A DNA stretch of 64,000 bases, taken from NCBI RefSeq assembly GCF_002127265.1, contig NZ_NFUU01000001.1:868001-932000 (forward strand). Direction: 5' to 3'. Numbering within the stretch: the stretch's first letter is position 1; every line of letters starts with the position of its first letter. This document shows, piece after piece, positions 1 through 64,000 of the stretch. The notes beneath the pieces are model-generated. The model worked only from the letters and a program-made list of their open reading frames with translations. It had not been told where the DNA came from and did no database searches. Source of the DNA: Hydrogenophaga sp. IBVHS1. GTDB lineage: Bacteria > Pseudomonadota > Gammaproteobacteria > Burkholderiales > Burkholderiaceae_C. Position numbers and translations under genes: made by a program.

Positions 1-833
1 AAGCCGAACGGCGCAAGGAGTTCGAGTTCCGCTGGAAGGGCGCGGGTGGCGGCTTTCGTATGCTGCGCGCGTTCAACGACCTGATGGTGAACAAGCAGTC
101 GAACGACCAGGCGGCCGAGTTCGTGCGCAGCAAGATCCGCGCGACGGTGAAAGACCCGGTAACCGCCGAGCTGCTGTGTCCCAGGGACGACCTGCCTTTC
201 GGCACCAAGCGCCTGTGCGTGGATACCGACTACTACCAGACCTTCAACCGCGACAACGTGTCCCTGGTGGATGTGCGGACCGACCCGCTGGTGGAGGCCA
301 CGCCCAATGGCCTGCGCACGCAATCCGGTCAGGAATACCCGCTCGACGTGATCGTTTTTGCCACCGGTTTCGACGCCATGACCGGCGCCCTGAAGTCCAT
401 CGATGTGCGCGGTGTGGGCGGCCAGGCGCTGCGCGACAAGTGGGTGGATGGGCCGCGCACCTACCTGGGTCTGGCCGTGGCGGGCTTTCCGAACCTGTTC
501 ATCCTCGCCGGTCCCGGCAGCCCTTCGGTGCTCAGCAACATGGTGCACTCCATCGAGCTGCACGTGAACTGGCTCACCCGTTGCCTCGAAGACGCGCGCG
601 CCAGGGGCGTGCGCCGCATCGAAGCGCAGCAGCGTGCCGAGGACGACTGGGTGCACCACGTGAACGAAGTCGCTGACCGCACGCTCTACCCCACGGCCAA
701 TTCTTGGTACATGGGTTCCAACATGCCGGGCAAGCCGCGCGTGTTCATGCCTTACGTGGCGGGCGTGCCGGCCTACCGAAAGATCGTCAACGAAGTGGCG
801 GCCGACGGCTACAGAGGGTTCGAGATGGTATGA
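1..833 (+). CDS. FAD-dependent monooxygenase, Baeyer-Villiger type (C-terminal part, 5' end outside window)
   Basis: The reading frame is open from base 3, so the gene begins upstream of the window. About 276 residues of C-terminal part are visible. They carry the second conserved flavin-monooxygenase segment VFATGFDAMTG and a tail ending in MPGKPRVFMPYVAGVPAYR. The visible part aligns without large gaps to the C-terminal half of the complete monooxygenase at 33282-34895, including identical runs such as DLPFGTKRLCVDT. By family knowledge these NADPH/FAD enzymes insert oxygen next to a ketone, giving an ester or lactone. The N-terminal FAD site and BVMO fingerprint are not visible, so the class rests on the paralogue. 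The 3' end overlaps the convergent oxidoreductase gene by 25 bases. Confidence 0.88.
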   Translation, partial: AERRKEFEFRWKGAGGGFRMLRAFNDLMVNKQSNDQAAEFVRSKIRATVKDPVTAELLCPRDDLPFGTKRLCVDTDYYQTFNRDNVSLVDVRTDPLVEATPNGLRTQSGQEYPLDVIVFATGFDAMTGALKSIDVRGVGGQALRDKWVDGPRTYLGLAVAGFPNLFILAGPGSPSVLSNMVHSIELHVNWLTRCLEDARARGVRRIEAQQRAEDDWVHHVNEVADRTLYPTANSWYMGSNMPGKPRVFMPYVAGVPAYRKIVNEVAADGYRGFEMV

Positions 834-1876
834 AGCCGCACCACGTGCTGCGCCAGCGCGGCTTCGTGCACGGCCAGTGCAGCCTGCAGGGTGCGTATGC
901 CGTCCACCCCCGAACACAGCGGTTGCTCGCGCCCTTCGGCCACGGCGCGCACGTGGCGCAGTTGTTCCATGTAGGGGTCTTGCCGGTGCAGCATGGTCTG
1001 GCTCTGGGTGAGCGGTTCGTGCCAGCCGCGCTTGCCATCGAAGCGCCAGGTATGGAGGCGGGGCAGGGTGATGGAACCTTCGGTGCCGCTGAGGAAGTGG
1101 GTGTCCACCGACACCTGGGCGTAGTGCGGCGCCTCGCCGGCGGCGAGGTCCCAGTTCCACGGCGTCACTGCGGCGTCGGACACAGTGAGCGTGCCGAGCG
1201 CGCCATTGGCAAAGCGCAGCAGCACGGCGGCCGTATCTTCCACCTCGAAGCCCCGCACGGCGCTGGAGGTCATGGCCTGCACGCTGTCGATTTCACCCAC
1301 CAGAAAGCGAAGCAGATCGAGGTCGTGGATCAGGTTGATCAGCACCGGCCCGCCGCCCTTTTCGCGCCGCCAGGCGAGGTCGAAGTAGCTGTCGGGTTTG
1401 AGCCAGGTCGCCATGCCGTTGACGCTGACAGGGCGGCCCAGCACGCCTTCGTTCACCAGGGCACGGGCGCGCTGGATGATGGGGTTGTGGCGGCGCTGGT
1501 GGCCCACCATGACGGGCACTCCCGCGCGTTTGGCGGCGTCGCACAGCCGTTGGGCGTTCTCGATGGTGTCGGCCACCGGTTTCTCCATCAGAACCGGCAG
1601 GCCGCGCGAGATGCAGTCGATGCCGACATCGGCGTGCGTGTGGTTGGGCGTGGCCACGATGGCCGCGCGCGCGTCCGATTTTTCCAGCAACTCGCGGTGG
1701 TCCGCGTACCAGGCCAGGCCCAGGCTTTCGGCCAGCTTGCGCGCCGCGGGCGTGGGGTCGGCAATGCCCGCTACCGACACATCGGGATGGCGCAGCGTGC
1801 GCTCGATGTGCATGCGACCAATGGCCCCCGCGCCAATGACGGCGACAGGCATGCGGGAAGTGGGGGATGCGGTCAT
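809..1876 (-). CDS. Gfo/Idh/MocA family oxidoreductase
   Basis: The product is 355 aa. It has an N-terminal NAD(P)-binding Rossmann motif (VIGAGAIGRMH) and the Gfo/Idh/MocA signature EKPVADT, in which the lysine is the usual catalytic or cofactor-contacting residue. The family oxidises or reduces sugars, inositols and related hydroxy compounds; the substrate here is unknown. The ATG at 1876 is preferred because longer frames run into the divergent regulatory region; an ATG at 1852, just before the Rossmann strand, is an alternative. It is transcribed away from the KstD-like operon, with a TGGT-N3-ACCA palindrome between them. Confidence 0.85.
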   Translation of the reverse strand: MTASPTSRMPVAVIGAGAIGRMHIERTLRHPDVSVAGIADPTPAARKLAESLGLAWYADHRELLEKSDARAAIVATPNHTHADVGIDCISRGLPVLMEKPVADTIENAQRLCDAAKRAGVPVMVGHQRRHNPIIQRARALVNEGVLGRPVSVNGMATWLKPDSYFDLAWRREKGGGPVLINLIHDLDLLRFLVGEIDSVQAMTSSAVRGFEVEDTAAVLLRFANGALGTLTVSDAAVTPWNWDLAAGEAPHYAQVSVDTHFLSGTEGSITLPRLHTWRFDGKRGWHEPLTQSQTMLHRQDPYMEQLRHVRAVAEGREQPLCSGVDGIRTLQAALAVHEAALAQHVVRLHTISNPL

Positions 1877-1916
1877 GGTCGGCGGAAGAGGACGGTGAAA
1901 TCGCGATAGTATCCTA

Positions 1917-1927
1917 TGGTCCAACCA
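1917..1927. promoter_or_regulatory. Operator candidate TGGT-CCA-ACCA
   Basis: This is a perfect 4+4 inverted repeat with a 3-base centre, lying between the divergent oxidoreductase (start 1876) and KstD-like gene (start 1964). It matches the TGGT-N3-ACCA half-site arrangement known for FadR-subfamily GntR regulators and recurs throughout the window. Confidence 0.7.
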
Positions 1928-1963
1928 AACGCGACAGCCTTAAAACACCGAGGAAAAGACACC

Positions 1964-3673
1964 GTGAGCAGCCCGCCCTCCCTGAAGAAAGAAGTCGATC
2001 TCGTGGTCGTGGGCGCCGGTGCCGGCGGCATGACCGCTGCCGTCATGGGCACGCTGGCCGGCTTGGATGTGCTGCTGTGCGAAGGGACCGAGCAGGTGGG
2101 TGGCACCACGGCCACAGCGGCCGGCACGATCTGGGTTCCCAACAACAACCTGGTCAAGGCGGCGGGATTCGAGGACAGCATGGAAGAGGGCTTGCGCTAC
2201 CTCGATGGCCTGGTGCCATCGGGCGAATTGCGTCGCCTGCGCGAGGTCTACCTGGAGACCGGTCCGGCCATCATCGACGACATCGTGCGGCGCACGCAGG
2301 TGAAGTTCATGGCCGCTGGCAAGCACCCCGACTACGCGGACATTGCCGGCTCGCGCGTGGCGGGGCGCGCGCTCGCACCACTGCCGTTCGACGGCCGCCT
2401 GCTGGGCGAGGAGTTCCACCGCATCCGCCCACCGATGAAGGAGTTCATGGTGCTCGGCGGCATGATGGTCGGCAAGGCCGACATCGGCCATCTGCTGGGG
2501 CGATTCAAGTCGTGGGCCAGCTTCAAGCACAGCGCGGGCCTGGTGCTGCGCTATGCCGCCGATCGGCTGCGCCACGCGCGCGGCACGCGTCTGGTGATGG
2601 GCAACGCGCTGGTGGCGAGGCTCTTCGCCAGCCTGCGCGCGGCGGGCACGGCCATTGCGTTCGGCGCGCAGATCGAATCGCTGTCAAAGCACGGCAATCG
2701 CGTCTCGGGCGCTCGCTTCAAGCTGGCCACGGGCGAGCTTGTTGAAGTGAAAGCGCGCCTGGGTGTGGTGCTGGCCACCGGCGGCATCGGGCGCAACCCG
2801 GCGCTGCGCAAGCGATGGATGCGGCCGGGGCACGACCGCTGGCCTTCGCTGATTTTTGAAGGCAACCAGGGTGGCGGCGTGCGCGCGGCCGAACTCGCCG
2901 GGGCCGCGATCGACGGTACGCCGGGCGGCGCTGGTGTGTTGTGGCAACCGGTTTCGGTGACGCACGATGCAAAGGGTGGCACGGGCCTGTTCCCGCACCT
3001 CTTCCTCGACCGTGCCAAGCCTGGGTTGATCGCGGTGGACAGCGCGGGCCTGCGATTCACCAACGAAGGCGCGTCGTACCACTACTTCTGCGAAGACATG
3101 ATCAAGCGCCACGCCACCACGCCGGCCATTCCCGCCTGGTTGATCTGCGATGCCGCCTTTGTGGAGAAGTACGGCCTGGGGCTGATCCATCCAGGCACCA
3201 CCAACCTGAAGCCGCACGTGAAAACCGGCTACCTGCACGTGGGCGACAACCTGGACGCGCTGGCACGCAGTGCGGGTCTGGACGCGGTCGGCCTGAAGGA
3301 CAGCGTGGCGCGCAACAACGCCTACGCGCTCACCGGTGTGGACAGCGATTACGGCAAGGGCGCCACCGAGGTGAGCCGCTTCAACGGCGATCCCGATCAC
3401 CAGCCCAACCCTTGCCTGGGTCCCATTGCACAAGCGCCGTTTTGCGCCATGGCCCTGTGGCCAGCCGACGCTGCGGCCGACGCCGGCCTGTCGACCAACG
3501 AACATGGTCAGGTGCTCGACGCCGATGGCCAGCCCATCGCCGGCCTGTACGCCTGCGGCAACGACGCGGCCTCGCTCATGCGCGGCACCTACCCCGGACC
3601 GGGCGCCACCATCGGCCCGGCCATGGTCTTCGGCTACCGCGCCGCCATGCACGCCACTTCGCTCAAACATTGA
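1964..3673 (+). CDS. FAD-dependent 3-ketosteroid-delta1-dehydrogenase-like oxidoreductase (first copy)
   Basis: The product is 569 aa and belongs to the fumarate reductase/KstD flavoprotein family. The FAD dinucleotide motif GAGAGG is at about residues 17-22. The C-terminal YPGPGATIGPA segment (Tyr ~543, Gly ~547) corresponds to the Tyr/Gly pair of KstD that polarises the 3-keto group. Family members introduce a C=C bond next to a ring ketone, in steroids or in simpler cyclic ketones such as cyclohexanone. The GTG start at 1964 is chosen because a GAGGAAA ribosome site lies about 8 bases upstream; an in-frame ATG at 1916 would put the operator inside the gene. It leads an operon with the PRISE reductase, TIM-barrel protein and SDR. 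Confidence 0.85.
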   Translation: MSSPPSLKKEVDLVVVGAGAGGMTAAVMGTLAGLDVLLCEGTEQVGGTTATAAGTIWVPNNNLVKAAGFEDSMEEGLRYLDGLVPSGELRRLREVYLETGPAIIDDIVRRTQVKFMAAGKHPDYADIAGSRVAGRALAPLPFDGRLLGEEFHRIRPPMKEFMVLGGMMVGKADIGHLLGRFKSWASFKHSAGLVLRYAADRLRHARGTRLVMGNALVARLFASLRAAGTAIAFGAQIESLSKHGNRVSGARFKLATGELVEVKARLGVVLATGGIGRNPALRKRWMRPGHDRWPSLIFEGNQGGGVRAAELAGAAIDGTPGGAGVLWQPVSVTHDAKGGTGLFPHLFLDRAKPGLIAVDSAGLRFTNEGASYHYFCEDMIKRHATTPAIPAWLICDAAFVEKYGLGLIHPGTTNLKPHVKTGYLHVGDNLDALARSAGLDAVGLKDSVARNNAYALTGVDSDYGKGATEVSRFNGDPDHQPNPCLGPIAQAPFCAMALWPADAAADAGLSTNEHGQVLDADGQPIAGLYACGNDAASLMRGTYPGPGATIGPAMVFGYRAAMHATSLKH

Positions 3674-3688
3674 AACGGAAAAACATCC

Positions 3689-4750
3689 ATGTCATCTGCA
3701 TCTCCATCTGTGGCCCTTGTCGCGGGGGCCAGCGGCATCGTCGGTATCGGTGTGACCCAGCGTCTGGTGGCCGATGGCTGGCGCGTGCTGTGCGCCTCGC
3801 GCTCCGGCGGGGGCGACATCGAAGGCACCGAGGGCATTGCGCTGGACCTGATGGACCCACAGGCCTGCCGGCAGGCGTTGTCGAAGCATCCCGACATCAC
3901 GCACGTGTTCTTCACCGCCTACCAGCCCGCCGCCAGCCGCGCGGCCGAGGTGGCGCCCAACCTGGCCATGCTCCGCAACCTGGTGGAGGCCGTGAGCGCA
4001 ATGGCGCCCCAACTGGAGAAAGTGGTGCTGACCACCGGCGCGAAGTTCTACGGCATTCAGTGGGGCCAGACGAAGACGCCCTGCCGCGAGACCGACGCGC
4101 GCCAGTTGCCGCCCAACTTCTACTACGACCAGGAAGACTTCCTGCGCCAGGCACAGCAGGGCCAGCGCTGGTCCTGGGTCAACCTCATCCCGCCATTCGT
4201 TTCCGGCTTTGCTGTGGGCAACCCCATGAACCTGGTGATGGGCGTGGGCATCTACGCCGCCATCAGCAAGGAGATGGGCCTGCCGCTGCGCTTTCCCGGC
4301 AGCGCGGGCGCCTACGACGCGCTGCACCAGATCGCCGACGCGCACGTCATCGGCTCGGCCGCCAGCTGGGCGGCGCGCTCGGAGGCGGCGGCCAACCAGG
4401 CTTTCAACGTGAGCAACGGCGACCCGGCTCGTTGGCGCAATACCTGGCCGGTGATCGCCCAGGGCCTGGGCATGGAATGGGCCGAACCCAAGACCATGCC
4501 GCTGGTGGACGTGATGCCCGACCAGCAGGCGCTTTGGGACCGCATTTCTGAACGCCAGGGCCTGCGCAAGATCGACATCAACCGCATCGTCAACTGGGGC
4601 TGGGTCGACTACATGCTGCGCATGTCGCACGACGTGCTGCTGGAGACCGGCAAGATCCGCCGCGCCGGTTTTCACGACTGCATCGAGACCGACGCCATGT
4701 TCGTGCAGCGCCTGCGCGAGTTGCAGCAGCACAAGGTGCTTCCGTCATGA
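3689..4750 (+). CDS. PRISE-family enone reductase (progesterone 5-beta-reductase/iridoid synthase-like)
   Basis: The product is 353 aa and is an atypical short-chain dehydrogenase. The NADPH motif is GASGIVG (about 13-19). The catalytic Lys is in TTGAKFYG (Lys119), and the Tyr is in NFYYDQED (Tyr145/146) in place of the usual SDR YxxxK. The C-terminal block MNLVMGVG...GLPLRFPG is typical of plant progesterone 5-beta-reductases and their bacterial relatives. These reduce activated C=C bonds of enones such as delta4-3-ketosteroids, cyclohexenone and 8-oxogeranial. It lies 15 bases after the KstD-like gene, which catalyses the opposite type of change next to a ketone, so both probably act on cyclic enones or ketones. 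The true substrate is unknown. Confidence 0.85.
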   Translation: MSSASPSVALVAGASGIVGIGVTQRLVADGWRVLCASRSGGGDIEGTEGIALDLMDPQACRQALSKHPDITHVFFTAYQPAASRAAEVAPNLAMLRNLVEAVSAMAPQLEKVVLTTGAKFYGIQWGQTKTPCRETDARQLPPNFYYDQEDFLRQAQQGQRWSWVNLIPPFVSGFAVGNPMNLVMGVGIYAAISKEMGLPLRFPGSAGAYDALHQIADAHVIGSAASWAARSEAAANQAFNVSNGDPARWRNTWPVIAQGLGMEWAEPKTMPLVDVMPDQQALWDRISERQGLRKIDINRIVNWGWVDYMLRMSHDVLLETGKIRRAGFHDCIETDAMFVQRLRELQQHKVLPS

Positions 4751-5580
4751 ACGCCCGACACCGCCGCGTCAGCGACCTCACGCTGGGCTTCCTCACGCTC
4801 GGCGCACAGGCCGCGCCGCTGGACGTGATCGATGCTGCGGCCAGCGCGGGCTTCGGTGCGGCCGGCCCGCGCATCAGCGGGCGCTACCCCGGCGACGCGT
4901 GGCCCTCGGTCGACGACCGCGCCGATGCCTTCGACGAGATTCGCCGTGCCGCCGCCCAGCGCGGCGTGCGCCTCTCCAGCATCAGTGGCTACTACATCTC
5001 GCCGCAGGTGACGCTGGAGCACCTGCTGGCCAATGTGAACGCCGCAAAGGCTGTGGGTGCGCCCCTGATCCTGCAGGGCTGCTTCGACGCCAACATGGCG
5101 CGTGTGGCCAAGCTGGTGCGCGACTACGCGGCGGCGGCGCGAGAGGCCGGTGTGCGCATCGCGCTGGAGTTCATGCCCATGAGCGAGCTCAAGACCATCG
5201 CGCAAACCGTGGCGTTGATCGCGGCCAGCGGCGCAGGCAACGTCGGCATTCTGGTGGACGCGCTCCACCTTGCGCGTTCGGGCGCTACCCCTCGCGACGT
5301 GGCCGCGCTCGATCCCTCCATCGTGTACCTCACGCAGCTGTGCGATGCGCCCGCGCAGCTGGCCGAGGGCGACACGCTGTTCAACGAAGCCATGGCCGGA
5401 CGCCGTCTGCTCGGCGATGGCGGGCTCGACCTGGCCGGCCTGGTCAACGCCTTGCCGGGCGATGCGGAACTGGAACTGGAGACGCCGGCCGTGCAGCACG
5501 CCGACCTGGCCCCCACACTGCGCGCGCGCCACGCGGCTGAAGCGGCAGCGCAATTCTTCGCACGGCATTTCGCCCACTGA
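4747..5580 (+). CDS. Sugar phosphate isomerase/epimerase family TIM-barrel protein
   Basis: The product is 277 aa of the AP-endonuclease-2-like (xylose isomerase-like) TIM barrel. Visible signs are the metal-ligand-type strand ends ALEFMPMSEL, VGILVDALHLARSG and a C-terminal ELETP. The family includes hydroxypyruvate isomerases, inosose dehydratases and dehydroshikimate-type dehydratases, so isomerase or dehydratase activity is plausible but unproven. The start overlaps the previous stop as ATGA, indicating translational coupling with the PRISE gene. Confidence 0.75.
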   Translation: MNARHRRVSDLTLGFLTLGAQAAPLDVIDAAASAGFGAAGPRISGRYPGDAWPSVDDRADAFDEIRRAAAQRGVRLSSISGYYISPQVTLEHLLANVNAAKAVGAPLILQGCFDANMARVAKLVRDYAAAAREAGVRIALEFMPMSELKTIAQTVALIAASGAGNVGILVDALHLARSGATPRDVAALDPSIVYLTQLCDAPAQLAEGDTLFNEAMAGRRLLGDGGLDLAGLVNALPGDAELELETPAVQHADLAPTLRARHAAEAAAQFFARHFAH

Positions 5581-5615
5581 ATTTCACCCATCAACCTACG
5601 GAGACACGCAGCACC

Positions 5616-6395
5616 ATGAACACACACACCACTTTCGACAAGGCCTCACTTCAGGGGCGCGTTGCCGTCGTCACCGGGGCCGGGGGAGGGCTGGGAGGCG
5701 CCATGGTGGCGCGCCTGCACGGCATGGGGGCGAGCGTGGTGACGGTCGATCTCAAGGCGCCTGAGAATGCGTTGGCCGCGCTCTCGCTGGCCTGTGATGT
5801 GACGAACGAGGCGGACATCGAGGCCATGGCGCTGGCGGTGAAGACGAAGTTCGGGCGCTGCGACATTCTGGTGAACAACGCGGGCATCATGGCACCGGTG
5901 ATTCCCTTGGAAGAACTGCCCGTGGCCACCTGGGACAAGGTGATGAGCGTGAACCTGCGGGGTTCTTTTCTGTGCGCCAAGCACCTGGTGCGCATGATGC
6001 TGGCGCAGAAGAGCGGCGCCATCATCAACATCGCCTCCATCGGCGCGCGCGTGCCCAACGACATCGGCCCCTACGGCCCGAGCAAGGCGGGCGTGCTGGG
6101 GCTGACGCACCAGATGGCGGTGGAGTGGGGACCGCGCGGCGTTCGCGCCAACTCGGTCAGCCCGGGCATGATCCGCACCCCGATGTCCGAGCACTTCTAC
6201 CAGAACGAGAAGCTGCACCAGGGCCGCATCAAGGTGGTGCCCACCGGCCGCATTGGCCGGCCGGAAGACATCGCCGACGCGATCGCTTTCCTCGCCAGCG
6301 ATGCCGCTTCCTACATGAACGGGCAGGACATCATTGTGGACGGCGGCTTCATGCGCACAGCGCTCATGAGCGTGCAGCCCGCGGTGTTCGCCTGA
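5616..6395 (+). CDS. Short-chain dehydrogenase/reductase
   Basis: The product is 259 aa, a classical SDR. It shows the cofactor motif TGAGGGLGG, the NNAG motif (NNAGIMAP), catalytic Ser in IASIGAR and YGPSK (YxxxK). It probably interconverts an alcohol and ketone with NAD(P). It closes the KstD-PRISE-TIM-barrel operon after a 35-base gap with a GGAGAC ribosome site. The substrate is unknown, but the context suggests a hydroxylated ring intermediate. Confidence 0.85.
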   Translation: MNTHTTFDKASLQGRVAVVTGAGGGLGGAMVARLHGMGASVVTVDLKAPENALAALSLACDVTNEADIEAMALAVKTKFGRCDILVNNAGIMAPVIPLEELPVATWDKVMSVNLRGSFLCAKHLVRMMLAQKSGAIINIASIGARVPNDIGPYGPSKAGVLGLTHQMAVEWGPRGVRANSVSPGMIRTPMSEHFYQNEKLHQGRIKVVPTGRIGRPEDIADAIAFLASDAASYMNGQDIIVDGGFMRTALMSVQPAVFA

Positions 6396-6399
6396 AGGT

Positions 6400-7680
6400 T
6401 CAGCCAGCCAGCCATTTCGCCGGCACGGTCACGATCCACGGACAGAGGATCAGCAGGAACAGCACGAAGAACTGCGCGGCCATGAAGGGCAGCACGCCCT
6501 TCGTGACCTCGTCCATCTTCATCTTGCCCACGCCGGCCACCACATTCAGCACCACGCCCACGGGTGGCGTCACGAGGCCGATGGCGTTGTTCATGATGAA
6601 CAGCACGCCGAAGTAGACCGGGTCGATGCCGGCGGCCTTCACCACCGGCATGAGAACGGGCGTGAGGATCAGGATGGTGGGCGTCATGTCCATCGCCGTG
6701 CCCACCGCAATGACCAGCAGCATGATCATGAACAACAGCAGGATCTGGTTGTCCATGAAGGGCTGGAGCATCTCCACCAGCTGGGTCGGAATGTCGGCCA
6801 CGGTGATGAGCCAGGCCGAGACCATGGCCGCAGCGATCAGGAACATCACGATGGCGGAGGTGCGCGCCGCGGTGACGAACACGTCATAGAGCTTGCTCCA
6901 GTGGAGTTCGCGGTACACCACGGTGGCCACGAAGAGCGCGTAGACAGCGGCTACTACGGCGGCCTCGGTCGGCGTGAACACACCCATCTTCAGACCCACC
7001 AGCACAATCACCGGCAGCATCAGCGCCCAGGTGGATTCCTTGAGCGCGCGCCAGCGCTCGGCCGCGCTGGCCTTGGGCGGTGGCGTCACGTTTTCACGGC
7101 GCGCCACGAAATGCCAGGTGACGGCAATGGCCACACCCATGAGCAGACCCGGCACGATGCCGGCGAGAAACAGCTTGCCGATCGAGACGTTGCCCGCCAC
7201 GCCGAAGATGATGAAGGCGATGGAGGGCGGAATCACCGGCGCAATGACGCCGGCCGACGCGATGAGGCCACCGGCCCGGCCCTTGTTGTGGCCGGCCTTG
7301 ACCATCATGGGCAGCAGCAGCGCGGCCAGCGCCGCAGTGTCGGCCACGGCCGAGCCGGAGAGCGCCGCCATGAGGCAACCCGCCAGCACGGCCACATACC
7401 CCAGGCCGCCGCGCCGGTGGCCCACCAGTGCCAGCGCGAGGTTCACGATGCGCTGCGACAGGCCGCCCACGTTCATGATCTCGCCCGCGAGCATGAAGAA
7501 GGGCACGGCCAGCAGCGGGAAGCTGTCGGCACCGTTGATGACGTTCTGCGCCAGGATCTGCGCATCGAACAGATCCAGGTGCCACATGAGCGCCACACCC
7601 GAAAGCAACAGCGCGTAGGCGATGGGCACGCCGATCAGCATGGCCGCCAGCAGGGAGAAGATGAAGATGGCAACGGTCAT
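6400..7680 (-). CDS. dctM: TRAP transporter large permease, DctM type (first system)
   Basis: The product is 426 aa, very hydrophobic, with about a dozen predicted membrane spans typical of the DctM/SiaM subunit. Family features include the N-terminal PIAYALLLSGV region and the C-terminal block FIMNNAIGLVTPPVGVVLNVVAG. It forms the sodium- or proton-coupled channel that accepts solute from a periplasmic DctP protein, usually carboxylates or other organic acids. It follows the small-subunit gene by 10 bases in the same orientation. Confidence 0.92.
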   Translation of the reverse strand: MTVAIFIFSLLAAMLIGVPIAYALLLSGVALMWHLDLFDAQILAQNVINGADSFPLLAVPFFMLAGEIMNVGGLSQRIVNLALALVGHRRGGLGYVAVLAGCLMAALSGSAVADTAALAALLLPMMVKAGHNKGRAGGLIASAGVIAPVIPPSIAFIIFGVAGNVSIGKLFLAGIVPGLLMGVAIAVTWHFVARRENVTPPPKASAAERWRALKESTWALMLPVIVLVGLKMGVFTPTEAAVVAAVYALFVATVVYRELHWSKLYDVFVTAARTSAIVMFLIAAAMVSAWLITVADIPTQLVEMLQPFMDNQILLLFMIMLLVIAVGTAMDMTPTILILTPVLMPVVKAAGIDPVYFGVLFIMNNAIGLVTPPVGVVLNVVAGVGKMKMDEVTKGVLPFMAAQFFVLFLLILCPWIVTVPAKWLAG

Positions 7681-7690
7681 GGTGTGGGGC

Positions 7691-8227
7691 TCAGCGGCGG
7701 GTCGGGGTTTCGATGTGGGCCAGCTCTTCCGATTCGGTGACCATCACCAGCTCGTCGTCGGTGGTGGCACCCGAGGCCGTGCGCCACATTTCGCGGAGCA
7801 GCAGGGCAATGGCAGAAACGCCGAAGACGATGCCCGAGCCGTAGAAGATGGCCATGGACAACCCGGTGACCGGTGCCACGGAGTCGAAGTTGATGCGGGC
7901 CTGCGTGAAGCTGCCAGAAAGCAACAGCCAGGTGGCCCAGAGCATCAGGCTCTGGGCGATGAACAGGCAGATGCGGCGTGCCGTGCGCGGTAGCCGCGAG
8001 ACCAGCACGTCGGTGCCCAGGTGCCCATGCTCCTTCAGCGCCACGATGGCGCCCAGAAAGGTGAGCCAGACAAAAAGCCAGCGCGACATCTCGTCAGACA
8101 CCGCGATGTTGGAGTTGAAGGCGTAGCGCAGCACCACGTTGCCAAACACCAGCACCACCATGGCGGCAAGCGCGAGGGCGCAAAGGAAATTCAGCAGACG
8201 GCAGTAGCCGTCGATGAGCTTTTGCAT
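7691..8227 (-). CDS. dctQ: TRAP transporter small permease, DctQ type (first system)
   Basis: The product is 178 aa with four predicted membrane helices and the DctQ-like opening (CALALAAMVVLVFGNVVLRYAF). The C-terminal tail is charged and cytoplasmic. The ATG at 8227 is preceded by GAAAGGG, giving a family-length protein; longer frames cross the operator. It partners with the DctM gene just downstream. The matching DctP gene lies beyond an oppositely oriented gene. Confidence 0.9.
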   Translation of the reverse strand: MQKLIDGYCRLLNFLCALALAAMVVLVFGNVVLRYAFNSNIAVSDEMSRWLFVWLTFLGAIVALKEHGHLGTDVLVSRLPRTARRICLFIAQSLMLWATWLLLSGSFTQARINFDSVAPVTGLSMAIFYGSGIVFGVSAIALLLREMWRTASGATTDDELVMVTESEELAHIETPTRR

Positions 8228-8274
8228 GGGAAACCCTTTCTCAGGCAGCGACCCGAAGGCCGCTGAAAATGATA

Positions 8275-8285
8275 TGGTCAGACCA
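8275..8285. promoter_or_regulatory. Operator candidate TGGT-CAG-ACCA
   Basis: This perfect inverted repeat lies between dctQ (start 8227) and the divergent EthD-like gene (start 8301). It ends 15 bases before the plus-strand start codon. It belongs to the recurrent TGGT-N3-ACCA family of sites. Confidence 0.72.
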
Positions 8286-8300
8286 AAGGAGACTATTGAC

Positions 8301-8981
8301 ATGGCCTTTCGCGGCGCCTCTTTTCTTGCCATCTGGAACGACATCGAGGGCATCACGCCCACCGAATACGACGCCTGGCTCACGCACGAACACATGATCG
8401 AGCGGGTGGGCGTTCCCGGGTTCCTGCGCGGACGGCGCTATATCGCGCTCGACGAAGGGCCGCACCGTTACTTCAATTGCTATGAAACGCGCGACGCTGC
8501 GGTGATGACCAGCGCGGCCTACCTGGAGCGGCTGAACAACCCGACGCCGCTCACGCAGCGCGTCATGCCCTGCCTGACGAATTTCATGCGCATGGGCTGC
8601 CGCACAGTCGGCACGGCGGGCCAGCAGGTGGGCGGTGCGCTGGCCACCGTGCGCTTTCGCGCGCCGGTCGATCGCGTGGAGCGTGCGGGCCAGAGCCTGT
8701 GCGATGCGCTGGTGATGAACACGGTGGTAACCGCCTGCCACCTGGGCACGCCCGAGGCGTCGGTGGCTGCGGCTTCCACGCGCGAGCGCGAACTGCGTCC
8801 TGCTGCTGCACGCGAGAGCACGGACGACCACGTGCTGCTGGTGGAGTCGGCCAACGGGCTCGCACTGCGTGAGCACCTGGGTGCGATCGTGACGGCGCTG
8901 CACGCCCAGGTGGCCGAGGCCTCGGACGTGCAGTCGCGCACCTACGGATTGAGCTACCTCATCGAGCCTGCAGGGGGCTGA
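8301..8981 (+). CDS. Hypothetical protein, EthD/DUF4286-like ferredoxin-fold
   Basis: The product is 226 aa, soluble, with no signal peptide. The N-terminal half (FLAIWNDIEG...EYDAWLTHEHMIERVGVPGFLRGRRY) resembles dimeric alpha+beta-barrel proteins of the EthD/DUF4286 type, where the motif around His-Glu-His follows a strand. The second half is less clear and may be a degenerate repeat of the same fold. Such proteins accompany many catabolic clusters without a firm role. The ATG at 8301 has AAGGAG about 10 bases upstream. It stands alone on the plus strand inside the TRAP locus. Confidence 0.6.
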   Translation: MAFRGASFLAIWNDIEGITPTEYDAWLTHEHMIERVGVPGFLRGRRYIALDEGPHRYFNCYETRDAAVMTSAAYLERLNNPTPLTQRVMPCLTNFMRMGCRTVGTAGQQVGGALATVRFRAPVDRVERAGQSLCDALVMNTVVTACHLGTPEASVAAASTRERELRPAAARESTDDHVLLVESANGLALREHLGAIVTALHAQVAEASDVQSRTYGLSYLIEPAGG

Positions 8982-9001
8982 AGGCTCGCGCACGCGGCCC
9001 T

Positions 9002-10018
9002 TTAACGGTTGGCGTGGATCTTGTCCATTTCCTCGCGGTAGATCTTCATCAGCGCGGGGTCGTACGTGGCGGCGAACTTGTCGATCACCGGCACGGTGGA
9101 CTGGCGCATCTTGGCCAGTTCGGCGGCAGGGACTTCGTTGACCTTCATGCCCTTGGCTTCGAGCTCCGTGCGGCTTTGCTGCGCAGAGTCGCGGCTGACC
9201 TTGCGCTGGTAGACGCCGGCTTCACGCGCGGAGTCCTGCAGAATTTTCTGCTCGGCGGCCGAGAGCTTGTCCCAGAACTTCTTGCTCACTTCGATCAGGT
9301 TGGCCGTGTAGACGTGGTTGGTCACGCTCACGAACTTCTGCACTTCGTAGAACTTGTTGGACAGGATGATGGTGTAGGGGTTCTCCTGGGCGTCCAGCGC
9401 CTTGGATTCCAGCGCGCCGTACAACTCGCCGAAGGCCATGGGCACGGGGTTGGTGCCCAGTGCGCCGAAGCTCTCCACGAACACCGGGTTGGCCATCACG
9501 CGGATCTTCAGGCCCTTCACATCGTCGGCGGCCAGGATGGGTTTGCGGCTGTTGGTGAAGTTGCGGAAACCAGTCTCCCAGTAGTCCAGCCCCACGATGC
9601 CCTTCTCGGGCAGACGATCCAGCAGCGCCTTGCCGAAGCGGCCCTGCAGCAGCGCGTCGGCCTGCTGCGCGTTCGTGATGGAGAAGGGCGCGTCCAGAAT
9701 GCCGAATTCCTTGACCAGCGCGGCCGCCGTGGTGGTGGCGGGTGTGAACATTTCCTGCACACCGCCTTGCACCGCTGCCTGCTGCTGCAGTTCGCCACCC
9801 AGCACCGACGCGGCGAATTCCTTCACGACAAGCTTCCCGCCACTCTTCTGTGAAACCAGTTCGGCGAAGCGTCGCACGCCGTCGCTGATGGGGTGACCCA
9901 CCGGCGTGAGGTGGCCGAAGCGGATGGTGCGGGTCTGGATGTCCTGCGCAAACGCGGTGGACGAAGCCACAAAGGCCGCGACCAGGGTGAGCGGTAGGGC
10001 AAGCTGGCGGAATTTCAT
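9002..10018 (-). CDS. dctP: TRAP transporter periplasmic solute-binding protein, DctP type (first system)
   Basis: The product is 338 aa with a cleavable signal peptide (MKFRQLALPLTLVAAFVASSTAFA). It shows DctP family features: an early RFGHLTPVGHPISDG segment and the central motif GLKIRVMANPVFVESFGALGTNPVPM, whose Arg normally binds the ligand carboxylate. The start at 10018 is fixed by the signal peptide and a GGAGAC ribosome site. It presumably feeds the DctQM pair, although an opposite-strand gene lies between them. Confidence 0.92.
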   Translation of the reverse strand: MKFRQLALPLTLVAAFVASSTAFAQDIQTRTIRFGHLTPVGHPISDGVRRFAELVSQKSGGKLVVKEFAASVLGGELQQQAAVQGGVQEMFTPATTTAAALVKEFGILDAPFSITNAQQADALLQGRFGKALLDRLPEKGIVGLDYWETGFRNFTNSRKPILAADDVKGLKIRVMANPVFVESFGALGTNPVPMAFGELYGALESKALDAQENPYTIILSNKFYEVQKFVSVTNHVYTANLIEVSKKFWDKLSAAEQKILQDSAREAGVYQRKVSRDSAQQSRTELEAKGMKVNEVPAAELAKMRQSTVPVIDKFAATYDPALMKIYREEMDKIHANR

Positions 10019-10047
10019 GAAGTCTCCATTGAAGGGCTGGAAAGATA

Positions 10048-10067
10048 AAACTAACACATGTTAGTTT
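10048..10067. promoter_or_regulatory. Perfect palindrome AAACTAACA-CA-TGTTAGTTT
   Basis: The arms are 9 bases with a 2-base centre, 30 bases upstream of the dctP start. The sequence is unlike the TGGT-N3-ACCA sites. It is AT-rich and positioned like an operator between promoter and gene. No cognate regulator can be assigned. Confidence 0.5.
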
Positions 10068-10074
10068 AATTTAT

Positions 10075-10098
10075 CCAATGGTTCAGCCAAACCATTGG
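10075..10098. promoter_or_regulatory. Operator candidate: CCAATGGT/ACCATTGG inverted repeat containing TGGT-TCA-GCCA
   Basis: Perfect 8-base arms (10075-10082 and 10091-10098) flank an 8-base centre. Inside lies TGGT-TCA-GCCA (10079-10089), one mismatch from the window-wide operator. It sits between the SDR stop (10101) and the dctP start, so dctP probably has its own regulated promoter. Confidence 0.6.
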
Positions 10099-10100
10099 CA

Positions 10101-10958
10101 TTACGTTTTTTGCTGGTTGAGCCGGGCAAACGGGCTCAGGTCCGCCTGGTGCGTGCCGCCGTACTGGTCGGCGTGCTTGTGCACGTGCATCAGCGTGGTG
10201 TGCAGAAAGCCACCGTCAGCCACGATGTCCTCGCCGTTGATGAAGCCGGCGGCGTCGCTGGCGAGGAAGCCCACCACAGCGGCAATGTCATCCACCGTGC
10301 CGAGGCGCCGCAAGGGGATCACCTGGGTGCGCAGCTGCAGCATGTCGGGGTTGGCGTAGTGCACCTCCGACAGCGGCGTGCGCAGGAAGCCCGGGCTCAC
10401 CGAGTTGGTGCGCACCCCCATCGGTCCCCACTCCACCGCCGTGTGGCGAGTGAGCGCGAGCACGCCGGCCTTGGTGACGCTGTAGGGCGGTGAGGTGTTG
10501 GGGCTCTGTGCGCCGATGGACCCGATGTTGACAATGCTGCCGCTGGCTTGCTTCAGCATGGCGCGGCCAAATTCGCGTGTGCACAGGAACACGCCGGTGA
10601 GATTCACCGCCATGCTGCGGTTCCAGTCGGCGAGCGTGAGTGCCTCCAGCGGGCTCGCGGGCACCAGGATGCCAGCGTTGTTGACCAGAATGTCGCAGCG
10701 GCCGGCGTGCTGCTCGGCCACGGCTTGCGCCGCCCGAGCGACCGAAGCTTCGTCGGTGACATCGCAGGCCAGTTCCTGTACCTGTGCGCCGCCTTCGCGC
10801 AGTTCGCGGCACAAGGGCTGCAGGCTCTCCACGCGCGGCTCCAGCAGCACGAGGTGCGCGCCGAGCTGCGCGAGGTGGCGCGCAATGCCGCTGCCCAAGC
10901 CACCCGCTGCGCCCGTAATGACAGCGACGCGACCGTCCAGCCGGTGTTGGTCGTTCAC
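10101..10958 (-). CDS. Short-chain dehydrogenase/reductase with C-terminal extension
   Basis: The product is 285 aa, a classical SDR. It has TGAAGGLGSG for cofactor binding, NNAGILVP, catalytic Ser in IGSIGAQ and YSVTK as the YxxxK pair. After the usual C-terminal GEDIVADGGFLHT, the chain continues about 30 residues rich in His (HVHKHADQYGGTHQAD), which is unusual for the family. It lies 9 bases downstream of a TctC gene in the same orientation. The substrate is unknown. Confidence 0.85.
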   Translation of the reverse strand: MNDQHRLDGRVAVITGAAGGLGSGIARHLAQLGAHLVLLEPRVESLQPLCRELREGGAQVQELACDVTDEASVARAAQAVAEQHAGRCDILVNNAGILVPASPLEALTLADWNRSMAVNLTGVFLCTREFGRAMLKQASGSIVNIGSIGAQSPNTSPPYSVTKAGVLALTRHTAVEWGPMGVRTNSVSPGFLRTPLSEVHYANPDMLQLRTQVIPLRRLGTVDDIAAVVGFLASDAAGFINGEDIVADGGFLHTTLMHVHKHADQYGGTHQADLSPFARLNQQKT

Positions 10959-10967
10959 GGAGGCCGC

Positions 10968-11951
10968 TTATTCAGCCGTGATGCCGGCTGTCTGGATCAC
11001 CGGCTTCCAGCGTGCGATCTCGCTGGCGATGGTCTTGCGGAAGGTGGCCACGCTCTGGTCCGGTGCTGCTTCGGTGCTGAGTGTCTTCAGCGCATCCTTC
11101 ACGCGCTGCGTCTGCAGCACGGCGGTGATTTCCCGGTTCAGGCGATCGATGATGGGCTTGGGCGTGCCGGCGGGCGCGACCACGCCATACCAGGACTCCA
11201 GCATGAGCTCGGGCATGCCGAGTTCAGCGGTGGTGGGCACATCGGGCGCGATGGACACGCGCTTGGGACTCATGACCGCGAGCGCGCGCATCTTGCCGGC
11301 GGCCACGTGCGGCAGGGAGTCGGTGTTGCCGAACACCACATTGGTCTCATTGCCAAGCAGTCCCATGAAGGCCGGTGCGCCGCCTTTGTACGGCACGTTC
11401 ACGAGCTCACCCTTGGTGAGTTGCGAGAACAGGCCGGCGGTGAGGTGGAAAGTGCTGCCGTTGCCGGCGGTGCCGTAGCTGAGCTTGCCGGGGTTGGCCT
11501 TGGCGAAGGACACCAGATCGCCGAAGGTCTTGAACGGGCTCGATGCGTTCACCACGATGAGGTTCGGGCCGATGAAGGTCATGGCCACCGGCTCGAAGTC
11601 CTTGACCGAATCGTAGGGCAGGCTCTTGTAGAGGCTGGGCGCCAGAGAGAGCGGCGCAATGGTGCTGAGCGCGATGGTGTAGCCATCGGGCGGCGAAGTC
11701 TTGAGCACACCCATGCCCAGTGTGCCGCCAGCACCGGGGCGCACGTCCATTACCACCGGTTGGCCCAGGCGTTCCTGCAGGCCATCGGTGATCAGTCGCG
11801 CCAGGTTGGCGCCCAGCCCACCAGCGGCATACGGCCAGATGAGCTTGATGGGACGATCGGGGTATTCGGCGAAGGCCGGCAATTGCCAAGTGGCGACCAG
11901 GGCGACCATGGCACCCACAGCGGTGCGGCGCAACATCTTCAAGGTTTTCAT
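10968..11951 (-). CDS. TctC/Bug family tripartite tricarboxylate transporter substrate-binding protein
   Basis: The product is 327 aa. It has a signal peptide (MKTLKMLRRTAVGAMVALVATWQLPAFA) followed by the family opening YPDRPIKLIWPYAAGG. The central NPGKLSYGTAGNGSTFHL motif is diagnostic of Bug proteins. These periplasmic receptors bind carboxylates or aromatic acids. No TctA or TctB membrane genes are in the window, so it is an orphan receptor. The start at 11951 follows an AGGAGA site. Confidence 0.9.
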   Translation of the reverse strand: MKTLKMLRRTAVGAMVALVATWQLPAFAEYPDRPIKLIWPYAAGGLGANLARLITDGLQERLGQPVVMDVRPGAGGTLGMGVLKTSPPDGYTIALSTIAPLSLAPSLYKSLPYDSVKDFEPVAMTFIGPNLIVVNASSPFKTFGDLVSFAKANPGKLSYGTAGNGSTFHLTAGLFSQLTKGELVNVPYKGGAPAFMGLLGNETNVVFGNTDSLPHVAAGKMRALAVMSPKRVSIAPDVPTTAELGMPELMLESWYGVVAPAGTPKPIIDRLNREITAVLQTQRVKDALKTLSTEAAPDQSVATFRKTIASEIARWKPVIQTAGITAE

Positions 11952-11994
11952 TTCTTGTCTCCTGCAGAGGGGTTGTGAAAAAGGGAACTGCGTC

Positions 11995-13737
11995 TCAGAC
12001 GCTGGCCTTCTGAGGGCCGCGCACCAGGCGGCCTGGCGTGGCGCCGGTGGACTCACCATGGAGGTAGGTGATCTCGCCCGAGAGAATGGTGGCGGTGTAG
12101 CCGCGGGCTTTCTGCAGCAGGCGCTTGCCGCCCGCCGGCAGATCTTCCACGACGTAGGGCGTGTCGAGCGCGAGGCGGTCGAAGTCGATGATGTTGATGT
12201 CGGCCTTCATGCCGGGCTTGATGAAGCCGCGATCGTCCAGGCCCACCGTCTTCGCTGGATCGCTGGTGTAGCGGCGCACCAGCTCTTCCACCGATTGGCG
12301 GCCGCTGGCGCGGTCCCGGCCCCAGTGCGTGAGCAGGTAGGTGGGGAAACACGCGTCGGTGATGAAGCCCACATGTGCGCCACCGTCGCCCAGGCCAATC
12401 ATGGCGTTGGGGTGGGTGAGCATCTCGCGCGTGGGTTCGCACTCGAAATCGTGGTAGCCGGTGAAGGTGGCGTAGAGAAAGCCCTGGCCGCCGTCGTCGA
12501 GCAACATGTCGTAGGCCACTTCGGCGCCCGTGCGGCCTTCGCGCCGGGCGATGGAGGCAATGGAGCTTTCGCGCGGCGGCTCGTAGTTGGGCGGGTTGCC
12601 CAGCAGGAACATGTGCTCGTACATCTTCTCGAAACCCATGCGCTCGAACAGCGGGAAGGTGCTGTCCCTGTACGGGTCTTCGCTGAGAATGCGCTGGCGA
12701 ATCTCGGGGTCGCGCATGCGTGACACGCGCTCGGCCAGTGGCAGGTGCGCGATGCTGCGGTAGGTGGGCGTGGCGGCAAACGGGTTCTGCGTTCCGGTGA
12801 GACCGAACAGTGAACCGATGGGGCGCGGTGCCGTCACCGGGCGGATGCTGAGTCCATCGGCGGCGGCCTGGTCCGACAGCGCCAGCAGCTCACGCCACAC
12901 TTCCTTGCGCTCGCCGTGGCGCTGGTTGAGCGAGAACACGCAGGTGCGGCCCGACTTCTCCACCAGGCGTCGCATCATGCCGAATTCGCCGGCCGGGCTG
13001 GGCTGGTCCCAATCGGAGACGAACTCCAGCTGACCGTGTCCCGCATCGGCCAGGCCCATGGCGATGCCGGTGAGCTCGTCCTCTTGTGCGCGCAGCATGG
13101 GCGTTGGATCGCCCGATGCACTCTTGTGGCTGATGGTGCGCGAGGTGGTGAAGCCAAAAGCGCCGGCGCGCATGGCCTCGGCCGTAATCTTGCGCATCTC
13201 GGCGATGTCTTCCGGCGTGGCGTTCTCGAGTCGAAGCGCGCGCTCGCCCATCACGTACACGCGCAGCGGGCCGTGCGGCAGCTGGGCGCAGATGTCGGTG
13301 TCGCGGGTTTGCGAGTCCAGCACATCCAGGTACTCGCCGAAGCTCTCCCAGTTCCACTTCAGGCCTTCGACGAGGCAGGGGCCGGGGATGTCTTCCACGC
13401 CTTCCATGAGCTGGATCAGCGCGTCGCGGTCGGCCGGCCGCACCGGCGCAAAGCCCACGCCGCAGTTGCCCATCACCACCGTGGTCACACCGTGCCATGA
13501 ACCGGGTGTGAGGAACTGGTCCCAGATTGCCTGGCCGTCGTAGTGGGTGTGGATGTCGACGAAGCCGGGCGTGACCAGCTGGCCCCTGGCGTCCAGCTCT
13601 TTGCGGCCCTTGCCTTCGACCGTGCCCACCGCCGCGATCTTGCCGTCCTTCACCGCCACATCGGCCGCGAAGGCGGGAGAACCGGTGCCATCAATCACCT
13701 GGCCGTGGCGAATCACCAGGTCGTATTCATGAGTCAT
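11995..13737 (-). CDS. N-acyl-D-amino-acid deacylase-type amidohydrolase (first of tandem pair)
   Basis: The product is 580 aa of the amidohydrolase superfamily, D-aminoacylase-like. It shows the metal-binding HTH in [13 protein letters not shown] and the family Cys segment [11 protein letters not shown] downstream [10 protein letters not shown] contains the expected catalytic Asp. There is no signal peptide, so it is cytoplasmic. Known relatives hydrolyse N-acyl-D-amino acids, dihydropyrimidine-like rings or other amides. The start at 13737 gives the standard VIRHGQVIDGTG opening; the frame stays open farther upstream but only inside the neighbouring gene. Confidence 0.85.
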   Translation of the reverse strand: MTHEYDLVIRHGQVIDGTGSPAFAADVAVKDGKIAAVGTVEGKGRKELDARGQLVTPGFVDIHTHYDGQAIWDQFLTPGSWHGVTTVVMGNCGVGFAPVRPADRDALIQLMEGVEDIPGPCLVEGLKWNWESFGEYLDVLDSQTRDTDICAQLPHGPLRVYVMGERALRLENATPEDIAEMRKITAEAMRAGAFGFTTSRTISHKSASGDPTPMLRAQEDELTGIAMGLADAGHGQLEFVSDWDQPSPAGEFGMMRRLVEKSGRTCVFSLNQRHGERKEVWRELLALSDQAAADGLSIRPVTAPRPIGSLFGLTGTQNPFAATPTYRSIAHLPLAERVSRMRDPEIRQRILSEDPYRDSTFPLFERMGFEKMYEHMFLLGNPPNYEPPRESSIASIARREGRTGAEVAYDMLLDDGGQGFLYATFTGYHDFECEPTREMLTHPNAMIGLGDGGAHVGFITDACFPTYLLTHWGRDRASGRQSVEELVRRYTSDPAKTVGLDDRGFIKPGMKADINIIDFDRLALDTPYVVEDLPAGGKRLLQKARGYTATILSGEITYLHGESTGATPGRLVRGPQKASV

Positions 13738-13751
13738 GGGGGTTCCTGAGT

Positions 13752-15476
13752 TCAGAGAGCGGGGGCAGCCTGCGGGCCCCGCACGAGCCTTCCGGGGAGG
13801 GCATCGGTGGCCACGCCCTGGCGGTAGACCGGTGTGCCGGAGACGATGGTCGCGGTGTAGCCGTTGGCGCGCTGCATGAGGCGGCGGCCGCCAGCGGGCA
13901 GATCGAACTGCATGTGGGGCACGTCCATGCCCAGCTGGTCGGGGTTGATCACGTTGAGATCGGCCTTCATGCCCGGGGCGACGACGCCACGGTCTTTCAG
14001 GCCGACGGCGCGTGCCGTGTCCGAGGTCTGTCGCTTGATCAGCCAGGGGAGTTCGAAGCGGCCGTTGGGACCACCCCAGTGGCTGAGCATGAAGGTCTGA
14101 AAGCTGGAGTCGCAGACCAGGCCCACGTGGGCACCGCCGTCGCCGAGGCCGATCACGGTGTCGGGGTGGGCGATCATGTCGCCGCACGCATTCAGGTTGC
14201 GTTCTGCGTAGTTGGCGAACGGTGAGTACAGCGTGCCGTGGCCGTCATCCGCCATCATCAGGTCGTAGGCCACTTCGCCCGGTGTTCTGCCTTCGCGCGC
14301 GGCGGTGGCTGCCAGCGAATGCTCCGGGCCCGGGTCGTATTCGGGCGGGTTGCCAAAACGGAAGATGTTGGTGAACTCCACCAGCCGCTGCCCCAGCGGC
14401 GTGGCGGCGCTCGCAGCAAGCTCGCTCAGCAGCGCACTGCGCATCGCGGGTTGGCGCAGGTGCTCCACGCGTTCTTCGAGGGACAGATCGGCGATGGCCT
14501 GGTAGGAAGGGCACTCGGAGAACACGTTGCGGCTGCCCTGCAGGCCCAGCATGATGCCGACCCCGCGCGGCGCCACCTGCGCCAGCATGCTCAGGCCGTC
14601 GACATTGGCCTGCCGCGTCAGCTCAAGAATGCGCTGCCAGCCGCGCGGGTTCTTGTGCTTCTGCATGAGCGAGAAAGACAGCGGGCGGCCCGATGCCTCG
14701 GTCAGTCGGCGCATGAGCTGGAATTCGCTGTCGACGTCCTCGCCGTCGAAGTCCGTGATCATCTGCAGCACGCCACGCCCCGCGTCTTTCACACCCATGG
14801 CAATGGCCATGAGTTCTTCTTCGGAGGCCTTCAGGGTGGGGGTGGGCGTGCCTTTGATCGACTTGTGGTTGATCGAGCGCGAGGTGGAAAAACCGATGGC
14901 GCCTGCGCGCATGGCTTCGGCGGTGAGCTCTCGCATGCGGGCACGGTCTTCGGCCGTGGCCATTTCCAGCCGCGAGGCGCGTTCACCCATCACGTACACG
15001 CGCAGGGCGGCGTGGGGCAGTTGCGCACAGAAGTCGATGTCGTGCGGTTTGCGCTCCAGCGCGTCGAGGTAGTCTGCAAAGCTCTCCCATGCCCAGTCCA
15101 GACCTTCCTGCAAAGCCACGCCGGGAATGTCCTCCACGCCCTCCATCAGGTCGATGAGGCGATCGCGGTCTTGCGGGCGCACCGGCGCAAAGCCCACGCC
15201 GCAGTTGCCCATGACCGCCGTGGTCACGCCGTGCCAGCTTGAAGGGGAGAAACGTTGATCCCACACGGCCTGGCCGTCGTAGTGGGTGTGTATGTCGACA
15301 AAACCGGGGGCCACCACCTGGTGACGCGCGTCGATTTCTTCGCGCCCCTGGGCCGTGACCTTGCCCACCTGAACGATCACGCCGTTGTTCACGGCCACGT
15401 CCGCCTCGATCAGCGGGCCACCAAGGCCGTCGGCCACCGCGCCGCCGCGAATCACCAGGTCCAGGGTCTTTTTCAT
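13752..15476 (-). CDS. N-acyl-D-amino-acid deacylase-type amidohydrolase (second of tandem pair)
   Basis: The product is 574 aa and a close paralogue of the gene downstream, sharing [41 protein letters not shown] and [10 protein letters not shown]. The same metal and catalytic positions are present, so both copies look functional. The pair are 14 bases apart and co-transcribed, leading the 15476-10101 unit with TctC and an SDR. Divergence outside the active site suggests different substrates. The upstream region holds both a MarR-like and a TGGT-N3-ACCA site. Confidence 0.85.
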
Positions 15477-15530
15477 GGGTTGTCCTCTTGAAGTCATGTC
15501 TCCAGCGAGACGTGATTGTGAGATTGCTGT

Positions 15531-15570
15531 GTTGTCGTGTCAACCTATTAAGTTGAGAAAACAACAAAAC
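15531..15570. promoter_or_regulatory. MarR-like operator block, copy 1 (palindrome 15540-15556)
   Basis: TCAACCTA-T-TAAGTTGA is a 17-base palindrome with one mismatched pair. It is followed four bases later by ACAACAAAAC. The same arrangement, including the downstream decamer at identical spacing, occurs at 34971-35010. It lies upstream of the minus-strand amidohydrolase operon. Confidence 0.65.
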
Positions 15571-15631
15571 AGCCGAAGCTGGGCGTCTGCAGGGGAGCCA
15601 TGAATAATGGCGTTCCCGAACGGCGAATCGC

Positions 15632-15650
15632 TCGCCAGTGTCACTGGCGA
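15632..15650. promoter_or_regulatory. Perfect palindrome TCGCCAGTG-T-CACTGGCGA
   Basis: The arms are 9 bases around a single central base, six bases before the TGGT-AAG-ACCA site. It could be a DNA-binding site or a small hairpin ahead of the plus-strand SDR transcript. I see no second copy. Confidence 0.45.
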
Positions 15651-15655
15651 TAAAA

Positions 15656-15666
15656 TGGTAAGACCA
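15656..15666. promoter_or_regulatory. Operator candidate TGGT-AAG-ACCA next to a -10-like TAAAAT
   Basis: This is a perfect inverted repeat. Its first T is the last base of TAAAAT (15651-15656), a plausible -10 for the plus-strand SDR operon. A protein bound here would block transcription start. Confidence 0.7.
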
Positions 15667-15678
15667 TATGTTAAATGA

Positions 15679-16383
15679 ATGGAATATGCAATGCAGACTG
15701 TCCTGATCACCGGTGCCTGTGGCAATCTGGGCCGCGCTGTGGCGCAGGCTTTTTCCGATAAAGGTTGGACCTTGGTCCTGCTGGACCGCGAGCAGAGCCT
15801 GCTCGAATCGATCTACGGGCCCGACACCGATCGGCAGCTCAGCCTTGCGGCCAACCTGCTGGACGCCGCGGCGGTGGATGCGGCGGTGCAACGGGCGCTG
15901 GAGCAGTTCGGCCGCATCGGCGTGCTGTGCAACCTGGCGGGTGGATTCCGCATGGGTGAGGCGGTGCACGAGACCAGCGACAGCACCTGGGACTTTCTCA
16001 TGGGGCTCAATGTGCGCTCGGTGCTGCACACGGCGCGGGTCGTGGTCCCGGCCATGCTGGCCGGCGGTGGTGGCCGCATCGTCAACGTGGGCGCCGGTGC
16101 GGCCGGCAAGGGCGGGGCCAACATGGGCGCCTATGCCGCTTCCAAGAGCGCAGTGGCGCGCCTGACCGAGTCGATGGCAGCCGAACTGCGGGAGAAGGGC
16201 ATCAACGTGAACTGTGTCCTGCCCAGCATCATCGACACGCCCGAGAACCGCAAGGACATGCCCAAGGCCGATCCCTCGCGCTGGGTGTCGCCCGAGTCGC
16301 TCGCCGGCGTGATTGCCTTCCTTGCCTCGGATGCGGCCAAGGACATTCACGGCGCGAGCGTGCCGATCACGGGGCTGAGCTAA
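15679..16383 (+). CDS. Short-chain dehydrogenase/reductase
   Basis: The product is 234 aa (230 if ATG 15691 is used). It has the SDR cofactor motif TGACGNLGR, catalytic Ser within NVGAGAAGKGG, and YAASK as YxxxK. The N-A-G motif is altered to NLAGGF, as in some Fox2-like or sepiapterin-type SDRs. The operator 12 bases upstream of 15679 fits repression of this start. An aldo/keto reductase follows after 52 bases. Neither possible start has a strong ribosome site. Confidence 0.8.
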   Translation: MEYAMQTVLITGACGNLGRAVAQAFSDKGWTLVLLDREQSLLESIYGPDTDRQLSLAANLLDAAAVDAAVQRALEQFGRIGVLCNLAGGFRMGEAVHETSDSTWDFLMGLNVRSVLHTARVVVPAMLAGGGGRIVNVGAGAAGKGGANMGAYAASKSAVARLTESMAAELREKGINVNCVLPSIIDTPENRKDMPKADPSRWVSPESLAGVIAFLASDAAKDIHGASVPITGLS

Positions 16384-16435
16384 GCTGCCTCCCCCCGCCC
16401 ATTCCTCTTCCACTGTTCAGAAGGAAACCACGCTC

Positions 16436-17389
16436 ATGATCACCCAGCGATCACTCGGCCGTTCCGGCATTCAGGTTGTGCCGCTGGCCTTCGGCGGCAA
16501 CGTGTTTGGCTGGACTGTGGACGAGGCGCAATCGTTCCGCCTGCTGGACGCCTGGGTCGACGCCGGCTTCAACTTCATCGACACGGCGGACATGTATTCC
16601 AGCTGGGTCCCCGGCCATCAGGGTGGTGAGTCGGAATCCATCATCGGCAACTGGCTCAAGGCCACCGGCAAGCGCGATCAGGTGGTGATCGCCACCAAGG
16701 TGGGCAAGCCCATGGGGCCCGGCAAGTCGGGCCTGAAGCCGGCCTACATCCGGCAGGCCGTGGAGGCCTCGCTCAAGCGCCTGCGTACCGATCACATCGA
16801 TCTTTACCAGTCGCACGACGACGATGCCGACACGCCACTGGCGGAGACGCTCGGCGCGTTTGCGGACCTGATCCGCGAAGGCAAGGTTCGCGCCATCGGC
16901 GCCTCCAACTACTCAGGCGCGCGCCTGCAGGAAGCCCTGGAAGTGAGCGAACGCCACGGCCTGCCGCGTTACGAAACACTGCAGCCGCTCTACAACCTGT
17001 ACGACAGGCAAGACTTCGAGGCCGATTTGCTGCCGGTGTGCCAGGCGCAGGGCGTGGGCGTGATCACGTTCTACGCGCTGGCCGCAGGCTTCCTCAGTGG
17101 CAAGTACCGCAAGCCTGAAGACGCGAGCAAGAGCGCGCGCGGCAAGGGCGCGGTGGCCAAGTACCTCAACCCTCGCGGCCTGGCCATTCTCGATGCGCTC
17201 GATGCAGTGGCGGCCAGGCACGCCAGCACCCCGGCTCAGGTGGCACTCGCCTGGCAGCTCGGCATGCCGGGCATCACGGCGCCCATTGCCAGCGCAACAT
17301 CGCTCGATCAGCTCCAGGACCTGGTGTCGGCTGTGGCCCTGAAGCTGGACGAGGCCGACATGCAGCGACTCGAAAAGGCTAGTCGTTGA
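16436..17389 (+). CDS. Aldo/keto reductase
   Basis: The product is 317 aa of the AKR superfamily. The catalytic Asp-Tyr pair is in FIDTADMYSSW, the Lys is in VIATKVG and the His is in LYQSHDDD. The last position varies among bacterial AKRs, in which this loop contains YQxHxxD. NADPH-dependent reduction of a ketone or aldehyde is expected. It has a good GAAGGAAA ribosome site upstream. The end overlaps the convergent quinone oxidoreductase gene by 11 bases. Confidence 0.87.
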   Translation: MITQRSLGRSGIQVVPLAFGGNVFGWTVDEAQSFRLLDAWVDAGFNFIDTADMYSSWVPGHQGGESESIIGNWLKATGKRDQVVIATKVGKPMGPGKSGLKPAYIRQAVEASLKRLRTDHIDLYQSHDDDADTPLAETLGAFADLIREGKVRAIGASNYSGARLQEALEVSERHGLPRYETLQPLYNLYDRQDFEADLLPVCQAQGVGVITFYALAAGFLSGKYRKPEDASKSARGKGAVAKYLNPRGLAILDALDAVAARHASTPAQVALAWQLGMPGITAPIASATSLDQLQDLVSAVALKLDEADMQRLEKASR

Positions 17390-18362
17390 GCAGCACCACC
17401 TTGCCGCTGGTCTGGCGGCTGGTGATGCTCTTGAGCGCGGTCACGGCATCGGCCAGCGGGTAGCTGGCGGACACGAGGGGCTGGAACATGCCTTCCGCGC
17501 ACCATTGCAGCACCTGTTCAAGGTTGGCGCGGGCCTCGCTCCACCAGCCGTCGCGCCACACGTCGTAGCGCACGCCGATCACGTCGTAGCCCTTGACCAG
17601 CGGCATGTTGATCTTGAGGGTGGGAATGCGGCCTGATGTGAATCCGATCACCAGGTAGCGGCCTCCCCAGCCGATGGCACGCACAGCCTCGTCGAAGGCG
17701 TCGCCACCCACGGGGTCGTAGACCACATCCACGCCTTTGCCATTGGTGAGCTCCTTGACCTTCAAACGCCAGTCGGGCTGGGTGTAGTCCACCGCGTGGT
17801 CGGCGCCGTGCTGCAGCGTGAGTGCGCGTTTTTCGGGTGTGCTGGCGGCAGCGATCACGCGCGCCCCCATGGCCTTTGCCAGGTGCACGGTGGCAAGCCC
17901 CACCCCGCCTGCCGCGCCCAGCACCAGCACCCACTCGCCGGGCTGCAACTGGCCGCGCTGCTTGAGGGCATACAGCGTGGTGCCATACACCACCGGCACC
18001 GCCGCCGCCGATTCGAAAGTCATGTGGGGCGCGAGCTGGAACACGCGCTCCTGCGGCAGCACGATTTCCTGAGCGAAGCCGCCGCCGTCAGCGCCGGACA
18101 CACCCATGACACGGTCGCCCACCTGGATCTGGGTGACGTTGTCGGCGACCTCGATCACCACGCCGGCGGTCTCGCTGCCGGGGATCCAGGGCAGCGGCGG
18201 CTTGATCTGATGCTGGCCCTCTGCCTTCAGGGAGTCGGGAAAGTTCATGCCCGCTGCCTTGATGCGGACGCGCACCTCGCCGCTTGCGAGAGGGCGCGAC
18301 GGCAGGTCGAGGCAGATGAGTTGATCAACGGGGCCGAATTCGCGGCAAACGATGGCTTTCAT
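17379..18362 (-). CDS. NAD(P)H:quinone oxidoreductase-type medium-chain dehydrogenase
   Basis: The product is 327 aa of the MDR superfamily, quinone reductase/zeta-crystallin branch. It shows GxNFPD near residue 41, the GSETAGVV segment, and the NADPH motif VLGAAGGVGLATVHLAKAMGA. There are no zinc-ligand cysteines, as usual for this branch. It may reduce enones or quinones. ATG 18362 is preferred over 18368 because the AAGG ribosome site touches the first ATG. It is divergent from the EthD operon across an imperfect operator. Confidence 0.86.
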   Translation of the reverse strand: MKAIVCREFGPVDQLICLDLPSRPLASGEVRVRIKAAGMNFPDSLKAEGQHQIKPPLPWIPGSETAGVVIEVADNVTQIQVGDRVMGVSGADGGGFAQEIVLPQERVFQLAPHMTFESAAAVPVVYGTTLYALKQRGQLQPGEWVLVLGAAGGVGLATVHLAKAMGARVIAAASTPEKRALTLQHGADHAVDYTQPDWRLKVKELTNGKGVDVVYDPVGGDAFDEAVRAIGWGGRYLVIGFTSGRIPTLKINMPLVKGYDVIGVRYDVWRDGWWSEARANLEQVLQWCAEGMFQPLVSASYPLADAVTALKSITSRQTSGKVVLLND

Positions 18363-18376
18363 GGACATCCTTCAAA

Positions 18377-18387
18377 TGGTCCGTCCA
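18377..18387. promoter_or_regulatory. Operator candidate TGGT-CCG-TCCA (one mismatch)
   Basis: The site lies between the divergent quinone oxidoreductase (18362) and EthD-like gene (18440). The outer arms AATGG/CCATT are symmetric, and only the innermost T of the right arm departs from the consensus. Confidence 0.55.
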
Positions 18388-18439
18388 TTGTATATATTGA
18401 GCGATAATCGTCTCGGGACTACCCAAGGAGATCCGCACG

Positions 18440-19147
18440 ATGAGCATGAAAACCGTTTGCCTGGCTGCGCTGCGGCCGGTGCCCGAAGTCACCGAAGCCG
18501 TGGAGCGAGCGGCGCGTGAACACTTGCTGGGGCTGCCGAGCGTCGGGCAGATCGTTGTGAACCGGGTGGTGCGGCATGTACCCACCGACTACATCGCCAA
18601 CGATCGACCCTACGGGGGCGTGGTGGCCGAGGCCGATGACGTTGGCGCCATCCTCGACCTTCACTTCACCGACGCGGGTGCGGGCGCCGAGCTGTTGGAC
18701 AGCCCGGCATGGCGCAACTTTCTTCTTGCCATCGCGCCCGTGGCGCGTCCCCTGTTTTCGTTGGACAGTGAGGCAAACATCCCCGTGCCTCTGCGCGCCG
18801 GTGCGGTGCAGGGTGGATTCAGGCGCTGGTTGTTGCTCACCCGCAAGGCGACCACACCCGAAGCATTCCGGGAAGCCTGGTTTGTTCGCCACGCCAATCT
18901 GGTCAGGCACCTGCCACGGCTTGATGGCTATGTGCAGAACCTGGTGAGCGCGCGTTTTAACGCGCAAGGCAAGCCGGTGTCTTATTCAGAGCTGCCCATC
19001 GACGGCATCGCCGAGGTCTGCTACGCGGATGAGGCGGCCATGGTGGAGAGCTATGCGTCTGATGCCCGCTTGCCGCTGCGCGACGACGGCGCCGAGCTCA
19101 ATGCCCGCGTGAGCACCATCCTCGTCGACGGGAGGGCACTGAAATGA
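18440..19147 (+). CDS. EthD-domain protein
   Basis: The product is 235 aa. The C-terminal half carries a recognisable EthD pattern: FREAWFVRHANLVRHLPRLDGYVQNLV followed by DGIAEVCYADEAAM. The N-terminal half looks like a diverged copy of the same ferredoxin-like fold. EthD proteins were first found beside ether-degradation P450s and often have no known catalysis; some are dehydratases or lactone isomerases. The gene leads an operon with a beta-hydroxyacid dehydrogenase (ATGA overlap), a KstD-like enzyme and a cupin dioxygenase. Confidence 0.72.
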   Translation: MSMKTVCLAALRPVPEVTEAVERAAREHLLGLPSVGQIVVNRVVRHVPTDYIANDRPYGGVVAEADDVGAILDLHFTDAGAGAELLDSPAWRNFLLAIAPVARPLFSLDSEANIPVPLRAGAVQGGFRRWLLLTRKATTPEAFREAWFVRHANLVRHLPRLDGYVQNLVSARFNAQGKPVSYSELPIDGIAEVCYADEAAMVESYASDARLPLRDDGAELNARVSTILVDGRALK

Positions 19148-20043
19148 GCCGGGACCGCATTGGATTCATCGGACTGGGCGACATTGGTGCGCCCATGGCC
19201 ATGCGCGTGCTGGACGCGGGCCATGCGCTCACCGTCTACAACCGCACGTCCGAAAAAACGCAGCCCTTCGCCGAGAAGGGCGCGAGGGTGGCTGCCAGCC
19301 TCGGCGAGCTGGCCCAGGCCTGCGACGTGATCCTGTTTTGCCTCAGCAACGGCGAAGCGGTGGAACAAGTGGTGTTCGGCCCCGGTGGCCTCGCCGAGGC
19401 GGGCCGGGCCGGGCAGGTGCTGGTGGACCTCTCCACGATCCATCCGGTTCACACGCAGCAGATGGCCGAGCGATTGCTGGCGCAACGTGGCATGGCCTGG
19501 GTGGATGCACCGGTCTCGGGCGGACCCGCCGGCGCCCGCCTGGGCACGCTGGCGGTGATGGTGGGCGGCGATGCGGCGGTGGTGGAGCGTGTGCGCCCCG
19601 TGCTCGGCGCGTTTGGTGGACGCGTCACCCACATGGGCCCAGTGGGATGCGGCATGGCCACCAAGGCCTGCAACCAGATGCTCAACTACGGCACAGGTGC
19701 GGTGGTGGCCGAGACGCTGAACTTCGCGGCCCGTTTCGGCATTGACCCGGCGCTGATTCCCGAGGCTGTCGCGGGCGGTTTCGCGGATTCCAATGTGCTG
19801 CGCAACTATGGTCAGCAGATGGTGGAGGGCACCTACAAGGGCAACACTTTGACCGCCATGAAGGACATCGACATCATCATGGACATGGGCCGCATCACCG
19901 GCAGCGCGATGCCCGTGACCGGCCTCGTGGCCTCGTTCTTCCGCATGCAGATCGCGCAGGGCTACACCTCTGGTGGGTTGCCGACCACCATGCGCATGTA
20001 CGCACAGGGTCCGCTGAAGGTCGGCGGCGTGAAGAAAACTTGA
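19144..20043 (+). CDS. Beta-hydroxyacid dehydrogenase (3-hydroxyisobutyrate dehydrogenase-like)
   Basis: The product is 299 aa. It has the NAD motif GFIGLGDIGAPMA, the substrate-binding segment DAPVSGGPAGA and the catalytic Lys in GMATKACNQML. It would oxidise a 2-substituted 3-hydroxyacid to an aldehyde or reduce the reverse. The start overlaps the EthD stop, so the two are translationally coupled. A paralogue lies at 60822-61760. Confidence 0.87.
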   Translation: MSRDRIGFIGLGDIGAPMAMRVLDAGHALTVYNRTSEKTQPFAEKGARVAASLGELAQACDVILFCLSNGEAVEQVVFGPGGLAEAGRAGQVLVDLSTIHPVHTQQMAERLLAQRGMAWVDAPVSGGPAGARLGTLAVMVGGDAAVVERVRPVLGAFGGRVTHMGPVGCGMATKACNQMLNYGTGAVVAETLNFAARFGIDPALIPEAVAGGFADSNVLRNYGQQMVEGTYKGNTLTAMKDIDIIMDMGRITGSAMPVTGLVASFFRMQIAQGYTSGGLPTTMRMYAQGPLKVGGVKKT

Positions 20044-20060
20044 TTCAAGGACATCTCTAC

Positions 20061-21815
20061 ATGAATGCGAGCGAGCAGGGTTTTGACCAGATGGTCGACG
20101 TGGTGGTGATCGGCACCGGCGCGGGTGGCATGGCAGCAGCCGTGACCGCGCGCAAGCTGGGCCTGGATGTGCTGCTGCTGGAAAAGGAAGCGCTGTACGG
20201 CGGCACCACCGCGCGCTCGGGTGGGGTGCTTTGGGTGCCCAACAACCCCATTTCGACCGCCCGGCCCGAGCCCGATTCGATGGACGATGCGCGCACCTAC
20301 ATGCGCTACGAATGCGGCGAGTTCTACGACGAAGAACGCGTGGAGGCCTTTCTGACGCACGGCCCGCGCATGGTGGATTTCTTCGTCAAACAGACCGAGG
20401 TTCAGCTGATTCCGTTGCCCGAGTACCCCGACTACCACGCGGAGAGCCCGGGAGGCCGCACGGCAGGCCGATCGATCATGGCCGCGCCCATGGACGGCCG
20501 TGTGCTGGGCGATCGCATCAAGCAACTGCGCCCGCCGCTCAAGGAAATCACCTTCGTCGGCATGATGTTCAACTCCAGCGCCGAGGTGGGCCATTTCTTC
20601 AACGTCACGCGCTCGCTGACCTCCGCCATGTACGTGGCCCGGCGCCTGGTGACGCACGCGTTCGAGATGCTGTTCCACGGCCGCGCCATGCGCCTGACCA
20701 ATGGCAACGCGCTCGCCGCACGGCTGGCCAAGTCGGCCTTCGACCTAGGCATTCCGATGTGGCTGGAATCGCCCGCGAAATCGCTCATCCGCGAGGGCGG
20801 TCGGGTGGCTGGCGTGGTGGTCGGCCGAAAAGACGGCAACACCGTGCGCGTGGGCGCGCGCCGTGGCGTAGTGCTCGCGGCGGGTGGATTTCCGCAGGAC
20901 ATGGAGCGCCGCAAACAACTCTTTCCGCATGCGCCCTCCGGACACGAACACCTCTCGCCCGCGCCTCCCGGCAACACCGGCGACGGCCTGCGCATGGCCG
21001 AGGCGGTGGGAGCGCAGGTGGCAACGAACCTGCCCAACGCGGCGGCCTGGATTCCAGTCTCGCGCGTGCAGCGGTCCAACGGCGAGACGGGTGTGTTTCC
21101 GCACCTGATCGACCGTTACAAGCCCGGCATCATCGCCGTCAACCGGCGCGGCCAGCGTTTTGCCAACGAGTCGGACTCGTACCACGACGTGGGCATGGCC
21201 ATGCAGAAGTCCTGCGCCGAGCAGGCCGAGGTCTGCGCCTGGTTGATCGCCGACCACCGCACCATCCGCCGCTATGGCCTGGGCTTTGCAAAGCCCTTCC
21301 CGTTGCCGCTGGGTGGACACATGCGCTCGGGCTATCTGCTGCGCGGTGCCACGCTGAAAGAGCTGGCGGCCAAGGCCGGCATCGATGGCGCGCAACTTGA
21401 AAAAACCATCGCCGAATACAACCAGGGCGCGGTGGACGGCAAAGACCTCCAGTTTCGCCGTGGCTGGCGCGTCTACAACCGCTTCCTCGGCGACAAGACC
21501 CACCAGCCCAACCCCTGCGTGGCGCCGGTGGCGCACGGCCCTTACTACGCGGTGCGCGTGGTGATGGGGGACCTGGGCACCTTCGCTGGCGTCAAGACCG
21601 ATGCCAAGGCGCGTGTGCTCGGCGTCGACGGTCAGCCTATCGAGGGGCTGTTTGCTGCCGGCAACGACAACGCCAGCGTGATGGGCGGTGGCTATCCGGG
21701 CGGCGGCATCACGCTCGGGCCCGCTATGACCTTCGGGATGCTGGCCTCCGAGTACATGGCGGCGGAGGCGAGCATGCTGGCAGTAGCGGATGTGCGGCAG
21801 CCCGTGGAGGTCTGA
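20061..21815 (+). CDS. FAD-dependent 3-ketosteroid-delta1-dehydrogenase-like oxidoreductase (second copy)
   Basis: The product is 584 aa. The FAD motif GTGAGG is at about 18-23, followed by LLEKEALYGGTTARSGGVLWVPNN. The C-terminal segment is YPGGGITLGPA with Tyr ~545 in the position of the KstD Tyr that enolises the ketone. It is a diverged paralogue of the enzyme at 1964-3673. Reaction type: dehydrogenation alpha-beta to a ring ketone. The neighbours are a beta-hydroxyacid dehydrogenase and a gentisate dioxygenase-like cupin, so the substrate may differ from that of the first copy. Confidence 0.84.
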   Translation: MNASEQGFDQMVDVVVIGTGAGGMAAAVTARKLGLDVLLLEKEALYGGTTARSGGVLWVPNNPISTARPEPDSMDDARTYMRYECGEFYDEERVEAFLTHGPRMVDFFVKQTEVQLIPLPEYPDYHAESPGGRTAGRSIMAAPMDGRVLGDRIKQLRPPLKEITFVGMMFNSSAEVGHFFNVTRSLTSAMYVARRLVTHAFEMLFHGRAMRLTNGNALAARLAKSAFDLGIPMWLESPAKSLIREGGRVAGVVVGRKDGNTVRVGARRGVVLAAGGFPQDMERRKQLFPHAPSGHEHLSPAPPGNTGDGLRMAEAVGAQVATNLPNAAAWIPVSRVQRSNGETGVFPHLIDRYKPGIIAVNRRGQRFANESDSYHDVGMAMQKSCAEQAEVCAWLIADHRTIRRYGLGFAKPFPLPLGGHMRSGYLLRGATLKELAAKAGIDGAQLEKTIAEYNQGAVDGKDLQFRRGWRVYNRFLGDKTHQPNPCVAPVAHGPYYAVRVVMGDLGTFAGVKTDAKARVLGVDGQPIEGLFAAGNDNASVMGGGYPGGGITLGPAMTFGMLASEYMAAEASMLAVADVRQPVEV

Positions 21816-21837
21816 AACCCATCAAAGGAGATTTGCC

Positions 21838-22932
21838 ATGACCAAGCCCCCCGGCCAGGTGCCCGATCTGCGCGACGACTCGGGCGTGGTGCCCACGGTG
21901 AATCTTGCGGCCGAGGCCGGCCGCAGCGATTTCTACGCCCGGGCCGCCGAGCACCAGCTCGCACCGCTGTGGCGCGTGCTGCACGGCCTGGTGACCGAGA
22001 AGCCCGTGCCGCGCTGCGTGCCTGCGATCTGGCACTACCGCGATGTGCGGCCTTTCCTCATGGAGGCCTGCGGCCAGATATCGACCGAAGAAGCCGAGCG
22101 CCGCGTGCTGGTGTTCGAGAACCCGGGCTTGCCGGGACAGTCGCGCATCACGCAAAGTCTGTTCGGTGGTTTCCAGATCGTGTTACCCGGCGAGATTGCG
22201 CCGGCACACCGCCATGTGGCCTCGGCACTGCGCTTCATTGTCGAGGGCCGCAACGCCTACACGGCGGTGGCGGGCGAGAAGACCATGATGGAGCCGGGCG
22301 ACTTTGTGATCACGCCTTCGATGGCCTGGCACGACCATGGCAACGAGGGCGACGGCCCCATGGTGTGGCTTGACGGGCTGGACATGCACATCGTCAACCT
22401 GCTCGGCGCGAGCTTTCGAGAGGGCTATCCCGGCAAGGTGCAGCCGCTCGACCGGCCCGAGGGCGCGGCCATGGCCGAGGCCGGCACCAACATGCTGCCG
22501 GTGGACCACGACTTCGGCAAGACGCTGACCTCACCGATCTTCAATTACCCCTACGCCCGCACCCGCGAGGCACTCGACCGGCTGGCGCGCTTTCGCGAGA
22601 TCAATGCCTGGCACGGACACAAGATGCGCTACGTCAACCCCGTCAACGGCGACTGGGCCATGCCCACCATGGCCACCAGCATGCAATTGCTGCCCAAAGG
22701 CTTCGCGACCCGGCCCTACCGCAGCACCGACAGCACCGTATTCACGGTGGTTGAAGGCCGAGGCAGCACCACGGTGGATGGCAAGACCATGGAATGGGAA
22801 CCGCACGACGTGTTCATCGTGCCGAGCTGGCAGCAAGTGACCCACACCGCCAGCGAAGACGCGGTGCTGTTCACCTACTCCGACAGAGCGGTGCAGGAAA
22901 AGCTCGGCCTTCTAAGAGAAGAGCAACTCTAG
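21838..22932 (+). CDS. Gentisate 1,2-dioxygenase-like cupin
   Basis: The product is 364 aa with two cupin domains. The N-terminal cupin shows the iron-ligand set HRHVASALRFIVEG ... WHDHGNEG typical of gentisate, salicylate and 1-hydroxy-2-naphthoate dioxygenases. The C-terminal cupin is less conserved. It would cleave an ortho- or para-hydroxybenzoate ring with Fe(II) and oxygen. It has a GGAGATTTGCC ribosome region. It ends the EthD-KstD operon. The family is clear; the exact substrate is not. Confidence 0.83.
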   Translation: MTKPPGQVPDLRDDSGVVPTVNLAAEAGRSDFYARAAEHQLAPLWRVLHGLVTEKPVPRCVPAIWHYRDVRPFLMEACGQISTEEAERRVLVFENPGLPGQSRITQSLFGGFQIVLPGEIAPAHRHVASALRFIVEGRNAYTAVAGEKTMMEPGDFVITPSMAWHDHGNEGDGPMVWLDGLDMHIVNLLGASFREGYPGKVQPLDRPEGAAMAEAGTNMLPVDHDFGKTLTSPIFNYPYARTREALDRLARFREINAWHGHKMRYVNPVNGDWAMPTMATSMQLLPKGFATRPYRSTDSTVFTVVEGRGSTTVDGKTMEWEPHDVFIVPSWQQVTHTASEDAVLFTYSDRAVQEKLGLLREEQL

Positions 22933-22953
22933 GCGAGAAGCAGAGCAGGACCA

Positions 22954-23041
22954 GAAACACCGCGGAACCGGCTTTGCCGGGCCGCAGGTGTTGCCCCCTT
23001 GAGGGGGTGACGCGCCGCAAGGCGCGGCGCGGGGGTGGGTC
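22954..23041. repeat. Intergenic structured repeat, copy 1
   Basis: A block of about 85 bases is shared with 42261-42341. It contains an outer stem AACACCGCGG/CCGC-A-GGTGTT, an inner hairpin CCGGC-TTT-GCCGG, then CCCCC-TTGA-GGGGG and a GC-rich tail. It fills the space between the convergent cupin and TctC genes and could end transcription in either direction. Confidence 0.8.
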
Positions 23042-24005
23042 AATCCATGCTGATGTTGTTCTCTTTCACGACCTTGCCCCACAGGGCATGGTCCTTCTTC
23101 AGGATGTCGCCCAGCGGCTGCGTCCCGCTCTGAGGCACCACGTTCACGCTCCGGATCTTCTCCTGCACGTCCGGCATGGCCACCACTTGCGCTACCGCAT
23201 CGGCCACGCGCGTGATGATGGATGGCGGTGTGCCGGTGCGTGCCACCAGACCGAACCAGGTCTCGGTGTCGTAGCCGGGCACCACCTCGCTGATGCTGGG
23301 TACATCCGGCAGCAGCGGGCTGCGTTTCGCGGTGGACACGCCGAGCACGCGCATCTTGCCCTCGGCCACGAAGCCGCGCGTGGCAGAAGACGGCGTGGAC
23401 AGCATGTATTTGGTCTGGCCAGCCAGCAGCGCCTGCGCCGCCGGGCCTGCACCGGGGTAGGGCACCATCACCATGCTCTTGATGCCGGCCGCGCTGTGGA
23501 ACGCTTCCATGGCCAGCTGGCCCACGCCGCCCAACGCGGCGGCACCCCACTCGAGCTTGCCCGGGTTGGCGCGCGCGTAGTCGACGAAATCCTTGAGCGT
23601 GCCCGGTGTTGATGGGTGCGTCATGAGCACCATGGGCGAAGTGCCGATCAGTGAGACCGGCACGAAGTCCTTCATGGCGTCGTACAGGGGTTTTCGCTGC
23701 ACCAGCGGCACGGTCACCAGACCACTGCCATGCAGCAGGAAGGTGTAGCCATCGGCTGGCTGCGTGGCCACGTACTGCGAGGCGATGGCGCCACCCGCGC
23801 CGGCCTTGTATTCCATGATCACAGGCTGGCCCAGCAGCTTGGACAAAGGCTCTTGCAGATGGCGGCCAAGCACGTCGTTGGTGCCGCCGGCGGCCGCCGG
23901 TACGATGAACCGGATGGGTTTGCTGGGCCAGGCGTCCTGCGCCAGCGCGGTGGTGCCCAGCAGGGCGAGCGTGAGGGAAGCGAGGAGGGTGCGGCGAGGC
24001 AGCAT
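23040..24005 (-). CDS. TctC/Bug family substrate-binding protein
   Basis: The product is 321 aa. A signal peptide (MLPRRTLLASLTLALLGTTALA) precedes AWPSKPIRFIVPAAAGG. The family motif ARANPGKLEWGAAALGG is present. It is a periplasmic receptor for an organic acid, without nearby TctAB. It is divergent from the SDR pair at 24170; the intergenic region has only degenerate copies of the operator. Confidence 0.9.
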   Translation of the reverse strand: MLPRRTLLASLTLALLGTTALAQDAWPSKPIRFIVPAAAGGTNDVLGRHLQEPLSKLLGQPVIMEYKAGAGGAIASQYVATQPADGYTFLLHGSGLVTVPLVQRKPLYDAMKDFVPVSLIGTSPMVLMTHPSTPGTLKDFVDYARANPGKLEWGAAALGGVGQLAMEAFHSAAGIKSMVMVPYPGAGPAAQALLAGQTKYMLSTPSSATRGFVAEGKMRVLGVSTAKRSPLLPDVPSISEVVPGYDTETWFGLVARTGTPPSIITRVADAVAQVVAMPDVQEKIRSVNVVPQSGTQPLGDILKKDHALWGKVVKENNISMD

Positions 24006-24035
24006 GGGGTTGTCTCCGGTAAGTTGAACATGCGC

Positions 24036-24066
24036 ATTGGTCCAAATGGCTATAGGACAGACCAAT
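24036..24066. promoter_or_regulatory. Degenerate operator region (ATTGGT ... ACCAAT)
   Basis: ATTGGT (24036-24041) and ACCAAT (24061-24066) are inverted but 19 bases apart. Each has a weak partner: TTGGTCCAA on the left and AGGA-CAG-ACCA on the right. It lies in the divergent TctC/SDR promoter region, so it may be two half-occupied sites. Confidence 0.4.
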
Positions 24067-24169
24067 AGAATCTGGGATGCATAATAGCCCGAGTGGGCAG
24101 GGCGCGAGTGAGTAATACCCCTCACCGGCCCGGCATGCAACGCATCGAAAAGCCTTTCAGGAGACCCCC

Positions 24170-24991
24170 TTGGCTGCACAAAAACCTGTTTCGAACTTGC
24201 CAGAGCGCGTGGCCGTGGTCACTGGCGCCGGTGACGGCATCGGCTGGGCCACCGCGAAGCGCCTGGCGCAGGAATTCGCGCACGTGGTGATCGCCGATGT
24301 GCGCCCCGAGGCCGCCGAGCAGCGCGCCGCCGAACTCGGCGCCGGCCACCTGGGGCTGGGTTGCGACGTGACCTCCGAAGCCGCCGTGGTGGCGCTGATT
24401 CAGCAGGTGCAAGAGCGGTTTGGCCGCATCGATGTGCTGGTGAACAACGCCGGCATCGGCGAGCAGCCGGTGATGACGCTGGAGCAGACGGTCGATGCCT
24501 TCGACCGCATTCTGGCGGTGCATTTGCGTGGCACCTTTCTGGCCAGCCGTGAGGCGGGGCGCATCTTCGTGCAGCAGCAGTCGGGCGCCATCGTCAACAT
24601 CAGCTCCATCGCCGGCCTGCAGGGGCACCCGGGTCGCAATGCCTATGGCGCTGCCAAAGCCGGCATTGCCACCATGACTTCGGCCATGGCCAGCGAATGG
24701 GCGCGTGACGGCATCCGCGTGAACGCCGTGGCGCCGGGCTATGTGCTGACCGACCTGGTGAAGAATCTGGCGGCCAAGGGCGCGCTCGACCTGGAAGACC
24801 TGGAACGCTGCACGCCCATGGGCCGCACCGCGCGCCCCGAAGAAGTCGCCGAGGCCATCGCGTTTCTTGCCTCCGATCGTGCGAGTTTCATCACCGGTGT
24901 CACCTTGCCGGTGGATGGTGGCTGGGCTTCTTTCGGCGCGCCGCCGGCCAAGCTGGGCACGGTGGCCGAAAAGTACGTCGCTCCGAAGTGA
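24170..24991 (+). CDS. Short-chain dehydrogenase/reductase
   Basis: The product is 273 aa. The motifs are TGAGDGIGWA, NNAGIGEQ, catalytic Ser in NISSIAG and YGAAK. The C-terminal DGGWASFGAP fits NAD-dependent alcohol dehydrogenases of this family. The start appears to be TTG at 24170, with CAGGAG seven bases upstream. A second SDR begins eight bases after the stop, so the two form a pair and may catalyse consecutive steps. Confidence 0.84.
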   Translation: MAAQKPVSNLPERVAVVTGAGDGIGWATAKRLAQEFAHVVIADVRPEAAEQRAAELGAGHLGLGCDVTSEAAVVALIQQVQERFGRIDVLVNNAGIGEQPVMTLEQTVDAFDRILAVHLRGTFLASREAGRIFVQQQSGAIVNISSIAGLQGHPGRNAYGAAKAGIATMTSAMASEWARDGIRVNAVAPGYVLTDLVKNLAAKGALDLEDLERCTPMGRTARPEEVAEAIAFLASDRASFITGVTLPVDGGWASFGAPPAKLGTVAEKYVAPK

Positions 24992-24998
24992 GACGGTG

Positions 24999-25736
24999 AT
25001 GGGGACATTTGAAGGCCGCTGCATGCTCGTTACCGGTGGCGCCGGTGATATCGGCCGTGCCACGGCGCGTGCATTTCTGCAGCACGGCGCCCATGTGCAC
25101 CTGGTGGACATTGACCGCGATCGGCTCGAGAAAGCGAAAAACGAACTGCAGTCCCTGGGCAGGGTGTCGGCGCACGCATCGGCGCTGGCGTCGCCGGCCG
25201 AATGTCGGGAAGCCTTTGCCGCCTGCGGCCAGGCGGTGCACGCGCTGGTGCACATGGCCGGCGTGTTCGAGCCCGATCCACTGGATGCAGACGACCGCAG
25301 CGTGTGGGAGCGCGCCATCGCCAGCAACCTCACCAACGCCTACGACATGGCCATTGCGTTTCGCGCCCAGCATGGAGAAGGCGCGGGCGCTGGCCGTATC
25401 GTGCTGTGCAGCTCGCGGGCCTTTCAGCGTGGTGCGGCTGGCCGCGCGGCGTACACCGCCGCCAAGGGCGGTATCGTCGGGCTCACGCGCACCTTCTCGC
25501 GCGAATTCGCGCCGCACATCCTGGTCAACGCCGTGGCGCCCGGGCTCATCGAAACGCGCATGACCACCGACGTGATTGCTCGCTTTGGCGACCAGCGCAT
25601 GGCCGAGATTCCCCTGGGTCGCTACGGAACGCCAGAGGACGTTGCTGGTGTGGTGAAGTTCCTTTGCGGGCCCGACTCGGCCTACATGACGGGGCAACTG
25701 ATCACGGTCGACGGCGGGGTGTTGAACTCGTCGTGA
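24999..25736 (+). CDS. Short-chain dehydrogenase/reductase
   Basis: The product is 245 aa. It has TGGAGDIGRA for the cofactor, HMAGVF in place of NNAG, Ser in LCSSRAF, and YTAAK as YxxxK. The ending TGQLITVDGG is typical. It follows the previous SDR by seven bases. The altered NNAG motif suggests specialisation but not loss of activity. Confidence 0.83.
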   Translation: MGTFEGRCMLVTGGAGDIGRATARAFLQHGAHVHLVDIDRDRLEKAKNELQSLGRVSAHASALASPAECREAFAACGQAVHALVHMAGVFEPDPLDADDRSVWERAIASNLTNAYDMAIAFRAQHGEGAGAGRIVLCSSRAFQRGAAGRAAYTAAKGGIVGLTRTFSREFAPHILVNAVAPGLIETRMTTDVIARFGDQRMAEIPLGRYGTPEDVAGVVKFLCGPDSAYMTGQLITVDGGVLNSS

Positions 25737-25757
25737 GGACCCGGCTGGGGGCAGGGC

Positions 25758-26501
25758 TCACTTGACCTTGGTGGCCTTGTGGACGACCTTCAGGTACTCG
25801 TTCAGGTGTTCGATCGCCTCGCTTGAGTTCCGCGCGCGCAGGCAGGCGAGGATCTTGCGGCGCAAGGGCACCAGCTGCGGCCGATGCCCGGCGGGTGTTT
25901 TTTCCAGCACCACATAGCGAAGTATCTGCAACAGCGAGTCGATGAGGATCACCATCACTTCGTTGTGCGTTGCCTTTGCAATCAGGTGAAAAAACAGCAC
26001 GGCTTCATCCGTGCGCGCGGCCCAGTCCTTCTCTCTGGCCAGCGCTTCCATGCGGTCCAGGTTGGCTTCGATGGCGGCAAAGTCTGTCGCCGTGCCGTGT
26101 TCGCATGCGCTCTGCAGGATGACGCTGTGAATCATCCGCCGGGCGTCGATCAGATTGGGTATTGAAATCCTGCCCAGGGCGATGAGATCCTGAAGCGGTC
26201 GCGCCAGCATGTCCGCATTGCCATTGCGGATGTAGGCGCCTCCCTTGGTGCCGAGTTTCAGTTCAAGAATGCCGGCCATTTCCAGGGTGCGCAACGCCTC
26301 CCGGATGACGGGCCGGCTCACGCCGAAGCCGGTGGCGAGGTCTTGCTCTGAAGGCAGGCGATCCCCGGCCTTCAGTTCCCCAGAGTGAAGCATCGCCCTG
26401 ATCTGGTCGCCCACTTCCTCGAAACCACGCCGGGTCTTGACGCTGGTGAACTGGGCACTGGTGCGCGGCTGTGTCGGCGCACTCGTCGCGTCCTTTTTCA
26501 T
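25758..26501 (-). CDS. GntR-family transcriptional regulator, FadR (FCD) subfamily, first
   Basis: The product is 247 aa. The N-terminal winged helix-turn-helix reads AGDRLPSEQDLATGFGVSRPVIREALRTLEMAG across adjacent motifs, with recognition-helix arginines. The C-terminal FCD ligand domain has the helical pattern with a His in FFHLIAKATHNEV that usually binds metal. FadR-subfamily proteins bind TGGT-N3-ACCA-like palindromes and release DNA on binding an acid or acyl-CoA. It is divergent from the ALDH-GMC operon, with two operator-like sites between, implying autoregulation. The second regulator at 52880-53722 shares the ELKLG-GGA wing. Confidence 0.9.
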   Translation of the reverse strand: MKKDATSAPTQPRTSAQFTSVKTRRGFEEVGDQIRAMLHSGELKAGDRLPSEQDLATGFGVSRPVIREALRTLEMAGILELKLGTKGGAYIRNGNADMLARPLQDLIALGRISIPNLIDARRMIHSVILQSACEHGTATDFAAIEANLDRMEALAREKDWAARTDEAVLFFHLIAKATHNEVMVILIDSLLQILRYVVLEKTPAGHRPQLVPLRRKILACLRARNSSEAIEHLNEYLKVVHKATKVK

Positions 26502-26595
26502 CTGATGAACTCCAAAGCCCGAATTACACAACAGCAGCGCCGCTCACGCCGTCCCGACTCGAAATTTTCCAGCCTGTCGAAAACAGAGTTTGGAC

Positions 26596-26642
26596 TACAA
26601 TGCAAATGGACAAACCATTTATATAGTTCACTGGTTTGTCAA
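26596..26642. promoter_or_regulatory. Promoter and two operator candidates before ALDH gene
   Basis: TACAAT (26596-26601) could be a -10. TGGA-CAA-ACCA lies at 26607-26617, inside arms AAATGG/CCATTT. A second copy lies inverted at 26632-26642, as TGGT-TTG-TCAA (reverse TTGACAAACCA). The pair lies between the FadR-type regulator and ALDH. Confidence 0.6.
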
Positions 26643-26667
26643 TATACATCATCACTGGAGCAAGTTC

Positions 26668-28107
26668 GTGGCTGCAATCAATCAGATCGGTTCACTGATC
26701 GCTGGAAAAGATGTGACCCAGGGTGGGCGCGACACGCGTCCCGTGTTCAATCCGGCCACGGGCGAGACCATCGGCATGCTCTCTCTGGCCAGTCTCGAAG
26801 ACATCGACGCGGCGGCTGAAAACGCCCAGAAGGGCTTTCTGGAGTGGAGCGCCCGATCGGCCTTCGAGCGAGCACGCTGCCTTCAGGCCGTGGCCGCGCA
26901 GGTCAGGGCAGACGCCGAACTGATGGCAGCTCTGCTGACCGCCGAGCAGGGCAAAACCTTGAACGAAGCGCGCGGCGAGGTGGCGGGCTCGGCCGATCTC
27001 TTTGAATGGCTGGCCGAGGAAGGCAAGCGAATTTATGGCCGCACCGTGCCTGCCAGAAGCGCTGGCGTGCAGCAGATGGTGCAACTGGAGCCCGTGGGCC
27101 CGGTGGCGGCCTTTTCGCCGTGGAACTATCCCCTGGCGCTGGCCGCTCGCAAGATCGCTCATGCGCTGGCGGCCGGCTGCTCCGTGGTCATCAAGCCGGC
27201 CGAAGAAGCACCCAGCGCGGTGCTCCATCTCGCCCGCATCTGCATCCGTTGTGGTGTGCCTGCCAACGCGATCCAGGTGTTGTTCGGTGTGCCTTCCATG
27301 GTGTCCGAGCGCCTGATCGCATCTCGCCACATCCGCAAGGTGTCCTTCACCGGCTCCGTCACGGTGGGTCGGCATCTGGCCGCATTGGCGGGCCAGGCCC
27401 TCAAGAAGGTGACCTTCGAGCTCGGTGGTCACTCGGCGGTGATCGTGATGGACGACGCCGATGTGGACCGGGCAGCGCAGATGAGCGTGGCCAGCAAGTT
27501 TCGCAATGCCGGGCAGATCTGCATCGCACCTTCGCGCTTCTTCGTGCACGAAGCCATTCACGATCGCTTCGTGAGCGAGTTCGTCCGGCACTCGAAAAAT
27601 CTGTCGGTCGGTGACGGCGCGATGGCCGGGACCGACATGGGACCCCTGGCGCACCAGCGGCGGGCCGAGGTGATGCAGATGTACACCGAGGACGCCGTGC
27701 TGGCGGGTGCGCGCATCGCCGTGGGCGCGCCCGACCGGCCTTCCAGAGCTGGCTATTTCTGGGAGCCCACCGTATTGACCGACGTGTCCGACGGTGCGCG
27801 CCTGATGCGCGAGGAAGTCTTTGGCCCCATAGCGCCCATGGTTCGCTTCGACGACCTCGACAAGGTGATTGCCCGGGCGAACGACGTTGACTTCGGCCTC
27901 GCAAGCTACGCCTTCACGGGATCTTTGAAAACCGCCCGCGCCATTCAGGACCGCCTGAAGGTGGGCATGGTGGGCATCAACACCTTCAGCGTGACGGCAC
28001 CGGAGATGCCATTTGCGGGCACCAAGGACAGTGGCCTGGGCGTTGCCCAGGGCATTGAAGGCCTGCTGGACCACATGAACGTCAAGTCGGTTTACCGCGC
28101 CGATTGA
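26668..28107 (+). CDS. NAD(P)-dependent aldehyde dehydrogenase
   Basis: The product is 479 aa, a full-length ALDH. The catalytic Glu is in FELGGHS (Glu251) and the Cys in NAGQICIAPS (Cys285), with the normal 34-residue spacing. The cofactor segment FTGSVTVG is present. Closest in style to succinate-semialdehyde and other omega-aldehyde dehydrogenases. The GTG start at 26668 has GGAG seven bases upstream and leaves the operators outside the gene. It is followed after 30 bases by a GMC oxidoreductase, which could produce its aldehyde substrate. Confidence 0.9.
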   Translation: MAAINQIGSLIAGKDVTQGGRDTRPVFNPATGETIGMLSLASLEDIDAAAENAQKGFLEWSARSAFERARCLQAVAAQVRADAELMAALLTAEQGKTLNEARGEVAGSADLFEWLAEEGKRIYGRTVPARSAGVQQMVQLEPVGPVAAFSPWNYPLALAARKIAHALAAGCSVVIKPAEEAPSAVLHLARICIRCGVPANAIQVLFGVPSMVSERLIASRHIRKVSFTGSVTVGRHLAALAGQALKKVTFELGGHSAVIVMDDADVDRAAQMSVASKFRNAGQICIAPSRFFVHEAIHDRFVSEFVRHSKNLSVGDGAMAGTDMGPLAHQRRAEVMQMYTEDAVLAGARIAVGAPDRPSRAGYFWEPTVLTDVSDGARLMREEVFGPIAPMVRFDDLDKVIARANDVDFGLASYAFTGSLKTARAIQDRLKVGMVGINTFSVTAPEMPFAGTKDSGLGVAQGIEGLLDHMNVKSVYRAD

Positions 28108-28137
28108 CACGGACCTGGACATCTCTGGAGGCTGCCT

Positions 28138-29727
28138 GTGCAGGAAACCTTTGATTTTGTGATCGTTGGTGCCGGCAGTGCCGGCTGTGTGCTGGCCAAT
28201 CGGCTGTCGGAAAACCCGGCGCACCGGGTGTTGCTGCTGGAGGCAGGGCCGCCCGACAGCAACCCGTGGATCCATGTGCCCATCGGGTTCTATCGCACCA
28301 TCTTCAATCCTTCTCTGGGCTGGGGCTACACCACAGAACCCGAACCAGGCACGGGCAACCGAGCGATGTCCTGGGTGCGCGGCAAAGTGCTGGGCGGATC
28401 GAGCTCCATCAATGGCCTGCTCTACGTGCGCGGGCAGCACGAGGACTTCGACGACTGGCAGGCGCTCGGCAACAAGGGCTGGGGCGCCGAAGACGTGCTG
28501 CCCTATTTCAAGCGCTCCGAGAACCAGATGCGAGGCGGCAATTTCTGGCACGGTGCGGGTGGACCCTTGACCGTCTCGGACGTGTCTCATCCCGATGAAC
28601 TCTCCGACGCCTTTGTGCGTGCTGCCGAGCAGGCGGGCATCGCGCGCAACCCCGACTTCAATGGCGAGCGCCAGGAGGGCGCGGGCTACTACCAGTTGAC
28701 GACGCGCAAAGGCAGACGTGCCAGCGCCGCCGCGGCGTTCCTGAAGCCGGTTCGACACCGTGCCAACCTGGTGGTGCGCACCCACGCACAGGTGAGCCGG
28801 GTTCTGATGGCAGGGCGGCGCGCCACCGGCGTGGAGTATCTGCTTGGCGGGCGTCTTCACCAGGTCGGTGCGGCTCGAGAGGTTGTGCTTTGTGGTGGGG
28901 CGGTGAATTCGCCGCAACTGCTGCAACTCTCCGGCATCGGGCCGGGCGCGCTGCTGCAGGAGCACGGCATACAACCCGTCCATGAGTTGCCGGGCGTGGG
29001 TCAGAACCTGCAGGACCACTACAACGCATATACCCTCGTGAAGTGCAAGCAGCCGGTCACCTGGAACGTGCAGTCGCGCCAGTGGGGCTGGAAGATCAAG
29101 GCTGGCCTGCAGTTCCTGCGCGGCGGAGGCCCATTGACGACTGGCTCTGCCAGAGCGGGCGGCTTCGCGCGAACGCGCAAGGAACTTGACCGCCCTGATG
29201 TTCAGTTTCACTTCATGCTCTTCACCACCAACGGCAAGAGCGCCGAGATGGACCGGTTCTCCGGCTTCACGCTGACCGTGTGCCAGTTGCGGCCGGAAAG
29301 CCGTGGTGAGGTCAACATTGCATCGGCAGACTTCCAGCGGGCACCGCGCATTCTTCCGCGCTACCTCACGCATCCGCTGGATCAAAAGACGCTGGTGGAT
29401 GGCATCCGCATGACGCGGCGCATCGTGGAGTCGCCCGCCCTGCAGCCCTATGTGGAGCGCGTGAATCAACCCAACTGGGCGGACAGCGACGAACAACTCC
29501 TTGAGTTCGCCCGCACCACGGGACGCACGGTTTTTCACCCCTGTGGAACCTGCAAGATGGGCCACGACGGCATGGCGGTGGTGGACGACCAGCTTCGCGT
29601 GCACGGCATTCAGGGCCTGAGGGTGGCCGATGCATCCATCATGCCGACGCTGGTGTCTGCGAACACCAACGCGGCGAGCATCATGATCGGAGAAAAGGCC
29701 TCGGATCTGATTCTGAAATCGAGGTGA
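28138..29727 (+). CDS. GMC-family FAD oxidoreductase (choline/alcohol dehydrogenase-like)
   Basis: The product is 529 aa. The N-terminal FAD motif is VGAGSAGCVLANRL, followed by VRGKVLGGSSSING (GMC signature 1). The second signature is CGGAVNSPQLLQLSGIG. The catalytic His is in FHPCGTCKMG near the C-terminus. These enzymes oxidise primary alcohols to aldehydes. It has a GTG start with GGAGG nine bases upstream. Coupled with the upstream ALDH, it gives an alcohol-to-acid pair. Confidence 0.9.
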   Translation: MQETFDFVIVGAGSAGCVLANRLSENPAHRVLLLEAGPPDSNPWIHVPIGFYRTIFNPSLGWGYTTEPEPGTGNRAMSWVRGKVLGGSSSINGLLYVRGQHEDFDDWQALGNKGWGAEDVLPYFKRSENQMRGGNFWHGAGGPLTVSDVSHPDELSDAFVRAAEQAGIARNPDFNGERQEGAGYYQLTTRKGRRASAAAAFLKPVRHRANLVVRTHAQVSRVLMAGRRATGVEYLLGGRLHQVGAAREVVLCGGAVNSPQLLQLSGIGPGALLQEHGIQPVHELPGVGQNLQDHYNAYTLVKCKQPVTWNVQSRQWGWKIKAGLQFLRGGGPLTTGSARAGGFARTRKELDRPDVQFHFMLFTTNGKSAEMDRFSGFTLTVCQLRPESRGEVNIASADFQRAPRILPRYLTHPLDQKTLVDGIRMTRRIVESPALQPYVERVNQPNWADSDEQLLEFARTTGRTVFHPCGTCKMGHDGMAVVDDQLRVHGIQGLRVADASIMPTLVSANTNAASIMIGEKASDLILKSR

Positions 29728-29730
29728 TGG

Positions 29731-29753
29731 CGGAGCCGGCATGACCGGCTCCG
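29731..29753. terminator. Bidirectional terminator-like hairpin
   Basis: A perfect 9-base stem CGGAGCCGG/CCGGCTCCG with loop CATGA lies between the convergent GMC and dctM genes. No long T run follows on either side, so its strength is uncertain. Confidence 0.6.
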
Positions 29754-29774
29754 TGTCAATCTCGAGGGGCTGCT

Positions 29775-31067
29775 TCAGAACATCCGGTTGGGCAACCAGA
29801 GCGAGAGCGCGGGCACCGCCGCCAGCAGCAGAATGCGCACGATATCCACTGTGACGAAGGGCACGATGCCGCGAACCAGCGTGGACAGCTTGAGGTTGGG
29901 CACCAGCGACTGGATCACGAACAGGTTGATGCCGATGGGTGGTGTGATGAGCCCGATTTCAGTGGCCACCACGACGATGATGCCGAACCAGACCGGGTCG
30001 TAGCCTAGCCCCACCACCACCGGAAACAGCAAAGGCACCGTCAGCAGAATGATCGAGAGGCTTTCCAGAATGCAGCCCAGCACGATGTAGACGCCGATGA
30101 TGATGAGGATGACGGTAAAGGGCTCGAGCGACGCGTCCTGCACCACGTCCAGCAGGGCCTTATGAACACCGGTGAGGTTGATGAACTCACCGAACACCGT
30201 GGCCCCCAGAAGGATGGCAAACATCATGGCGGTGGTCTGCGCGCTGTCGCTCAGGATCGAGCGAATGGCCTCGCGCGTGAGCACACGGCGGTTCAGCGCA
30301 AACAGAAAGGCACCGAAAGCGCCAATGCCCGATGCCTCGGTGGGCGTGAACAGGCCGCCATAGATGCCGCCCAGCACGAGACCGAACAACACGATCACCG
30401 GCACAAGACCCTTGAACAGGCCCTTGCGCTCTTCCTTCGGGATTTTTTCGGTGATGGGTGCGGCTGAAGGGTCGCGCCAGACCACCCAGCGCACAGCCGC
30501 CATGTACCCCAGGACGCCGATGATGCCCGGGATGATGCCGGCCATGAAGAGCTTGCCGATGTGGGTTTCGGTGCTGACGCCATAGACCACCATGATGACG
30601 CTGGGCGGGATCAGGATGCCCAGCGTGCCGCCGGCGGCCACGGCTGCGGTGCTCAGCCCTTCTGAATAGCCGTACCTCTTCATCGAAGGCAGCGAAACCT
30701 TGCCGATGGTCAGTGCCGTGGCCACGCTGGAGCCACAGATGGCGCCGAAGCCACCACTGGCCACGATGGTGGCCATGGCCAGGCCGCCACGCCGCCGGCC
30801 AATGAGCACCTGGGCGGCGCGAAAGAGATCTTGCGAGATGCCCGCACCCGCCACCAGGTTGCCCATCAGCACGAACAACGGAATGACCGCGAGGTTGTAC
30901 GAGAGCACGCTGTCGCGCGCACTGGCCGCAATCATGCTGAGACTGGGCATCAAGCCACTGAGCGTGGCGAAACCCGCGAACCCGATGAGCAGCAAGGCGA
31001 TTGCAATCGGGACGCGGGAAAAAATCAGGGCAAATGCAGCGGCGAATCCGAGGGCAGCGGTCAACAT
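29775..31067 (-). CDS. dctM: TRAP transporter large permease, DctM type (second system)
   Basis: The product is 430 aa with about twelve predicted membrane spans. Family segments include SGGFGAICGSSVATALTIG, PPSVIMVVYG and a C-terminal VVATEIGLITPPIGINLFV. It is the transport channel of the second TRAP system and follows dctQ with a seven-base overlap. It is only distantly similar to the first DctM, so the two systems probably carry different solutes. Confidence 0.92.
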   Translation of the reverse strand: MLTAALGFAAAFALIFSRVPIAIALLLIGFAGFATLSGLMPSLSMIAASARDSVLSYNLAVIPLFVLMGNLVAGAGISQDLFRAAQVLIGRRRGGLAMATIVASGGFGAICGSSVATALTIGKVSLPSMKRYGYSEGLSTAAVAAGGTLGILIPPSVIMVVYGVSTETHIGKLFMAGIIPGIIGVLGYMAAVRWVVWRDPSAAPITEKIPKEERKGLFKGLVPVIVLFGLVLGGIYGGLFTPTEASGIGAFGAFLFALNRRVLTREAIRSILSDSAQTTAMMFAILLGATVFGEFINLTGVHKALLDVVQDASLEPFTVILIIIGVYIVLGCILESLSIILLTVPLLFPVVVGLGYDPVWFGIIVVVATEIGLITPPIGINLFVIQSLVPNLKLSTLVRGIVPFVTVDIVRILLLAAVPALSLWLPNRMF

Positions 31068-31558
31068 GAGGAAGTTTCTTCACCCGCAGTAGGGGTTGGC
31101 GAGTGGTAGAGAGCGCCCAGCACAAAGGCTGCTCCGGTGACCAGGCAGATGGCGGACATCATCCAGAGCGGGTAGTACAGCGGGATGCCCAGCTGGATGG
31201 TGGTGTCGCCATCTTCCATGGTGCGAAGCGCGGCCCGGTGCAACGGCCACGTCAGACCCACGAAGGTCACGGCACTCAACACCGCGGCGCAGCGCGTCTG
31301 GATGAGTCGGGTCCGGGGTCCGGTGAGGAAGTCCAGCAGGTCCACCACGATGTGGCCTTGCCGGTACGCCAGCTTCGGGAAGGCCAGGAACACGATCCCG
31401 GCCAGCATGAGCTCGGTCAGTTCGGTGGCCCCCGGGACGGGCTGGCGCAACAGGTTGCGACCCAGCACGTCCACGGTGGTGAGCATCATCAGGGCGAGCA
31501 GCAGCAGACCGGTCAGGGTGTCCAGTGCCCGCTCTGCCTTGGCCACCGTCCCGCTCAT
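31061..31558 (-). CDS. dctQ: TRAP transporter small permease, DctQ type (second system)
   Basis: The product is 165 aa with four membrane helices and the DctQ-type pattern LLLALMMLTTVDVLGRNLLRQPVPGATELTELM over its first two segments. It overlaps dctP by four bases (ATGA) and dctM by seven, a tightly coupled dctPQM operon. Confidence 0.9.
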   Translation of the reverse strand: MSGTVAKAERALDTLTGLLLLALMMLTTVDVLGRNLLRQPVPGATELTELMLAGIVFLAFPKLAYRQGHIVVDLLDFLTGPRTRLIQTRCAAVLSAVTFVGLTWPLHRAALRTMEDGDTTIQLGIPLYYPLWMMSAICLVTGAAFVLGALYHSPTPTAGEETSSC

Positions 31559-32598
31559 TTTTTGGCCTGGCGGTTCTTTGTTGCTTCAGCCAGCATGGCG
31601 CGGTATTCCTCCAGCATCTTGTCGGCATCGGCCATGCCCTTCTTTTTGGCTGCCTCCACCCAGGCTTGCTCCACGGGCCGCAGGGTGTTCTTCAGATCGG
31701 TCATCAGCTGCGGGCTGGCCACTTCGACCGTGCCGCCGTTCTTGCGCAACGCTTCCACGCCTTCACCATCGATGCGGTTGTAGGCCTTGCCGATGTTGGT
31801 AGCCAGGGCTTCACCCGAAATGCCCATGATGGCGCGCCGATCTGCCTCGGAAATCTCGTTCCACTTCTTCTCGTTGATGACCAGCGAGAGCACGGTGTTG
31901 TACATGCCACCGGGAATCAGGGTCAGGTGGGGCAGGGCGTCAAGCAGCTTGTAGCCATAGACCGCTTCGCGGTTGAGAAAGGAACCATCGACCACGCCCG
32001 AAGACAGCAGCTCGTACATCTCGGTCACGGGTTTCTGCACCGGCACAGCACCCAGTGCGGCCATGATGGGCAGCGTGCTGCCCTGGGGGTTGCGCATCTT
32101 CATGCCCTTCAGGTCGCCAACGGCACGGAACTGCTTCTTGGCCAGGAAGATGTGGCCGGAGCCGACCGGGAAGGTGCTGAGCACGTGAACGCCTTTGAAC
32201 TCGCCGTACTTGGCCAGGTGGCGTTCGTAGAAGCGGTGGAATGTCGGCGATGTCACTTCGGCGTCGTCGCCCATGAAAGGCAGTTCGGCGATTTCGGAAA
32301 GGGTGAAGCGCCCGGGCGTGTAGCCGTTGACGATCCAGGACACGTCTGCCTGGCCGTCCCGCACCACATCCAGTTGCCCGGGGACGGAACCCACCACCTT
32401 CGGCAGCATGTCGACCTTCACCCGGCCATTCGTGACCCTGGCCACTTCTTCGCCCCACGGCTCAAAAACCGTCTTCTTCAGCGTGTGGGTGGGTGGCAGC
32501 CAATTGGAGTAACGCAACACGGTCTGTGCGGACGCGCCGCTGGCGGCAATGAGCAGGGCGGCGGTGGCAGCCCAGAGTTTTGATGCGCCGAATTTCAT
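31555..32598 (-). CDS. dctP: TRAP transporter periplasmic solute-binding protein, DctP type (second system)
   Basis: The product is 347 aa. The signal peptide is MKFGASKLWAATAALLIAASGASA. DctP features include VLRYSNWLPPTHTLKK and GDLKGMKMRNPQGSTLPIM, whose Arg normally pairs with the ligand carboxylate. Its KKxFxxWGEEV and aromatic-type pocket spacing resembles DctP proteins of aromatic or terpenoid acid clusters, but the ligand is not predictable. It leads the operon, with an operator about 70 bases upstream. Confidence 0.92.
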   Translation of the reverse strand: MKFGASKLWAATAALLIAASGASAQTVLRYSNWLPPTHTLKKTVFEPWGEEVARVTNGRVKVDMLPKVVGSVPGQLDVVRDGQADVSWIVNGYTPGRFTLSEIAELPFMGDDAEVTSPTFHRFYERHLAKYGEFKGVHVLSTFPVGSGHIFLAKKQFRAVGDLKGMKMRNPQGSTLPIMAALGAVPVQKPVTEMYELLSSGVVDGSFLNREAVYGYKLLDALPHLTLIPGGMYNTVLSLVINEKKWNEISEADRRAIMGISGEALATNIGKAYNRIDGEGVEALRKNGGTVEVASPQLMTDLKNTLRPVEQAWVEAAKKKGMADADKMLEEYRAMLAEATKNRQAKK

Positions 32599-32667
32599 GA
32601 AAGTCTCCTGGTGGGGCGGGGTGGAACGTGTGATTGGGTTGAACTTCAAACACAATAATTATTTAAA

Positions 32668-32678
32668 TGGTCAGTCCA
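32668..32678. promoter_or_regulatory. Operator candidate TGGT-CAG-TCCA (one mismatch)
   Basis: Upstream of dctP (start 32598). On the minus strand it falls between a possible -35 TTGATC and an AT-rich -10 region. The rest of 32679-32803 shows no gene and no other clear signal. Confidence 0.55.
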
Positions 32679-32803
32679 ATAGATCAATAAGGGTAAACCA
32701 TGAGACCGTGTCGGCGCGCGCGAAGGCGCCATCCGCGATGCGCTGTGCGCGATCGCAGACTGGCGTTGCTGAGATGAGAAGTGGGGTGCGCTACCCCGGT
32801 GGC

Positions 32804-33259
32804 TCAGTGCCCGCTGTCGCGTCCGACGTCACGCACGGCATCCAGATTGGCCAGCATGCGGTTGAGGTAGCCGATCAGCGCGGTGCGTTCTTCCGGGCTG
32901 AAGCCGGTCAGCAGCGCCTCTTCGCGCGCTGTGGCCAGGCGAATGATCCGGTCGTGCTGCTTCTTGCCGGCGGGTGTGGTGGCGTATTCGATCTTGCGAA
33001 GACCTAGCGGGCGCGACTTGAGGAAGCCACGTTCCTGCAGCAGCGCCACGCTGCGGCTCACGGCGGCTTTGTCCAGCCCCATCAGGTCGCACGCGCTGGA
33101 GGCGGTGGACCATGGGTAGATCTCAAAGTAGGACAGCACCCGCCAGTCGGCCACACCCATGTCGAAGCGGGCCCGGTAGAGGCTGGACGCGCTGCTGGCC
33201 ATCTTGTTGGACAGCCACAGCAGCAGGCCAGGCACGTATCGGTCGAGGTCGAGTTTCAT
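32804..33259 (-). CDS. MarR-family transcriptional regulator
   Basis: The product is 151 aa, typical MarR length. The winged helix-turn-helix is visible in STASSACDLMGLDKAAVSRSVALLQERGFL followed by the wing RPLGLRKIEYATTPAGKK. MarR proteins bind short palindromes as dimers and release them on binding phenolic or other acids. It lies 22 bases downstream of the BVMO gene and is probably co-transcribed with it. The TCAACCTA-type palindrome upstream of that gene is its best candidate operator. Confidence 0.88.
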   Translation of the reverse strand: MKLDLDRYVPGLLLWLSNKMASSASSLYRARFDMGVADWRVLSYFEIYPWSTASSACDLMGLDKAAVSRSVALLQERGFLKSRPLGLRKIEYATTPAGKKQHDRIIRLATAREEALLTGFSPEERTALIGYLNRMLANLDAVRDVGRDSGH

Positions 33260-33281
33260 GCCCCGAATGGTAGTGGCTCCC

Positions 33282-34895
33282 TCAGGCCTGCAGGAAACCT
33301 TCGTAGTTCTTTTCCGCCACGCCCTCGATGATGCGGCGGTACGCTGGCACGCCGGCCACGTAAGGCATGAACACGCGCGGCTTGCCGGGCATGTTGGCGC
33401 CCAGGTACCAGGAATTGCCCACCGGGTAGAGCGTCTGGTTCGCCACCTCGTTGACGTGCTCCACCCACTTGTCCTCGTGCGCCAGATCGGCCTCGATGCG
33501 CGCGGTGCCCTGCGCGCGGCTGCGCTGCAGGAAACTGGTGATCCAGTCCACATGGGTTTCGATCGAGTGCACCACGTTGCTGAGCACCGATGGGCTGCCA
33601 GGACCGGCGATGACGAACAGGTTGGGGAAGCCCGCCATGGAAACGCCGAGGTAGGTGCGCGGTCCCGCCGCCCATTTCTCGCGCAGCGACAGGCCGCCCG
33701 CACCCCGGATGTCGATGGCCAGCAAGGCGCCGGTCATGGCGTCGAAGCCGGTGGCGAACACGATCGCATCGAGCTGGTGTTCGCCCTGCGTGGTGCGAAG
33801 GCCGGTGGGCGTGATCTCGGTGATCGGGTTCGCCTTCACGTCCACCAGGTCCACGTTGGCGCGGTTGAAGGTCTCGTAGTAATTGGTGTCGACGCAGAGC
33901 CGCTTGGTGCCGAAGGGCAGGTCTGGCTTCGGGCAGAGAATCTCCGCCTTGGCGGGGTCCTTCACCGTGGCGCGGATCTTGCCGCGCACGAAGTCGCCGG
34001 CGTACCGGTTGGCCACGGGGTCGCGCATCAGGTCGTTGAAGGCGCGCAGCATGCGGAAGCCCCCGCCCGCACCGCGCCAGCGGAACTCGAATTCCTTGAG
34101 GCGTTCTTCGTCGTTCACCTCCAGGGCGCTCTTGTCGTTGGCGCTCAGGTACTGGCCAGTCACGGCCTCGCGGCCCAGCGCGCGGCGTTCGGCGTAGTGC
34201 GCCTTCACGTGCGCCAGCGTGGCTTCGGTCAGCGGCTCGTTCTGTGCCGGCACGCTGAAGTTGGCGGTGCGCTGGAACACCGTGAGGTGCGCGGCCTGCT
34301 CGGCAATGACCGGCGTCATCTGCACGCCGCTGGAACCGGTGCCGATGAGGCCTACGCGCTTGCCGGCAAAGTCCACGCCTTCGCGTGGCCAGTTGGCGCT
34401 GTGGTACCACTGGCCTTTGAAGGTCTCCAGACCCTTGAACTTCGGCGGTTGCGGGATCGACAGGCAGCCCGTGGCCATGATCACGTACTGTCCCTCGAAG
34501 CGTTCGCCCGCTTCGGTCACCAGAGTCCAGCGTGTGGTGGCTTCGTCGAAGCTCGCGCTGGCCACGCGGGTGTTGAACTGGATGTCCTTGCGCAGGTCGA
34601 AGCGGTCGGCCACGTGGTTGATGTAGCGCAGGATTTCGGCTTGCGGCGCGTAGCGCTCGCTCCAGTTCCATTCCTGCTGCAGCTCCTCGCTGAAGGAATA
34701 CGAATAGTCCAGGCTCTCCACGTCGCAGCGCGCGCCGGGGTAGCGGTTCCAGAACCAGGTGCCGCCCACGCCGTCACCGGCTTCGAGCAACTGCACCGAA
34801 AGGCCCAGGCCTCTTGCGCGGTGCAACTGGTACAGGCCGGCAAAACCGGCGCCTACGATGATCATGTCCACCTTGCGGACGGCTTCACTGCTCAT
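33282..34895 (-). CDS. Baeyer-Villiger monooxygenase (class B flavoprotein)
   Basis: The product is 537 aa, a normal length for cyclohexanone monooxygenase relatives. The FAD motif GAGFAG is at 15-20. GGTWFWNRYPGARCD lies at 44-58 and the NADPH motif GTGSSG at 185-190. The diagnostic BVMO fingerprint FxGxxxHxxxWP is intact at 159-170 (FKGQWYHSANWP). It inserts oxygen beside a ketone to give an ester or lactone, using NADPH and O2. It is divergent from an alpha/beta hydrolase that could open the product. A paralogue occupies bases 1-833. Confidence 0.93.
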   Translation of the reverse strand: MSSEAVRKVDMIIVGAGFAGLYQLHRARGLGLSVQLLEAGDGVGGTWFWNRYPGARCDVESLDYSYSFSEELQQEWNWSERYAPQAEILRYINHVADRFDLRKDIQFNTRVASASFDEATTRWTLVTEAGERFEGQYVIMATGCLSIPQPPKFKGLETFKGQWYHSANWPREGVDFAGKRVGLIGTGSSGVQMTPVIAEQAAHLTVFQRTANFSVPAQNEPLTEATLAHVKAHYAERRALGREAVTGQYLSANDKSALEVNDEERLKEFEFRWRGAGGGFRMLRAFNDLMRDPVANRYAGDFVRGKIRATVKDPAKAEILCPKPDLPFGTKRLCVDTNYYETFNRANVDLVDVKANPITEITPTGLRTTQGEHQLDAIVFATGFDAMTGALLAIDIRGAGGLSLREKWAAGPRTYLGVSMAGFPNLFVIAGPGSPSVLSNVVHSIETHVDWITSFLQRSRAQGTARIEADLAHEDKWVEHVNEVANQTLYPVGNSWYLGANMPGKPRVFMPYVAGVPAYRRIIEGVAEKNYEGFLQA

Positions 34896-34970
34896 GGGTT
34901 GTTCTCCTCGGGTATGGGGGCGGCTGGTGGAATGTCACGAGCCGGTTTGGGCTGATTCTGATCCCATCAT

Positions 34971-35010
34971 GTTGAGTTGTCAACCTAATAGGTTGACCTG
35001 ACAACAAAAC
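34971..35010. promoter_or_regulatory. MarR-like operator block, copy 2 (palindrome 34980-34996)
   Basis: TCAACCTA-A-TAGGTTGA is a perfect 17-base palindrome, extended outside by GTTG/GACAAC-like bases and followed by ACAACAAAAC. It matches the block at 15531-15570. TTGACC (34993-34998) in its right arm could be the -35 of the plus-strand hydrolase promoter. Confidence 0.72.
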
Positions 35011-35017
35011 GTCCGTC

Positions 35018-35048
35018 TAATATTGGTCCAATACATGGTCAAGCCAAT
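35018..35048. promoter_or_regulatory. Hydrolase promoter with operator candidates ATTGGTCCAAT and TGGT-CAA-GCCA
   Basis: A -10-like TAATAT (35018-35023) overlaps the palindrome ATTGG-T-CCAAT (35022-35032). TGGT-CAA-GCCA follows at 35036-35046 with one mismatch. A possible -35 lies in the MarR-like palindrome, giving a 19-base spacer. Confidence 0.6.
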
Positions 35049-35065
35049 CATCAGGAGACACGGAC

Positions 35066-36001
35066 ATGGACAAGGAAATCGAAACCTTGCTGCAGATGGT
35101 GAAAGACGCCAACCGCAAGCCCTTCTGGCAGAGCACACCGCAAGAGGCCCGCAGCGGCCCGATGCTCATGGCGCTGCTGTTTGGTGACCCGCCCGAGGTG
35201 CAGCGAGACGAGAGCTTCACCATTCCCTCGTCTGGCGGATTCGCGCTCCCCGTGCGCCTGTACGTGCCCTCGAACTCGCCCAAAGGCCTGATCGTCTATT
35301 TCCACGGCGGCGGCTGGGTCATCGGCACGGTGGCCGGCTACCACCCTTTCACCGCCACGCTCGCCAACCGCACCGGTTGCGCCGTGCTGTCGGTGGATTA
35401 CCGGCTCGCGCCCGAGCATCCGTTTCCCTTGCCGGTGGACGATGCGCTGGCCGCCATGCGCTGGGCCGCCTCCGCGGACGCGGCCAGGGCGATCGGTGCC
35501 GAACCGCGCGCGCTGGTGGCCATGGGCGACAGTGCCGGTGGCAACCTTGCTACGGTGGCCTCGCGCATCCACAACGCTTCGGCGCCCGCCCGCAAGGTGG
35601 ATCTGCAGGTGCTGGCCTACCCCGTGGCCGACCACGATTTCGACACTGGCAGCTACGCCGAGTTTGCCCAGGGCAACCTGCTCACCCGCAACGACATGAA
35701 GTGGTTCTGGGATCACTACTGCCCGGACGTGTCGAAGCGGTCACACCCCGATGCCTCGCCCCTGCACGCAAAAGATCTGTCGGCTTCGCCGCCGGCACTG
35801 GTGGTGACCGCCGGGCGCGACCCGCTGCGCGACGAGGGCGAGGCCTATGGCCAGCGCCTCGAGGATGCCGGCGTGCCCACCGAGGTGGTGCGCGGTGAAG
35901 GCCTGGTGCACGGGTTCCTCGCCATGATCAACTACGCGCCCAGTGCCGGGCGCGCCTTCGAGAAAATGGTGGCCGCCATCGACCGGGTGACCTCGAAGTA
36001 A
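35066..36001 (+). CDS. Alpha/beta hydrolase, hormone-sensitive lipase family
   Basis: The product is 311 aa. The oxyanion motif HGGGW is at 80-84. The nucleophile Ser156 lies in GDSAGG, the acid is probably Asp in AGRDPLRDEG, and the His is in GLVHGF. HSL-family enzymes hydrolyse short to medium esters and lactones. Placement back-to-back with the BVMO suggests hydrolysis of the ester or lactone it makes. It has an AGGAGACACGG ribosome region. An aldo/keto reductase follows after 23 bases. Confidence 0.9.
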   Translation: MDKEIETLLQMVKDANRKPFWQSTPQEARSGPMLMALLFGDPPEVQRDESFTIPSSGGFALPVRLYVPSNSPKGLIVYFHGGGWVIGTVAGYHPFTATLANRTGCAVLSVDYRLAPEHPFPLPVDDALAAMRWAASADAARAIGAEPRALVAMGDSAGGNLATVASRIHNASAPARKVDLQVLAYPVADHDFDTGSYAEFAQGNLLTRNDMKWFWDHYCPDVSKRSHPDASPLHAKDLSASPPALVVTAGRDPLRDEGEAYGQRLEDAGVPTEVVRGEGLVHGFLAMINYAPSAGRAFEKMVAAIDRVTSK

Positions 36002-36024
36002 GCAACAACCGAATGGAGACATCG

Positions 36025-37005
36025 ATGGAATACGTTCGACTCGGCCGCACCGGCCTCAAGGTGTCCCGCTTGTGCCTCGGTTGCATGACCTACGGCGAGC
36101 CCGGGCGCGGCGCGCACGAATGGACGCTGAACGAAGAGGCCAGCCGGCCGATGTTGCGCCAGGCGTTCGAGGCGGGCATCAACTTCTTCGACACCGCCAA
36201 CATCTACTCCGATGGCACCAGCGAGGAGATTCTAGGCCGCGCCATTCGCGATTTTTCCCGCCGCGACGAGGTGGTGATTGCCACCAAGCTCAACGGTGCC
36301 ATGCGGACCGATCCCAACGCTGCCGGTCTGTCGCGCAAGGCCGTGATGACTGAGGTCGACGCCAGCCTGAAGCGCCTGGGCACGGACTACATCGACCTGT
36401 ACCAGATCCACCGCTTCGACTACACCACACCGATCGAAGAGACGCTGGAAGCGCTGCACGATGTCGTCAAGGCCGGCAAGGTGCGCTACATCGGCGCGTC
36501 TTCGATGTATGCGTACCAGTTCTGCAAGGCGCTTTACCTGGCTGACCTGCATGGCTGGACGCGCTTCGTCTCCATGCAGAACCACTACAACCTGCTCTAC
36601 CGCGAGGAAGAGCGCGAGATGCTGCGCCTGTGCCGGGAAGAGGGCATCGGCGTGATCCCGTGGAGCCCGCTGGCGCGCGGCCGCCTCACGCGGGATTTTG
36701 ACGAGAAGACCTTTCGCACCGAGACCGACCAGTACGGCAAAAGCCTGCACAAGGGCCTGGGCGAAGCCGACCGCCGCGTGATCGATGCGGTGGCCACCGT
36801 GGCGACGGCGCGGGGCGTGCCGCGCGCGCAGGTGGCGCTGGCCTGGCTGGCCAGCCGCCCCGGTGTCACTGCACCCATCGTCGGTGCGTCGAAGCCGGCG
36901 CACCTGCAGGACGCCGTGGCAGCGTTGTCGCTCCAGCTCACGCCCGAGGAAATCGGGGCCCTGGAGGCGCCGTACATCCCGCACACCGTTGCGGGCTTCT
37001 CCTGA
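36025..37005 (+). CDS. Aldo/keto reductase
   Basis: The product is 326 aa. The catalytic residues are visible: Asp and Tyr in FDTANIYSDG, Lys in VIATKLNG, and His in YQIHRFDY. The C-terminal cofactor region IVGASKPAHLQDAV is typical. ATG 36025 has GGAGAC six bases upstream; an ATG at 36013 is less likely. It is co-transcribed with the hydrolase and might reduce or oxidise the hydroxy product. Confidence 0.88.
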   Translation: MEYVRLGRTGLKVSRLCLGCMTYGEPGRGAHEWTLNEEASRPMLRQAFEAGINFFDTANIYSDGTSEEILGRAIRDFSRRDEVVIATKLNGAMRTDPNAAGLSRKAVMTEVDASLKRLGTDYIDLYQIHRFDYTTPIEETLEALHDVVKAGKVRYIGASSMYAYQFCKALYLADLHGWTRFVSMQNHYNLLYREEEREMLRLCREEGIGVIPWSPLARGRLTRDFDEKTFRTETDQYGKSLHKGLGEADRRVIDAVATVATARGVPRAQVALAWLASRPGVTAPIVGASKPAHLQDAVAALSLQLTPEEIGALEAPYIPHTVAGFS

Positions 37006-37019
37006 GCGGCACAACGTTC

Positions 37020-37035
37020 TATAATGGTATGACCA
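37020..37035. promoter_or_regulatory. -10 element TATAAT abutting operator TGGT-ATG-ACCA
   Basis: TATAAT is at 37020-37025 and the perfect palindrome at 37025-37035, extended to AATGGT/ACCATT. It lies before the small-protein gene that opens the acyl-CoA operon. No strong -35 is evident, which could mean activator dependence. Confidence 0.7.
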
Positions 37036-37057
37036 TTGAATCTGAATGAGGCCTCCC

Positions 37058-37315
37058 ATGCTGAACAAGACCATTCCCGAACGCGTGTTCCAGGTGAAGG
37101 ACGCCAGCGGCCGGCAGTACAAGGTGACGCGTTACGCCTGGCTGGAGAGCGAGGCCGACGAGGCAACCTCTGCCCAGTGGCGCGAAACCTGGCACCTGCT
37201 CATGACGGAGAACGGCGGTTTTCTCGACCCCGTGGGTGATGGCCGCTACGTGATCGATGGCACCGGAACGCTCGTAGAGCCGGTCGAAGGCGAGGCTGTG
37301 GCCCAACCCGCCTGA
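37058..37315 (+). CDS. Small hypothetical protein (85 aa)
   Basis: An 85-residue soluble acidic protein opening MLNKTIPERVFQVKDASGRQ. I do not recognise a family. ATG 37058 has GAGG six bases upstream; an in-frame ATG at 37046 is less likely. It directly follows a perfect operator and a TATAAT box, and the racemase gene begins four bases after its stop. This supports a real first gene of the operon. Confidence 0.65.
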   Translation: MLNKTIPERVFQVKDASGRQYKVTRYAWLESEADEATSAQWRETWHLLMTENGGFLDPVGDGRYVIDGTGTLVEPVEGEAVAQPA

Positions 37316-37319
37316 GCGG

Positions 37320-38465
37320 ATGACGCCCCCGCGTGGCCCGCTGCACGGCATCAAGGTCATCGAGATGGCCGGCCTCGCGCCGGGCCCGTTCGCGGCCATG
37401 ATGCTGGCCGACATGGGTGCGCAGGTGCTGCGCATCGACCGCCCCGACCCCGCGCCGCGTGCCATGCCGCAGCGTTTCTACTTCACCGACCGCAACCGCC
37501 GCTCCATCGCGGTGGATCTGAAGTCGCCCGATGGCGTGGCGCTTGTCAGGCGCCTGCTCGGCGGAGCCGATGCGCTCATCGAAGGCTTTCGCCCCGGCGT
37601 GATGGAGCGGCTTGGCCTGGGCCCGGCCGAATGCCTCGCCATCAACCCGCGCCTGGTCTACGGCCGCATGACCGGTTGGGGCCAGGAGGGCCCGATGGCC
37701 ATGGCGCCGGGACACGACATCAACTACATCGCGCTGTCTGGCGCGCTGGAAGCCATTGGCGAGGCCGGACGGCCGCCGGTGCTGCCGTTGAACCTGGTGG
37801 GCGATTTTGGGGGCGGCGGCATGTACCTGGCCTTCGGCATTGCCTGCGCGCTGATTGAGGCGGCGCGCTCAGGCCAGGGGCAGGTGGTGGACGCGGCTAT
37901 GGTCGATGGCGCGGCCTCACTCATGACCTACTTCCATGGCTACCGCGCGGGCGGCAAGTGGCCGGGCAGGGGCCGCAGCGTCACCGGCGGCGGCTCGCCG
38001 TTCTACGCGGTCTACGAAACAAAAGACGGTAAATACATCAGCGTCGGCTCGGCCGAGCCCAAGTTTTACGCCGAGCTGCTGCGCCAGACCGGGCTGGACC
38101 AGGCCGGCTTGCCCGATCGCAACGATCCGGCCCACTGGCCGGTGATCCGCGAGCGGCTGGATGCCGTGTTCCGCACGCGCACGCGAGACGAGTGGTGCGC
38201 ACAGCTCGAGACCAGCGAGACCTGCTTCGCCCCCGTGCTCGACATGCAGGAGGCCGCCGCGCACCCGCACAACGCGGCGCGCAGCACCTTCATCGAGGTC
38301 GATGGCATGCTGCAGCCGGCGCCGGCACCGCGCTTTTCGCGCACGCCTTCGGCCACACCCACCGCCGGTGTGGAGCCCGGCGTGGACCTGCCGGCGGCGC
38401 TGGATGGTTGGGGACTCGAAGCCGACGAGATCGAGTCGCTGGCTGCGGCCGGGACTGTGTCGTGA
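37320..38465 (+). CDS. Alpha-methylacyl-CoA racemase
   Basis: The product is 381 aa, CaiB/BaiF fold. The racemase residues are His132 in PGHDINYIALSG and Asp162 in NLVGDFGGGG. They have the 30-residue separation known for His126/Asp156 in the mycobacterial enzyme. It epimerises 2-methylacyl-CoAs so that branched chains (isoprenoid or sterol side chains) can be beta-oxidised. It follows the small-protein gene by four bases and overlaps the next gene as GTGA. Confidence 0.88.
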   Translation: MTPPRGPLHGIKVIEMAGLAPGPFAAMMLADMGAQVLRIDRPDPAPRAMPQRFYFTDRNRRSIAVDLKSPDGVALVRRLLGGADALIEGFRPGVMERLGLGPAECLAINPRLVYGRMTGWGQEGPMAMAPGHDINYIALSGALEAIGEAGRPPVLPLNLVGDFGGGGMYLAFGIACALIEAARSGQGQVVDAAMVDGAASLMTYFHGYRAGGKWPGRGRSVTGGGSPFYAVYETKDGKYISVGSAEPKFYAELLRQTGLDQAGLPDRNDPAHWPVIRERLDAVFRTRTRDEWCAQLETSETCFAPVLDMQEAAAHPHNAARSTFIEVDGMLQPAPAPRFSRTPSATPTAGVEPGVDLPAALDGWGLEADEIESLAAAGTVS

Positions 38466-39316
38466 GCCTGCCGCCACCTGGCCCGGGCACCTGGACCCGC
38501 GATGGCCTGCAGGGCTATGCATTGCATGTGGGCCCGCTCTGGTGCGACGCCGACGGTGCACTGGCCCTGCGCATCGAAGAGCGGCACACCAACATCACCG
38601 GCCGCGTGCACGGCGGTATGGCCATGGGCCTGGCCTCCATGGCCATGGCGCAGGCCGCGTTACGCGCCGCACGCGCGGTGCGGCCTGGCGGCAAGGCCAC
38701 GCTGCTTTCATTGCACACCGAACTGATCAGCTCCGCGCAGACCGGCGACTGGGTGTTCACCGATGCGCAAGTGGTGCGCACCACGCGCACGCTGGTGTTC
38801 GTCAACGGGGGACTGCGCTCCGGCGAGCGCGTGCTCATGACGGCCACCGCCATCTACCAGATCGATGCCGGGGCGGCAGTGGGTGCGCCGGGTGCGCCTG
38901 TGCCCATGGCGCTGCACCCGAACCATGTGGTGCGCGAACCTGTTGACGCGTTCAGCGCTCACGTGGGGCCGTTTCATGTGCGCAACGACGAGCGCGGCGA
39001 ACCGGTGGGCGGACTGCAGGTGAAGCCGGTCAACCTCGACTCCCTTGGAGGCAACGAGATCGACGCCGGCATGGTGCTCATGATGGCCGACCTCTTTCTT
39101 GGTCGCCGCGCGCGCACCGTGAGCGGTTCGGTGTGCGTCACCGTGGGCATGGGCATTTCGCGCCTGGGGCCGGTGCGGCTGGGCGATGTGCTCGAAGTGG
39201 ACAGCCAAACCGAAGGCCAGCAAGGCGAAACGCTGGTGATCACCGGGCGCTTTCGTGTGAACGGGCTGCCAGTGGCCAGCGCCACCAGCCTGTGGAAAAT
39301 GGTGGAGAAAAAATGA
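38462..39316 (+). CDS. Double-hotdog acyl-CoA thioesterase (PaaI-like)
   Basis: The product is 284 aa with two hotdog domains. The first has a PaaI-type helix motif NITGRVHGGMAMGLASMAM at about residues 45-63. The second has GNEIDAGMVLMMADLF. It probably hydrolyses an acyl- or aryl-CoA thioester. The GTG start at 38462 overlaps the racemase stop (GTGA). Tandem hotdogs in one chain are common in larger thioesterases. Confidence 0.8.
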   Translation: MSLPPPGPGTWTRDGLQGYALHVGPLWCDADGALALRIEERHTNITGRVHGGMAMGLASMAMAQAALRAARAVRPGGKATLLSLHTELISSAQTGDWVFTDAQVVRTTRTLVFVNGGLRSGERVLMTATAIYQIDAGAAVGAPGAPVPMALHPNHVVREPVDAFSAHVGPFHVRNDERGEPVGGLQVKPVNLDSLGGNEIDAGMVLMMADLFLGRRARTVSGSVCVTVGMGISRLGPVRLGDVLEVDSQTEGQQGETLVITGRFRVNGLPVASATSLWKMVEKK

Positions 39317-40206
39317 ACCCCGCATCACCCCCATTGACCAAGCCCTTGCGCTCGGCTTCCACGCTCATCCTGTTGCGCGACTCGGAAGACGGGCCGCAGG
39401 TGCTCATGCTCAAGCGCCACGGTCTCTCCGAGGTGCTGGCGGGTGCTTTTGTGTTCCCGGGTGGCAAGCTTGATGCGCCAGACACCGAGCTGCAGGACAG
39501 CCAGCACCTCGATGAGTCGGCCAGCGCGCTGCACGCGCGGCTGGGCGAGAACGATATCGACACCGCCACCGCCGCAGGCCTGTATGTGGCCGCGTTGCGC
39601 GAGACGTTTGAAGAATCTGGCCTGCTGCTGGCCGAAGATTTGGTCCCTGCGCGCGCCGAGGAAGCGCTGGCCCGCCTGGCCGACGGCATGGCCTTCAACA
39701 CCTTGCTGGCCGAGATGGGCCTGCGGCTGCGCGTGGGTGCGCTCGCGCCGTGGTCGCGCTGGATCACGCCACCCGATTCACCCAACAAGCGTTTTGACAC
39801 CCGCTTCTTCGTGGCGCGGGCACCTGTGGGCCTGGCCCGTCACGACGAGCGCGAGACCACGGAAGCACGCTGGGTGCAGCCGCGCCCCGCGCTGCAAAGC
39901 TACTGGCGGGGTGAACTCACGCTGGCTCCGCCGCAGATCATGACGCTGGCGCACCTGGCGCGGCATGGCAGCGTGGACAGTGCGCTGGCCGAGGCACGCG
40001 GGCGTCTGCCCGCCTTGATTCAGCCGCATGTGATCCGCGACCCCGAGGGCCGCACCATGTGCTACCCCGGCGACGCGTTGCACCCCGTGCGCGAGCGCGC
40101 GATGCCGGGGCCGCTGCGGCTGTTGACGCGGGGTCAGCGGTACGAACCGGCAGACGGCTTTGAAGCATTTTTCGCCGCACCCACCGAGGTCGTGCATGGC
40201 CGCTGA
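39313..40206 (+). CDS. Nudix hydrolase, NUDT19-like (acyl-CoA diphosphatase type)
   Basis: The product is 297 aa. FVFPGGKLD at about 47-54 begins the Nudix box, but its second half RETFEESGLLL starts only near residue 96. The box is thus split by an insertion of about 35-40 residues, the arrangement known for NUDT19/RP2p acyl-CoA diphosphatases. It may cleave CoA or acyl-CoA at the diphosphate. The start overlaps the thioesterase stop (ATGA). The operon contains three CoA-handling enzymes. Confidence 0.82.
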   Translation: MNPASPPLTKPLRSASTLILLRDSEDGPQVLMLKRHGLSEVLAGAFVFPGGKLDAPDTELQDSQHLDESASALHARLGENDIDTATAAGLYVAALRETFEESGLLLAEDLVPARAEEALARLADGMAFNTLLAEMGLRLRVGALAPWSRWITPPDSPNKRFDTRFFVARAPVGLARHDERETTEARWVQPRPALQSYWRGELTLAPPQIMTLAHLARHGSVDSALAEARGRLPALIQPHVIRDPEGRTMCYPGDALHPVRERAMPGPLRLLTRGQRYEPADGFEAFFAAPTEVVHGR

Positions 40207-40303
40207 CATTCCCGCGTTCGACACCCTCCAGCTGGAGCTGCAAGGCGCGCTGGCCTGGATCTCCCTGCCGCAGAAACGCCCACCCCGGTTCAACGGCACC
40301 TGA
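40196..40303 (+). pseudogene. Truncated enoyl-CoA hydratase N-terminus (35 aa remnant)
   Basis: A 35-codon frame begins at ATG 40196, overlapping the Nudix stop by 11 bases. It reads FDTLQLELQGALAWISL followed by PQKRPPRFNGT, which closely resembles the first strands of crotonase-family proteins (usually ISLNRPQKRNAFN). It then stops, and the next gene starts seven bases later. The body of the enzyme is missing. An internal deletion during operon evolution is the simplest explanation. A genuine small peptide cannot be excluded. Confidence 0.6.
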
Positions 40304-40309
40304 ATCAAC

Positions 40310-41554
40310 ATGAACAGCTCCCCACCCACACCCACCCAGACCCGACTGCAAGCCACCGCCCTGGGCGGTCTGCGCGTGATCGATTTCACCCACTTCATCG
40401 CCGGCCCCATGGCCACCATGATCCTGGCCGATGCCGGTGCCGACGTCATCAAGATCGAGAAACCCAAGGGCGACGACCAGCGCTATTTCGCGCCCTCCGA
40501 AGCCAGCCTGGACGGGCAGGGCGCCAGCTTCCTCTGGGCGAACCGCAACAAGCGCAGCATCACACTGGACCTCAAGACCGATGCCGGCCGCGCCATTGCG
40601 CAGGCGCTGGTGCGAGATGCCGATGTCGTGGTGGAGAACTTCACCTCGCGCGTGATGGCGCAGTACGGGCTGGACTACGAGACGCTTTCGCGCGACAACC
40701 CGGGCCTGATCTACTGCTCGGTTTCGGCGTTCGGCCGCACCGGCGAGCTGGCCGACCGCGCCGGCTTCGACACCATCATGCAGGCCGAGAGCGGCTTCAT
40801 GTCGCTCACTGGTTACGCCGATCGGGACGGTGTGCGAACCGGCCCGGCGGTGATGGACATGGCATGCGCCATGATGGCGAGCAACGCGATCCTGATTGCC
40901 CTGGCCGCACGCCACCGCACCGGCCAGGGCCAGCATGTCGATGTGCCGCTGTTCGACACCGGGGTGCTCATGACCGGCTTCATGACCGCGCAATACCTCT
41001 TCAGCGGCAAGGTGCCCAAGCGCAACGGCAACGTGAGCAACGACGCGGTGCCCAGCGGTGTGTTCCCCACGGCCGACCTGCCGCTCTTTCTCACCTGCAC
41101 CAGCACCTCGCTGTTTCGCCGGCTCTTCATCGACGTGCTGAACATGCCCGAGGTGGGCGACGATCCCGGGTTGCAGCGCATCGATGGGCGCCTCGCGCAG
41201 CGCGAGCGTGTGATCGACATCCTGAACCGCATATTTGCCACCGACACGCGAGAGAACTGGCTGGCGCGCCTGGACCAGGCCAAGGTGCCGGCCGGCGCCG
41301 TGCGCACGCTGCCCGAGGCGCTGGAATCGCGTGAAGTGAAGGTGCGCGGGCTGGTCACGCAGGTGCCGCACCCCACCGCCGGCAGCGTGCCCAACGTGGC
41401 CCTACCGCTGCATTTTTCGGGTACGCCCGTGGTGCCGCCGGTGGCCGCACCGATGCTGGGGCAACACACCAGCGAGGTGCTGCGGGAGGTACTGGGCTAT
41501 TCGGAGGCAAAGATCGCCGAGCTGCGGGCAGCGGGCGTGCTCGGCCTCACATGA
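40310..41554 (+). CDS. Type III (CaiB/BaiF) acyl-CoA transferase
   Basis: The product is 414 aa. The N-terminal VIDFTHFIAGPMATMILADAGADVIKIE is the family opening. The catalytic Asp that forms the acyl-anhydride lies in PAVMDMACAMMASNA. It moves CoA from a donor such as succinyl-CoA to an organic acid. It ends the 37058-41554 operon. Its closest relative in the window is 46005-47315, which shares the DFTHFIAGP opening and SNRNKRS region. It overlaps the convergent EthD gene by eight bases. Confidence 0.9.
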   Translation: MNSSPPTPTQTRLQATALGGLRVIDFTHFIAGPMATMILADAGADVIKIEKPKGDDQRYFAPSEASLDGQGASFLWANRNKRSITLDLKTDAGRAIAQALVRDADVVVENFTSRVMAQYGLDYETLSRDNPGLIYCSVSAFGRTGELADRAGFDTIMQAESGFMSLTGYADRDGVRTGPAVMDMACAMMASNAILIALAARHRTGQGQHVDVPLFDTGVLMTGFMTAQYLFSGKVPKRNGNVSNDAVPSGVFPTADLPLFLTCTSTSLFRRLFIDVLNMPEVGDDPGLQRIDGRLAQRERVIDILNRIFATDTRENWLARLDQAKVPAGAVRTLPEALESREVKVRGLVTQVPHPTAGSVPNVALPLHFSGTPVVPPVAAPMLGQHTSEVLREVLGYSEAKIAELRAAGVLGLT

Positions 41555-42227
41555 TGCGAACCGCGTTCACCGCGTAGGCGGCCAGTGGTTCGTAAGCCGG
41601 GTGCTGGTGGATGAACGCCTGCCCGGCGGGCGAGGCCACCCAGTCGCGCAGTTGCTGCGCGCTCTCGAAGAACAACTCGGCCATGGCCTCCACTGGCACC
41701 TTGCCACTGGGCACGTTGGCCGACACCGGGTGCGCGCTGTCCACCACGGTGTTCTGCACGTAGGCGAAGGGCCCGCCCTCGGTGGGTGCGAGCAGAGTGG
41801 GCTGTGCACCTTGCGGAGCTGCCTTGCGCAAACGGGAGAGCACCAGCAGCTTGTTGGCGGGCCCTCCGGGCGCGCGCCCTTCTTCAGGCACGGGTGCGGT
41901 GCCGAACACCGGCTCGCCCGCCAGCACCAGAATGGTGATGGCGCCCTGAAAGTTCGGGATGTCTCGCTTGACGGCTGCGTACTCGGGCGACTGTTCGCAA
42001 CGTTCCATGGCGGCCACGTCGTCGAACCACTGCTGCGAGATGCCACCCACCTCGTGATCGGGGAAGGGCTGCACCTCGAACAGGCGCTCGCGGATGTGGT
42101 TCTGAAAATAGCGGTGCACGCCCGGCATGAAACTGGCCAGGTGCCCGTGCACCTGGAACCAGTGGTCACCGAACTGCGCTTCGCTGATGCCTTCTTTTCG
42201 ACTGAAGACGCCCGAGCGAAAGATCAT
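41547..42227 (-). CDS. EthD-domain protein
   Basis: The product is 226 aa. It opens with MIFRSGVFSRKEGISEAQFGDHWFQVHGHLASFMPGVHRYFQNHI across two EthD-type elements, including the conserved WxxxHGHL segment. The C-terminal half (AMAELFFESAQQLRDWVASPAG) looks like a second EthD repeat. The function is unknown; relatives act as lactone isomerases or dehydratases. It lies downstream of a TctC gene with a structured repeat between them. Confidence 0.75.
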   Translation of the reverse strand: MIFRSGVFSRKEGISEAQFGDHWFQVHGHLASFMPGVHRYFQNHIRERLFEVQPFPDHEVGGISQQWFDDVAAMERCEQSPEYAAVKRDIPNFQGAITILVLAGEPVFGTAPVPEEGRAPGGPANKLLVLSRLRKAAPQGAQPTLLAPTEGGPFAYVQNTVVDSAHPVSANVPSGKVPVEAMAELFFESAQQLRDWVASPAGQAFIHQHPAYEPLAAYAVNAVRIM

Positions 42228-42260
42228 GAAAAACCCCTGCGATGGAGAACGTCTGATCGC

Positions 42261-42341
42261 GAAACACCGCGGAACCGGCTTTGCCGGGCCGCTGGTGTTG
42301 CCCCCTTGAGGGGGTAGCGCGAAGCGCTGCGGGGGTGGGCC
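42261..42341. repeat. Intergenic structured repeat, copy 2
   Basis: It is nearly identical to 22954-23041 over the first ~55 bases, with a variant GC-rich tail (GCGC-GAA-GCGC). It lies just downstream of a minus-strand TctC stop, as copy 1 does, consistent with a terminator role. Confidence 0.8.
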
Positions 42342-42345
42342 ATGC

Positions 42346-43350
42346 TCAGGTCGGGGTGATGTTGAGGCGTTTGATCAGGTCGCCCCAGAGCTTGCTGTCG
42401 CGCTGCACGATCTTGGCAAACTCATCGCCACCCACTTGCGATGGCGTGCCGCCACCCTTGCGAACGATGGCCTGGAATTCCGGGTCGGACGTCATGGCCT
42501 GCACCGCCTGCATCAGCTTGGCCTGAACGGCGGGCGGCAGGTTGGCCGGTGCCACCATGCCGAACAGCTGTTCGGGAAGCAGCACGTTGTAGCCCGCTTC
42601 CTTGATCGAAGGCACATTGGGCAGCGATGCATCGCGCGTGTCGCCGGTAACGGCCAGCGCCTTGATGCGCCCACTGTTGATGAGGGCGATCGAGCTGGGC
42701 ACCGACTGCCACGCGTAGTGCACGTCGCCGGCCATGATGGCGGCGTCGGTCTCGGGGCCGGTCTTGTAGGGAATGTGCACGGCCTGAATGCCCACGTCGG
42801 CGTTGAACTGCTCGGCCGCAAGGTGGATACTGTTGCCGATGCCTGAAGAACCGAAGTTGAGCTTGCCGGGCTTGGACTTGGCTAGCGCGATGAACTCGCT
42901 CACGGTGTTCACGCCCAGCGCGGGCGCCACCACCAGCACTTGCCGTGTGGTCTGGATCAGGCCGAGGTAGGTGAACGACTTCACCACGTCGTAACCCGTG
43001 TTCTTGATCAGGTGCGGGGCCGACGTCATGGCGGTGCTGGTGCCCATGCCGATGGTGTAGCCATCGGGTGCCGCGCGCGCCACGGCAGAAAGGCCGATGG
43101 TGCCCGAGCCGCCCAGCTTCACGTCAACGATCATGCTGCCGTTCATGGTCTTTGCCATGTGCAGCGCGATCTGACGCGCCAGGAAATCGACCGCACCACC
43201 GAAGGGTGCAATCAGCGTGATGGGACGCTCCGGGTAGCCCGATTGCGCGAATGCCAGCGAGGGCAGCGCGCCGATGCTGGCAGCGCCACCGGCCAGGGCA
43301 GCCAGGCGCAGCGTGGCGGTGCGGCGGGAAATGGAGTGGGAATCTTTCAT
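42346..43350 (-). CDS. TctC/Bug family substrate-binding protein
   Basis: The product is 334 aa. Its leader has a twin-arginine-like pair (SRRTATLRLAAL) before AFAQ, then YPERPITLIAPFGG. The family motif KPGKLNFGSSGIGNSIHL is present. It is a periplasmic receptor for an organic acid, lacking TctAB partners here. It lies 44 bases downstream of a FAH-family gene. Confidence 0.9.
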   Translation of the reverse strand: MKDSHSISRRTATLRLAALAGGAASIGALPSLAFAQSGYPERPITLIAPFGGAVDFLARQIALHMAKTMNGSMIVDVKLGGSGTIGLSAVARAAPDGYTIGMGTSTAMTSAPHLIKNTGYDVVKSFTYLGLIQTTRQVLVVAPALGVNTVSEFIALAKSKPGKLNFGSSGIGNSIHLAAEQFNADVGIQAVHIPYKTGPETDAAIMAGDVHYAWQSVPSSIALINSGRIKALAVTGDTRDASLPNVPSIKEAGYNVLLPEQLFGMVAPANLPPAVQAKLMQAVQAMTSDPEFQAIVRKGGGTPSQVGGDEFAKIVQRDSKLWGDLIKRLNITPT

Positions 43351-43394
43351 GGGTGTCTCCTAGGGGTGGTTGCGCGGTCGCGGGGGGAAAGGGT

Positions 43395-44303
43395 TTACTC
43401 GACGACGGTGTTGGTCAGTTCGCCGAGGCCATCGATGCGTGCACGGATCACGTCGCCCGGCTCCAGGCAGCGGGGGGGCGTCATGGCAAAGCCCACGCCC
43501 GAAGGCGTTCCGGTGGCGATCACATCGCCGGGGTGCAGGGTGAGGCCGGCGGAGAGCTGTTCGATGATGGATGGCACGTCGAACAGCATGTCCTGTGTGC
43601 TGGCGTGCTGTCGCACTTCGCCATTCACGTCCAGCTCCATGTTCAGGGCCTGCGCATCGGGCACGGCGCTGCGGTGCACCACCCAGGGTCCCATGGGGCA
43701 GGTGGTGTCCAGGCCCTTGCCCTTGAACCACTGCCCGTGGCGCTTTTGCAGGTCGCGCGCGGTCACGTCGTTGATGATGGTGTAGCCGAACACATGGTCC
43801 AGCGCGGATTCGCGCGGAATGTCCACGCCGCCCTTGCCGATCACGATGCCGAGTTCGATTTCGTAGTCGAGGATGCGTGTGTGTTTTGCGTGCCGCTGAA
43901 TGGAATCGCCGGTGCCGATGACGGTGGTCCAGGGTTTGGAGAAGAACTCCGCAGCCTTCGGAAAATCGTCGGGGTCGCGTTTGGCGGCGAGGTTGCCTTC
44001 GATGATGTGGAGGCGGTAGTTGCGCCCCACGCAGAACACGTTTTTGCCTGGACGCGGCAGGGGCGCGAGCACGCGCGCATCAGGTGCCGCCATGTGGGCC
44101 TTGTGGCTGCTCGTGTCTTGCAGGGCGCGGCGAGCGTGCTCCAGCATTTCGGGGCCCGCTTCGATCAGCCCGGCCACGTCGTTCGGCACGCTGGCTGAAG
44201 CGCCGAGAGACGCACGCAGCATCGAACTCAGGTTGACGATGCCGGCGTCGGTGTGGGCGCCCAGCTGGGTGCGTCCATCTTGCGAGAAGGTGAGAAATTT
44301 CAT
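43395..44303 (-). CDS. Fumarylacetoacetate hydrolase-family protein
   Basis: The product is 302 aa. The C-terminal FAH fold is clear: VFCVGRNYRLHI, the metal-ligand segment DYEIELGIVIGKGG and GDVIATGTPSGVGF. The family cleaves or hydrates 3-acylpyruvates and related 2-oxo acids. An acylpyruvase would be one way to process the maleylpyruvate-type product of the gentisate dioxygenase at 21838, but the two are 20 kb apart. It sits between two TctC genes. Confidence 0.88.
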   Translation of the reverse strand: MKFLTFSQDGRTQLGAHTDAGIVNLSSMLRASLGASASVPNDVAGLIEAGPEMLEHARRALQDTSSHKAHMAAPDARVLAPLPRPGKNVFCVGRNYRLHIIEGNLAAKRDPDDFPKAAEFFSKPWTTVIGTGDSIQRHAKHTRILDYEIELGIVIGKGGVDIPRESALDHVFGYTIINDVTARDLQKRHGQWFKGKGLDTTCPMGPWVVHRSAVPDAQALNMELDVNGEVRQHASTQDMLFDVPSIIEQLSAGLTLHPGDVIATGTPSGVGFAMTPPRCLEPGDVIRARIDGLGELTNTVVE

Positions 44304-44320
44304 GGTGTGATGGTTACAGA

Positions 44321-45292
44321 TCAATCAAGTCGGATGCGTGTACCGGAGATGAATTTCTTCCAGCGGGCGGTATCACTTCGTACGATCTGGTCGATGTACT
44401 TCGCGCTGGTGTCGGTGGCGGGGTCCACGCCGATGTTGCGCATGCGCTCGCGCACCGCAGGCGAAGCCACCATCCTGGCCACCTCCGCATTGAGCCGGTC
44501 GATCACATCGGGTGGCGTGCCTGCCGGAGCGGCCAGGCTGTACCAGGTGTCGATGTAGAAACCCTTGAGGCCCACTTCTTCCATGGTCGGCAGCTCCGGC
44601 GCAGCGCCCAGGCGGGTCTTGCCCGTGACGGCGAGTGCCCGCAACCGGCCTGCCTTCACATGCGTGAGCACCGAGGTGTCGACGAACATGAAGTCGAGCT
44701 GACCACCGAGCAGGTCGCTGATGGCGGGGCCTGCACCGCGGTACGGCACGTGCACCACCGGGACGCCCGATAGCTGCCGGAACATTTCGCCCGAGAGGTG
44801 CGGGGTGGAGCCATTGCCAGCCGAGCCGTAGAACACCTTGCCGGGTCGCGCGCGGGCGTATTCAATGAGCTCCTTCACCGATTTCACCGGGCTGCTGGCG
44901 TTGACCACCAGCACGTTCGACGACGTGAACACCATCGAGACGGGCGAGTAGTCCTTCAAAGGGTCAAACGGCAGGCTGGCGTACAGGCTGGGGTTGATGG
45001 TCATGGTGCTGTTCACCGCCATCAGCAGCGTGTAGCCATCGGCGGGCGCCTTGGCCACAAAGCCCGCGCCGAGCGCGCCGTTGGCGCCGGGTTTGTATTC
45101 GACCACCACACGCTGGCCCAGGCTCGGGCTGATGGCCTCGCTCACCATGTTGCCGAACGTGGTGCCCATGCCGCCGGGCGGGTAGGGAACCACCAGCACC
45201 ACGGGTTTCTCGGGATATGCAGCCCACGCGGGCATGAGGGCGCTGGTGGCCAGCGCGAGGCCGGTGAGCAGTTGGCGCAAGTAAGAAGGCAC
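44321..45292 (-). CDS. TctC/Bug family substrate-binding protein
   Basis: The product is 323 aa. The GTG start at 45292 has CAGGAGA nine bases upstream and gives a sensible signal peptide (SYLRQLLTGLALATSALMPAWA) before YPEKPVVLVVPYPPGG. The motif RARPGKVFYGSAGNGSTPHL is characteristic. It lies 17 bases upstream of the FAH gene, so the two are probably co-transcribed. Confidence 0.88.
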   Translation of the reverse strand: MPSYLRQLLTGLALATSALMPAWAAYPEKPVVLVVPYPPGGMGTTFGNMVSEAISPSLGQRVVVEYKPGANGALGAGFVAKAPADGYTLLMAVNSTMTINPSLYASLPFDPLKDYSPVSMVFTSSNVLVVNASSPVKSVKELIEYARARPGKVFYGSAGNGSTPHLSGEMFRQLSGVPVVHVPYRGAGPAISDLLGGQLDFMFVDTSVLTHVKAGRLRALAVTGKTRLGAAPELPTMEEVGLKGFYIDTWYSLAAPAGTPPDVIDRLNAEVARMVASPAVRERMRNIGVDPATDTSAKYIDQIVRSDTARWKKFISGTRIRLD

Positions 45293-45344
45293 GGAAAAGT
45301 CTCCTGTGGGGTGTGTTGTCAAAAACGGTCGGGCGCGCGGTGCG

Positions 45345-45884
45345 TCAAACGTCGAGCCAGTCGGGCGTGGCCTGGCGTTGCCCCATGCGGGGCGCGGGCG
45401 CGTCCACCGGCACCGGGTCCAGCCGCAGGCGCGTGAGCCGCAGGAAGCTGATCTTCCAGTCGGTGCCCACGCGTCGGTATTCCTCTTCGTAGTGGCCGTA
45501 GCCGAAAAAACCTTTGCTGCCGGGCGTTTCCTTCACGGTGCCGCCGTCGGTCCACTCCACGAAATCCTCCATCGCCCAGATCACGCGGGCGGTGTCGGGT
45601 CCGGTCATCACCGTTTCCTGCATGTGGCAGTGGTGCACCGAGATCGTGTGGGCCAGTCGGCTGGAGACGCCCTGCACGAACATGGCCACGTCGGCACCGG
45701 CCGGGGCCGAGCCCAGGCCTTCGAAGCGGCAGTCATCGGTGAAGATGGAAGCGAGGCGATCCCACTGCTTGGTGTCGATGTAGCGGCAATAGCGCGCCTT
45801 GGTCTGGCGGATCGCGTCTGCACTGAGCAGGTAGTCGAGCGCGTCGGCCGGCTGTGCGGGCGAAGTGGGGGCGGGCAAGGGCAT
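45345..45884 (-). CDS. NTF2-like (SnoaL-type) protein
   Basis: The product is 179 aa. The N-terminal helix and strand AIRQTKARYCRYIDTKQWDRLASIFTDDCRF match the SnoaL/ring-dioxygenase-beta-like NTF2 cone fold. Small proteins of this type include steroid isomerases, dehydratases and structural partners. The catalytic class is not predictable. ATG 45884 follows GGAGAC. It is divergent from the CoA-transferase operon across a perfect operator and heads the 45884-41547 unit. Confidence 0.78.
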   Translation of the reverse strand: MPLPAPTSPAQPADALDYLLSADAIRQTKARYCRYIDTKQWDRLASIFTDDCRFEGLGSAPAGADVAMFVQGVSSRLAHTISVHHCHMQETVMTGPDTARVIWAMEDFVEWTDGGTVKETPGSKGFFGYGHYEEEYRRVGTDWKISFLRLTRLRLDPVPVDAPAPRMGQRQATPDWLDV

Positions 45885-45921
45885 GTCTCCGTGGTGTGTC
45901 GGCAAAAGGCTGCAAAAAGCT

Positions 45922-45961
45922 TTGACCGAGCGTTGAACTTGACAGTATAATGGTCTTACCA
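45922..45961 (+). promoter_or_regulatory. Promoter TTGACC-18-TATAAT with operator TGGT-CTT-ACCA
   Basis: The -35 TTGACC is at 45922-45927 and the -10 TATAAT at 45946-45951. The perfect palindrome begins at the last T of the -10 (45951-45961). The position over the start site strongly suggests repression of the CoA-transferase operon. Confidence 0.75.
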
Positions 45962-46004
45962 ATGGAAGACAAGGCCAATTTCTCCTGGCCGTATGAGGAC
46001 AAAC

Positions 46005-47315
46005 ATGCTTGACAACCTGGAAGCCGAGTTCCCCATCCACACGCCGCGTCCTGCCAGCGCACCGAAGGCGCTGGAGGGTGTTCGTGTGGTCGACTTCACC
46101 CACTTCATTGCCGGTCCGTTTGCCACCATGGTGATGGCCGACATGGGCGCCGATGTCATCAAGGTGGAAACCCCGGGGCGCGGCGACGAGTTTCGCCACT
46201 ATCCCCCGGTGCATGCCGAGTTGCCGGCGCAGGGCGCTCCCTACCTCTGGAGCAACCGCAACAAGCGCAGCGCGGCGCTGAACATGAAGACACCGGAAGG
46301 CCTTGCGGTGGTGCGGGAGCTGGTCGCCAAGGCCGACGTGGTGGTGGAGAATTTTTCCACCGGCGTCATGGAGCGCTTTGGTCTGGATTACGAAAGCTGC
46401 CGCAAGCTCAACCCGAAACTCATTTACTGCTCGGTGTCGGCTTACGGGCGTGAAGGCGAATTCGCCGATCGCCTGGGCTTCGACCCCATCGCGCAGGCCG
46501 AGAGCGGCTTCATCTCGATGAATGGCTACAAAGACCGCCAGGGCGTGCGCACACTCTCACCCGTGATCGACATCAGCACCGCCACCATGGCGTGCAACGC
46601 CATTCTGGGTGCGCTGCTCGCGCGCCATCGCACTGGCGAGGGCCAGTCGATCGAAGTGGCGCTGTTCGACAACGCGGTGCTCATGACCGGCTACGCTGCG
46701 CTGCAGCACCTCTTTACCGGTGCGGTGCCTCAGCGCCATGGCAACACAAGCCCGGACACCTGCCCCTCCGGCGTGTTCGAGTCCAGCGACAAGCCGTTCT
46801 ACATCAACTGCGGCAACGACAAGATCTTTCACCGCCTCATGGCACAGGTGATCGAGCGCCCGGACCTGGCCAACGATCCGGTGCTTTCCGATCGCAATGG
46901 CCGCATGGCCAAGCGCGCGGAAATCTTCGAGATGCTGGGAGAAATCTTTGCGAAGCAGCCCTGGTCCTACTGGCAGCCCCGCATGCGCGCGGCCTCCATT
47001 CCTTGCGGTGAAGTGCGCAACGTCGGCGATGCGATTCGTTCGCCCGAGGCGCGCGCGCGCAACCTCGTCACGCGGGTGGAACACCCGGTGATCGGCTGGA
47101 TGCCCAACGTGGCCTTGCCCATCCGTTATTCGGGCACGCCTGTGGCCGATCCGAAGCCTGCTCCGGCGGTCGGCCAGCACACCGAAGAAGTGCTGCGTGA
47201 AACGCTGGGCTACAGCGATGAGCGCATCGCCGCCTTGCGCGCCAGCGGTGCACTGAGTGCTTCGGCACCCGCCGCGAAAAATCCCGCGCCGGCCAAGGCG
47301 GAGGCCGCCGCCTGA
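46005..47315 (+). CDS. Type III (CaiB/BaiF) acyl-CoA transferase
   Basis: The product is 436 aa. It has the opening VVDFTHFIAGPFATMVMADMGADVIKVE and the catalytic Asp in SPVIDISTATMACNA. The Ala/Lys-rich tail after about residue 420 is extra. It transfers CoA onto an organic acid and is a paralogue of 40310-41554. ATG 46005 is used; an in-frame ATG at 45993 lies close to the operator. Its stop overlaps the DUF2889 start by one base. Confidence 0.9.
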   Translation: MLDNLEAEFPIHTPRPASAPKALEGVRVVDFTHFIAGPFATMVMADMGADVIKVETPGRGDEFRHYPPVHAELPAQGAPYLWSNRNKRSAALNMKTPEGLAVVRELVAKADVVVENFSTGVMERFGLDYESCRKLNPKLIYCSVSAYGREGEFADRLGFDPIAQAESGFISMNGYKDRQGVRTLSPVIDISTATMACNAILGALLARHRTGEGQSIEVALFDNAVLMTGYAALQHLFTGAVPQRHGNTSPDTCPSGVFESSDKPFYINCGNDKIFHRLMAQVIERPDLANDPVLSDRNGRMAKRAEIFEMLGEIFAKQPWSYWQPRMRAASIPCGEVRNVGDAIRSPEARARNLVTRVEHPVIGWMPNVALPIRYSGTPVADPKPAPAVGQHTEEVLRETLGYSDERIAALRASGALSASAPAAKNPAPAKAEAAA

Positions 47316-47878
47316 TGCGAGAGCTCCCACCGGCCAAGCCGCGCGCTGCGCTGCACACCCGGCAGATCACTTGCACGGGCTGGGCGCGCGAGGACGGTCT
47401 TTGGGAGGTGGAGGCGCGGCTGTCGGACACGCGCGCCTACGACATGGATCCCGCCTTTGTGCGCGGCAACGTCGCCATGCGCAAGGCGGGCGACCCGATC
47501 CACCTCATGTCGCTGCGCCTCGCGCTGGACGACAGTTTCACCATCGTCGAGGCGCAAGCGGTTTCGCACCAGGTGCCTTATGCGGACTGCGTCGACATCA
47601 ATCCCGCTTACGAACAACTGATCGGTTTGCGCATTCAGGCGGGTTTTACCCAGGCGGTGAAGACGCTCTTTCGCGGCGCGCTCGGCTGCACGCACCTCAC
47701 GGAGTTGATGGGGCCACTGGCCACCACGGCCCTGCAATCGATTCGCCCCGCGATGGAGCGGCGGCGCCATGAGCTCGGTCTGCCACCGGCCGAAGAAGGG
47801 CCGCGCCCGGCGCTACTCGATACTTGCCACGGACTGCGCCGCGGCGGCCAGCCCGCCATCGTGAGATGGGGGCTGTAA
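47315..47878 (+). CDS. DUF2889 family protein
   Basis: The product is 187 aa. The family signature GALGCTHLTELMGPLATTA lies at about residues 119-137, after a double-strand region with the pattern RLALDDSFTIVEAQA. The function is unknown. DUF2889 genes are often found in catabolic clusters for steroids and aromatic compounds. It starts within the stop codon of the CoA-transferase, so the two are translationally coupled. Confidence 0.78.
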   Translation: MRELPPAKPRAALHTRQITCTGWAREDGLWEVEARLSDTRAYDMDPAFVRGNVAMRKAGDPIHLMSLRLALDDSFTIVEAQAVSHQVPYADCVDINPAYEQLIGLRIQAGFTQAVKTLFRGALGCTHLTELMGPLATTALQSIRPAMERRRHELGLPPAEEGPRPALLDTCHGLRRGGQPAIVRWGL

Positions 47879-47885
47879 GCGGCCA

Positions 47886-48881
47886 TCACTGCGGCTGAAT
47901 GCCCTTGGCCTTGATCAGGGCCTGAAAGCGCGCTGCTTCCTTGTCGACCAGCGCGCGGAACTCGGCGGGCGTGGTGCTTTGTGGTTCGTTGCCGGTGGCC
48001 GAGAGCGCCTCGCGCAACGGCGCCTGGGCCAGCACCGTCTTCATGGCATCGGCCAGCTTGTTCACCACCGGCGTCGGGGTGCCGGGTGGCGCGACCAGGC
48101 CGAAGAACACGTCGGTGGTCATGGCGGGCAGGCCCAGTTCGGCCATGGTGGGCGTGTCGGGCAGGGACTTGTCGCGGCGCGAGCCGGTGACGGCCAGTGC
48201 GTTGAGCTTGCCGGTGCGGGCCAGTGCCAGGTTGGACGAGAGCGCGTCGAAGTAGAACTGGATCTGGCCGCCCATGGTGGCACTCGCCGATTCGGCGCCG
48301 CCCTTGTAGGGAATGTGCACGGCATCGAATCCGGCTTCGGTCTTGAGCAGTTCGGACAGCAGGTGCAGGCTGCCGTTCACGCCGTTGGAGCCGAAGCTGA
48401 GCTTGCCGGGGTTGGCCTTGCCGTAGGCGATGAGTTGCTTCAGGTCCTTGAATTCCGGCGACGCCATGATCACGAACATGGAGGTGGTGGCCAGGCTCAC
48501 CGGGATCAGAGTTCTCACGTCGTAGCCCGGCTCCTTGTAGAGGAAGGGCGAGATCGCCATGACGCTGTTGCCCACCCACACCAGGGTGTGGCCGTCGGCC
48601 GGTGCCCGCACGGTCTGCTGCACGGAGATGGTGCCCGAGGCGCCAGGCCGGTTTTCGATCACGACGGGCTGGCCCAGCAGCTTGGCCAGCTCGGTGCCCA
48701 CCAGGCGGGCCGTGATGTCGGTGGAGCCACCGGCGCCGGCGCCCACCAGGATGCGGATCGGCTTGCTGGGGAACGTTTCCTGCGCGCGCGCCGGCAGGGT
48801 CAGGCCCAGGGCAGCGGCGCCGAGGCCAGCGGCCAGCACCAGGCGGCGGCTGGGTTGGGTGTGGGGATCTTGTGCGTTCAT
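47886..48881 (-). CDS. TctC/Bug family substrate-binding protein
   Basis: The product is 331 aa. The leader contains SRRLVLAAGLGAAALG, a Tat-like twin arginine, before FPSKPIRILVGAGAGG. The motif KANPGKLSFGSNGVNGSLHL confirms the family. It is a periplasmic receptor and stands alone, convergent with DUF2889 and divergent from the nitroreductase operon. Confidence 0.9.
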   Translation of the reverse strand: MNAQDPHTQPSRRLVLAAGLGAAALGLTLPARAQETFPSKPIRILVGAGAGGSTDITARLVGTELAKLLGQPVVIENRPGASGTISVQQTVRAPADGHTLVWVGNSVMAISPFLYKEPGYDVRTLIPVSLATTSMFVIMASPEFKDLKQLIAYGKANPGKLSFGSNGVNGSLHLLSELLKTEAGFDAVHIPYKGGAESASATMGGQIQFYFDALSSNLALARTGKLNALAVTGSRRDKSLPDTPTMAELGLPAMTTDVFFGLVAPPGTPTPVVNKLADAMKTVLAQAPLREALSATGNEPQSTTPAEFRALVDKEAARFQALIKAKGIQPQ

Positions 48882-48921
48882 GGGGGTCTCCGTTTGTGCG
48901 AAAGGCGCGCGTTGGACTGGA

Positions 48922-48960
48922 TTGACATCGATTGGCTGGCGCATTATATTGGTCTAACCA
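48922..48960 (+). promoter_or_regulatory. Promoter TTGACA-17-TATATT with operator TGGT-CTA-ACCA
   Basis: The -35 TTGACA is at 48922-48927 and the -10 TATATT at 48945-48950, with a 17-base spacer, a near-consensus sigma70 promoter. The perfect palindrome (48950-48960) starts on the last base of the -10, the same geometry as at 45951. Confidence 0.8.
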
Positions 48961-48987
48961 TTAAACATCAAGACAGCAATTTCCCTT

Positions 48988-49689
48988 ATGGACCGAATCA
49001 GCCCCTCTGCCACCAGCGATGCCGCAGCGCTCGACAAGCTCCTGGCCGAGCGCCACAGCTGCCGCGCCTTTCTTCCCCAGCCCGTCGCCATCGACGTGCA
49101 GAAGAGCTTTCTGGCGACGGCGCAACGCACCTCTTCCTGGTGCAACTCGCAGGCCTGGCAGGTCACGATCGCATCGGGCGCGGCGGTGGATCGCTTTCGC
49201 GAAGCCATGTTGAATGCCGCGCAGAGCGGTGCCGACAAGGGCAGCGACTTTCCCTTCCCTAAGGAATACACAGGCCCTTACCTGGCGCGTCGGCGCGAAT
49301 GCGGTTTTCAGCTTTACAAGGCGGTGGGCGTGGAGCGTGGCGACAAGGAAGGCGGCAACCGCCAGGCACTAGAGAACTTCCGACTGTTCGGTGCGCCGCA
49401 CGTGGCCATTCTCACCAGCGACCCGGGCCTCGGCGTGTATGGCGCAGTGGATGTGGGCGGCTATGTGCAGGTGTTGCTGCTGGCCATGCAGGCACATGGC
49501 GTGGCCGCCATTCCGCAGGCCGCGCTGGCCTCGCACAGCGCCCTGGCCAAGTCGCTGCTGGGCATCGATCTCGCACGCCAGGTGGTCTGCGGCATTTCCT
49601 TTGGCTACGAAGACACCAGCCACCCGGCCAACAGCTACCGCACCAGCCGCGCGAGCCTGGACGACGTGGTGACCTGGGTGACCGACTGA
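48988..49689 (+). CDS. Nitroreductase-family FMN oxidoreductase
   Basis: The product is 233 aa. It opens with the FMN-phosphate contact motif RHSCRAFLPQPV. A central SSWCNSQAWQV segment and the C-terminal GISFGYEDTSHPAN are typical. The family reduces nitro groups, quinones, enones or flavins with NAD(P)H. It leads the 48988-52852 operon behind a strong promoter-operator and overlaps the next gene by one base. Confidence 0.85.
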   Translation: MDRISPSATSDAAALDKLLAERHSCRAFLPQPVAIDVQKSFLATAQRTSSWCNSQAWQVTIASGAAVDRFREAMLNAAQSGADKGSDFPFPKEYTGPYLARRRECGFQLYKAVGVERGDKEGGNRQALENFRLFGAPHVAILTSDPGLGVYGAVDVGGYVQVLLLAMQAHGVAAIPQAALASHSALAKSLLGIDLARQVVCGISFGYEDTSHPANSYRTSRASLDDVVTWVTD

Positions 49690-50873
49690 TGAACTTTCTG
49701 GCGCGGCGCGACCTGGCCATCGTCGGGTACGCCGAGACCAAGCTCGTGCGCCGCAGCGGGCGCAGCGCGCTCTCGCTGGCCGGTGAGGCGGTCAATGCCT
49801 TGCTGGCGCGCACCGGCCTCCAGCGCGACCAGATCGATGGCTTCGCCACCACGCTTGCCATGTCCGAAGGCGGCAACCCGTTCTACAGCAGCCTCATGGC
49901 CGAAGGCCTGGGCCTGTCGGTCACCTGGTGCCAGGCCACCGACATCGGCGGCGCGTCTTCCGGCGGCAATCTGATTCGCGCCGGCATGGCGATCGAGGCG
50001 GGGCTGTGCGAGATCGTGCTGTGCCTCGCGGCCGACGCGGTGTCGACCCAGGACCGCTCGGTGCAGTCGGGCCACCGCACCGAGTTCTGCGACCCGGCGG
50101 GCTACGCCGGCCCGCTGAGCGCCTTTGCGCTGCTGAGCTCGGTGTACGACCACCGGTATGGCCTGCCGCACGATGCGCTGGCCCGCCTGGCGGTGACGCA
50201 GCGCAACGGCGCATTGCTGAACGACAACGCTTGCGAGGTGCTGCGCAAGGCGCTCACCGAGCGCGAGTACCTCGAATCAAAAATCGTCTCCGATCCGTTG
50301 CGTATCCTCGACTGCGTGATGCGCTGTGATGGCGCCAGTGCGGTGCTGGTGATGTCCACGCGCAAGGCGCGAGAACTCGGCTTCGAGAAGCTGGTGCACC
50401 CAATAGGCTATGCCGAGCGCATCAACTTCGATCCGCGCGAACAGCACGCCGACGACATCCTGGTGAGTGGCTTCACCGACGTGGGACCGCGCGCCTTCAA
50501 AGCCGCCGGCATGTCGCCGAAGGACGTGCACATGCTGCACTGGTACGACGACTTTCTGATCGCGCTCATCCTGCAACTGGAGCAGACCGGTTTCTGCGGG
50601 CCGGGTGAAGGCGGCGCCTTTGTGCTCGCGCACGACATGGGCCACGCGGGCGACCTGCCGCTGAACACCGGTGGTGGTCAGATATCGGCCGGGCAGCCCG
50701 GCCTGGCCGGCGGCGGCGTGAACCTTGTCGAGTGCCTGCGCCAGCTCTTCGGCGAAGCGGGCGAGCGGCAGGTGAAGCGCCACGGCAACGCCATGCTCAG
50801 CGGCATTGGCGTGATTCCCTACGCGCGCAACTGGGGCACGAGCAGTGTGATGCTGCTGGAGCGTGGGCAATGA
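49689..50873 (+). CDS. Thiolase-like protein of the SCP2/lipid-transfer type lacking canonical catalytic residues
   Basis: The product is 394 aa with thiolase fold. At the place where the nucleophilic Cys normally sits, it reads DIGGASSGG (85-93), with no Cys. The usual GHPxG segment is GQPG near residue 335, and the C-terminal CxG is also absent. This pattern resembles Ltp2-type retro-aldolases of steroid side-chain degradation, which use other residues and need a DUF35 partner. Such a partner gene overlaps the stop. Retro-aldol cleavage of a beta-hydroxyacyl-CoA is a plausible role; the assignment is inference. Confidence 0.78.
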   Translation: MNFLARRDLAIVGYAETKLVRRSGRSALSLAGEAVNALLARTGLQRDQIDGFATTLAMSEGGNPFYSSLMAEGLGLSVTWCQATDIGGASSGGNLIRAGMAIEAGLCEIVLCLAADAVSTQDRSVQSGHRTEFCDPAGYAGPLSAFALLSSVYDHRYGLPHDALARLAVTQRNGALLNDNACEVLRKALTEREYLESKIVSDPLRILDCVMRCDGASAVLVMSTRKARELGFEKLVHPIGYAERINFDPREQHADDILVSGFTDVGPRAFKAAGMSPKDVHMLHWYDDFLIALILQLEQTGFCGPGEGGAFVLAHDMGHAGDLPLNTGGGQISAGQPGLAGGGVNLVECLRQLFGEAGERQVKRHGNAMLSGIGVIPYARNWGTSSVMLLERGQ

Positions 50874-51295
50874 GCGATCTGCCGCACGGCGATGTGGCCG
50901 AGCCGTTCTGGGCCGGTCTTCGTGAGCGCCGCCTCATGCTGCAGTTCGATGCCACCAGCGGGCGCGCCCAGTTCTACCCCCGGCCGCAGAGCCTCTACAG
51001 CGAGGCCGGTGTGCAGTGGCGTGAGGCCAGCGGGCGCGGCACCATCGTCGCGCTCACCAAAAGCCGCGTCTCACCGCCCGCGCTGGCTCACCGGGTGCCG
51101 TATGCACTGGCGCTGGTGAAGCTGGCGGAAGGCCCACGCATGCTGGCGCGCGTTCTCGCACCACACGCCGATCTGGCTTTGGGCCAACCGGTTCACATCA
51201 CCTGGGAAGAGGACGGCCATGCGCTGGCCTTTCCCGCATTCCAGCCGAGCGGCCGCGCCGCCGATTCACCTCAAGACCAAGGAGACTCCCCATGA
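50870..51295 (+). CDS. DUF35/OB-fold partner of thiolase, without zinc-ribbon cysteines
   Basis: The product is 141 aa. PFWAGLRERRLMLQFDATSGRAQFYPRP fits the helix and rubredoxin-like start of DUF35 proteins, followed by an OB-fold (GTIVALTKSRV...). Normal members have four zinc-binding Cys; this protein contains no Cys at all. It overlaps the thiolase-like gene by four bases (ATGA). DUF35 partners act as scaffolds or acyl-CoA channels, which would not strictly need zinc. Confidence 0.78.
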   Translation: MSDLPHGDVAEPFWAGLRERRLMLQFDATSGRAQFYPRPQSLYSEAGVQWREASGRGTIVALTKSRVSPPALAHRVPYALALVKLAEGPRMLARVLAPHADLALGQPVHITWEEDGHALAFPAFQPSGRAADSPQDQGDSP

Positions 51296-52272
51296 TTTCC
51301 CGCCGCCACCTGCTGGGCGCTTCCGCCCTGTCTGCCCTGCCCGCACTGCACCCGGGCCACGCCTGGGCACAAGCCGGGTTTCCCAACAAGCCCATCCACC
51401 TGATCGTGCCGTTCGCCGCCGGTGGCACGGGTGACGTGCTCTGCCGCAACCTGCAGGAGCCGCTGCAGCGCATCCTCGGCCAGTCGATCGTGGTGGAAAA
51501 CCGCCTGGGCGCGGGTGGCACGGTGGGCACGCAACACGTGAAGAACGCCGCGCCCGATGGCTACACGCTGCTTCAGGTGGGCAATTCCACGGTGACCACG
51601 GCACTCATGCGCAAGAACGCCGGCTACGACCCCATCAAGGACTTCGCCTCCGTGGGTCTGGTGGCCACCACGCCCATGGTGCTGCTCACCAACCCGGTCA
51701 TTCCCGCCAACAACGTGGCCGAACTCATTGCCTACGCCAAGGCGCGCCCGCGCGGCCTGGAATACGCCTCGGCCGGGCGAGGCTCGCTCGGCCACCTCAC
51801 CAACGAACTGTTCAACCAGATGGCGGGCCTGGAGATGGTCTACGTGCCCTATCAGGGTTCGTCGCAGGCCACCAACGCGGCGCTGACCGGCGAAGTCAAG
51901 ATGGTGATCACTACGCCGTCGGACGCCATCAATGGCCTGGTGGCCAGCGGCCGCCTGAAGATGCTCGGTGTCTCGTCGCCGCAGCGCAGCCCGTTGCTGC
52001 CCAGCGTGCCTGCCATCGCCGAAACCTTGCCCGGTTTCGATGTGCTGGCCTGGTTCGGCCTGGCGGCCCCGGCCGGCACGCCACCCGATGTGCTCGCGCG
52101 GCTGAACGACGCCGTGAACAAGGCGGTGAGCGAACCCGCCATGCAGACCAAGCTTGCCGGGCTGGGCATGACGCCCAAGCCGGCACCAGCGAAGAACTTC
52201 GCCGACACCTGGGCCGCCGATCAGAAGATCTGGACCCGCGTGATGCAGCAGGCCAACCTGCAACCGGAATGA
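51292..52272 (+). CDS. TctC/Bug family substrate-binding protein
   Basis: The product is 326 aa. A Tat-like leader (MISRRHLLGASALSALPAL) precedes FPNKPIHLIVPFAAGG. It overlaps the DUF35 gene by four bases and has AAGGAGA eight bases before its start. It is the only TctC of the six embedded within a plus-strand enzyme operon, suggesting that its ligand is the operon's substrate. Confidence 0.9.
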   Translation: MISRRHLLGASALSALPALHPGHAWAQAGFPNKPIHLIVPFAAGGTGDVLCRNLQEPLQRILGQSIVVENRLGAGGTVGTQHVKNAAPDGYTLLQVGNSTVTTALMRKNAGYDPIKDFASVGLVATTPMVLLTNPVIPANNVAELIAYAKARPRGLEYASAGRGSLGHLTNELFNQMAGLEMVYVPYQGSSQATNAALTGEVKMVITTPSDAINGLVASGRLKMLGVSSPQRSPLLPSVPAIAETLPGFDVLAWFGLAAPAGTPPDVLARLNDAVNKAVSEPAMQTKLAGLGMTPKPAPAKNFADTWAADQKIWTRVMQQANLQPE

Positions 52273-52282
52273 ACGCGAGCAC

Positions 52283-52852
52283 ATGAATAACGACTACTCG
52301 CCCGAGCGCATTGCCGACCGCATGCAGATTCAGGACTGCATGTACCGCTGGTGCCGCAGCGTGGACCGGCTCGACTTCGACTTGATGACGACCGTGTTCC
52401 ACCCCGATGCAAACGATGCGCACGGCGCGTACGACGGTGGCGTGGATGGCCTGATGGACTGGATCCGCAACCGCCACCGCAACATTCCTTTCTCCATGCA
52501 CGCGGTCAGCAACCTGCTGATCGAGTTTGCCGGGCCAGACCTGGCTCTGGTGGAAAGCTACGTGCGCACCACCCAGCGCTACCCCGCCGAAGCCGCACAG
52601 GCGCTGGCGCAGCTCGCGGGTGGCAAGGCGCCCGAGGGGGCCATGGACCTGCTGACGTGTTCGCGCTACGTGGACCGCTTCGAGCGGCGACAAGGCGAAT
52701 GGAAAATTCTGAAACGCACGCTGGTGGCCGACTGGAAGCAGGTGGTGCCGGTGCCCGCCAACGCACCGCAGCCGGTGCCGGGCTGGGAGTCGGGCCAGCG
52801 CACGCAGGAGGATTTCATCTTCCGCGAGCGCAAGGCCGTCGGCCTGGCCTGA
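52283..52852 (+). CDS. NTF2-like (SnoaL-type) protein
   Basis: The product is 189 aa. IADRMQIQDCMYRWCRSVDRLDFDLMTTVFHPDA is the standard N-terminal NTF2-like helix-strand region, and the rest follows the cone fold, ending in DFIFRERKAVGLA. Activity is unknown; a dehydratase or isomerase is possible. It lies ten bases after TctC and closes the operon, convergent with the second FadR-type regulator. Confidence 0.78.
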   Translation: MNNDYSPERIADRMQIQDCMYRWCRSVDRLDFDLMTTVFHPDANDAHGAYDGGVDGLMDWIRNRHRNIPFSMHAVSNLLIEFAGPDLALVESYVRTTQRYPAEAAQALAQLAGGKAPEGAMDLLTCSRYVDRFERRQGEWKILKRTLVADWKQVVPVPANAPQPVPGWESGQRTQEDFIFRERKAVGLA

Positions 52853-52879
52853 TCGCGCAGCTCTTGCGCGACGACCCGT

Positions 52880-53722
52880 TCAGGTGGCGCGGGGAGCGCG
52901 GGTGCGCGTCTTGCTCGGTGTGGCGCTGCGAGTCGGGCGACGCGCGGGTTCGGCCGCATTCCTGGCCGAGGCCTGTTTGCCCGGTGGCAGCCCGCGCGCC
53001 CGGACCATGTAGCCCTCGTGCAGCTTGATCAGGGCAGAGGTCATCTCTTTCACGGCCTTCTCGGCGTCGCGCTTGCGCAGATGCGTCAGCAGCCGTTTGC
53101 GCGAGGGCAGGGTGTAGGTCTGGTCTTCGGTGGGCCCGATGGCCTTCACGAACTGGCGCAGGATTTCCACGATGCCTTCGGTGGTGGCCAGCAGGATGGG
53201 GTTGTGCGTGGCCTTGGCCAGCAGCACGTGAAAGGCCTGGTGGTATTTGGTGCGCTCCTCGAAGCTTCCCGAGTTGTGCATTTCTTCGGCCATGGCCACG
53301 TTGCGCTCAAGCTCCGCCAGGTCTTCATCGGTCATGTTCTCGCAGGCCATGCGGATCACTGCCGAGCTCACCGAGATCCGCGCGGCGGTGAGGTGATCGG
53401 GCGTGATCGCACCGAGGAAATACAGGTCGCGCATGCCATTGACCACGGCGTTTGAACTGCCCGGCAGCACAAAGGCGCCACCCGCCGACCCCAGCTTGAG
53501 CTCGATCAGGCCACTCAACTCCAGCGCCCTCAGCGCCTCGCGCATGGTGTTGCGGCTGACGCCGAACATCTGCGCCAGGTCGCGCTCGGGGGGCAGCTTG
53601 TCGCCGGGGCGCAACTTGCCTTCCGAGATGTTGCGCCGCAACTGGCTGGCCACCTCCTGGTAGATGCGCTGCGGGCTGATCGGCTGGATGCCGAAGCTGG
53701 AGGAGGGGGGCGAGGTTTTCAT
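52880..53722 (-). CDS. GntR-family transcriptional regulator, FadR (FCD) subfamily, second
   Basis: The product is 280 aa. The winged helix-turn-helix includes RPGDKLPPERDLAQMFGVSRNTMREALRALE over consecutive elements, and the FCD domain has KYHQAFHVLLAKATHNPI with metal-type His residues. A basic tail of about 40 residues (PARRPTRSATPSKTRTR) is unusual. It is divergent from the Liv-type transporter operon, with an operator-like site in between. It and the 25758 regulator are the natural candidates to bind the window's TGGT-N3-ACCA sites. Confidence 0.9.
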   Translation of the reverse strand: MKTSPPSSSFGIQPISPQRIYQEVASQLRRNISEGKLRPGDKLPPERDLAQMFGVSRNTMREALRALELSGLIELKLGSAGGAFVLPGSSNAVVNGMRDLYFLGAITPDHLTAARISVSSAVIRMACENMTDEDLAELERNVAMAEEMHNSGSFEERTKYHQAFHVLLAKATHNPILLATTEGIVEILRQFVKAIGPTEDQTYTLPSRKRLLTHLRKRDAEKAVKEMTSALIKLHEGYMVRARGLPPGKQASARNAAEPARRPTRSATPSKTRTRAPRAT

Positions 53723-53770
53723 GATGGCAATCGTAGTGGCAAAGGATGGTTGATGGACAGGGATTCCATA

Positions 53771-53800
53771 TTGCATCAATGGTTGGTCCAATGATATATT
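53771..53800 (+). promoter_or_regulatory. Promoter with operator TGGT-TGG-TCCA between -35 and -10
   Basis: A possible -35 TTGCAT (53771-53776) and -10 TATATT (53795-53800) are 18 bases apart. The operator-like palindrome (53780-53790, one mismatch) lies between them. Transcription would start near 53807, almost at the livH ATG, hinting at a leaderless message. Confidence 0.5.
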
Positions 53801-53808
53801 TCGACGAT

Positions 53809-54674
53809 ATGCTTGATGCCATCCTCTCCCAGACCGTCAACGGCCTCGTGCTGGGCTTCCTGTTCATCCTGATCTCGATCGGCCTGTCGATCGTGTTCGG
53901 TCTGCTGGGCATCGTGAACGTGGCGCACGGCGCATTCTTCGCGCTGGGCGCTTACTTTGCCCTGACGCTGCAGCGCGAGTTCGGCTGGGCGGCGGTGGTC
54001 CTCGCGCCCATCGGTGTGGGGTTGGTGGGCATCGTGGTCGAACGTGTGCTGGTGCGCCGTCTGTACGGCAAAGACCCCTTGATGACGCTGGTGCTCACCT
54101 TCGCGCTCTCGCTGTTCATCGAGGCGGTGATCCGCACCACCTGGGGATCGAGCGCCCAGCCGCTTTCGCCGCCCGAGGTGTTCTCCGGCTTCATCGAATA
54201 CGGCCCCATCCTCACCACCACCTACCGTGTGGCGGTGCTATTCATCACCGTGGCGATCCTGCTGCTGCTGTGGGCTTTCCTGTCGTTCACGCCCTATGGC
54301 CGCATCCTGCGCGCGGGCAGCCGCGACCCGCAGATGGTGGGCATGCTCGGCATCAACCTGCCGCTGGTGCTCACCGGGGCGTTCGGGGTGGGCTGCATGC
54401 TGGCTGGTGCGGCCGGCGTGCTGGCCGCACCGCTGTGGTCGGTCACGCCCAGCATGTCGGCGCAGGCCATCATGCCGGCCTTCGTGATCGTGACCATTGG
54501 TGGCCTGGGTTCCTACGGCGGCGCCGTGGTGGCCGGCCTGCTGGTGGGACTGGTCACGGCCATGAGCACGCAGTTTTTTCCGCAGGCCGCCGGTGTGGCG
54601 ATGTACCTGCTGATGGCGGCCATCCTGCTGGTGCGCCCACGCGGCCTGTTCGGCGAGCACTGGGAACACTTTTC

Positions 54675-54678
<4 letters not shown>
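53809..54678 (+). CDS. livH: Branched-chain amino acid-type ABC transporter permease, LivH family
   Basis: The product is 289 aa with about eight membrane spans and the LivH opening (ILSQTVNGLVLGFLFILISIG followed by GIVNVAHGAFFALGAY). The ATG at 53809 fits the family's short N-terminus, though it lacks a clear ribosome site; ATG 53791 is an alternative that overlaps the operator. Many Liv-type systems in betaproteobacteria carry aromatic or other acids rather than amino acids. Its stop overlaps the next start (ATGA). Confidence 0.88.
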
Positions 54679-57194
<2,516 letters not shown>

Positions 57195-57240
57195 CGATTT
57201 TTCCCGCCAGCCACTTTTTCCCTTTCAACAGGAGACAACC

Positions 57241-58467
57241 ATGACACGTGATTCGCACTTTTCAGCAGGTCGCCGCCGGCTCCTGCAAACCGCCGGTGCC
57301 GGCGCAGCCGTTCTCGGTGCACCGGCGCTGGTGTTTTCGCAGGCCAGCGCGCCGATCAAGCTCGGCACCCTGCTGCCGCGCCAGGGTCCGTTTGCGCTGC
57401 AGGGGGAAGCCGCTTCGCTGGGCATCAAGATCGCACTGGACCAGGCCAACAACCAGGTGCTGGGTCGCCCCATCCAGCTGGTGGCTTACGACGAGCCCAA
57501 CCCGCTGGGCGCGCAGCAGAACATGCAGAAGCTGATTCAGGAGGACAAGGTCAGTGCGGTCATTGGTGGCAGCAACAGCGCCACCGGCCTGGCCATTGCC
57601 TCGACAGCGGCCAGCGGCAAGATGCCCACCATCATCAGCGCCGCGCTGGCGCGCGAAATCACGGGCAAGAACTGCAACCGCTACGTGTTTCGCAACAACG
57701 CGACCCCCATGGTCTATGCGAAACTGGTATCGAGGGAGTTGTTGCGCACCGGCAAGCGCTGGTATTTCCTGGTGGGCGCCTATGCCTATGGGCAGGAGGC
57801 CTACCAGATGCTGAAGAAGGAACTGGAAGCCGCCGGTGGCACCGATCTGGGCGTGGATTCAGCGGCGGTGGGCACCACCGACTTCAGCTCCATCATCCTG
57901 AAGATCCGGCAGGCGCGACCCGATGCCGTGGCGCTCGGCATTGCGGGCACCGACCTCACCGCGTTCCTCAAGCAGTACAACGAGTTCGGCCTGCGCGGCC
58001 GCATCCCGCTGGCCAGCCTCACCGTGGCAGACGAGGACATCTGGTCGCAGAACGGTCTGTCCGGGATCATGGGCAAGTACTGGCACTTCAACAACCCGAA
58101 CAACGGCCCGGCCGAGCGAGCCTTCAACGAAGCGGTCCGCAAGATCAAGGGCACGCCGGCATCGGCCAGCATGGCGCAAGGCTGGGTGTGCATGAACATG
58201 ATCCTGGCGGCCATCGCCAAGGAAAAGTCCACCGACGCAGCAGCCATCGTGCGTGGGCTCGAAACCGTGCGTCCGGCCCACGTGCCAGGCTACTTCCGCG
58301 ACTGGGACCACCAGTTCATCACACGCCTGCCGGTGGCCAGGGTTCGCGACAACGTCACCGACCGGTACGACGCGCTGGAGATCCTGAACGCCGACATGAA
58401 GATGGCCGACTTCGAGGCGCTTTACGGCACGAAGGAAGAAATCGGTTGTTCCATGGGCGGGCTCTGA
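57241..58467 (+). CDS. ABC transporter periplasmic substrate-binding protein (Leu/Ile/Val-binding family)
   Basis: The product is 408 aa. The leader contains RRRLLQTAGAGAAVLGAPALVF, a Tat-like signal. The mature part opens with PIKLGTLLPRQGPFALQG, as in type I periplasmic binding proteins of the LivK/AmiC group. GGSNSATGLAIAS is the ligand-loop region. It is 46 bases after the fused transporter gene and surely its receptor. An SDR follows closely. Confidence 0.9.
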   Translation: MTRDSHFSAGRRRLLQTAGAGAAVLGAPALVFSQASAPIKLGTLLPRQGPFALQGEAASLGIKIALDQANNQVLGRPIQLVAYDEPNPLGAQQNMQKLIQEDKVSAVIGGSNSATGLAIASTAASGKMPTIISAALAREITGKNCNRYVFRNNATPMVYAKLVSRELLRTGKRWYFLVGAYAYGQEAYQMLKKELEAAGGTDLGVDSAAVGTTDFSSIILKIRQARPDAVALGIAGTDLTAFLKQYNEFGLRGRIPLASLTVADEDIWSQNGLSGIMGKYWHFNNPNNGPAERAFNEAVRKIKGTPASASMAQGWVCMNMILAAIAKEKSTDAAAIVRGLETVRPAHVPGYFRDWDHQFITRLPVARVRDNVTDRYDALEILNADMKMADFEALYGTKEEIGCSMGGL

Positions 58468-58471
58468 GCGC

Positions 58472-59281
58472 ATGTTGAAGCTGCAGGGACAGGTGGCCAT
58501 CGTCACCGGTGCCGCGCGCGGGCTCGGCCGCGCGTATGCGCTGCGCCTGGCGACGCTGGGCGCCGATGTGGTGGTGGCCGACATCGACCTCGCCTCGGCG
58601 CGCGAGTTCGGCGAGGAACTCACGGCAGACACCGTGCCCGACGAGGTGCGCGCGCTGGGGCGGCGCAGCATCGGCGTGCAAGGCGACCTGACGCAGCGCG
58701 AGGGCGCTCGTGCGCTGGTGCAGCAGGCGCTGGCCGAATTCGGCCGCATCGACATTCTGGTCAACAACGCGGGGGGCGCTTTCTCGCCGGTGGAACGCAG
58801 CGCGGCCTCGAAGTTCACCGACGAGGACATGGCACAGATGTTCGGCGTGAACTACCACAGCGCGGTGCTCTGCTGCCAGGAAGTGGCGCCCACCATGCGC
58901 GCTCAACAGAGCGGTGTGATCGTGAACGTGGCCACCATGGTGGCGCTCGATGCGGCCAAGTCGGGTGCGAACCTCACGCCTTACTCGGTGGCCAAGGCGG
59001 CGGTGCTGCACTACACGCGCCACCTGGCCAGCGAACTCGGCCCCGATGGCATTCGTGTGAACTGCCTCTCGCCCGGCGGCATGCTCACGCAGCGCATCCG
59101 AAAACAATCGGAGGGCCGCAACATGCACACCGAAAAAGAGATGCGCCGCATTCCGCTGCGCCGCTTCGGCGATGTGGAGGACTGCGCCAACGTGCTGGAG
59201 TTTCTGGTGACGCCGCTCTCGGGCTACGTCACCGGGCAGTGCATCTCGGTCTGCGGCGGTGCCGTGCTGACCCCTTCTTGA
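58472..59281 (+). CDS. Short-chain dehydrogenase/reductase
   Basis: The product is 269 aa. It shows TGAARGLGRA, NNAGGAFS, and YSVAK for YxxxK; the usual Ser is replaced in the region NVATMVALDAAKSG, where a Thr or the downstream Ser may serve. It ends the transporter operon only four bases after the binding-protein stop, linking the imported compound to an oxidoreductase step. Confidence 0.83.
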   Translation: MLKLQGQVAIVTGAARGLGRAYALRLATLGADVVVADIDLASAREFGEELTADTVPDEVRALGRRSIGVQGDLTQREGARALVQQALAEFGRIDILVNNAGGAFSPVERSAASKFTDEDMAQMFGVNYHSAVLCCQEVAPTMRAQQSGVIVNVATMVALDAAKSGANLTPYSVAKAAVLHYTRHLASELGPDGIRVNCLSPGGMLTQRIRKQSEGRNMHTEKEMRRIPLRRFGDVEDCANVLEFLVTPLSGYVTGQCISVCGGAVLTPS

Positions 59282-59290
59282 GCGCGGGCC

Positions 59291-60220
59291 TCACCAGCCA
59301 GAGAAATTCAGCTTGAGTCCCGGCCGGTCCCAGGCAGTGGCCACCAGCTCGCCCCGGTGCGCCAGCGTGATGTAGGCGGTCTTCAGATCCGGGCCGCCGA
59401 AGCAGATGTTGGTGGTGTGGCCGTCGGGCATGGGAACGTGGCGCACGTCCTGGCCATCGGGCGAGACCAGGGTGATGCCGCCCCGGATCAGTGTGGCGCA
59501 GCAGATGGTGCCATCGGCGCACACGGCCATCGAGTCCAGCATCTGCAGGCCCGGCAGGCCCACCACCAGGCGCCCACCGTTGGGTGAGGGGCGTGGCTCG
59601 CGGGCCACTTCGCCAGGCCCTGTGATGTCGAACGCCCAGAGCCGGCCCGTTTCGGTCTCGGCCACGTACAGGGTTTTTTCGTCGGGCGAGAGGCCCACGC
59701 CGTTGGGCTTGGAGATCGGGAAGATCACTTCCTTGATCAGGCTGCCGTCGGTGCGCGCGTAGTACACGCCGCCCCGGTCCATGTCGCGTGCGCGGGTCTT
59801 GCCCAGGTCGGTGAACCAGAAGCCGCCTTCCCGGTCGAACACCAGGTCGTTCGGTCCGCACAGACGGTGGTCTCCGGCATGCGTGTAGAGCACCTCGGCG
59901 CGACCGGTGTTCAGGTTCACGCGTTCGATGCGCCCGCCCTGGTAGTCGGCGCTCGGCCCCACCACGTGGCGCTTGCCGCCTTCCACATGCCAGGCGAAGC
60001 CGCCGTTGTTGCACACGTAGACGTCGCCGTCGGGTCCGATCGCCGCGCCGTTGGGGCCGTCGCCGAGTTCGGCCACGGTCTGCAGCCGGCCGTCCGCCTG
60101 CACACGGGTCAGCCGGCCGTTGGCCACCTCCACCACCAGAAAGCTGCCATCGGGCAGCGCGACCGGACCTTCGGGGAAGTCGAGGCCGCTGGCGATCACA
60201 CGAATGTCAGCGGCGCTCAT
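59291..60220 (-). CDS. SMP-30/gluconolactonase-family beta-propeller lactonase
   Basis: The product is 309 aa. The metal-ligand Glu is in DFPEGPVALPDG near the N-terminus. Further propeller motifs are NGAAIGPDGDVYVCNNGG, GPNDLVFDREGGFWFTDLG and KPNGVGLSPDEKTLYVAET. It probably hydrolyses a lactone. Start 60220 overlaps the AA_synth stop (ATGA). It is the last gene of the minus-strand operon running from beyond 64000. Confidence 0.88.
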   Translation of the reverse strand: MSAADIRVIASGLDFPEGPVALPDGSFLVVEVANGRLTRVQADGRLQTVAELGDGPNGAAIGPDGDVYVCNNGGFAWHVEGGKRHVVGPSADYQGGRIERVNLNTGRAEVLYTHAGDHRLCGPNDLVFDREGGFWFTDLGKTRARDMDRGGVYYARTDGSLIKEVIFPISKPNGVGLSPDEKTLYVAETETGRLWAFDITGPGEVAREPRPSPNGGRLVVGLPGLQMLDSMAVCADGTICCATLIRGGITLVSPDGQDVRHVPMPDGHTTNICFGGPDLKTAYITLAHRGELVATAWDRPGLKLNFSGW

Positions 60221-60798
60221 CGCTGCCCATCTTTCACGGTGACGGCTTCCTTGGTCAATCCGCCCAGGCGCGAGTGCACGCGCCCGCCCGTGCCCATGAC
60301 CAGCGCAAACAGAATTTCGCGCGGGCGCGGTGCGTCCTGGATGCCGATCTCCATGCTGTTGAAGTGGCTGCGCACGTACGACGCGTGGATGTAGTGCACC
60401 GGCACCATCACTCGGTAGCCCGCGCAGGCTACAGCCTTCACCGCCGGCACCATGGCCTTGGGTTCGCCCAGCACCGTGCGCATGGCCCAGCCACCGGCTT
60501 CGTGCCACACAGCACCATGCTCCATCTCGCCGTCGATGCCCACGATGGCGGCCTTGCTGTACACCTCGATGTTCTCGCGCCCGCCCAGCGTGTCCACCAG
60601 CTCCTGGGCCAGCAGCGTGCCCAGCGAGCGAAGTTCCTGCATGAAGGGCAGGAGGTCGGGCTCGTAGCGACCTGCGTAGGGGTTCTGGATCACGGCACAG
60701 CTGGCGGCCATGCGCAGGGGTGTGTCGACCGGTGGCCCGCCTTCGTGGAAGGTGGTTTCCACCGTGAGGGAGCGTTTGCGAATCTGGATGAGTGACAT
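60217..60798 (-). CDS. Amino acid synthesis (AA_synth) family protein
   Basis: The product is 193 aa. It opens with IQIRKRSLTVETTFHEGG and contains NPYAGRYEPDL and GIDGEMEHGAVWHEAGG, matching the AA_synth family. Despite the name, the biochemical role of the family is poorly defined; members accompany catabolic clusters. It lies 23 bases after the beta-hydroxyacid dehydrogenase gene. Confidence 0.75.
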   Translation of the reverse strand: MSLIQIRKRSLTVETTFHEGGPPVDTPLRMAASCAVIQNPYAGRYEPDLLPFMQELRSLGTLLAQELVDTLGGRENIEVYSKAAIVGIDGEMEHGAVWHEAGGWAMRTVLGEPKAMVPAVKAVACAGYRVMVPVHYIHASYVRSHFNSMEIGIQDAPRPREILFALVMGTGGRVHSRLGGLTKEAVTVKDGQR

Positions 60799-60821
60799 GG
60801 GATTCCTGTGAAAGGATGCGT

Positions 60822-61760
60822 TCAGGTGTCGATGCCGCTCTGGCGTTCGAGCAGCCGCAGGATGGCGGTGTTGTCCACGCCCACCTCCAGCTCGTTGACC
60901 GCCTGCTGCCAGAGATCGGCGCACAGGTTCATCTGCGGCGCGGTGACGCCGGTGGCCTGTTGCAGGCTGCGTGCGGTGGCGAGGTCTTTGGCTTGCAGGC
61001 CGAGGGCGAAGCCGCCATCGAATTCGCGCGAGATCATGAACTGGCGCAGCTTGGTCTCGGTGGCCACATTGCGGCCGCTGGACGCGTTGAGCACTTCCGC
61101 AAATACATCGAGATCCAGACCCATGCGGCGGGCCACGAGCAGGGCCTCGCTGGTGGCCAGCAGGCCGGCCGCGTACACATAGTTGTTCAGCGCCTTCATG
61201 GCGTGGGCCGATCCCACCTCACCGGTGCGGATGAGCTGGCTGCCCATGGTCTGCAGCACGGCACGCACGCGGTCATACGCCGCCTCTGGCCCGCCCACCA
61301 TGATGGAGAGCGTGCCCGAGCGCGCCTTGGCCACCGAGCCGGAGACCGGTGCATCGAGCAGGGCAACGCCACTCGCCAGCAGGCGCTGCGCCAGTTCGAG
61401 CGTGCGCTCGGGGTGCGAGGACCCCATGTCCACCACCACCGTCGGGGCCTTCAGCACCGAGCACAAGCCCGGTTTCTGCGGATCGCCCAGCACCACGGCG
61501 TCGGTGATGGCGCTGTTGGGCAGCATGGTGATCACCACGTCGCAGACCGCGAGGTGGCGCAGCGAGGCCACCGCCTGCAGACCCTGGCCCCAGGCCGGGT
61601 GGGCGCGCAACAGATCGATGCGCGCGCTGGACTGGTCGTGCACCCGCACCTCGATACCGGCCGACGCGGCCAGATGTTCCACCATGGGCAGGCCCATCAT
61701 GCCCAGACCCACGAAGCCCACCACGGTGTTGTTTGTCATCAATTCTTCCGGTTGTTTCAT
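60822..61760 (-). CDS. Beta-hydroxyacid dehydrogenase (3-hydroxyisobutyrate dehydrogenase-like)
   Basis: The product is 312 aa. It has GFVGLGMMGLPMV for NAD binding, LDAPVSGSVAKAR for the substrate, and catalytic Lys in HAMKALNNYVYA. It is a paralogue of 19144-20043. The ATG at 61760 overlaps the ligase stop (ATGA); an ATG at 61739 with GGAAG upstream is equally possible. Confidence 0.87.
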   Translation of the reverse strand: MKQPEELMTNNTVVGFVGLGMMGLPMVEHLAASAGIEVRVHDQSSARIDLLRAHPAWGQGLQAVASLRHLAVCDVVITMLPNSAITDAVVLGDPQKPGLCSVLKAPTVVVDMGSSHPERTLELAQRLLASGVALLDAPVSGSVAKARSGTLSIMVGGPEAAYDRVRAVLQTMGSQLIRTGEVGSAHAMKALNNYVYAAGLLATSEALLVARRMGLDLDVFAEVLNASSGRNVATETKLRQFMISREFDGGFALGLQAKDLATARSLQQATGVTAPQMNLCADLWQQAVNELEVGVDNTAILRLLERQSGIDT

Positions 61761-63400
61761 CGCTCGAGCACGATGCCGCTGCGTTCACGGTCCCAAACCG
61801 AATCCAGCGCGGCTTCCATGGCCTGCTTGAGGCGGAACTTCTCCACCTTCTGGTTCACCGTGATGGGCAGTTCGGGCAGCAACTGCACATAGCGCGGCAC
61901 CATGAAGTAAGACATGTTGCGTGCGCAGTGCTGCACCAGCTCGGCTTCGCTCAGCGCCTGCCCCTCACGAAGCACCACGCTCGCGCCCACCTCTTCGTCG
62001 CCTTCCGGCGTTTTCACCGGGAACACCGCCACGTTGGCCACGGCGTCGAAACGCGCAATCACCTGTTCGACCTCGTAGGCCGAGATGTTCTCGCCGCGGC
62101 GGCGGATGCAGTCTTTTTTTCGATCGACAAACCAGAAGTAGCCGTCGGCGTCGCAGCGCACCCGGTCGCCGGTGTGGAACCACTGGTTGCGGTGTGCGGC
62201 CAGGGTGGCCTCGGGCATCTTGTAGTAGCCGGTGGTGGCGCGCCATGGTTCGTGTGAGCGGATCACGAGCTCGCCCACTTCATCGGGTGCGCACTCGAAG
62301 TCGTCGTCGTCCACCACGCGCAGTTCAAAATCGCGACGCGCCTTGCCGATGGAGCCGAGCTTGCTGGCGGGCGCACCCGGCACGAAGGCGCTTACCGTGC
62401 CGAAATCGGACAGACCGTAGTTGCTCATGGCCTTGAGGTCGAAGCGTTTTTCGAACTCAGGAATGAAGCCGGGCATCGGCGACATGCTCACCAGCCGAAG
62501 ACGGTTGTCGGTGTCGTCGGGCCGGGGCGGCTGGCTCCAGAGGAAGTTGGACATGGCGCCCAGGAAGTTGGTGATGGTCGCGCCCGATCGGCGGATTTCG
62601 TCCATGAAGCGCGAGGCCGAAAAGCGCTGCGAGATCACCACCGAGCCACCGCAGACCAGCGCCGCGCAGAAGGCGGCGAGCAGGGCGTTGTTGTGGAACA
62701 GCGGCAGGCAGATGTAGAACACGTCGGACTCGCGGTAGCCTTGCGCCTCGGCCGCGCTGGTGCCGTAGGTGAGGGCAGCAGCGTGCGGCAGCATGCTGGC
62801 CTTGGAAGGGCCGGTGGTGCCGCTGGTGAAGGCCAGCATGAGCAAATCAGAGCACTTCACCTCGGCCTTCGGCTCCTGCGTGGAAGCGGCGGCGAGCAGC
62901 GTGGCGAGGTCGTGTGCCGGTTTGGGCAGGGCGAGGCTTTCTTTGGCAGAGGGCGCGCCATCCGCGCCGAGCACCACCACGCTGCGCACCAGGTCGAGTT
63001 GCGGCAGCACCTCGGCGAGGCGCGGCGCCAGGACCTCGTCAACGATCACCAGCGACGCATCGCCATGGCTCAGGTAGTAGCGCAGCAGATCGCCGCGCGC
63101 GGCGGTGTTCACCGGCACCGACACCGCGCCGAGTTTGCCCAGGCCGAGAAAAAGCGCCAGGTGCTCGCCCGAATTGCCCAGCATCAGACCCACATGCTGG
63201 CCCTTCTGAACGCCCAGGCCGCGCAGCACCTGCGCAGCGCGGCTGGCGAAATCGTCAAGCTCGGCGTAGGTCCACTGCCGGCCGGTCCAGAGCTCGGTCA
63301 GGAAGGTCTTGCTGCCAAAACGCTCGCGCTGCTTTCGCAGCACCTGGCCGATGGTGAGCTCGCGAAGGGAGAAGTTGTTGCGCTGGTAGGTGTCGGTCAT
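61757..63400 (-). CDS. Acyl-CoA/aryl-CoA ligase (AMP-binding, FadD-like)
   Basis: The product is 547 aa. The phosphate loop is AFTSGTTGPSKASMLPH. YGLSDFG stands where most members have YGxTE. The adenylation hinge and catalytic region include WFHTGDRVRCDADGYFWFVDRKKD and RRRGENISAYEVEQV. The C-terminal Lys is in NQKVEKFRLK. It activates a carboxylic acid to its CoA thioester with ATP. ATG 63400 is used; an ATG at 63418 is possible. It begins 21 bases after an SDR stop. Confidence 0.9.
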   Translation of the reverse strand: MTDTYQRNNFSLRELTIGQVLRKQRERFGSKTFLTELWTGRQWTYAELDDFASRAAQVLRGLGVQKGQHVGLMLGNSGEHLALFLGLGKLGAVSVPVNTAARGDLLRYYLSHGDASLVIVDEVLAPRLAEVLPQLDLVRSVVVLGADGAPSAKESLALPKPAHDLATLLAAASTQEPKAEVKCSDLLMLAFTSGTTGPSKASMLPHAAALTYGTSAAEAQGYRESDVFYICLPLFHNNALLAAFCAALVCGGSVVISQRFSASRFMDEIRRSGATITNFLGAMSNFLWSQPPRPDDTDNRLRLVSMSPMPGFIPEFEKRFDLKAMSNYGLSDFGTVSAFVPGAPASKLGSIGKARRDFELRVVDDDDFECAPDEVGELVIRSHEPWRATTGYYKMPEATLAAHRNQWFHTGDRVRCDADGYFWFVDRKKDCIRRRGENISAYEVEQVIARFDAVANVAVFPVKTPEGDEEVGASVVLREGQALSEAELVQHCARNMSYFMVPRYVQLLPELPITVNQKVEKFRLKQAMEAALDSVWDRERSGIVLER

Positions 63401-63421
63401 GGCGTGGAGGCAGGGCATGAA

Positions 63422-64000
63422 TCAGGGCATGAAGGTGCCACCGTTGACGTCGAAGACGGCGCCGGTGATGAAAGAAGATCCGTCGCCGGCGAGAAAGCTC
63501 ACCACCGAGGCGATTTCTCCGGGGTCGCCGTAGCGGCCCAGCGGGACGCTGCGCGCAAAGGCGGCGCGCACTTCGGGCGAGGAGCCGGCGGTCATGGCGC
63601 TTTCGATGGGACCTGGCGCCACGCAGTTGGCGGTGATGCCGTCGGGCGCGCCTTCGAGCGCGGCGATGCGGGTGAATCCGATCTGCCCGGCCTTGGTGGC
63701 GGCGTAGTGGGCACTGGCCACCGGCGAGGCGGTGCGGCCCCCGCGGGAAGAGATGTTGATGATCCGCCCCCAGCGGTGCCGGCGCATCAGCGGCATCACA
63801 CGCTGGCAGAACACGAACGACGCGGTCAGGTTGATGGCGATCACCTCCTGCCACTGCGCCATCGGGATCTGTTCGATGAGGAACTTGCCGCCCTCGCGCT
63901 TGGGGTGCACGCCGGCGTTGTTCACCAGCACATCGCAGCGGCCATACCGCGCCTCCACGTCGGCCACTGCCGTGTGGATCGCGGCTTCGTCGGACACATC
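63422..64000 (-). CDS. Short-chain dehydrogenase/reductase (5' end outside window)
   Basis: About 192 C-terminal residues are visible. They contain NNAGVHPK, Ser in NISSRGG, and YAATK as YxxxK, then SAMTAGSSPEVRAAFARSVPLGRYGDP and the closing VFDVNGGTF. The frame stays open to the window edge, so the N-terminal cofactor site lies beyond it. It is the first visible gene of the minus-strand operon ending with SMP-30. Confidence 0.85.
   Translation of the reverse strand, partial: DVSDEAAIHTAVADVEARYGRCDVLVNNAGVHPKREGGKFLIEQIPMAQWQEVIAINLTASFVFCQRVMPLMRRHRWGRIINISSRGGRTASPVASAHYAATKAGQIGFTRIAALEGAPDGITANCVAPGPIESAMTAGSSPEVRAAFARSVPLGRYGDPGEIASVVSFLAGDGSSFITGAVFDVNGGTFMP

Follow-up and report, generated by a model that had tools for sequence, protein, structure and literature searches.

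Along the 64,000 nucleotides of Hydrogenophaga sp. IBVHS1 analysed here (the window, C1:868001-932000), palindromes of the form TGGT-N3-ACCA precede one catabolic gene after another, which raises the question of whether so large a block is controlled as a unit, and by which regulator or regulators. A sequence-only reading of the window had proposed that most of this island is one regulon of FadR-subfamily GntR proteins. Below, coordinates above 64000 or below 1 continue the window numbering into the adjoining DNA, of which three 20-kb stretches were used (L005, C1:848001-868000; L006, C1:932001-952000; L007, C1:952-972 kb).

A pattern scan recovered all six perfect palindromes listed in that reading (starting at 1917, 8275, 15656, 37025, 45951 and 48950), as well as all six sites with one mismatch (10079, 18377, 26607, 32668, 35036 and 53780). 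Its two weaker sites are also present: the one at 26632 reads TGGTTTGTCAA, and the best alignment of the degenerate copy placed at 24036-24066 is AGGACAGACCA, starting at 24054 (Table 1). Around the latter (24035-24068), half-sites ATTGGTC and GACCAAT lie widely separated, possibly as a spread or decayed pair. The gene map contains ten divergent regions and all ten have a site, as had been claimed, that at 24054 being degenerate, while the operators at 10079, 32668 and 37025 head same-strand genes outside these ten regions. The further claim that all sites are intergenic holds provided that start codons are downstream of six of them (1917, 8275, 24054, 26607, 45951 and 53780), which lie within the longest ORF that can be drawn for an adjacent gene; such starts are an assumption, though a likely one.

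Table 1. Putative operators, regulators and promoters of the window (positions in window numbering).
Feature	Position	Strand	Context	Details
Operator, C/T hybrid	1917..1927		between Gfo/Idh oxidoreductase (-) and KstD-like flavoprotein (+)	perfect; 18.9 bits
Operator, C/C	8275..8285		between DctQ (-) and hypothetical gene from 8301 (+)	perfect; 24.6 bits
Operator, T/T	10079..10089		upstream of DctP (-)	one mismatch; 18.3 bits
Operator, A/C	15656..15666		between Amidohydro_3 (-) and SDR (+)	perfect; 27.4 bits
Operator, C/C	18377..18387		between ADH (-) and EthD-led operon (+)	26.6 bits
Operator, degenerate	24054..24064		between TctC (-) and SDR (+)	16.2 bits
Operator, C/T hybrid	26607..26617		between GntR/FCD g1 (-) and ALDH (+)	24.9 bits
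Weak second operator-like site	26632..26642		beside 26607	13.9 bits
Operator, C/C	32668..32678		upstream of DctPQM operon (-)	28.3 bits
Operator, C/T hybrid	35036..35046		between FMO/Baeyer-Villiger-like monooxygenase (-) and alpha/beta hydrolase (+)	18.8 bits
Operator, A/C	37025..37035		heads CaiB-type CoA-transferase operon (+)	29.4 bits
Operator, C/A	45951..45961		between SnoaL-led operon (-) and CaiB (+)	27.7 bits
Operator, C/T hybrid	48950..48960		between TctC (-) and nitroreductase/thiolase operon (+)	29.8 bits
Operator, T/C hybrid	53780..53790		between GntR/FCD g2 (-) and Liv ABC transporter operon (+)	23.3 bits
g1, FadR-subfamily GntR/FCD regulator	25758..26501	-		Pfam GntR + FCD; helix VSRPVIREAL
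g2, FadR-subfamily GntR/FCD regulator	52880..53722	-		Pfam GntR + FCD; helix VSRNTMREAL
Promoter at 37025	TATAAT 37020-37025		fused to operator; -35 poor (TTCTCC)	12.2 bits
Promoter at 45951	TTGACC 45922-45927, TATAAT 45946-45951			16.0 bits
Promoter at 48950	TTGACA 48922-48927, TATATT 48945-48950			17.8 bits

The core is in excess in the window, with 33 sites of at most one mismatch versus a mean of 17.9 in shuffled sequences (sd 3.75; none of 100 shuffles reached 33). As a discriminator, this one-mismatch pattern alone was rejected, 21 of the 33 matches lying beyond the 12 named sites and scoring at most 11.2 bits; the 12 themselves reach 18.3-29.8 bits with a matrix trained on them. Genome-wide, perfect sites number 51 in 4.43 Mb, i.e., 0.74 per 64 kb, versus six in the window. 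The A/T-flanked pattern WTGGTNNNACCAW occurs 15 times in the genome, six times in the window and twice in the next 20 kb, while its reversed control occurs nowhere in the genome.

The scoring matrix (21 bases) was built from the 12 named sites, for which leave-one-out scores range from 15.0 to 27.9 bits, the next-best window scores being 16.2 (24054), 14.1 and 13.9 bits. Because the matrix was trained on the window, enrichment was tested outside of it. The 40 kb of held-out flanks contain six sites of at least 18 bits (five in L006 and one in L005), against none in twenty 20-kb control stretches of the same genome (394.5 kb without masked bases), so that the equal density in unrelated regions which the sequence-only reading had named as counter-evidence was not observed. 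The best of the controls is one site of 16.7 bits, three reaching at least 12 bits, and random sequences modelled on the window yield 0.1 sites of 18 bits on average (maximum 2; 30 sequences). A genome scan, also proposed in that reading, was carried out with a profile model, which lists 11 places, ten of them in the island (eight training sites and two held-out ones) and the eleventh at C1:2734308; 150 of 436 first-look candidates were scored, the E-values are weak (0.9-3.2) and four of the 12 training sites are absent from the listed places. Since sites of at least 18 bits occur in both L005 and L006 and are lacking in L007 and in the controls, the island overruns both window ends and extends over about C1:867-951 kb (~85,000 bases), with 19 operators in 84 kb (24054 counted, 26632 left out). 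Two strong operators of about 21 bits lie far away, at C1:1545327 (L008:1328, flanked by LivK-like and TctC genes) and at C1:2734310 (L013:1511, flanked by a SnoaL_4 gene and one for an Lhr-type helicase); the gene kinds being partly those of the island, they are possibly distant members of the regulon.

Among 60 window ORFs searched with Pfam, transport is represented by two TRAP transporters, six TctC receptors and a branched-chain ABC transporter, and metabolism by CaiB CoA-transferases, a thiolase with an OB-fold partner, KstD-like flavoproteins, amidohydrolases, SDRs, AKRs, EthD and SnoaL proteins and an FMO/Baeyer-Villiger-like monooxygenase. For the substrate or the pathway, family searches of the island proteins give broad classes only and a literature search returned nothing specific. 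The TctC-type receptor genes are at 10968-12059, 23040-24005, 42346-43350, 44321-45322, 47886-48944 and 51292-52272, with a seventh in L006, and the proteins scanned with Pfam include no TctA/TctB membrane partner. When genes are grouped into operator-headed runs, defined by map position rather than by transcripts (same strand, gaps below 600 bases, operator at most 650 bases from the first gene), 57 of the 59 mapped window genes are included; DctQ1 and DctM1 stay outside because the longest DctQ1 ORF overlaps the operator at 8275. No operator lies close enough to the CaiB4 run under the limit used. This layout suggests that the whole block would be switched together, and to that extent the proposal that most of the island is one regulon stands. 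Its stronger form, one regulon of one regulator, is not established, because two kinds of recognition helix occur among the regulators, each with its own half-site preference.

Of the 60 scanned ORFs, only g1 and g2 are convincing regulators; they combine an N-terminal GntR winged helix (PF00392; 1.5e-18 and 4.8e-22, respectively) with a C-terminal FCD domain (PF07729; 2.7e-14 and 3.5e-18). The earlier count of two such regulators is thus correct for the window and too low for the island, which has four, g3 and g4 lying just beyond; out of 19 FCD proteins in the genome, five (g1, g2, g3, g4 and g5) belong to the island. The recognition helix begins with SRP in g1 and g3 and with SRN in g2 and g4. 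An AT-flanked TKGT-n3-ACMA palindrome precedes the g1 and g2 genes and the putative targets; upstream of g4, the best site scores 10.8 bits and is no good operator. Orthology of g1 or g2 to PdhR, LldR, NanR or FadR was rejected, both being below the NCBIfam cut-offs (at least 189 bits for these four); NanR is the best match of each (91 and 111 of 260 bits), and no cut-off is reached among the best 25 families. The fifth protein, g5 (L006:18978-19961, i.e., C1:950978-951961, outside the window), joins a flavin reductase (PF01613) to an FCD effector domain resembling that of g1/g3, with no HTH found by Pfam in its own sequence. Eight full-length sequences align, own included (Pfam on the own one only), and the g5 gene and a thiolase gene have a common double operator. 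By analogy with AbHpaC, in which the C-terminal domain is reported to be of the MarR type (PMC10816480), a ligand may gate the reductase activity of g5; our literature search found no publication on a flavin reductase-FCD fusion.

Orthologous promoters carry the operators too, both in a genome of the same genus and in Burkholderiales. The former (G044) has a syntenic block with g2-g5 at 84-89% identity (g3 91%) and, within 60 kb, seven sites that reach 18 bits or more, and parts of the block are found in Xenophilus, a MAG and Variovorax, single proteins reaching up to 88%. At 50% identity or above, a site is present for 26 of 50 homologues of operator-proximal genes versus 7 of 55 homologues of other island genes (Fisher p 2e-5) and, regulators set aside, for 16 of 36 versus 5 of 47; these counts drop hits with less than 50% coverage, hits that begin beyond query residue 60 and genes whose start is less than 150 bases from a locus end, and they enter LivHMGF as operator-free on account of a late start coordinate, which biases against the claim. 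In five hand-picked promoter pairs between the own genome and G044, the 15-base core is 93-100% identical and the flanks 60-78%. At single promoters, 14 of 15 core bases of the operator at 53780 are retained in G044, where the EthD homologue also has a site (18.5 bits; compare 18377), the ALDH homologues in L110 and L112 carry one (compare 26607), and the Thiol2/Cyclase promoter keeps a C/T operator with the same 11 bases in G044 and L095 and with one base different, still C/T, in L096.

Among the best 80 loci of the regulator search, a site of at least 18 bits accompanies 23 of the nearest 26 regulators (0/26 in shuffled copies, one shuffle each), and 22 of the remaining 54 loci carry a site (8/54 when shuffled). 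Some homologues are without: on a Variovorax plasmid, 40.7 kb that encode a g3 homologue (73%) and contain several mobile elements are free of sites of at least 12 bits, other loci (e.g., L034, L042, L051, L052 and L102) have none, and retention is low for CaiB3 (2/9), Thiol3 (2/6) and KstD1 (0/2). Own genome included, g3 homologues at E 1e-30 or better are found in 9 of 399 genomes drawn from the order, and g4 homologues in 4 of 369 drawn from the class, a patchy distribution that fits a transferable island.

Loci with an SRN-type regulator alone favour TGGTT half-sites, while those with an SRP/SRS type alone favour TGGTC. At half-site position 5, loci with SRN (or GRN) regulators alone have T in 21 of 34 half-sites and those with SRP/SRS regulators alone in 0 of 30 (p 2e-8), the counts for C being 5 of 34 and 21 of 30; half-sites from related genomes are non-independent, so that p-values are rough. 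For these counts, the matrix centre was masked, sites of at least 15 bits within 3.5 kb of the regulator were used, and the same core with the same type was counted once. The test leaves out those tabulated loci that combine helix types or have another one (NP, NS, NT, G), L025, L027, L041 and L052 were omitted, and L055-L059 (own and G044 loci) are not in the list. Later loci are in line for SRNT regulators (L180, L181 and L183 with T/T, L181 also with one T/C; L182 with A/T) and SRNV regulators (L203, L205 and L207 with T/T), alongside a P-type locus with A/A (L204) and an SRT-type one with C/C (L208). Off the code are the GRNA-type loci L176-L178 (A/A or G/A sites); L194-L196 have weak, off-pattern sites only, and the SRN/GRN loci L185, L186, L189, L202 and L206 have no site in the stretch scanned. 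Suvorova et al. report, in their own residue numbering, that a helix Asn prefers A/T at central positions (PMC4494728). 

Four operators have a -10 element ending exactly at their first T (37025, 45951, 48950 and 75706), the last three with a good -35, an overlap that fits simple repression by polymerase block. Of 31 cases, 11 have their best -10 between offsets -8 and -2, whereas shuffling gives 5.3 on average and 11 at most (200 shuffles); at other promoters, where prediction is weak, the best -10 is up to 22 bases off. The idea that every operator has a fused -10 was dropped, as there are four clear cases, one of them with a poor -35, and the control overlaps. From the observed motif, enrichment, conservation and link to a regulator clade, we infer binding, the assignment of regulators to sites, repression as the sign and a ligand. 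Very probably, then, the sites serve as operators for a few related FadR-subfamily GntR/FCD regulators whose genes belong to the island itself (g1-g4), acting by a releasable block. Every operator lies within a short promoter region, and a few lie right on the -10 element; a regulator dimer bound there would keep RNA polymerase from one promoter or, where two promoters diverge, from both. The signal for release would be a small acid or acyl-CoA that arises as a pathway intermediate and is bound by the FCD domains, carboxylic acids being named as effectors of the FadR subfamily (PMC4494728), and the transporters, CoA-transferases, oxidoreductases and thiolases of the island would be induced as a set. 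Autoregulation would apply to g1, g2 and g3 at least.

The 19 island operators (24054 included, 26632 excluded) comprise 5 C/C, 6 C/A, 6 C/T, 1 T/T and 1 A/A, a mix that would follow either from predominance of somewhat tolerant SRP-type regulators or from joint action of the two types at shared sites. Tentatively, SRN-type (g2, g4) and SRP-type (g1, g3) subunits might each read one half-site, as heterodimers or by dual read-out, and C/T hybrids would then integrate two ligands. This possibility draws on the six hybrids among the 19 operators, on the absence of T half-sites beside the SRP/SRS type alone, on the side-by-side encoding of SRN and SRP/SRS types in L060, L061, L105 and L211, on the C/T operator kept at the Thiol2/Cyclase promoter in G044, L095 and L096 and on heterodimers reported for the related ExuR/UxuR pair (PMC9369180). 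Yet the island mix is close to random pairing (an excess of hybrids is unsupported, with 4.6 expected by arithmetic and 6 seen), lone SRN regulators can have neighbouring C/T sites as well (L047 and L063, both of genome G066), loci with SRN and SRS types are mostly T (9 T, 3 C and 2 A of 14 half-sites), and SRP-type regulators may tolerate T. Just as tentatively, all operators might be under one master type, g1/g3 being the most likely, with g2 and g4 minor or serving other signals; 17 of the 19 operators have at least one C, the SRP-type letter, but that at 10079 is T/T, and g2 seems to be kept, with 75% identity in Xenophilus and 88-91% in G044. An unlikely, more elaborate version joins four interlocking paralogues, a code of SRN for TGGTT and SRP for TGGTC, heterodimers on hybrids, a pathway answering two ligands and a g5 FCD domain sensing the same ligand to gate the enzyme. 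Finally, it is highly improbable that the sites merely reflect the nucleoid or promoters in general, for although the motif is AT-flanked and promoter-located, the control DNA, which must hold promoters too, lacks 18-bit sites, the core is better conserved than the flanks, and the central letters track the recognition helix of the neighbouring regulator.

Should the preferred reading of regulator-family operators be true, a single scan would set the borders and the membership of a catabolic island common to the genus and Burkholderiales, a code from recognition-helix residue to operator letter would sort paralogous GntR regulators and their targets by sequence alone, and heterodimeric operator reading would become directly testable in this family. 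The motif class itself is already known: the claim that FadR-subfamily proteins bind such DNA agrees with the reported consensus TKGT/ACMA, mostly with three bases between (PMC4494728). New are the scale (19 operators, 84 kb and four co-resident paralogues) and the two-letter half-site code, and no publication on this island was found in our literature search. Like FadR, PdhR, LldR, GlcC and DgoR, the island regulators combine a GntR winged helix with FCD, an AT-rich TKGT/ACMA palindrome and sites in divergent regions (PMC4494728), where, according to the same source, one site usually serves both operons. Unlike in FadR-subfamily systems, for which 1740 operators and 634 regulators amount to ~2.7 operators per regulator if the first column of the table is taken as FadR (PMC4494728), four paralogues reside together here with 19 operators in one cluster. 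A further close parallel, E. coli ExuR/UxuR, also consists of paralogous FadR-subfamily regulators, which share targets and are reported to form heterodimers (PMC9369180); the island differs from it in having recognition helices of two kinds, each with its matching half-site letter, and in a larger local target set, and its heterodimers are only proposed.
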